Shown here: positions 1-27,620 of the stretch, one piece after another
Numbering within the stretch: the stretch's first letter is position 1
Layout of the letters: every line of letters starts with the position of its first letter
Assembly (NCBI GenBank): GCA_024278345.1
Contig: JAJRTK010000105.1
Coordinates: 1 to 27,620 of the forward strand
Source: a bacterium
Lineage (GTDB): Bacteria; CSSED10-310; JAJRTK01
Length of the DNA stretch: 27,620 nt
Direction of reading: 5' to 3'
Translations under genes and position numbers: made by a program
Notes under the pieces: generated by a model
Database searches by the model: none
The model's input: only the letters and a program-made list of their open reading frames with translations
What the model was told of the DNA's origin: nothing

Positions 1-227
<227 letters not shown>

Positions 228-273
228 TCACTCCGTTCTCTATACGGCCTGTCAATCTAGATACTCTCACTAC

Positions 274-292
274 ATCAGCCGTGGCGGCTGAT
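274..292. repeat. Short hairpin in atpH-atpA spacer
   Basis: Perfect 8-bp inverted repeat ATCAGCCG / CGGCTGAT with loop TGG, in the native part of the spacer between the repeat element and atpA. No T-run follows on the minus strand, so it does not look like a rho-independent terminator. It may act as an RNA stabilising or ribosome-access element in the atp transcript. Confidence 0.5.
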
Positions 293-364
293 CCATCATC
301 GCCCCGCCAACAGCCTCGTCGGTAGACCATTGGCGTCTCAGTTGAAATCTATGACCCCGATTAG

Positions 365-518
365 GGGACCTATCAAATTGTCGTGTTTTTGCTTTACAAT
401 TTTCTTCGCCGAAACGGTGGCACCGGCATCTTGCCGGTGTAGCGCCCTCCGGGCTGCACGGAGCCGGGAAGGAGCCCCGCCCCAGCGGTGAAGTTGTCAA
501 CCGGATCTGATAGGTCCC
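365..518. mobile_element. MITE-like / palindromic repeat element inserted between atpH and atpA
   Basis: A 154-bp stretch bounded by perfect 11-bp terminal inverted repeats, GGGACCTATCA at 365-375 and TGATAGGTCCC at 508-518. It is flanked by an exact 8-bp direct repeat, CCGATTAG, at 357-364 and 519-526, which reads as a target-site duplication. It has no coding capacity. The interior carries an 8-bp hairpin CACCGGCA-TCT-TGCCGGTG (421-439) and a 5-bp hairpin (447-463). The right-hand duplication contains the atpH stop codon, so the insertion left atpH intact. This is the expected structure of a non-autonomous miniature transposon. No transposase is seen in the window, and the element family is not identified. 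Confidence 0.7.
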
Positions 519-522
519 CCGA

Positions 523-1059
523 TTAGCTCAAAATCACTCGGTTCAGCTCCGCAAGCTGACGCTCCAAGGTTCCGTCAATAAGAAGGCTCCCGAGGCGAAC
601 ACGGAAACCGGCTATCAACTCTGGAACAATGACCTCTGAAAGCCTCACGCTCTTACCCGTGTAGATCGAAAGAGCCTCCACCAGACGCCGACGCGCCTCA
701 TCATCAAGGGGCCGAGCAGTCTCGACTTCCGCGGAAACAATACCGCGGTGCTCGTCGAGCATCCAAAAAAAATGATCTTCGATGGAAGGTACAAAGGCTA
801 ACCGGCCTCGGGAAAGAAGGATCTCTACGAAGCGCTGAAGAAGATCCCCCAACCCGAGCCGATCCGTAATCCGCACCAGTAGCTCTACCTGCCGCTCTTC
901 AGCGATCAGCGCATTGGACAAAAAAGCCCTCAGCTCAGAATTGCCTCGAAAAACCTCCGCCAACACCCGGAGCTCTTCGCTCGTGGAATCGAGGATCTCT
1001 CTTTCACAAGCCAACTCGAAGAGGGCCCCAGCATACCTTCTGCTTACCCTTAGCTCCAT
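523..1059 (-). CDS. atpH: F1 ATP synthase delta subunit
   Basis: Encodes the delta (OSCP-type) peripheral-stalk subunit that joins the top of the alpha3beta3 head to the b subunits. The N-terminus has the family start RRYAGALFELACE, followed by an all-helical domain. The C-terminal part ends with the conserved IAGFRVRLGSLLIDGTLERQ segment (family form: G-R-G-L-D-S-L--L-). Length is about 178 residues, normal for the family. I place the start at the ATG at 1059, with AGGG nine bases upstream; a GTG at 1065 in the same frame is the alternative. The gene follows the b-type genes closely, and its TAA stop lies inside the duplication flanking the downstream repeat element. Confidence 0.93.
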   Translation of the reverse strand: MELRVSRRYAGALFELACEREILDSTSEELRVLAEVFRGNSELRAFLSNALIAEERQVELLVRITDRLGLGDLLQRFVEILLSRGRLAFVPSIEDHFFWMLDEHRGIVSAEVETARPLDDEARRRLVEALSIYTGKSVRLSEVIVPELIAGFRVRLGSLLIDGTLERQLAELNRVILS

Positions 1060-1122
1060 CTGCACTCGCCCTTTCAGCGCGATAATTGACCAGCCACCTG
1101 CACCCGGCCAGTCAATTCCTGT

Positions 1123-1971
1123 CTACCTCAAAACTTCGACCTTCCGAAGGAGCGAATCGACAAACGGCGCGTCTCCGTCTTGCTCCACCCGCTGGATGAG
1201 CTGGCTTCGCACTCGATCCACCATCAGACCGGCAACATATTCTCGAAGCTCCCGCTTCGACCCTCGGATCTGAACCTCGATCTGACGCTTCGCACCGATT
1301 GCCACTCCTTGAGCCGCCGTCTCGGCCTCCTGAAAAATCCTCTCTTTCTCCTGCTCCGCAAGGCGACGCGCCGTTTCCCGCATCTCATCGATCTCCTCAC
1401 GGAGCTTGGCAAGACGGAATTCCACGTCGTCCAGACTCTTCTCCGCGGCTTCCAACGCAGAGCGTGCCGAAAAAAGCTCATTCCGAATGGACGAGGACCG
1501 GTTTCGCATCCCCGTCCGCATTCCGCCTCCCGCCAAATGCATGATGAGGAAAACGATGACACCCATATTGATGAGCTTCCACAAGTCCTGGTTACGGTAC
1601 CAAGGCTGTGGTGCGTGGCCGCCACCTTCATGACCTTCGCTTTCACCATGATCGGAGGTGCCGTGGGCGGAAGCGACTGACCCTTCGCTTTCACCATGCC
1701 CCTGGCCTTCACCATCTACCGCCGCAGGCTGACCCTCACCTTGGCCATGCCCCGTGGTGGGCTCTAGGCCCGCTTCGGACCCTTGGGCACTTGCCGCCAT
1801 GCCTTGCTCACCCTGGCCCTCGTTCGATTCCAACACCGTTTCAGGCAGCGGAGGCCCGGGAGGGCCCGCCAAATCGGATTCCTGACCGTTACCAACCTCG
1901 CCAGCCTTCACCGCGCTGGCACCGCCGGAAAGACCCAGCACCAAGATCAGCCCGAGAACAATCTTCTTCAT
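1123..1971 (-). CDS. F0 ATP synthase b-type subunit (b/b') with signal peptide and His/Glu/Gly-rich extension
   Basis: A 282-residue protein. The start ATG at 1971 is chosen because it has GGAGG at ideal spacing and opens a signal peptide (MKKIVLGLILVLGLSGGASA); in-frame codons up to 2019 lack this. A low-complexity region rich in Gly, Glu, His and Gln follows (about residues 25-125), including two copies of HGESEG 16 residues apart. Next come a single membrane helix (LWKLINMGVIVFLIMHLAGG) and a long coiled coil with the charged heptad pattern of F0 b subunits. Ordinary b subunits are near 160 residues and start with the membrane helix. The gene lies between atpF and atpH, where b/b' pairs are encoded. 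Role: peripheral stalk. The function of the extension is unknown; metal or proton binding by the many His and Glu residues is a guess. Confidence 0.85.
   Translation of the reverse strand: MKKIVLGLILVLGLSGGASAVKAGEVGNGQESDLAGPPGPPLPETVLESNEGQGEQGMAASAQGSEAGLEPTTGHGQGEGQPAAVDGEGQGHGESEGSVASAHGTSDHGESEGHEGGGHAPQPWYRNQDLWKLINMGVIVFLIMHLAGGGMRTGMRNRSSSIRNELFSARSALEAAEKSLDDVEFRLAKLREEIDEMRETARRLAEQEKERIFQEAETAAQGVAIGAKRQIEVQIRGSKRELREYVAGLMVDRVRSQLIQRVEQDGDAPFVDSLLRKVEVLR
1634..1698. repeat. 17-bp direct repeat inside the b-type subunit gene
   Basis: The string CCTTCGCTTTCACCATG occurs at 1634-1650 and again at 1682-1698, exactly 48 bases apart. It encodes the repeated HGESEG motif in the extracytoplasmic extension. 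The spacing is a multiple of three, so copy-number change would keep the reading frame. Confidence 0.8.
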
Positions 1972-2027
1972 GCCCTTTCCTCCAGGGATCCAGAGCGCCC
2001 ACATAGTTCGCCACATCATCGTTGTTT

Positions 2028-2447
2028 TCAGGATGGATAGAGCCGATTCGAAATCAGTCCCGAAAAATCCTCCACCGAGCTCCGGAGCGTCGGTTTCAGA
2101 CGTTCCACTTCGGCTTGCAGTTCCCCCTTGGCCCGATTGACAGCCTCCGCCGCTTCGGCTCGAGCCTGGGCAAGGATCTCCTCGCGACTCTCCTCCGCTT
2201 CAGCTCTAAGACGGTTATGGAGGGCTGCTATCTCTACCCGTGCCTCTTGGAGTTTCTCTTCATATCGCTGGAGCTTGGCCTCGACTTCACGTTCAATTTC
2301 CGAAGCCCTGTCCAATCGACCTTGCGTTTGCCTTTTGCGCTGGGCAAGCAATTCCGAGACAGGCTTGAACAAATGCTTGTTCAAGCCTGCCATCAGGACC
2401 AGGAAAAGGACGATGGTCACAAGCAGACTGTAGTCCAGATCGAGCAA
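2028..2447 (-). CDS. atpF: F0 ATP synthase b subunit
   Basis: A 139-residue b subunit. An N-terminal membrane helix (about residues 7-23) is followed by NKHLFKPVSELLAQR, the usual junction after the membrane helix. A charged coiled coil follows, with many Ala, Glu and Arg residues (SEIEREVEAKLQRYEEKLQEA and similar). The start is a TTG at 2447, supported by a strong GAGGAGG site seven bases upstream; no ATG fits. It is the first atp gene on this strand in the window. It pairs with the longer b-type gene downstream (57-base gap), giving a heteromeric b/b' stalk. The F0 a and c genes (atpB, atpE) are not next to it. Confidence 0.9.
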   Translation of the reverse strand: MLDLDYSLLVTIVLFLVLMAGLNKHLFKPVSELLAQRKRQTQGRLDRASEIEREVEAKLQRYEEKLQEARVEIAALHNRLRAEAEESREEILAQARAEAAEAVNRAKGELQAEVERLKPTLRSSVEDFSGLISNRLYPS

Positions 2448-3043
2448 GGGAAGGCCTCCTCTTCAGAAAATTCGCGCCACTGTTGATCCCTGAATCCGGG
2501 TACCTGAGCGCGACTTTACCTCAAGACCGCGTATCAGATCTCCCCCGGCGAGTGCGAGAGAAACTGGCAAGAAATTTGAGGACACTCCGAAAACAGCATG
2601 TTTTCGGAGAGCTTTTCCGCAAGTGGACCGCGATTCCGACCGCAGTCCCCCGGAAATAACAGAAAGAACGGCATGGTGGCAACCGATCCAAAGGCCGCCT
2701 CACGCTCTTTCAGATCTGGAACCTTGCCAGCAGCTCGACAGCCAGCCGATCCAGGCCCCCCGCAACCGTTCGAGGATTTCCGACGTGCAACCGTTTCCAC
2801 CAGCAGGCTGGATCCTGCCCAGGTGATTGACGGCCTCAGCCTGAATGATGCGGTTCTTCAGACCGCCTTTCAGCGAAGGCTGGCTGGAAAATCCAGATCA
2901 GAGGTAGCATGCTGGCAGCTTGTGAAAAAAAATGCAACCGCGAAAAAACCAGAGGGCATCAACCTTTTGGGCGGGGCTCAAAAGAGGCGGCGACGAAAAC
3001 TCTCATCCGAATTCCCCCGGTAGAGTCCGCCAGGGAGATTCAC
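2448..3043. other. Intergenic region between beta-barrel gene and atpF, no convincing gene
   Basis: About 600 bases without a supportable gene. Open frames on either strand are short, Arg/Ser/Pro-rich, lack good ribosome sites and show no family signature. One minus-strand frame opens with a hydrophobic stretch and a Cys (MPSGFFAVAFFFTSC) resembling a lipoprotein signal, but it stops after about 29 codons. This may be decayed coding sequence; I could not identify a parent. The region should contain the atp promoter, but no clear -35/-10 pair stands out. Confidence 0.55.
2585..2609. repeat. Strong 11-bp hairpin upstream of atpF
   Basis: Perfect inverted repeat CTCCGAAAACA / TGTTTTCGGAG with a three-base loop GCA. 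It lies in the minus-strand path from the beta-barrel gene to atpF. Without a following T-run it is not a textbook intrinsic terminator, but it could separate the two transcripts or be an operator-like site. Confidence 0.55.
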
Positions 3044-4678
3044 TCAGAACCCATACCGCATGCCAAGCTGGACTCGGCGCCCCGTCAATGCAGCCAGATC
3101 AAGGTTGTAGCGGGCATCGTAGGCCACCAGGGAACCTGAATCCAACAGGTTGAAAACATCCACCATCAGGCCCACTTCCGTCCTCCCAATCCGAACGACC
3201 TTCTCCAGATGCAAATCTACCGTGAGACTTCCTCTAGCCCTTGCATAATCAGCACCTTCCGTGGTTTTCGTGACTTCCGCGGTGACAAACTGCAAGGGAG
3301 TTCCATAGAAGTAGTTCAGGGAGCTGCCAATCTCAAAACGGGAATCAAAACGGTAACTCGTCTTGAAATTAAGGAGATGAGTCCGCTTCCAGGAAGGCTC
3401 CAGAGGTTCCGGTTGCTCCAAAAATACCGCCACGGAAGGCGCATCCGCCTCCACCGTCCCAAAGGCCACATCTTCACCGGGATCAGAGCTTTGGAGACTG
3501 GAAAACGTGTAGCTGAAAAAAATCTCAAGCTCCTCGCCCCAGTTCTTGTCAACAAACACCTGGAGCCCACGGTCATCGAAGGTCTGACTCTGCCCGGCCT
3601 GACCCAAAAGGCTGGATGGGCCGCTGGTCGACGCAAAAGCCAAATGCTCCAACGCACCCGGACTCTGATAGGTCAGCCAGCGCGGAACCCCATTGCGCAA
3701 AAAAGCCCGCGATCCAAGCTCCAGAGAGCGCCCAAAAAACTTGTGACTGACCCCCACCGTCCATTCGCCGCGGCGATTCACCTCGCGAATGCCGGGAAGC
3801 TCATATGCGACACCCATCTGCACGCGCCACCCAGGGCCAGGCACCCAAAGATCCTTAAAAAAAAGACCTACGTTCGAAGCACGAAACTCCTTCGACTCAT
3901 ACAGCTCACCGTCCGTGTCACCCGTTGAGGCCTGCATCCCTATCTGATCCAGGACGAACCGCAGACCAGTTTCCAGGGAGTGCTTCCCAAGAGCACGAGC
4001 TTTCATGCTCACCTGTTCCTGCACCTCGAGCCGCCGGATATAAGAGGGCAAAACATCTGGCAACGGACCCTGGGCTGTACTGGAGAGCTCTTGACTGGAC
4101 GAGTGATCCAAAAACTGAACGCTGCTGTTGAGAACCATTGCCGAACTCAGTTGCGTCTTGTTGCGCAAGGCAAGCATAAAGCCCGAATTCCGCGGAACAC
4201 CGCTCAATCGCGACTGCTGCGCGCCATCGAGAAAAACCAACGAACCACTCCCCAGATCGGCCAAACTCCCATTCCGATATTCGACCTCGAAAAGACTCTT
4301 TTCCCCCACGCGAAAACCGATTCTGGCCCCACCAAAAAACTGGCTTCTACTCGATTCGTCCTCGTCTTCCAAACTGGCAGCCAGACGCTCGCGGCGGCTG
4401 AAGGCGAAATTTGCCGAATAAAAGACTCGCTCCCCCAGCGAACCGTCGAACTCAAAGGCGGGACCAAAGGAAGAAAAGCCGTCCTCCCGCGTCAACTCAT
4501 TGCTTCGATAGAAAAATGTCACGCTCCCATTGAGGCGGGCGTTCTGCATCGCACTCTTGTCCGAAGCCCCTCCAAAGAGCCGATCCTGCGCCTCAGCATG
4601 GCCAAAAAGAAGCAATAATGACGCAAAAACTAACTTTTTCCATGGAACTCGGTCAATCACGGTCTGTATGGAAGGCAC
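3044..4678 (-). CDS. Outer-membrane beta-barrel protein, TonB-dependent-receptor-like barrel without plug
   Basis: A 544-residue protein. The GTG at 4678 is the start because AGGAGG lies eight bases upstream. The N-terminus is a signal peptide (KKLVFASLLLLFGHAEAQ, cleavage probably after AEA). The rest alternates polar and aromatic residues as in beta-strands. The last part (VGLMVDVFNLLD, then ending VQLGMRYGF) matches the C-terminal strands of TonB-dependent receptors and ends with the terminal Phe used for outer-membrane assembly. Family members usually exceed 700 residues and carry a plug domain and TonB box; neither is visible here. It could be a truncated receptor or a stand-alone porin-like barrel. 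It lies alone between the act and atp genes, with large spacers on both sides; the substrate is unknown. Confidence 0.75.
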   Translation of the reverse strand: MPSIQTVIDRVPWKKLVFASLLLLFGHAEAQDRLFGGASDKSAMQNARLNGSVTFFYRSNELTREDGFSSFGPAFEFDGSLGERVFYSANFAFSRRERLAASLEDEDESSRSQFFGGARIGFRVGEKSLFEVEYRNGSLADLGSGSLVFLDGAQQSRLSGVPRNSGFMLALRNKTQLSSAMVLNSSVQFLDHSSSQELSSTAQGPLPDVLPSYIRRLEVQEQVSMKARALGKHSLETGLRFVLDQIGMQASTGDTDGELYESKEFRASNVGLFFKDLWVPGPGWRVQMGVAYELPGIREVNRRGEWTVGVSHKFFGRSLELGSRAFLRNGVPRWLTYQSPGALEHLAFASTSGPSSLLGQAGQSQTFDDRGLQVFVDKNWGEELEIFFSYTFSSLQSSDPGEDVAFGTVEADAPSVAVFLEQPEPLEPSWKRTHLLNFKTSYRFDSRFEIGSSLNYFYGTPLQFVTAEVTKTTEGADYARARGSLTVDLHLEKVVRIGRTEVGLMVDVFNLLDSGSLVAYDARYNLDLAALTGRRVQLGMRYGF

Positions 4679-5125
4679 TTCTCCAGCCTCCTGATCGTTG
4701 ACCCGGCAATTTCATCACGTCTGCAGCGACCGATCCATCGTTTCCACCGGCGTCCTGGTCGGCCGACCCAACAACGTAATGCACGGGTGGGTTGAAAACC
4801 CCCACCCCTACGCTCCGGTGTCCGGCTTTCCTCGTCCGTGATGAGATATCCGGGGTTGAGGGCACGTCACCCAGAGAAGGGAGAGCAATGATGCAGAAAC
4901 TCAACCTACCATTCTCCGTGCTTTTTCCAGAAGTTGCAAGGGGACACCCCAAAAATGGTGGCGCTCCGGCCTTAGGCCAGTAAAGCCCTAGACAAAGAAC
5001 ACGATCCGAACTTCACCCAAGGCTACTTTTTTGGGTTGTGGTCCACTCACGTCGCTCACAGCCGTTCGCGCCGCTCGCCCACGCGGAGGGTAATATCTTT
5101 GCCGGAAACTTGGTGTTCACTTTGG
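4679..5125. other. Intergenic region between actF and beta-barrel gene
   Basis: About 450 bases with no supportable gene. It holds a perfect 12-bp palindrome GGTCGGCCGACC (4757-4768) and a hairpin GGGTGGG / CCCACCC (4785-4807), close together and GC-rich. They may mark the end of the nar-act transcript or a repeat element. A weak ACCCAA / TTGGGT pair near 5017-5037 is the only other structure seen after the actF stop, and it has no T-run on the minus strand. The ribosome site of the barrel gene (AGGAGG) lies at the left edge. Confidence 0.5.
4757..4807. repeat. Palindrome plus hairpin cluster
   Basis: A perfect 12-bp palindrome (GGTCGGCCGACC, 4757-4768) is followed 16 bases later by a 7-bp stem GGGTGGG / CCCACCC (4785-4791 with 4801-4807). 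The cluster lies between actF and the barrel gene on the shared minus-strand path. Confidence 0.45.
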
Positions 5126-6304
5126 TCACTGGTGATGGTGGCGGCTTTCCGCAAGGAATGGATCACGCTTGGGGAAATACTCAGCCTTCCCAAACTGCCA
5201 GGCAAACGCAAGGAAGAGTATCCCGATGGTGCCAAGAGCCCCAGCAACCTCCCACAACCCAAACGGCGGAGTCGTTGGCGAAAACGAAGGGAAAATCATG
5301 ATGTAGAGGTCAAGCCAGTGCCCGATCATAAGGACAACTCCCACTCGAAACAGAACGCGCTCGTTCCGCTTCGCCCCTCGAGACAAAAGGAAGAAGAAAG
5401 GCACGACCCAGTTCACGACCATATTCGCTAGGAACAAAGGTTCCCAGGCACCGCTGGTGCGCTTTACGAAATAGACGACCTCTTCACTCAAATTCGCATA
5501 CCAGATGAGCATGTATTGGCTGAACCAGATGTACATCCAGAAGGTGGTAAACCCGAACAACAATTTGCCTAGATCGTGAAGATGCTCTTCGGTGACCATG
5601 TCCACTAGGATACCGCGCCAACGGAGCCAGACTAGAAGCACGAGAATCGTAGCCAGCGCGTTCACGAAGATTCCGGAAAAGTAGTAGATAGCGAAGATGG
5701 TGCTGTACCAGTCGGGCTCTAGCGACATCACCCAATCAAAGCTCGCCACGGAAACCGACAGGGCGAAAAGCACCAGGAATCCCGCCGAAAGCTTGATGTT
5801 ATTTCTTGTATGATCGTCATCGCCGTCTTCATCCTGTTTCCGAGAATTGGCAATGATCGCCCTCGCGAACCCCAGCCAAATCACCAGGCAGATCGCTGCG
5901 CGGGCTAGAAAAAACGGGACACCGAACCAGACGGTCTTGAAGCCGACGTCATGATGCTCCGCGCCACCAGTCAACTCCAACCAAGGGAACAGGCCAGAAA
6001 CTCCAATCAGCAACGCCGCAACCATGATGAGCGTGCCCACCGGGAGGGTTCCGGTTAACGCCTCCGGAACGCGTCGCAGCACAACGCACCAACCAGCCCC
6101 CGAAACATAGGTAATCGCTAAGAAGAACAGCGCTCCCAGTGCTAGGCCCAGAAGATAATGTCCTCCGAGCAACAGGTTGAGCCACGCTCGCTCTGGAGCC
6201 AGAACAGCTCCGAGCAGAAGTCCGGCCCCCCCGATGACAGCAAAAACCGTGGTGAGAGTGCGAAACCTTTCAGGCAACTCAAAGGTCCTGGCTTGCGGGT
6301 TCAT
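5126..6304 (-). CDS. actF: Alternative complex III subunit ActF (quinol:cytochrome c oxidoreductase membrane subunit)
   Basis: A polytopic membrane protein of 392 residues, about ten hydrophobic helices, homologous to ActC/NrfD-type quinol-binding subunits. Supporting stretches include ASFDWVMSLEPDWYSTIF, typical of ActF, and MYIWFSQYMLIWYANLSEE. I start it at the ATG at 6304 (MNPQARTFELPERF), which has GGGGAGG upstream and overlaps the actE stop as ATGA; the frame extends 37 codons further up, but that part lies inside actE. The C-terminus ends in a His-rich ESRHHHQ. It is the last gene of the act module and of the operon. Role: part of the membrane quinol-oxidising module of alternative complex III; its exact share in proton handling is not known from this sequence. 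Confidence 0.92.
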   Translation of the reverse strand: MNPQARTFELPERFRTLTTVFAVIGGAGLLLGAVLAPERAWLNLLLGGHYLLGLALGALFFLAITYVSGAGWCVVLRRVPEALTGTLPVGTLIMVAALLIGVSGLFPWLELTGGAEHHDVGFKTVWFGVPFFLARAAICLVIWLGFARAIIANSRKQDEDGDDDHTRNNIKLSAGFLVLFALSVSVASFDWVMSLEPDWYSTIFAIYYFSGIFVNALATILVLLVWLRWRGILVDMVTEEHLHDLGKLLFGFTTFWMYIWFSQYMLIWYANLSEEVVYFVKRTSGAWEPLFLANMVVNWVVPFFFLLSRGAKRNERVLFRVGVVLMIGHWLDLYIMIFPSFSPTTPPFGLWEVAGALGTIGILFLAFAWQFGKAEYFPKRDPFLAESRHHHQ

Positions 6305-6939
6305 TGAACGACCTCCCCTGCCGCTGGCTGGTCTGCTGGGTGTTGCTTGTTCTCCGTGGGGGTCACCTTCGCCGATTGTTGCAACTTGTTTTGGACGTAG
6401 AGAATCGTCCTCCAACGGTCGACCGGCATGACTTGGACGGCATAGCCAGGCATATTACCCTGCCCGTATGTGAGGAGATGATACATTTGGCCGGCTGGCA
6501 TGGCTTTCGCTTTGTCCGACAACAAAGAGGGTGGAGCCGGATAGCCTCTTTTGACCACGGGTCCATGTCCAGTCCCATCTTTGTCGTGGCAGATGGCGCA
6601 GTACGTTCGAAACAGGTTGGCTCCGCGGTTTTTAGCAGCCATATCGTCAGAGCCGAAGGGATTGCTGAGCTCGCGACCGGCTCTTTCCGCATCCTCTTTG
6701 GTCGCCTGATAGTGAAGCGGCGTGGTGCCCCGCGGGATCGTTCCTTCCACGGGCCTTTGCAGAGTTTTTCCATCGGGAAATACCGGATTGTCTGAATATG
6801 TGTCGTAAGGAACCGAGTAAACCATCTCCGGCAAAAACTCGTAGTTGCGCTGGGTGATGTCTGGCTTGAGAAGCCAATTTAGGGCGAAGATACCTATGAC
6901 GACGATAAGCAGCGGGACGTTGGTAGAGTTTATGGACAT
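6301..6939 (-). CDS. actE: Alternative complex III subunit ActE, membrane-anchored monoheme cytochrome c
   Basis: A 212-residue c-type cytochrome with one heme site, CAICH (about residue 114), and a distal Met candidate in GNMPGYA. An N-terminal hydrophobic helix (VPLLIVVIGIFALNWLL) has no lipobox Cys, so it is probably an uncleaved membrane anchor; ActE of some other bacteria is a lipoprotein. The region after the anchor (FLPEMVYSVPYDTYSDNPVF) is characteristic of ActE. It overlaps actD by one base (TAATG) and actF by four. Role: takes electrons within alternative complex III and hands them to soluble or membrane-bound cytochromes in the periplasm. Confidence 0.93.
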   Translation of the reverse strand: MSINSTNVPLLIVVIGIFALNWLLKPDITQRNYEFLPEMVYSVPYDTYSDNPVFPDGKTLQRPVEGTIPRGTTPLHYQATKEDAERAGRELSNPFGSDDMAAKNRGANLFRTYCAICHDKDGTGHGPVVKRGYPAPPSLLSDKAKAMPAGQMYHLLTYGQGNMPGYAVQVMPVDRWRTILYVQNKLQQSAKVTPTENKQHPADQPAAGEVVQ

Positions 6940-7469
6940 TAGCCCTGACCTCCTTCCTGACGCTCTTCCACTTTTACCGTGTTGAATCGCTTGAAAATTC
7001 TCTGAACCTTGGCCACATCGAATGTTGAATCTTCCTGCTCCAAAACAAGGACAAATCGGTCATTCGTGACTCGAATATCAGGCATGATTGGTTTCTTGCC
7101 AGGAAACAGTCTAGAACTCCAAAAGAAAGCAAAGACCGTGCTCAAACCGGCAAAGAGCACCATGACTTCGAAGGTAATTGGCACGTACGCCGGAAGCGAA
7201 TTCCATGGTTTGCCGCCCACATTGATCGCCCAATCCGACGCTGTGGTCCAGAACTCGAACCAGACCTTGAACAGGGCGCCAAACAGGCCCAGTGCGAAGC
7301 ACACCCAGGGCAAACGAGATGGAGCAAAGCCCGCGGTTCGTTCCAGGCCATGGACGGCGTAAGGCGTGTAGACGTCCACGATCTTGTAGTTCAATTCGCG
7401 AACCTTCTTGACGACACCGACAATGTCTTCCTCGCGCTCGAAGGTCCCAAGGAGGTATCGTTGACTCAT
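6939..7469 (-). CDS. actD: Alternative complex III subunit ActD (DUF3341 family)
   Basis: A 176-residue protein with the ActD/DUF3341 architecture. A cytoplasmic N-terminal domain ([20 protein letters not shown], then [15 protein letters not shown]) is followed by two membrane helices ([20 protein letters not shown] and [20 protein letters not shown]) and a C-terminal domain ending in Glu/Gln/Gly residues. No cofactor motif is present; the family is thought to be structural in complex III. Its start overlaps the actC stop by four bases (ATGA), and GGAGG-like sequence lies upstream. The order actC-actD-actE-actF is canonical. Confidence 0.93.
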
Positions 7470-8842
7470 CTTGATCCACTCCTAACCGATCGGTGGCCAT
7501 GGGAGAGCACGCCTTTGACTTCCGCCATGGCGATGACTGGAAGAAACCTGCAGAACAGGAGGAAGCCCGTAAAAAAGAGGCCAAAGCTACCCAAAAGCGT
7601 GAGGACCTCGATAAGAGTTGGCGTGTAGTACGTCCAGCTAGATGGTAAATAGTCGCGATGGAGTGACGTGACAACGATGACGAAGCGCTCGAACCACATA
7701 CCTACGTTGATCAGAATCGTCAGGACAAAGACCCATGCGACATTCCGCCGGATGCGCTTGAACCACAGCAACTGTGGCGAGATGACGTTGCAGAGCACCA
7801 TGGTCCAGTAGGCCCATGCAAAAGGACCCAGAGCCCGGTTCTTGAACAGGAAGGTCTCGTACGGATTCTCCGAGTACATGGCGATGAAGAACTCGGTGGC
7901 ATACGCCAGGCCCACGATGCTCCCGGTAACGATGATAAGTTTCGACATCACATCCAAATGGCGCAGCGTGATGTAGTCCTCAAGCCCCATTACCTTGCGG
8001 GCAATGATCATGAGCGTCAGGACCATCGCCATTCCAGAAAAAATGGCTCCGGCAACGAAGTATGGCGGCAGAATGGTCGAGTGCCAACCCGGGATCACCG
8101 CCGTCGCGAAATCCCAGCTAACAATGGTATGCACTGAGACAACGAGCGGAGTCGCAAGACCCGCCAGAAGCAGATAGAGCACCTCATACCGATTCCAAGT
8201 CCGCAGTGATCCGTTCCAGCCGAGGCTCAGGAGGCCGAAAATCTTCTTCCGGATTCCGGCCTTCGCTCGGTCTCGAATTGTAGCCAGGTCAGGAAGCAAA
8301 CCGACGTACCAGAAAACGAGTGAGATCGTGAAATAGGTCGAGATTGCAAAAAAATCCCACACAAGGGGCGAGCGGAAGTTGACCCAGAGCGACCCCCGCA
8401 TGTTGGGGTAGGGAAACATCCAAAATGCGAGCCACGGTCGGCCCATATGAATGAGAGGAAACAATCCGGCACACATCACCGCGATGATCGTCATCGCTTC
8501 CGCCGCGCGGTTGACTGAGGTGCGCCACCTCTGGCGGAAGAGGAAGAGCACCGCGGAAATCAGCGTTCCCGCGTGTCCAATCCCGATCCAGAAAACAAAG
8601 TTGGTGATATCAAAAGCCCAGCCAACCGTTCTGTTGAGTCCCCAGGTTCCGATGCCAGTGGCAACCTGATAGGTAATCGCCGCTGCCCCGATGAGTAGAA
8701 AGAGGAGCGATGCCATGAAAGCCCGCCACCAGAGGGGGGAAGTTTTTCTTTCCAGCACCCCGCTCACGTCGTTCGTGACCTCTCCCAGAGACTTGTTGCC
8801 GGCAATCAACGGCTGGCGGAGTGTTGAGTAGAGATCAGCCAT
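7466..8842 (-). CDS. actC: Alternative complex III subunit ActC (NrfD/PsrC-like quinol-binding membrane subunit)
   Basis: A 458-residue integral membrane protein with about ten helices, of the NrfD/PsrC family. Characteristic parts are [21 protein letters not shown], the loop [14 protein letters not shown], and [35 protein letters not shown], all conserved in ActC. It oxidises quinol at the membrane next to the iron-sulfur part of ActB. The start overlaps the actB stop by eight bases; the stop overlaps actD by four. Length and order are as in known act operons. No oddities seen. Confidence 0.95.
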
Positions 8843-11800
8843 GGCTCTCTCCAGTTACCTTACTGCTCTCTCTGTTACGCACTACCCGAAGATAGGCGAC
8901 TGAGGGCTCTAGGTTGAGATCCTTGAGCAGAGTATATTTTCGTGGACTCTTGAGGTTTTTCGAAACTTGGCTTTCAGGGTCATTGACATCTCCGAAGACA
9001 ATCGCCGACGCCGGACATGACTGCTGGCAGGCCGTGACAATCGCGCCATCTTCCATGGGCCGCCCCTCAACCTTCGCCTCGATCCTCGCCTCAGCGATCC
9101 TCTGGACACAGAACGAGCACTTTTCCATGACGCCCCGGGAGCGAACCGTAACATCCGGGTTTAGGACAAGGTTTTCCCTTTCGTTCTCAAAGGAATACTT
9201 GAACCAGTTGAAGCGCCGGGTTTTGAAAGGGCAGTTGTTGGCGCAGTACCGAGTTCCCACACACCGGTTGTAAATCTGTGCGTTGAGCCCATCCGATGTA
9301 TGGACCGTTGCCAGCACAGGACAAACCGTTTCACAGGGTGCGTTGTCACAATGATGGCACATCATTGGCTGATGGGTGACGGCAACATCCGGCCCGGCAC
9401 CGGCATAGTAGCGATCAATACGCAGCCAGTGCATTTCGCGTTTCCTCAACACCTCATCTTTGCCGACGACCGGAATGTTGTTTTCCGCCTGACAGGAGAT
9501 TACGCAAGCCGAGCAACCCGTGCATGCGGTCAAGTCCACCACCATCGCCCAGTGTTCCTTGACGTACTCGTGGTCCCGCGGCCAAAGATTTGCCTCCGGC
9601 CCGTGCCGGGCTTGGGATCCGGCGGTGGGATCTTTGAGGAAAGCCGACAAGGTTGTTTCCTGGACAATCGGTCGAGGCGGCGCACCCGGATCTACATTCT
9701 TCGGCAGTTCCAGCGAATGGTAATCCTGCGTGCGGGCCAGCATCCGCTGTCGATGGGTCTTCTCGATCTTCACGCCCTGGACATGGAGGCGGCGCCCCGC
9801 CGAAGTCATTCCCACGAATGGCGCCGCTGAGCCTCCTAGAGTTTGCCCCTTCTCCACGGTGAGCTGCTTTTGGAACCAGTCCGGGCCCACCGCGAAGAAT
9901 CTCTCGGTACCCATTCGCCCGTAACCAAGGGCCACGGCCACAACCTTCGGATGCTGTCCCGGCTGAATCAGAACTGGCAATTCCAGGGTGTGACGAACCT
10001 CACCGACGTTCAGCCGAACGATGTCGCCATCTTTAACGCCCAGTTGCTCGGCCAGCGCGGAAGAAAGAGACGCATAGTTGTCCCACACAACCTTGGTGAT
10101 GGGATCGGGCAGTTCCTGGAGCCACGGGTTCACGGCATGGCGCCCGTCTTGGATGGCCACCTTGGGATAGAGCAGCAAAGTCAGCAAGTCCTTGCTGCGC
10201 CCTTTCCCGGGTTCACCGTGACTCAAAGGCTCCTCGTCCCAAGCGGCGCTGACCTGACGGGGCGAGACAATAGCGGAAGGGTGGGGCTGGAGCCCTGCAA
10301 ATCCGCGCCGCACTGTGCGATCCCAGAAATCTTGAAAGCGCCCGCCAACTGTTTTGCTCGAAAAATGGATCTCGCGCCAAGTCAGCTCAACCAGCTCGCG
10401 GACAGGCTTCCCTGCTCCCGACCAAATCGCGAGACTCTCCGACATTGAACGGCTGTTCCCCAAAGGATGCAGAGCGGGCTGCATCACGGCTGGAATCCCC
10501 GCCACAGGCTCGGCATCGCCCCAGGACTCCAAGTAGTGGGGAATCGGGAGCAGAAAGTGAGCGGCAGCGGAAGTCTCGTTGTTGTGAGTGGTCATAGAAA
10601 CCACAAGGGGCGTCGCCTTCAAGGCTGCCGCCACCTTTTCGCCATTTGGCAAATCGTAAACTGGATTGGCATCGAGTACCAAGAATGCATCGACCTCGCC
10701 GGCCTCTAGCTCGCGCACGAGAAGATCCAACTCCGCATCGTCGCCCGCCCTTTGTTGGGACGGACGCTCGATATCGAGAGTTGCCCCATAATTGCCCAGC
10801 AAATCGTTAATGCTATTGCATAACATTTGGACCTCGATATCCTGGCTCCCACTGATGACCAGAGAGCGGCCCTGGGTGCCTGCCAGGCGTTCCGCGAGGT
10901 CGATCAGGACACGACGATCCACAGCTCCGTGGTCCGGTGTTTTCTTTTCTTCGTCCAGCTTCTCAGGCAACGGCGGGCCGGCGCTGACTTGGCTCGACAG
11001 AAGCTTGCCCAACTCCCGGAGCAAGCCGGCTAGGTCGGATGGCAAAACAGAGTGGCGGCGATCCGCCTTGCTTCCGGTGAGCGACATCCGCGCTTCGAAT
11101 TGGACATGATAGGAGAACGAAGTTTGTTTGGAATCCAGGCACCGGCCCGCAGTGTAACTCTTCGCAAACTCGACGGGGGAGATCCATGAGCCAAGGAAAT
11201 CGGCATCGAAGCTTGCGATCACCTCGGCCTTCTCAAAGTCGTAGTGAGGCAGCACCCGAACGCCGTGGCTACGCTCATGGGCGTCGAGGACAGCGGAGAC
11301 GGAGATCGCGTCATAACTGATGTGCTTCGCGCGAGGGAATTTCTGGAGGAACCCTTTGATGCAACGGTGCAATGTAGGACTGTTCACGGTCTCCGACAGC
11401 AGGCGAATCTTGCCACCTTTCCGCCCGATCTCTCCCAGTCGTGCAATGATCTGAGCATCGACCTCGGGCCAGGCTTTTTTTCGACCATTGGCGAAGGGTT
11501 CCATGAGACGCTGGCTATCGTAAAGCTCCAGAATTGATGCCTGACCGATAGCACAGAGCCCGCCTCGAAAAATTGGGTGCTCGGAATTTCCTTCGAGCTT
11601 GATGGGGCGTCCGTCGCGACACTTGATGAGTAGGCCGCAGGCTGAAGGACAAGCTCCGCACGTCGATGCGTACCAGAGTGGCTTGCCTGGCGTCAGCTCC
11701 GGGGGCTGGTTGAGATATGGAATTGCTCGCTCCACTGGGCCTCTCTCACAACCCGCTACCATTGTCCCGGCGAAAACAAATCCCAGAGTCTCGAGAAAGC

Positions 11801-11972
11801 TCCGCCGGCTTACCCCGGAAACCTCATCACGGTTTTGCCGCGGCGTCTGATCCACCGGCGGGCTCGGCGGGCGGTGAGCCTCGACGGAGCGCGGGACCGC
11901 GGCTCCGATGGCGTCAGCGGTTTGGTCACCACCAATGTAGAGTTTGTCTTGTTTCCTGGTCGATTTTGGCAT
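8835..11972 (-). CDS. actB: Alternative complex III subunit ActB (molybdopterin-oxidoreductase-like domain fused to iron-sulfur domain)
   Basis: A 1045-residue fused protein. A twin-arginine signal ([11 protein letters not shown], Arg56-Arg57) precedes a hydrophobic stretch ending VAGC (Cys75), which resembles a lipobox. The N-terminal two-thirds resembles molybdopterin oxidoreductases, with a C-x2-C-x3-C start ([11 protein letters not shown]); in the Act family this part is regarded as lacking molybdenum. The C-terminal part holds the iron-sulfur motifs [11 protein letters not shown] (near 817), [14 protein letters not shown] (near 870), [14 protein letters not shown] (near 902), CSFC (near 950) and CQQSCP (near 980). 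In the third motif Thr replaces a Cys, which fits a 3Fe-4S cluster beside three 4Fe-4S clusters. Exported, faces the periplasm. The ATG at 11972 has GGAG seven bases upstream. Confidence 0.95.
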
Positions 11973-12057
11973 TTACGATCTCCACAGGACTCTAAGAGAA
12001 CCCACTCGCGATCTTGGCGGCGAATGATTTTCCACTGAGTCCCCGGCGGCCCGGGCG

Positions 12058-12085
12058 CCGGAACCGCTAGGTCGCTTGGTTCCGG
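12058..12085. repeat. Hairpin in the actA-actB spacer
   Basis: An 8-bp inverted repeat CCGGAACC / GGTTCCGG with a 12-base loop, in the 134-base gap between actA and actB. This is the longest gap inside the operon, so the structure may influence processing or relative expression of ActA and the rest of the complex. A GC-rich run (GGCGGCCCGGGCGCC) lies next to it. Confidence 0.5.
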
Positions 12086-12106
12086 AGCTTGAGGGCCTAG
12101 AGCGTT

Positions 12107-12808
12107 TTACATGTGACAGACCGAGCAATCGGTCGATGGTTTGAGACCGGAACGTGCAACGGCGGAATCCGTGCGTCCTCGGTGACAGTTGACACACCAA
12201 CCCATGGAGAGATTTTCCACTTGTCGGACACGTTCCATGGTTTCCACGGGGCCATGACATTTCTGGCAAGCAAGTCCGGCGGCGACGTGAGGCCGATGAT
12301 CGAAGTGAACAAAATCGGGTAGTTTATGCACGCGCACCCATTGGATGGGTCGAGGCTGTTTTCCTGGCTCCGGGGCGGACAGCTCTTTGCCAAGGCCAAG
12401 AGCGTCATAGAGTTTCCGGAGCTCGGGAGACTCTACGGCCCGGGGCTCTCGGTTTTCCTTCTCAGCCAATTGCTCTTCTCCGCGAATTGCGCTTCGGGAT
12501 GCGGTCACAAAGCGGTGGCAATTCATGCAAACGTTGGCGGGGGGAATCCCGGCGTACCGGCTCCGTTCGGCGCCGAAATGGCAATACTGGCATGGCGCTT
12601 CCAACTCTCCGGCATGAAGCCGATGGGAGAAGGCAATGGGCTGCACGGGCTCATAACCTTGGTGATCTCCGGGAAGGCGGAATGAGGTCGCCACGCCGGA
12701 CAGGCTCACAAGGCCCATCACCGCCGCCACGGAGAGGACGATGGTCAGCACTCCTCCGTTGAAGAACTGGCCATTCTCAGCACGGAATTTCTGCGTTCTT
12801 TCTTGCAT
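12107..12808 (-). CDS. actA: Alternative complex III subunit ActA, pentaheme cytochrome c
   Basis: A 233-residue membrane-anchored multiheme cytochrome. Five CxxCH sites are present: CQYCH (residue 73), CMNCH (94), CQKCH (181), CVNCH (205) and CSVCH (228, at the very C-terminus). One membrane helix lies near residues 18-40 (GGVLTIVLSVAAVMGLVSLSG). Five hemes is the usual number for ActA. I place the start at the ATG at 12808 (MQERTQKFRAENGQFF), which overlaps the end of narK2 by 32 bases; there is no in-frame start after the narK2 stop that would keep the anchor. This overlap ties the act module to the nar genes. Role: electron transfer from ActB towards ActE. Confidence 0.93.
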   Translation of the reverse strand: MQERTQKFRAENGQFFNGGVLTIVLSVAAVMGLVSLSGVATSFRLPGDHQGYEPVQPIAFSHRLHAGELEAPCQYCHFGAERSRYAGIPPANVCMNCHRFVTASRSAIRGEEQLAEKENREPRAVESPELRKLYDALGLGKELSAPEPGKQPRPIQWVRVHKLPDFVHFDHRPHVAAGLACQKCHGPVETMERVRQVENLSMGWCVNCHRGRTDSAVARSGLKPSTDCSVCHM

Positions 12809-14411
12809 AAAACCACCAGTTGACCGCCAGGCACGTGATGTAATAAGCGACGAAGCCATACATCGCGTAGTGAGGGGTTCCCGCTTTGATCTGCGTCGCG
12901 AAAATTTTTGGGATCAAAAATGCTCCGTAGGCCGCGATGGCCGACGTAAATCCAAGGACGGGACCCGCCTGGTCCTTGGAGAAAATGAACGGGATCATAC
13001 GGAAGGTCGATCCATTTCCAATGCCCGTCGTCGCAAAGAGCAGAATGAACAGAAGCAAAAAGGGCATAAAGTAGATTTCCGGCGTGGGAGATGCAGCGGC
13101 GATTGACACGTAGTAACCTGCACCAGCCGTGGCACCGATCATAATGATGGTGTCCCAGTGAGTCACCCGCGCCCCTCCAAATTTGTCCGAGAGCCAGCCT
13201 CCCACCGGGCGGATAAGCGCACCAACGCCGGCTCCGATCCAAATATATTGCGAGGAGATCGGAGCGTGAGGATTGACCATTGCATTCATCAGTGGCGAAC
13301 CATCACTTGCAACTCGAATCACTCCGAAAATATCGTCGATGAGTTTCGGAAACGCGTTGGCAAACCCGATGAATGACCCGAAGGTCATGGTGTACAACCA
13401 AGTCATGATCCAAGTGTGCTTGTTGCCAAAAATCTCGAACTGATTCTTCAAATTGTCTTGAATCGGTTTCGGCGTAACGTAACGAAGCAATGCCATCGTA
13501 ACGACCACGGAGACGATCAGGACGACAAATATCTTCAGCAGTACGACGGAGCCTCCCCAAGGCGCCAGAAGCAGAAGAACTCCAATCGTCGCACCGATGT
13601 AACCGAGCAGAGTCAGCCAGAGGTATTTGCCGATTGCAACAGGAGTCGGGCCACAGTCGTGCTGAGGCAGGTTGTTCATAAAGAGGAAAGCCAGCACTGC
13701 GAAGGTGCCGAGGATCGGCACCCAGACCAAACCGGCATTCTGAATCCATATCGTCACAGTGGAGTCCCCGGAGGGAATCGTGTAGCCATCTCCGCCCAAG
13801 CTCCCGAACGCGGCAAAGGTGATGATCCAGGGAAGGAGGAACTGCATGACGCTGACGCCGAGGTTGCCGAGCCCCGCGTTCAATCCTAGCGACAGACCTT
13901 GCATCTTCTTCGGGAAGAAGAAGCTGATATTGGACATCGACGAAGCGAAGGCACCCCCGCCGACCCCCGACAGGGCTGCCAGGATAAGGAGAACGTAGAA
14001 TGGGGTCGTGGGATCCTGAAGAGCTATTCCCGCCCCCAAAGCGGGCAGGAGTAAGAGCAACGTCGTCATGAACTTGACGTTCCGGCCTCCGGAAATGGCG
14101 ATCATGAAGGAATGAGGAAGCCTCAACGTCGCGCCGGAAAGCCCGGCTACTGCCGGGAGCGTAAACATCAACGCACGGTAGGCATCTCCCTCATAGCTCG
14201 CGCCGCCGTTCATGAAAGTGAAGTTGAACAAATCCGGATTCGCGAAGTGCAACCGCTGGATGAATTTGGCGAGCATTCCCCAATAGAGCCAGACAGAAAA
14301 AGCACAAAGCAGGTTGGGGATAGAGATCCAGAGGTTACGATTTGCGATGGACTTACCTTCTGACTCCCAAAAACCGGTATTCTCTGGATCCCAACGTTCA
14401 AGACGCGACAT
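12777..14411 (-). CDS. narK2: Nitrate/nitrite transporter, NarK2 type
   Basis: A major-facilitator protein of 544 residues with about 12 helices. Nitrate-porter features are visible: TM2 Arg97 in SGATLRLPHS, the first nitrate signature (SGVGGGAFASSMSNISFFFP then GLNAGLGNLG), the motif GGWLSDKFGGAR after TM8, and the second signature GIGNGSTFRMIPFIF. The GNGSTFRMIP form and charged residues point to the NarK2 group, which includes nitrate/nitrite antiporters. Loops after TM1 and before TM7 are longer than average. Its start overlaps narK1 by 14 bases and its end overlaps actA. Role: nitrate uptake coupled to nitrite export across the inner membrane. Confidence 0.9.
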   Translation of the reverse strand: MSRLERWDPENTGFWESEGKSIANRNLWISIPNLLCAFSVWLYWGMLAKFIQRLHFANPDLFNFTFMNGGASYEGDAYRALMFTLPAVAGLSGATLRLPHSFMIAISGGRNVKFMTTLLLLLPALGAGIALQDPTTPFYVLLILAALSGVGGGAFASSMSNISFFFPKKMQGLSLGLNAGLGNLGVSVMQFLLPWIITFAAFGSLGGDGYTIPSGDSTVTIWIQNAGLVWVPILGTFAVLAFLFMNNLPQHDCGPTPVAIGKYLWLTLLGYIGATIGVLLLLAPWGGSVVLLKIFVVLIVSVVVTMALLRYVTPKPIQDNLKNQFEIFGNKHTWIMTWLYTMTFGSFIGFANAFPKLIDDIFGVIRVASDGSPLMNAMVNPHAPISSQYIWIGAGVGALIRPVGGWLSDKFGGARVTHWDTIIMIGATAGAGYYVSIAAASPTPEIYFMPFLLLFILLFATTGIGNGSTFRMIPFIFSKDQAGPVLGFTSAIAAYGAFLIPKIFATQIKAGTPHYAMYGFVAYYITCLAVNWWFYARKNAEIPC

Positions 14412-15987
14412 TGTAGTTCCCCTGTGACAGTGGTACTGGCTTCACCCGCGTCGAGCGATCCTCAATTTCCTGCGAAAGCCGCGGCGCCTGCGTCGTCATC
14501 ATTTTGCGAATTACCGTGTGCATCCAGATGACACAGATAAGCACGAGGACGAAGAAGAACATCCAGCAACTGGTCCAGAGGCCTGTTCCGCGAAGCAAGT
14601 AACCGAAGATCACCGGGCAGACAAAACCTCCAAGACCGCCAAGAACCCCCACGATACCACCCACAACTCCCACGTCGTTGGGGAAATAGTCGGGAATGTG
14701 CTTGTAGACGCCGGCTTTGCCGATTCCCATGACAGCGCCCATAATCAAGCTCAGAAGGGTGAAGATCCAGACATTGGCCTGAAAGAAAATATGGGTAACT
14801 CCACGAGCCAGCAGTTGTTTTTTTGTGACCTTCTCTCCCTCTTTTACGGCAGGCTCCTGCCACGACATGGCGCGGGGCAGGATGAGTAGTCCCGAAACTC
14901 GCTCTTCAGGGGTGACAAGCTCTCCAGCCTTGGGAACTAGGGCGTAAGCTTTCTCTCCAAGCTTCTCCGTGGTGACGACAATCTTCGTCGGCGCTACCTC
15001 GGTGACCGTGCCCGCAACTTTGGCCATGATCCCACTGCCCGGGGCATGAATATCCATTTGGGGGATGATCAAAAGCGCACAGCAGACCAAAGAGGTCCCA
15101 AAAACCCAGTACATGACACGGCGGGCACCCCAAGCATCAGACATCCAGCCGCCGAGAGCTCGAATGATTCCCGAGGGAAGGCTATTCGCCGCTGCCAGGG
15201 CGCCAGCCATTGCCACCGGCATAGCGTAGACATTCACGTAGTACGGGACGAGCCACTGGGCCAAAGCCACAAAACCACCGAAGACAAAGAAGTAGTAGAG
15301 CCCAAAACGCCAGACCCGCATCTCCTTGAGCGGCTGCAAGCGTTCGCGCATACTCTTCTGCACACTACCTGGAGGCAATTTCGTGGTGGTCACCAGGAAA
15401 AAAAGAACACCGGTGGCAAAGAGCAAAACGGCGTAGAATTTCGGTAGCTGACGCCAACCCTCTATCTGCTCGCCGTAATTGGTGAGATAATTCAGGACGT
15501 GGGGCGCACCCAGACTGGTGAGTGCCGCGCCGGCGTTGCCAGCGCCAAAAATTCCTAAAGCCGTCCCCTGAAGCTCCTTGGGGAACCAGACAGAGGTGTA
15601 GGCAATGCCGATGGCAAAGCTGGTGCCCACCGTCCCGAATCCAAGGCCCGCCAGCATGAAACTCCAGTAACTGTGGCAGTAGGAAACCATATACATGGGA
15701 ATCGCGCTGAAAATAAGAAGGGCTGAAAAGACGAACTTTCCGCCCCACTTGTCCGTGGCAATTCCCAGCGGCAGCCGAAAGATGGCACCGGTCAGTACAG
15801 GGATTCCGATGAGCCAGCCCATTTCCGCGGGGCCCCAATTGTAGATCCCGTTATCCACGAGAAAAGTGATGAGGACCCCATTCATCATCCAAGCAGCAAA
15901 GCAGACTGTGAATGCAAAGGTATTCGCCGCCAGCATTCTCCAGGCTTTCTTGCGGCCTTGCGAGGAGAGGTCGGGATTCATTTCCAT
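14398..15987 (-). CDS. narK1: Nitrate transporter, NarK1 type, with large periplasmic insertion
   Basis: A major-facilitator protein of 529 residues. Signatures are TM2 Arg71 (GAIFRLPLG), GTSFAIGIAYTSVWFP with GIFGAGNAGAA, TM8 Arg276 (SGIIRALGGWMSDAWGARR), and GIGKAGVYKHIPDYFP with GGIVGVLGGLGGF. This pattern fits the NarK1 group of nitrate importers, often proton-coupled. Unusual is a soluble segment of roughly 90 residues (about 311-404) between TM9 and TM10, predicted periplasmic, with beta-like sequence (GTVTEVAPTKIVVTTEK) and a Lys/Glu-rich end; most relatives have a short loop here. The gene lies 65 bases after narI and overlaps narK2. Confidence 0.88.
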   Translation of the reverse strand: MEMNPDLSSQGRKKAWRMLAANTFAFTVCFAAWMMNGVLITFLVDNGIYNWGPAEMGWLIGIPVLTGAIFRLPLGIATDKWGGKFVFSALLIFSAIPMYMVSYCHSYWSFMLAGLGFGTVGTSFAIGIAYTSVWFPKELQGTALGIFGAGNAGAALTSLGAPHVLNYLTNYGEQIEGWRQLPKFYAVLLFATGVLFFLVTTTKLPPGSVQKSMRERLQPLKEMRVWRFGLYYFFVFGGFVALAQWLVPYYVNVYAMPVAMAGALAAANSLPSGIIRALGGWMSDAWGARRVMYWVFGTSLVCCALLIIPQMDIHAPGSGIMAKVAGTVTEVAPTKIVVTTEKLGEKAYALVPKAGELVTPEERVSGLLILPRAMSWQEPAVKEGEKVTKKQLLARGVTHIFFQANVWIFTLLSLIMGAVMGIGKAGVYKHIPDYFPNDVGVVGGIVGVLGGLGGFVCPVIFGYLLRGTGLWTSCWMFFFVLVLICVIWMHTVIRKMMTTQAPRLSQEIEDRSTRVKPVPLSQGNYNVAS

Positions 15988-16003
15988 CGAGATCGTTTCC
16001 TTT

Positions 16004-16023
16004 CTGCTCTTAGCTGCTCTTAG
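16004..16023. repeat. 10-bp tandem duplication in the narI-narK1 spacer
   Basis: CTGCTCTTAG occurs twice in a row at 16004-16013 and 16014-16023, just upstream of the narK1 ribosome site (AAAGGA). It looks like a small slippage duplication; no function is evident. Confidence 0.6.
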
Positions 16024-16052
16024 CTTCCATCAGCCGCCCTCACGGGGTGAGC

Positions 16053-16748
16053 TTAGGCGGTTCGCCGAATTCCATACCACCGAACCACTTGCGTCTTGCG
16101 CCACGGATAGGGGTTTGGCAGCACCAGGATATGAACGAGGCGGGTGAACGGGAAGAAAGCAATCACGATGAAGGCATTGACAATATGAAGTTTAACCGCG
16201 AACGGCATGGCAGCGATGTAGCTGATGTTCGGACTCAGTTTCACCAGCGACCAGAGCCAAGGCACCACCGCCGCCGCGAACCAGGAGGAACCCCAGGGGT
16301 GAAAGAGAGCCACGTAAACCCCGGAAGCCACCTGAACCAGCAAGAGCAGATAAAGGACCCAATCCGACGGGGAGGTCACAACCCTGACCTTGGAAGAGCT
16401 GACACGCCGGATGATTACGGCCAAAAGCCCCACAAGCGTGAACAGCGCCAAAGCCATACCCGTAAGCTCTAGTAGGATTAGGCGGATGGGGCTGGCATTC
16501 CACGACAGGATCTGAGCGGGCAACAGAAATGCGACCACGTGACCGATCAGGACGAAGATGATCCCAAAGTGAAAGGGGACCATGCCCCAAAAGTGGTCTT
16601 CATTCTCCAGAAACTGCGAGGATAAGCTAGAAAACGTGAACGTCCGTCCTCGGTACCTCTGGATAGTGACCAGGAAGAAGATCACCATGGCGACGAACGG
16701 GAACACGGCGAAGAAGAGCTGGTCCAGGTAATGGGCGAAACTACTCAT
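16053..16748 (-). CDS. narI: Respiratory nitrate reductase gamma subunit (cytochrome b)
   Basis: A 231-residue membrane cytochrome b with five helices that anchors NarGH and oxidises quinol at the periplasmic side, sending electrons through two b hemes to NarH. The four heme ligands are visible: His60 and His70 (PFHFGIIFVLIGHVVAF) and His188 and His206 (KLHIVNAFIVIAFFPFTRLVH), matching His56, His66, His187 and His205 of E. coli NarI. The ATG at 16748 has GGGAGG upstream and overlaps narJ by eight bases. Length is normal. Confidence 0.96.
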   Translation of the reverse strand: MSSFAHYLDQLFFAVFPFVAMVIFFLVTIQRYRGRTFTFSSLSSQFLENEDHFWGMVPFHFGIIFVLIGHVVAFLLPAQILSWNASPIRLILLELTGMALALFTLVGLLAVIIRRVSSSKVRVVTSPSDWVLYLLLLVQVASGVYVALFHPWGSSWFAAAVVPWLWSLVKLSPNISYIAAMPFAVKLHIVNAFIVIAFFPFTRLVHILVLPNPYPWRKTQVVRWYGIRRTA

Positions 16749-17283
16749 GGGTCACCTCCCCATGTCGTGCTTGTAAGAAGGCGTGGATCGCGGCGATGAC
16801 GTGTTTGTATGGGTTTTCTTTACCTTCCATGGCATCCATCATCTTTTTGAGAGCCGGTTGAACGTTCACGCGCCAAAAATCGGCGGAATGTGTCGGTGTC
16901 AATCGATGGAGAGCCAGAAGCGCATGGCTAAAGTGGTCCGCAAGCTCCCCGCTCTCCTCGATCCCCAGTACGGCGAGCATCTTCCGCATTTTCACCATAA
17001 AGCTTCCCCGCTCGTAGGTTTCGCCAAACAAGTGCCACCCAAGCTCCAAGACGCAGCTGGGATTGAGATCGAAAGTCCTCGTAAACAGCTCTTGAAAACC
17101 ATGGAGTGACAGCGACTTCACCTTTTCGAGGAAATGCTCCATCTCCTTGGCGGCCAAGGGATTGGTTTCCACAAGCGCTGAAGCGCAGTTGCGGCAGTGC
17201 TCCCCGTAGCCAGCCCGTGGATAGGTAAGAATCGTGGCGAGCTGTTCGTACACGGAGCTGGATTTGAGCGTGCAAACCATCAT
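16741..17283 (-). CDS. narJ: Nitrate reductase assembly chaperone NarJ
   Basis: A 180-residue helical protein of the NarJ/TorD chaperone family, which binds the NarG N-terminus and guides molybdenum-cofactor and iron-sulfur insertion; it is not part of the final enzyme. Family parts include VYEQLATILTYPRAGY at the start and LELGWHLFGETYERGSFMVKM in the middle. Two ATGs stand side by side (17283 and 17280) after GGAGGGG; the first overlaps the narH stop as ATGATG, the second is better spaced. An upstream extension of the same frame lies inside narH and is not used here. Position between narH and narI is canonical. Confidence 0.94.
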   Translation of the reverse strand: MMVCTLKSSSVYEQLATILTYPRAGYGEHCRNCASALVETNPLAAKEMEHFLEKVKSLSLHGFQELFTRTFDLNPSCVLELGWHLFGETYERGSFMVKMRKMLAVLGIEESGELADHFSHALLALHRLTPTHSADFWRVNVQPALKKMMDAMEGKENPYKHVIAAIHAFLQARHGEVTHE

Positions 17284-18773
17284 CCCCTCCGCGGTCCGGA
17301 CAGGAAGCCAAAGCCGGCTGATTGCTTGCGTTCTTGAGGATCCTGAAGCATCTCGATGGCCTCTTCGCGATGCATCGGCGGGATCACGAAACGATCGTCG
17401 AAAGTGCAGAGGGTCGTAAGCCGGTAGATAGCGTCGGCCTCTTCCTTGCTGCACTCGGCCCGCTGTAGCAACTTGGCAGCCGCTTCTTCAGTGACATCAC
17501 CAACCGTAAGCGCCCGACGATAGAGCCGAATCGCCTTGAGCTTCTCCAATGCGAAACGAATGGGAGCTTGGTTTCCGGCGCCGAAAAGCTGGGCCAAATA
17601 GGCCAGTGGCACTCGGGAATCGTCTAAGCTATGGAAAAGATCGGTGGAAACCTGATCGATGGTGCCATCTTCCTTCCGCGACATCACGGGCGAAAGTGGC
17701 GGCACATAGAAAAGCATCGGCAAAGTGCGGTACTCGATGTGGGGTGGGAGAGCAATCTTCCACTCCTTGACCATCTTGTAGACTGGCGATTTCTGTGCCG
17801 ATTCGATGACACTCTCGTGAATACCTGACCTCTGGGCCTCCGCCATGATTTCGGGGTCGAACGGGTCCAAAATCATGGAGCGGTGAGCCTCGATGAGCTC
17901 AGAATCCTTTCGGGCGGCAACCTCTTCGATACGGCTCGCGTCGTAGAGAAGTACCCCAAGATATCGAATGCGGCCCACGCAGGAATGGAAGCAGGCGGGG
18001 GCCTGCCCCGTTTCGAGCCGAGGAAAGCAGAGGATGCACTTCTCGGATTTGCCTGTGAACCAGTTGAAATAAACTTTCTTATAAGGACACGCTGAGATGC
18101 ATGATCGCCAGGCGCGGCAGCGCTTTTGGTCCACTAAGACGATACCGTCTTCGCCTCGCTTGTAAAGAGCTCCTGACGGACAAGAGGCCACGCAGGCTGG
18201 ATTCAGGCAGTGATTGCAGATACGAGGAAAGTAGAAGAAGACAAGCCGCTCGATGGCTTGCAGTTGCATCCGCTGCTCGGGAGTCAAACCTTCCAAGTTG
18301 GGGTCGTTCGCCGCGTACAGCTTCGAGCCGCCCAGGTCGTCGTCCCAGTTGGGGCCGGCCTTGATGTCCATGTACTCACCCGTCACCATGGAGATAGGCC
18401 GTGCCGTTGGCTGGTCCGCGCCTTCAGGCGCGTTGAACAGATTGTCGTATTCGTAGGTCCATGGCTCGTAATAATCGTCCATGGACGGCATATGGGGATT
18501 GTGGAAGATGTTCGCTATGATCCGGGCCCGGCTGGTGGACTTGAGAACCGGGTCGCCATTGCTGTTGAGCTCCCAGCCGCCCCGGTATTTATCTTGATCC
18601 TCCCATTTCGTCGGAAACCCAGTCCCTGGTTTGGTTTCGACGTTGTTCCACCACATGTACTCAGTGCCTTTACGATCCGTCCACACGTTCTTGCAGGCAA
18701 CACTGCAAGTGTGGCAGCCGATGCACTTGTCTAAGTGAAAGACCATGGAGATTTGAGAGCGCACGTCAATCAT
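17280..18773 (-). CDS. narH: Respiratory nitrate reductase beta subunit (iron-sulfur)
   Basis: A 497-residue iron-sulfur protein passing electrons from NarI to NarG on the cytoplasmic side. Cluster motifs: CIGCHTCSVAC (residues 17-27), CNHCLNPACVASCP (186-199), CRAWRSCISACPYK (219-232), and CILC (246-249) with CFHSC (261-265). Trp222 replaces a Cys in the third motif, the known mark of the 3Fe-4S cluster in NarH. Length matches the family (about 490-510). The start ATG lies ten bases after the narG stop with GGAG seven bases upstream; the stop overlaps narJ. Confidence 0.97.
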   Translation of the reverse strand: MIDVRSQISMVFHLDKCIGCHTCSVACKNVWTDRKGTEYMWWNNVETKPGTGFPTKWEDQDKYRGGWELNSNGDPVLKSTSRARIIANIFHNPHMPSMDDYYEPWTYEYDNLFNAPEGADQPTARPISMVTGEYMDIKAGPNWDDDLGGSKLYAANDPNLEGLTPEQRMQLQAIERLVFFYFPRICNHCLNPACVASCPSGALYKRGEDGIVLVDQKRCRAWRSCISACPYKKVYFNWFTGKSEKCILCFPRLETGQAPACFHSCVGRIRYLGVLLYDASRIEEVAARKDSELIEAHRSMILDPFDPEIMAEAQRSGIHESVIESAQKSPVYKMVKEWKIALPPHIEYRTLPMLFYVPPLSPVMSRKEDGTIDQVSTDLFHSLDDSRVPLAYLAQLFGAGNQAPIRFALEKLKAIRLYRRALTVGDVTEEAAAKLLQRAECSKEEADAIYRLTTLCTFDDRFVIPPMHREEAIEMLQDPQERKQSAGFGFLSGPRRG

Positions 18774-18783
18774 CTGAAACTCC

Positions 18784-21700
18784 TTACCACTTCAGGTCTG
18801 ACAGCTTGCGGACGATCACATGGGTGTCGCGGTTGCAGCCTGTGGGACCCCAATAGTTGAAGTGATACGTAAACTGGCCATAGCCACCCGCCATCAGGTT
18901 TGGCTTCAATCGAGTTTTGGTCAGACTGTTGTGGCCACCGGCTCTTCGGTAGTTTCGGAGCGGCGATTTTGGAACCGAGTAGGTACGTTCCGGTGAGTGG
19001 TACTGGATGCAGATTCCACGGGGCAATCTAGCGCTCACGACCGCACGAGTGACGACGACCCCGTGATCGTTGAAGATCTCGACCCAGTCGTTGTCTACAA
19101 TGCCGATCTCATCGGCATCACGATCGTTCATCCAGAGGGGTTCAACCCCTCGAGACAACGTACACATGCGCTGGTTGTCGCCGTAGGTCGAGTGGATGTG
19201 CCACTTACCATGAGGCGTCAGGTAGTTGAGGGTCGCGGCCGGATGCCCGTTTGGACCTGCAACGCCCGTAGAACGGTTCTCACCTTCGGCCTGCCGCTCC
19301 ACTGCGGTTTCATGACCCAGGTGACCCAGACCAACGTCATTGACTGTCCCACGAAGCATCTTGAACTTGTCGCCGCTCTGCTTCTCGCAAAACACGAGGT
19401 CCGCATATTCAATGGGCTGTGGCTTCGGTTTGTAGGTTGGGAGATGTTCACCGTACTGGATGTAGATCAGGTGATCCAAATAAAAATGCTGACGCCCGGT
19501 CAACGTGCGCCAGGGAACCAAGGCTTCCACGTTGTAGGTAAAGGGTGAGTAAGGCCGGCCGTTCTCGATGAGCCCACTCCACATGGGACTGTTGTTAAAG
19601 CGATGGGGTCGAATCTGCAATGACTGGTAGTCAGCCCTCCGGCCACGGTTCTTCTCTGCTAGGTGGGCCAGCGGCAGTCCGACTTTCTTCTCCATATTCT
19701 TGTACGACCTGTAGGCCAATTCACCGTTGGTCACCGTCGCAAGATTCAGGATGAGATTGCAGGCATGTTCGTCCTCGGCAAGAGAGGGGAACTTTTTACC
19801 ATTCCACTCGAAGACAGGATGCGTGCTCAGCATCTCGTCGTATACATCGTCGATGTGATAGTGCGTGCCATGGGCCCCAAGGCCATTTTTCCGAGCATTT
19901 GGCCCGAAAGAGCAGTACCGGTTGTAGAGATTTGCATAGTCGCGGGTAACAACCTTCAAACCTGGCATGGTCTTCCCCGGGATCGCTTCGCATTCCCCGG
20001 TGTACCAGTCCTTGAGATCTGGCTGAGCAATTTCGGCCGGTGAATCATGTGCCAGAGGAGATGCAACCACGTCTTCCACCGGATCGGGAAAATGCTTCTT
20101 GGCAAGCTCAGAGAACTTCTTGGCGATGTCGCGGAAGATCCTCCAATCACTTCTGGACTCCCAGCAAGCCGGCACCGCCTTGGACAATGGGTGGATGAAG
20201 CTGTGCATATCCGTAGAGTTGAGGTCGGCCTTTTCGTACCAGGTGGCGGCAGGCAGAACGATGTCGGAGTAGAGAGCCGACGTGTCCATCCTGAAGTTGA
20301 GGTCCACGACCAAGTCCATCTTCCCCGTTGGCGCCGGCGTCCTCCACTGGACATCCCGCACGGAATCCTCTGCCAGATCCTCGGCGACGGTGTTGGTGTG
20401 TGTGCCCAGATAATGGCGCAAGAAGTATTCGTGTCCCTTGGCACTGGACATCAAGGCATTGCCGCGCCAGATGTACCAGACTCTCGGCCAGTTTTCCTCG
20501 GCATCGGGATCTTCAACCGCGAATCGGAGTTTCTTCGACTTGAGCTGTTCCACGACCCAGGCCGCAATCTCAGCTTCAGTCTTGGCGCCTGCGGCTCGAG
20601 CTTCCTTCACGAGCTCAATGCTATTGCGGTTAAACTGAGGGTTGAAGGGAAGCCAGCCACCTCGAACCGCTCGAATCTGGCGGTCGATGGAATGGCCTTG
20701 GGCGAAGGTGTTCTCGTCCTGGTGACGGGGGACCGTGTGGTAATCGGTGAATTGCCGCTCGTAACGCCACTGATCGGTATGCACGTAGTGCCAGCTCGGG
20801 GCATTCTGCAGCCGAACCGCCGGCATCCAGTCCTTGGCAAGAGCGACTGCGCCCCAGGATTCTCCGGGAGCAAGTTTTTCCTGCCCGACATAATGGGCCA
20901 AGCCACCACCATTGACACCGATACAGCCGCAAAACATCAGGGCATGGATCCCGGCCCGGTACATGAGATTCGCATGGTACCAATGGTTGATGCCCGCGCC
21001 AATGATGATGGTGCATTTGCCTTTGGTGAGCTCAGCGGTTCTCCCCCACTCCATGGCAAAGCGGATGAGGTCTTTCCGATCAAGCCCTGTGTACCGCTCT
21101 GCCCATGCGGGTGTATAAGGTGCATCGGCATCATTTTCGTCTTTGGGATAATCGCCTGAAAGTCCTCGCGATACTCCGTACTGCGCCATGAGCAAATCGT
21201 AAACCGTCGTGACCAGAACCTTCTCGCCGGTGGCGGTTTCGAGAGTCTTGACGGGAACGCCTCTGAAACAGACCTCCCCCTGGGAAAAATCGTCCAGCTC
21301 CACATCGATGACTTGGTCATGAGCATCCAAAAATGTCAACGCTGGGTCGATATCTTCGCCGGTGAGCCCGTCCTTGAGCAGTAGGTTCCACTTGCCCTGC
21401 TCTTTGCCCCACCGGAACCCCGAGCTGCCCATGGGCATTTTTGGGGAATCGGTCGTCTCGTCCCACATCAAGAACTTCCACTCGCCATTCTCTTCCTTGG
21501 CGTAGGGGCCCAGGCGGCCAGCGCGAAGCAACTGTCCCGGACGATAGACCTCGCCTTCCTTCTTCAACTCCACCAAGTACGGCGAGTCAGTGTATTGCTT
21601 CGTATAGTTGATGAAATAGGGGACTTTCTTTTTGTGGTGGTATTCGGTCAACAAGACGTGGTTGACCGCCATCCACCAAGCCCCGTCCTGGCCCGCATTG

Positions 21701-22572
21701 ATGGCCATCCATTCGTCGGCGTACTTCGCTACCTGGTTGAAGTCGGGTGCGAACACCCACATCTTGGTCCCGTTATAGCGTGCTTCGGCTGCGAAGTGGC
21801 AATCGGGCGTGCGCGTCATATTGAGGTTCGAGCCCATGACCGCAAGCAGCTTGGCATTGTACCAGTCCGCCGATTCCTGGACATCGGTTTGCTCGCCCCA
21901 AGTTTCGGGGGATGCGTTGGGCAGATCGCAGTACCAGTCGTAAAAGGAGAGGGAAACGCCTCCCATCAGTTGCAGCATCCGTGCGCCGGCCGCATAGCTA
22001 ATCATCGACATGGCCGGGATAGGCGAGAATCCGGCAATCCGATCCGGGCCGTACATCTGGATCGTGTGGAGGTTCGCTGCAGCCATGATTTCGAGCGCCG
22101 TGTCCCAATCGGCTCGGCGGAAGCCACCTTTACCTCGCGCTCTCTGCCATCGTTTGCGGCTTTCCGGGTTTTCCACAAGGGCACGCCAGGCCGCCACCGG
22201 CTCGCCGTGCTCGGCGCGGGCCTCTGACCAGAGATCCAACAGAGCTCCACGTATGTAGGGGTATTTCACTCGCAGCGGGCTGTAGAGATACCAGGAATAG
22301 GATATCCCGCGCTGGCAGCCTCGGGGCTCGTAGGGAGGAATTCCGGCTTCCAATGAGGGATAGTCGAGCCCTTGCATCTCCCAGGTGACGATCCCTTCCT
22401 TCACGTGGATCTGCCACGTACATCCGCCGGTGCAGTTGACACCATGGGTTGACCGGACGATTTTGTCATGCTGCCAACGATTCCGATAGAATTCTTCCCA
22501 GCCGCGATCTTGAGGGGCGACTTCGTCGCGAATCCAAGGAAGGGGAATCGAGCGTTTCTGATTTTTGTTCAT
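18784..22572 (-). CDS. narG: Respiratory nitrate reductase alpha subunit (catalytic, molybdenum bis-MGD)
   Basis: A 1262-residue catalytic subunit reducing nitrate to nitrite. His43, Cys47, Cys51 and Cys86 ([11 protein letters not shown] and PRGCQRG) form the N-terminal iron-sulfur ligand set with a His, as in E. coli NarG. Asp216 in YDWYCDLP corresponds to the molybdenum ligand. No twin-arginine signal is present, so the active site faces the cytoplasm, consistent with the NarK transporters encoded downstream. Length is normal (about 1,220-1,260). The ATG overlaps the stop of the upstream cytochrome gene (ATGA). The related cytoplasmic-type nitrite oxidoreductases cannot be fully excluded, but narJ, narI and two narK genes favour a nitrate reductase. 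Confidence 0.95.
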
Positions 22573-23495
22573 ACTATTTCTCCAACCAGGGGCCTGCGAA
22601 CCGCGCGAAAACGATAGCTCCAGATGGAATCCACCAACATCAGGCCCAACACGGCTCCCGCCAGGCCCAGCAGGAAGAGCATCAGTGACGGCGTCGCATC
22701 TTCGGCGCCTCCGGCTTTCGCCACATCCTCAAGGTAGGCCACAAGGCCTTCGATTTCATCAGAAGTGAGCGGTTTGGCTTGGAAAACCGGCCGCATCGTG
22801 GCCGTTGCCGGGGACAACAGCCAGGAGGCGAGGTTCTTGCGCCCCAGCATGCGCTCGTAAACCCGAGTCAAATCAGGGCCCAGCTTGCCTCCTCCGAAAA
22901 GGCCGATGTCTGTTACATGGTGGCAGCTTAGGCAAGAGGCTCCGCCATTTTCCAAGGGAAGCGAGCCGGTGAAAATGTCTCGCCCACGTGCAATATCACT
23001 GGCATCAAACGGTTCATCCGTGATGTGAAGGCCCGCGAATTGGGATTTCTCAAGAACCGACTCTCTGGAGATAAGCTCGAGGAGGGCGGCAGCCTTTGCT
23101 TTGTCGAGCCCCGGAATCTTCGGCATGATGACACCTCGAGCCGCATCCTTCATGGCCAGCGCATAGGCATCGCCTGCGTCGATAAGCCCCTTGGGGTTCG
23201 TCACGAACTCGATCAACCACTCCTGGTCTTTCCTTTTGGAAACGTTCTTCAAGTCCGGCCCTACAAGACGTCCTCCGCCCACCGTGTGGCAGCTCATGCA
23301 GTTTTGGCGGAAGTAGGCCTCAGTCTCTTGCCCCATGGCGGTCTCTACGTGGAGGACGCCGAAGCTGAGCAGAATCATCGCCCAACCCATCACCCTTGGT
23401 CTCGGGCGTGAGGAAGTTATGGCCTCGAGTCCGACTTGTTTCCTCCAGGTGAAGAAAACTGCTCTCCGGGAGCGGAGCGGGGAGAATTCCTTCAT
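22569..23495 (-). CDS. Membrane-anchored diheme cytochrome c heading the nar-act operon
   Basis: A 308-residue protein with two cytochrome c domains: CMSCH with a Met candidate in [10 protein letters not shown], and CLSCHH with a Met candidate in ATMRPVF. A signal-like hydrophobic stretch ([20 protein letters not shown]) follows a basic N-terminal region, and one membrane helix lies near the C-terminus ([22 protein letters not shown]). I start it at the ATG at 23495, with GGAGGGG eight bases upstream; an ATG at 23390 would give a shorter signal peptide but has a poorly spaced site. It overlaps narG by four bases. Thermus also has a diheme cytochrome gene (narC) at the head of its nar operon, so a comparable role in periplasmic electron transfer is likely, but homology is not shown here. 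Confidence 0.85.
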
Positions 23496-23809
23496 TTTAT
23501 TGGCCCCTCCGACAACTCTGTGGTTGCGTATTCTAGCGACTGACCCAATCGCGATCCCCTGATTTGCCGAGCTGTCACCATGAACCTCAACTTCTTTCAG
23601 CCATTTCGCGACCTCACCGAACCAGTCTTACACGTCCGTTTCGCGGTTCCTCGATTCGGGCGGAACCTCTTACCGGGCCTCCTTGCCCCATCGATGATTG
23701 GACCGGGTGGCGGCAGCTTGGCTCCAGGCGGCTCAACCTCAATGTTCAACGGTGGTTATGGTTCGATTTGTGCGCTGCCAAACCAGGGCTTGCGGCCAGC
23801 AAGAAGCAG

Positions 23810-23838
23810 ATAATACGACTGCAAAATCTTTTTTGCAA
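23810..23838 (-). promoter_or_regulatory. Putative sigma-70-type promoter for the nar-act operon
   Basis: On the minus strand, TTGCAA (23838-23833) and TATTAT (23815-23810) are separated by exactly 17 bases, close to the TTGACA-N17-TATAAT consensus (4/6 and 5/6). It points towards the cytochrome-narG start and would give a leader of about 300 bases. The spacer and -35 include an inverted repeat TGCAAAA / TTTTGCA (23820-23837). It lies in the only markedly AT-rich part of the region. Activity is inferred from sequence only. Confidence 0.5.
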
Positions 23839-23870
23839 GGCCAGCTTTGGCTCCGGAGTGGATATGATAT

Positions 23871-23884
23871 TGTTTTTAAAAACA
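23871..23884. promoter_or_regulatory. AT-rich perfect palindrome, possible operator
   Basis: TGTTTTTAAAAACA is a perfect 14-bp palindrome. Its centre lies about 75 bases upstream of the inferred start point of the nar-act promoter, a position compatible with a dimeric activator. No known regulator is assigned. Confidence 0.4.
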
Positions 23885-24102
23885 TAACTGTGGTTTTGTG
23901 GTTGTTGATTTTGCCGTAACGATCACCGTAGACAGACTTTTGTCTTTCACTTTTTGGGGTGCAGCCAGTGCCGGCATAAGCGTTGGTGGAAAACCGTTCC
24001 CTTAACGAGCATGATCCCGGCGACCACACCCCGGAAGATGAAAGTGAATGGCGCCGAGCGCCATAACCACGCCGTCGAAGATGGATTTAACCATGTACTT
24101 TC

Positions 24103-24346
24103 ATGGTAGCCGGGACCCCCGGGGCAAGAGCTCTTAAGAGGGGGGAAAAGGTGAGCAGCGCGAGCGGCCGCGAGTGATGGGAGCGGAACACAACTCAAGG
24201 AAAGGGCCGCGGTTTTCTGGTTTTGTCCTGGAACGATGAACGGGCCGGAATCACTTTTGCGGGTCTCCAGAGGTCTTCCAAAGGAGGAGCAAAGAGGTGC
24301 GGGATCGCGAAACGAGGGGGCAAGGGAGGTGAACAAGGTTGTCTAG
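24103..24346 (+). other. Chain of three overlapping mini-ORFs in purine-rich leader
   Basis: Three short frames follow one another with start-stop overlaps: 24103-24177 (24 codons), 24177-24239 (20 codons, TGATG junction) and 24236-24346 (36 codons, ATGA junction). The plus strand is rich in purines (runs such as GAGGGGGGAAAAGG). They precede the MMPL gene by about 150 bases. They could be leader peptides, the decayed remains of a gene broken by frameshifts, or chance. No protein family is recognisable. Confidence 0.25.
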
Positions 24347-24492
24347 CTGGGAGCGAGTCTGTAAGGTGCGGACGGTGAAATGCTTTTGTGCTGTGCCGTG
24401 GGGCGTAACAGGGTCAGCAGGGCTAGGCCGTTGCCGGTCCGTGGAATGGCCTTGTGCAGTTCCGCGGGTTAGATGGAAAGGAAGGTTTGGGG

Positions 24493-26871
24493 ATGTCTGC
24501 GTCCAGGTTCTTGGAGGCGGTCCACCGTGCCTCTGAAAGGGTAACCCGAATGGTGCTTCGGCATCGGGTGACGGTTTTTTGTGTTTCTCTTGGGCTTTCG
24601 CTGCTCATGCTATTTCCTGCGCTCGGGCTCCGTTTCAACAACTCCAACGAGAACTTTTACCCACCGGGTGACCAGACCCTGGCCTACTACGATGAGTTCA
24701 AGGAGCGGTTTGGCAGCGACGAGTTCGTCTACATTCTGTTCAGCGCCGACGACATGCTTTCGCCTGGAACCTGGAAGCTGATAGGCGAGATTTCCGAGGA
24801 GTTGGGCGATGAGGTTCCTTTCGTCCGGGAGGTCACCAGTCTGCCGAGCCTGGAGATGCTCGACGCCCACGGGGATGAGCTTACCGTGAGCGAGTTAATG
24901 GAGCCTTTTCCGGAGACTCGGGAGGAGATTTCGGCGCTCCAAGCGAAAGTTCTTCGCAGGCCCTTGTACGCCGACCAGATTCTGAGCCGCGACGGACGCT
25001 TCTCGGCCATCGTTGTGGACATGGAGATCATCGAGGGCGAAGACGATCCACGAAAGCTCATCGCGCCGAAGGTAAGGGAGATCCTGGGGCGATACAGGGA
25101 CCGACTTGGCTTGGAATTTCACGCCGTGGGAATCCCCATTATCGACTACGATATGGACGTGACCACGGCCAACGAGGTGGTTTGGTTCGGGAGCTTGAGC
25201 ATATTGTTCGCGCTGCTGCTCATCGGGTGGTTATTCCGTTCTTTTTCCGCGTTCTTGGTGACTTGCTCGGTGGTTGTTTGCAGTATTGTCTGGGTTTTCG
25301 GGTTGATGGCAATGAGGGGGCAGGACCTGAGCCTTGTGAGCGTGATCATTCCGTCGCTCCTGGTAGCTGTCGGGTTGGGGGATGCGGTCCATCTCATCAG
25401 TGAGTTTCGCTTGGTGCGCCAGCGAATCCCGGATCTGGACGAAGCCTTGGTGGAGACCGTGAAGCTGGTGGGTTGGCCCTGTTTGCTCACGAGCGTGACG
25501 ACTTCGGCGGGGCTCATTTCCTTCCGGTGGGCACCGGTGATGCCGGTGCAGCAGCTTGGTGTGCTCTGTTGTTTTGGAGTGGGGATGGCTTTCATCCTGA
25601 CCTTTACGTTGGGGTTGTCGATCCTAGCTTTGTGGCCTCCGGCGCCACCCTTGGGCCACCACAACCAGATCGCGGTGGGCTTGCTTGGCGGAATCAACCG
25701 GATCAACGAGAGGTTGCCCCGCCTGATCCTTGGGATCTGCGGAATCGTCGTCGTGGCGTCTTACCTTGGCGTAACGCGGATCCGAGTGGAGACGAGCTTC
25801 CTGGAGCAGTTTGAGCTCGATTCCCCTATTCGGCGGGATTATACGGCGGTGAACGAGAATATGGGGGGACCGTTATCAGTGGAAATCATCGTGGGTCCGA
25901 AACAGGGGAATGCGAGTGAAGAGCCGGCTCTCTCCTTGCCGCTTCTTCGAGCGGTTGAAAGGTTCCAGGAGAGCATCTCGAAGCACCGCTTTGCCCGGGG
26001 GACCACGAGTCTTGTGGACATCATAAAGGAGCTCAACCGCACCTTGATGGGCGGAAGCGAGGATGGCTATAGGCTGCCCGAAAGGCAGGAGGCGATCCCC
26101 CAATACCTGCTTCTTTACGAGATCTCCGGCGGCGACGCCCTGGACCGGCTTCTGGACTTTAGTCGGCGCCACTTGAGGATCAGCGTCCGGGCGGTGAACC
26201 TGGGCTCTCGCCATGGCCTGGAATTCAAGGAGTTTTTGGACCGCGAGGCCGCGAAGTTCCTGGAGCCTTATGCCACCGTGGAAGTGACCGGGACGATCCC
26301 ATTATTTCTGCGGCTGGCCGACCTCATCACGACAAGCCAGATCCGGAGTCTCGCCCTGGCTTTCGTGCTGATCTCCATCATGATGATCGTGGTTTTCGGA
26401 TCTCTGAAGATGGGGTTGGTGAGTCTTCTCCCCAATCTGCTTCCCGTTTTCGTGACCCTGGGTTACATGGGCTGGAGTGACACGCCTCTGGACCTGGGAA
26501 CGGTTCTCATCGCCTGTGTGGCCATCGGCGTGGCAGTGGACGACACAATTCATTTCTTTTCCAGGTTTCAGCTCGAGTTCCTGGAAACTGGAAACTACCG
26601 CGAGGCGATCAACCTGAGTATCTTGCACGTGGGCCGGGCGATGTTCTTCACGTCACTGCTCTTGACCATATCTTTTGGGACATTGGGTTGGTCGGAGATG
26701 GGGTCGGTAGCAAACTTTGGAATTTTGACATCTTTTACCGTGGTTACGGCACTTGTGGCAGACTACTTCCTGGCGCCGCAACTTTTGGTCCTTTTCAAGC
26801 CACTGGGCAAGGAAGGAAGGGGAAAAAGGCCGGAAAACTCGCTGGAGCTTCCGCGGGAATCGACGAAATGA
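24493..26871 (+). CDS. MMPL/RND-family transporter (predicted exporter)
   Basis: A 792-residue membrane protein with the duplicated RND/MMPL layout. TM1 (FCVSLGLSLLMLFPALGL) is followed by a large periplasmic loop starting NENFYPPGDQTLAYYDEF, then five helices with the motif VAVGLGDAVHLISEFR. The second half repeats this: TM7 near GICGIVVVASYLG, a second periplasmic loop, then helices with VAIGVAVDDTIHFFSRF. The acidic residues in GLGDAVH and AVDDTIH correspond to the conserved motif after TM4/TM10. I use the ATG at 24493, with AAGGAAGG upstream, rather than the GTG at 24454. Such exporters carry lipids or other hydrophobic compounds in known cases; the substrate here cannot be told. A hydroxyacid-dehydrogenase gene follows. 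Confidence 0.85.
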   Translation: MSASRFLEAVHRASERVTRMVLRHRVTVFCVSLGLSLLMLFPALGLRFNNSNENFYPPGDQTLAYYDEFKERFGSDEFVYILFSADDMLSPGTWKLIGEISEELGDEVPFVREVTSLPSLEMLDAHGDELTVSELMEPFPETREEISALQAKVLRRPLYADQILSRDGRFSAIVVDMEIIEGEDDPRKLIAPKVREILGRYRDRLGLEFHAVGIPIIDYDMDVTTANEVVWFGSLSILFALLLIGWLFRSFSAFLVTCSVVVCSIVWVFGLMAMRGQDLSLVSVIIPSLLVAVGLGDAVHLISEFRLVRQRIPDLDEALVETVKLVGWPCLLTSVTTSAGLISFRWAPVMPVQQLGVLCCFGVGMAFILTFTLGLSILALWPPAPPLGHHNQIAVGLLGGINRINERLPRLILGICGIVVVASYLGVTRIRVETSFLEQFELDSPIRRDYTAVNENMGGPLSVEIIVGPKQGNASEEPALSLPLLRAVERFQESISKHRFARGTTSLVDIIKELNRTLMGGSEDGYRLPERQEAIPQYLLLYEISGGDALDRLLDFSRRHLRISVRAVNLGSRHGLEFKEFLDREAAKFLEPYATVEVTGTIPLFLRLADLITTSQIRSLALAFVLISIMMIVVFGSLKMGLVSLLPNLLPVFVTLGYMGWSDTPLDLGTVLIACVAIGVAVDDTIHFFSRFQLEFLETGNYREAINLSILHVGRAMFFTSLLLTISFGTLGWSEMGSVANFGILTSFTVVTALVADYFLAPQLLVLFKPLGKEGRGKRPENSLELPRESTK

Positions 26872-27122
26872 AGAAGCCCAATGACCGGCCGAGCCCGGAG
26901 CTCGGCAGCCAAGCGTTTGAAGGGCATCATTCCATAAAATTTTCTTGTTGTATTCCGCTCCCGGCGGCGGCAATCCGTCCGCCGCCACTCGCCTTTCACC
27001 GCCCCGGACAGGGGCTACTGCCCGGAAAGCGTGACACGACCAGAAACTCACAGCCCCAGAGCTCTCGCGGGGGGAAACAAGGCGCTTGGAGGCCAGTCCT
27101 CACCAAGGAGGGGGAAAGGTGA
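26868..27122 (+). CDS. Small hypothetical ORF linking the MMPL and dehydrogenase genes
   Basis: An 84-codon frame whose ATG overlaps the MMPL stop (ATGA) and whose stop overlaps the next GTG start (GTGA). Such double coupling is typical of operon genes, and this is the main support. Against it: the product (MKKPNDRPSPELGSQAFEG at the start) is rich in Pro, Arg and Gly, has no recognisable domain, and the DNA carries two strong hairpins (26888-26906 and 26963-26986). It may be a real small protein, a gene altered by repeat insertion, or plain spacer. Confidence 0.35.
   Translation: MKKPNDRPSPELGSQAFEGHHSIKFSCCIPLPAAAIRPPPLAFHRPGQGLLPGKRDTTRNSQPQSSRGGKQGAWRPVLTKEGER
26888..26906. repeat. Hairpin shortly after the MMPL stop
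   Basis: Perfect 7-bp stem GCCGAGC / GCTCGGC with loop CCGGA, 17 bases after the MMPL stop codon. A T-rich stretch (TTTTCTTG) comes only about 32 bases later, so it is not a canonical intrinsic terminator. Confidence 0.45.
26963..26986. repeat. GC-rich hairpin in the MMPL-dehydrogenase spacer
   Basis: 8-bp stem GGCGGCGG / CCGCCGCC with loop CAATCCGT. It lies inside the small hypothetical ORF and adds to the doubt about that ORF being protein-coding. Confidence 0.45.
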
Positions 27123-27481
27123 GCACTGGAGGCATAGAAGAATGTGAGAGGGGATCTTCCAACCTACCCGTAAATCTCCTAAACGACTGCACACCGGGTA
27201 TGCCGGGGGAGAGACTAGATCAGAGGCCACAGATCCGTCATGAGATTCCACGGCCCGGGCCGGACCGGGTATTGGTGAGCGTCCACCCTTTTGGAGAGCT
27301 GAATTCCCAGCCTCTGGACCTGCTTCGGGATGCTGGGATCGAGGTGGTCAAAAACCCGTTCCAACGCCGGTTGACAGAAGCGGAGGTCGCCGACCTGATC
27401 GGCCCGTTCGAGGTCCTTATCGCCAGTACGGAGCCGCTCACGTCCAGGGTTTTTGACCGGGCGCCCAGGCTCAGACTCATC
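27119..27481 (+). pseudogene. D-2-hydroxyacid dehydrogenase family protein, N-terminal part, apparently interrupted
   Basis: The frame starts at GTG 27119 behind AGGAGGGGG (five bases upstream). After about 45 variable residues it shows the N-terminal substrate-domain pattern of phosphoglycerate-dehydrogenase-like enzymes: DRVLVSVHPFGELN, DLLRDAGIEVVKNPFQRRLT, EVADLIGPFEVLIASTEPLT and RVFDRAPRLRLI. Members of this family continue with a G-x-G-x-D-N/S segment and the Rossmann domain, but here the sequence changes to GPRSWYRPRCRF and then runs into GC-rich hairpin repeats. The frame stays open to the window edge without family resemblance. Either the gene is broken by repeat insertion, or an assembly break lies here. 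NAD binding cannot be present in this fragment. Confidence 0.65.
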
Positions 27482-27528
27482 GGGCCTCGGTCATGGTACC
27501 GGCCACGGTGCAGATTTCAGACGCCGCC

Positions 27529-27598
27529 CCAGGGCTTCCAGCCCTGGAACCCGGCGGAGGCTCTGCCTCCGGACCTCCGCTGGGAGCGCCGCTCCCAG
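27529..27598. repeat. Row of three GC-rich hairpins (palindromic repeat cluster)
   Basis: Three consecutive inverted repeats: CCAGGGC-TTCCA-GCCCTGG (27529-27547), CGGAGGC-TCT-GCCTCCG (27555-27571) and CTGGGAGC-GCC-GCTCCCAG (27580-27598). They directly follow the point where the dehydrogenase resemblance ends. The TCT triloop also occurs in the element at 365-518. The cluster may continue past the window edge. Confidence 0.75.
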
Positions 27599-27620
27599 AC
27601 CCACGCCAGGGAGCCAGCTC

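Follow-up and report, generated by a model that had tools for sequence, protein, structure and literature searches.

The window analysed here, a stretch of 27,620 nucleotides, is the entire contig C24 of a 6.06 Mb MAG (completeness 87.9%, contamination 2.1%). Thirteen genes run along its minus strand from position 23495 to position 5126 in the order narC-narG-narH-narJ-narI-narK1-narK2-actA-actB-actC-actD-actE-actF, comprising a nitrate reductase (Nar) module followed by the genes of an alternative complex III (ACIII):

narC, 22569..23495, minus strand: membrane-bound diheme c-type cytochrome, Thermus NarC-like, first gene of the operon (PF00034 and PF13442)
narG, 18784..22572, minus strand: catalytic subunit of a cytoplasmic nitrate reductase (TIGR01580, 1468 bits, cut-off 1084)
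narH, 17280..18773, minus strand: iron-sulfur subunit (TIGR01660, 674 bits)
narJ, 16741..17283, minus strand: NarG assembly chaperone (PF02613; TIGR00684, below cut-off)
narI, 16053..16748, minus strand: diheme b membrane subunit (TIGR00351; alignment with E. coli and Thermus)
narK1, 14398..15987, minus strand: nitrate/nitrite MFS transporter (PF07690; TIGR00886, below cut-off)
narK2, 12777..14411, minus strand: nitrate/nitrite MFS transporter (TIGR00886 and NarU models, below cut-off)
actA, 12107..12808, minus strand: pentaheme cytochrome c subunit of ACIII with five CxxCH motifs (matches ActA of 6btm)
actB, 8835..11972, minus strand: fused MopB-like (B1) and FeS (B2) subunit (matches ActB of 6f0k and 6btm; PF04879)
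actC, 7466..8842, minus strand: predicted quinol-binding NrfD-like membrane subunit (PF03916; 6btm_C, 632 bits)
actD, 6939..7469, minus strand: PF11821 protein (9e-54, 182 bits, cut-off 25.7)
actE, 6301..6939, minus strand: monoheme cytochrome c with one CxxCH motif (PF13442)
actF, 5126..6304, minus strand: second NrfD-like membrane subunit and last gene of the conserved block, with a syntenic homologue in linked loci and no Pfam or NCBIfam match of its own

The preliminary description of this DNA had listed thirteen minus-strand genes with overlaps at most junctions, and all are present where it placed them, with overlaps at 9 of the 12 junctions: narC/narG (4 nt), narH/narJ (4 nt), narJ/narI (8 nt), narK1/narK2 (14 nt), narK2/actA (32 nt), actB/actC (8 nt), actC/actD (4 nt), actD/actE (1 nt), and actE/actF (4 nt; actF ATG at 6304). 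Its placement of the actA start 32 bases within narK2 was likewise borne out when the ATG of actA (12808) and the TGA end of narK2 (12777) were read from the sequence. For narJ, the GTG start given in the ORF list (237 aa) was rejected as too long and the ATG at 17283 taken. The remaining junctions are gaps of 10 nt (narG/narH), 65 nt (narI/narK1), and 134 nt (actA/actB); no terminator- or promoter-like site was called within the last of these, where an uncalled promoter could lie. FNR-type boxes upstream of narC gave no significant match in the window, and one of 20 upstream regions fell below 5% in shuffles. From this arrangement we infer that the nar and act genes are co-transcribed and would serve nitrate respiration.

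The first gene of the Nar module, narC, encodes a product with two CxxCH motifs and a hydrophobic C-terminal segment, which is 29% identical to the counterpart in the same position on the Thermus plasmid pTTJL1801; in related loci narC lies upstream of narG wherever the sequence allows. NarG aligns with E. coli NarG in the Mo-ligand region (YCDLP) and the FS0 motif and is 60–61% identical to Thermus NarG, the next best on plasmids reaching 46–48%. In the narK1 product, the transporter family model matches residues 17–309 only. The heme b ligands of NarI (E. coli H56, H66, H187, and H205) are kept in 58 of 58 aligned NarI, and an arginine occupies the position of E. coli Lys86 in 57 of the 58, that of the window included. 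Loss of the NarI quinol site was considered as proof of feeding by cytochrome c and rejected, given that K86R is found in Thermus too; the substitution thus marks the NarC type and not the link to act, and loss of the quinol site is not shown by it. Taken together, the predicted products of this module constitute a Thermus-type, NarC-containing nitrate reductase (NarCGHI with chaperone and transporters).

The solved ACIII structures of F. johnsoniae and R. marinus contain chains that match ActA, ActB, and ActC. ActB carries a Tat-type motif (SRRSFL), and in its B2 portion the cysteines between residues 817 and 986, predicted ligands for one [3Fe-4S] and three [4Fe-4S] clusters, are conserved as in other ACIII. 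The residues of ActC equivalent to His139, Asp169, and Asp253, which belong to the quinol site in R. marinus (PMC5928083), show no variation across all 47 linked ActC, among them that of the window. Judged by sequence, the act cluster is a genuine ACIII, with the checked quinol-site and proton-path residues conserved.

One departure from the solved complexes lies in ActB1, which holds a cysteine quartet (C105, C108, C112, and C140), a predicted FS0-type [4Fe-4S] site absent from the two solved ACIII compared. The R. marinus ActB1 was reported to lack a prosthetic group (PMC5928083), whereas the quartet is present in about 59 of 60 nar-linked ActB, so that an ActB1 devoid of a cofactor site does not describe these proteins. 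Such a lack does not define the ACIII family, since other ACIII without nar share the same quartet. We also considered the quartet as a nar-specific mark and rejected it, as it occurs in Myxococcota and in non-nar ACIII (L156, L159, L160, L161, and L164). It tracks instead the absence of oxidase genes, being found among non-nar ACIII in 17 of 18 loci without them versus 1 of 7 with them (Fisher p 3e-4, from hand-tallied loci with kinship ignored).

The linkage of nar to act recurs widely. Among the best 80 ActA relatives in a collection with one genome per species, nar genes lie directly upstream of act in 63, from at least 11 phyla, and in another genome, G116, a contig of 1.88 Mb has the identical gene order; this recurrence and the long contig rule out an assembly or binning artefact. 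Close relatives without the linkage are few (L090, L094, and L097). In the reverse direction, starting from NarH in a sample of 386 genomes, all five genomes with NarH 71–75% identical carry nar-act, on one contig in G334, G116, and G124 and across contig breaks in G301 and G203. The arrangement was found in none of ten NarC-type operons with NarH identities of 56–63%, three of which end at or near contig ends. The narK genes are variable, and several loci have narI as the immediate upstream neighbour of actA (L074, L082, L084, L086, L088, L109, L119, and L122); as narK genes come and go between narI and actA, the conserved link is that of nar to act. No conserved genes follow actF among the linked loci, where the neighbours are varied.

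Phylogenetically, the nar-linked ActC make up a single starred clade, in which 49 of the 52 rows are linked, 2 unlinked rows are nested, and 1 is truncated. The NarH of nar-act operons forms one clade (98/95), and the distances among NarG correlate with those among ActC (Mantel r 0.71, a value reached in 0 of 2000 permutations). The joining of the two modules proposed in the preliminary description thus stands as a physical and evolutionary unit, the linked Act and the linked Nar each being one clade across at least 11 phyla, and nar-act is a conserved super-operon of one Nar and one Act module.

ACIII gene clusters often precede oxidase genes, and direct transfer from ACIII to a caa3 oxidase has been described (PMC5928083). 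Most of the non-linked ACIII loci are followed by oxidase genes. By tblastn with CoxII, on which alone the count rests, 16 non-linked loci have CoxII homologues nearby and none of the nar-linked loci does; no oxidase genes occur after actF in the latter. An alternative raised beforehand, in which oxidase genes come after these act genes in close relatives and nar was inserted by chance, does not match what we found. A second ACIII of the other type is present in G000, G301, and G336, and this oxidase-linked extra copy in several nar-act genomes presumably serves oxygen. The genome of the window also has COX1-family genes, one cbb3-like by inspection, and their enzymes could accept ACIII electrons.

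On this evidence, the linked ACIII is probably a nitrate-dedicated quinol:cytochrome c complex. Menaquinol would be oxidised by ActC on the periplasmic side with translocation of protons, and electrons would exit via the [3Fe-4S] cluster of ActB to the hemes of ActA and ActE and on to a periplasmic cytochrome. Among the proteins that the operon encodes, NarC would be the most economical acceptor, and electrons may pass between it and heme b of NarI; in Thermus, NarC interacts with NarI, is required for Nar, and has been proposed as an electron carrier to periplasmic acceptors (PMC7694296). Both cytochrome c and, by direct reaction, quinol could in that case power Nar, and nitrate respiration would have two coupling sites in place of one. 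Least certain of all is the ActA-to-NarC transfer, which we regard as possible but doubtful. Only tentatively, then, do we suggest a cytochrome-c-driven nitrate chain in which ACIII pumps protons and electrons pass from ActA/ActE through NarC and NarI heme b to NarGH, possibly within a Nar–ACIII supercomplex. A similar cluster in Nitrobacter works between nitrite and cytochrome c (PMC7694296); such a chain would be the forward direction of the reverse reaction of the Nitrobacter oxidoreductase.

Working in parallel to Nar, the linked ACIII might instead provide a soluble cytochrome c in the periplasm to the enzymes of later denitrification or ammonification steps (NirS/NirK, Nor, Nos, or Nrf). 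This follows the published logic for ACIII in denitrifiers (PMC9270275), and related neighbours do occur at single loci, namely hemerythrin (5 of 57 downstream ORFs), SLAC1 (3), one match to Cytochrom_C552, and a NorB-like motif in locus L089. However, searches of six nar-act genomes, four being 99–100% complete, found neither NirK nor NrfA, which argues for a destination of the ACIII electrons other than these two reductases; NirS was not found in the genome of the window, the one genome that this search covered, and no N-oxide reductase genes recur beside the operon. We consider this reading rather unlikely, and the role in denitrification put forward in the preliminary description is accordingly weak. 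A functionally uncoupled pair of complexes, joined once and then spread by descent and transfer, would agree with trees that fit one origin of the linkage and with its lack in the few close relatives mentioned above. Such hitch-hiking is nonetheless improbable, as the tight spacing persists across the phyla despite the changing narK genes between nar and act, and the missing oxidase neighbours, together with the second ACIII in some genomes, favour selection for co-expression.

The direction of the Nar reaction must also be weighed, since sequence does not fix it between nitrite and nitrate, as likewise noted in PMC10732223. Run in reverse as a nitrite oxidoreductase, the enzyme would pass electrons from nitrite through NarI and NarC to an oxidase, with ACIII also reversed and reducing quinone. 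That the very similar Nitrobacter cluster acts as a nitrite oxidoreductase (PMC7694296) and that a broad clade unites Nitrobacter NxrA with the MAG NarG (PMC10732223) speak for this, but of the named NarG relatives found, nitrate reductases of Thermus are the closest, and we judge it very unlikely; the two NarK transporters and NarJ fit a nitrate reductase operon without deciding direction. Finally, a new NrfAH-like nitrite reductase was proposed for the act cluster in PMC10732223 on the basis of position and HHpred. With ActA, ActB, and ActC matching solved ACIII subunits, the checked quinol-site and proton-path residues kept, and no NrfA-family catalytic subunit in the operon, that assignment is scarcely credible.

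The preferred reading, a nitrate-dedicated ACIII, would bear on the history of the complex. The ActB family has been said to participate exclusively in aerobic respiration and was hence dated to oxygenated times (PMC10100899); this aerobic-only view is challenged by a whole clade of ACIII that, in at least 11 phyla, goes together with nitrate reductase and has an FeS site missing from the solved ActB. Our reading also corrects the published guess of a new nitrite reductase for the same cluster. If NarC accepts ACIII electrons, the operon would represent a better-yielding variant of textbook nitrate respiration, widespread in soil and sediment bacteria.

The arrangement itself is not new. Suarez et al. 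2023 (PMC10732223) described the same nar and six-gene cluster in Planctomycetota/KSB1 MAGs (13 instances, nar upstream of act), and ten of our linked loci come from the OFTM isolates of that MAG series (L098, L099, L102, L107, L117, L121, L124, L129, L132, and L136). They considered that the cluster might be an NrfAH-like nitrite reductase or belong to the respiratory chain, whereas the reading as a nitrate-dedicated ACIII is absent there; their main text includes no cross-phylum comparison and no placement of the cluster in an ACIII tree. In Thermogutta terrifontis, narGHI lies beside cytochrome bc1 genes and complex III was suggested to act in nitrate respiration (PMC5673643), with bc1 instead of ACIII and without NarC. 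Compared with the ACIII of Rhodothermus marinus and Flavobacterium johnsoniae (6f0k and 6btm), nar-act shares the six subunits in the same order, the pentaheme ActA, the monoheme ActE, the four FeS ligand sets of ActB2, and, in ActC, those residues of the quinol site and proton half-channel that were checked; it differs in that nar precedes act, as opposed to an oxidase following act, and in that ActB1 keeps the four-cysteine FS0-type site that the two solved proteins lack. The Thermus narCGHJIKT operon (PMC7694296) has the same order narC-G-H-J-I-K-K, a NarG at the 60–61% identity given above, and the arginine for Lys86 in NarI, yet it is flanked by nrcDEFN and regulators and not by act. In Thermus, NarC is considered a substitute for complex III, whereas the nar-act operon itself encodes such a complex.

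All 13 genes that the preliminary description had placed in the window were found at their positions, reading in the order narC, narG, narH, narJ, narI, narK1, narK2 and actA to actF. Neighbouring genes overlap by 1–32 nt at nine of the 12 junctions, the remaining three being gaps of 10, 65 and 134 nt. A scan of the coding strand called neither a terminator-like nor a promoter-like site within the 134-nt gap, which separates actA and actB, and promoter-like sites across the region were not above chance (9 vs. 8.0 in shuffles). We infer that the nar-act genes form one transcript. The window spans the whole of contig C24 in a 6.06 Mb metagenome-assembled genome, whose phylum is thinly sampled, with only seven same-phylum genomes in our genome sample. 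The features are as follows:

24454–26871, MMPL/RND-type transporter, divergent from narC and ~960 nt away
5126–23495, minus strand, narC to actF
8835–11972, minus strand, ActB with an FS0-type Cys quartet (residues 105, 108, 112 and 140)
3044–4678, 544-aa protein resembling an outer-membrane beta barrel, between actF and the F-type ATP synthase genes
1123–2019, F-type ATP synthase b
523–1065, F-type ATP synthase delta

The 544-aa barrel-like protein had no Pfam or NCBIfam match and no relative among the ORFs downstream of other nar-act loci. In NarK1 (14398–15987), the match to the NarK model is broken by a ~90-residue stretch after about residue 310.

NarG and NarH lie well above their curated NCBIfam cut-offs and NarI above its own. 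The Mo-ligand region and FS0 motif of NarG align with those of E. coli NarG, while NarI retains every heme ligand and has Arg at the position of E. coli Lys86, as in Thermus. Among named NarG relatives on plasmids, Thermus proteins rank first (60–61%), and the others listed reach at most 48%. The window ActA, ActB and ActC match chains of solved alternative complex III (ACIII), and of the 12 ActC positions checked, which are the published quinol-site and proton-path residues (PMC5928083), 11 are invariant across 47 linked sequences (nar genes directly upstream of actA), the twelfth showing a single Asp-to-Glu change. By sequence, the complex is therefore ACIII, and the same matches and kept residues argue strongly against a new nitrite reductase. 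Putative nar genes ahead of this six-gene cluster were described in 13 instances by Suarez et al. 2023 (PMC10732223), who suggested that it encodes either an electron-transport complex or an NrfAH-like nitrite reductase; the nar-act arrangement itself is thus not new. In the openly available papers searched, no statement was found on its phylum spread, single ACIII clade, oxidase absence or ActB Cys quartet.

The window ActA was scanned against one genome per species, and the neighbours of the best 80 relatives were identified by tblastn with the window proteins. In these loci, which were chosen by similarity from genomes that include incomplete MAGs, nar genes lie directly upstream of actA in 63 of 80; in two others the sequence breaks off shortly before actA, and the remaining 15 show no nar genes, one of them (L085) having only ~1 kb of upstream sequence. 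Linked loci span Acidobacteriota, Planctomycetota, Hinthialibacterota, Hydrogenedentota, Zixibacteria, Ignavibacteriota, Chlorobiota, Bacteroidota, Verrucomicrobiota, Calditrichota and KSB1. The nar-to-actA distance is −88 to +138 nt in 46 of the 50 measurable linked loci, and two of the 63 (L077 and L083) carry another ~1.2 kb gene between nar and actA. The narK genes are variable, with narI directly preceding actA in eight loci. Three loci without nar upstream, L090 and L097 (Planctomycetota) and L094 (Acidobacteriota), have ActA identities of 57–64% and the Cys quartet; L090 and L097 are nested within the linked ActC clade, and all three appear to be losses of nar linkage. Upstream of narC, the palindrome ACTTGTTCATCRACAAGT or a close form occurs at L068:196, L072:993 and L176:3715, its 14-base core having only one further occurrence in the 2.2 Mb of sequence searched. 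The palindrome is possibly a regulator site; it was not found in the window.

Since these loci had been picked by ActA, 386 broadly sampled genomes were searched in reverse with NarH, and the same set with ActD. All five other genomes with NarH 71–75% identical to the window's carry nar-act: on one contig in G334, G116 (a 1.88 Mb contig) and G124, with a contig break inside narI in G301, and with narCGH and actCDEF both at contig ends in G203. G334, whose contig equals that of locus L130 in length, is probably the same genome and so adds no separate instance. No act genes follow ten less closely related NarC-type operons (NarH 56–63%) in the available sequence, three of them (G003, G163 and G031) being cut by or near contig ends.

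Linked ActC sequences fall in one clade (99/92) of 52 rows, comprising 49 linked, two nested unlinked planctomycete and one truncated sequence, with oxidase-linked ACIII outside it. The NarH tree, which has few outgroup rows, places the linked loci in a single clade (98/95) within the NarC type. Both trees give strong support to a group of Hinthialibacterota, Hydrogenedentota, one Pirellulaceae and Verrucomicrobiota. This shared grouping suggests joint movement of the two modules, probably involving some interphylum transfer, in gene trees that do not distinguish transfer from vertical descent. NarG and ActC distances are correlated (Mantel r 0.71).

Of the non-linked ACIII loci, 16 have CoxII homologues nearby, whereas none of the nar-linked loci does, within a flank of ~3 kb after actF. 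Five instances with oxygen reductase genes following the cluster are on record (PMC10732223); oxidase neighbours therefore probably exist at some linked loci and were missed by the CoxII query or flank length. The window genome has a second ACIII (locus L059, contig C99, 7874–14401) lacking the extra Cys quartet, whose contig ends before any oxidase could show; in G301 (L178) and G336 (L193), a second ACIII of this type is oxidase-linked. Among 57 ORFs downstream of actF, mostly at nar-linked loci, there was no fixed partner gene, but five hemerythrin-domain proteins, three SLAC1 channels and single ScdA, MoaC and molybdopterin-synthesis proteins, a set compatible with NO stress and Mo enzymes.

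In ~59 of 60 nar-linked ActB sequences, the MopB-like half retains four cysteines (C105, C108, C112 and C140) that correspond to the Fe4S4 domain PF04879. The quartet is absent from the solved ACIII of R. marinus (6f0k) and F. johnsoniae (6btm), from Sphingobacteria and from the second copy of the window genome. As a nar-specific mark it was rejected, being present also in Myxococcota and in five of the other non-nar controls (L156, L159, L160, L161 and L164), only one of the five adjoining an oxidase; L138, L139 and L144 are likewise listed with it. It goes instead with a lack of neighbouring oxidase genes, and oxidase-linked ACIII generally lack it. Because it is homologous to the cluster site of the MopB family itself, the quartet would most simply be ancestral and lost in oxidase-linked lineages, on an ACIII tree that is midpoint-rooted only. 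If filled, it would extend the electron wire of ActB past FeS4.

We infer that nar-act serves nitrate respiration. In this scheme, ACIII would take electrons from menaquinol with energy conserved and would have to pass them to a periplasmic acceptor. Denitrification, one of the roles named in the preliminary description, finds little support: six nar-act genomes yielded neither NirK nor NrfA, apart from a weak NrfA-like stretch below the cut-off in G301, and the NirS search, confined to the window genome, gave only a short stretch resembling a propeller within a 2068-aa frame. The COX1-family oxidases of the window genome are possible acceptors. Tentatively, and with the balance of probability against it, ActA/ActE could instead feed NarC and so drive Nar; we propose this because the operon encodes just one other cytochrome c, NarC, and because there are precedents in Thermus, whose NarC interacts with NarI and is a proposed electron carrier linking Nar with acceptors in the periplasm, and in Nitrobacter, where a comparable set leads from the NarG homologue to cytochrome c (PMC7694296). 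The Thermus nar operon has the same gene order as the window, with the diheme cytochrome gene narC first (PMC7694296), and Thermogutta, with bc1 genes beside nar, offers a parallel on the same theme (PMC5673643).
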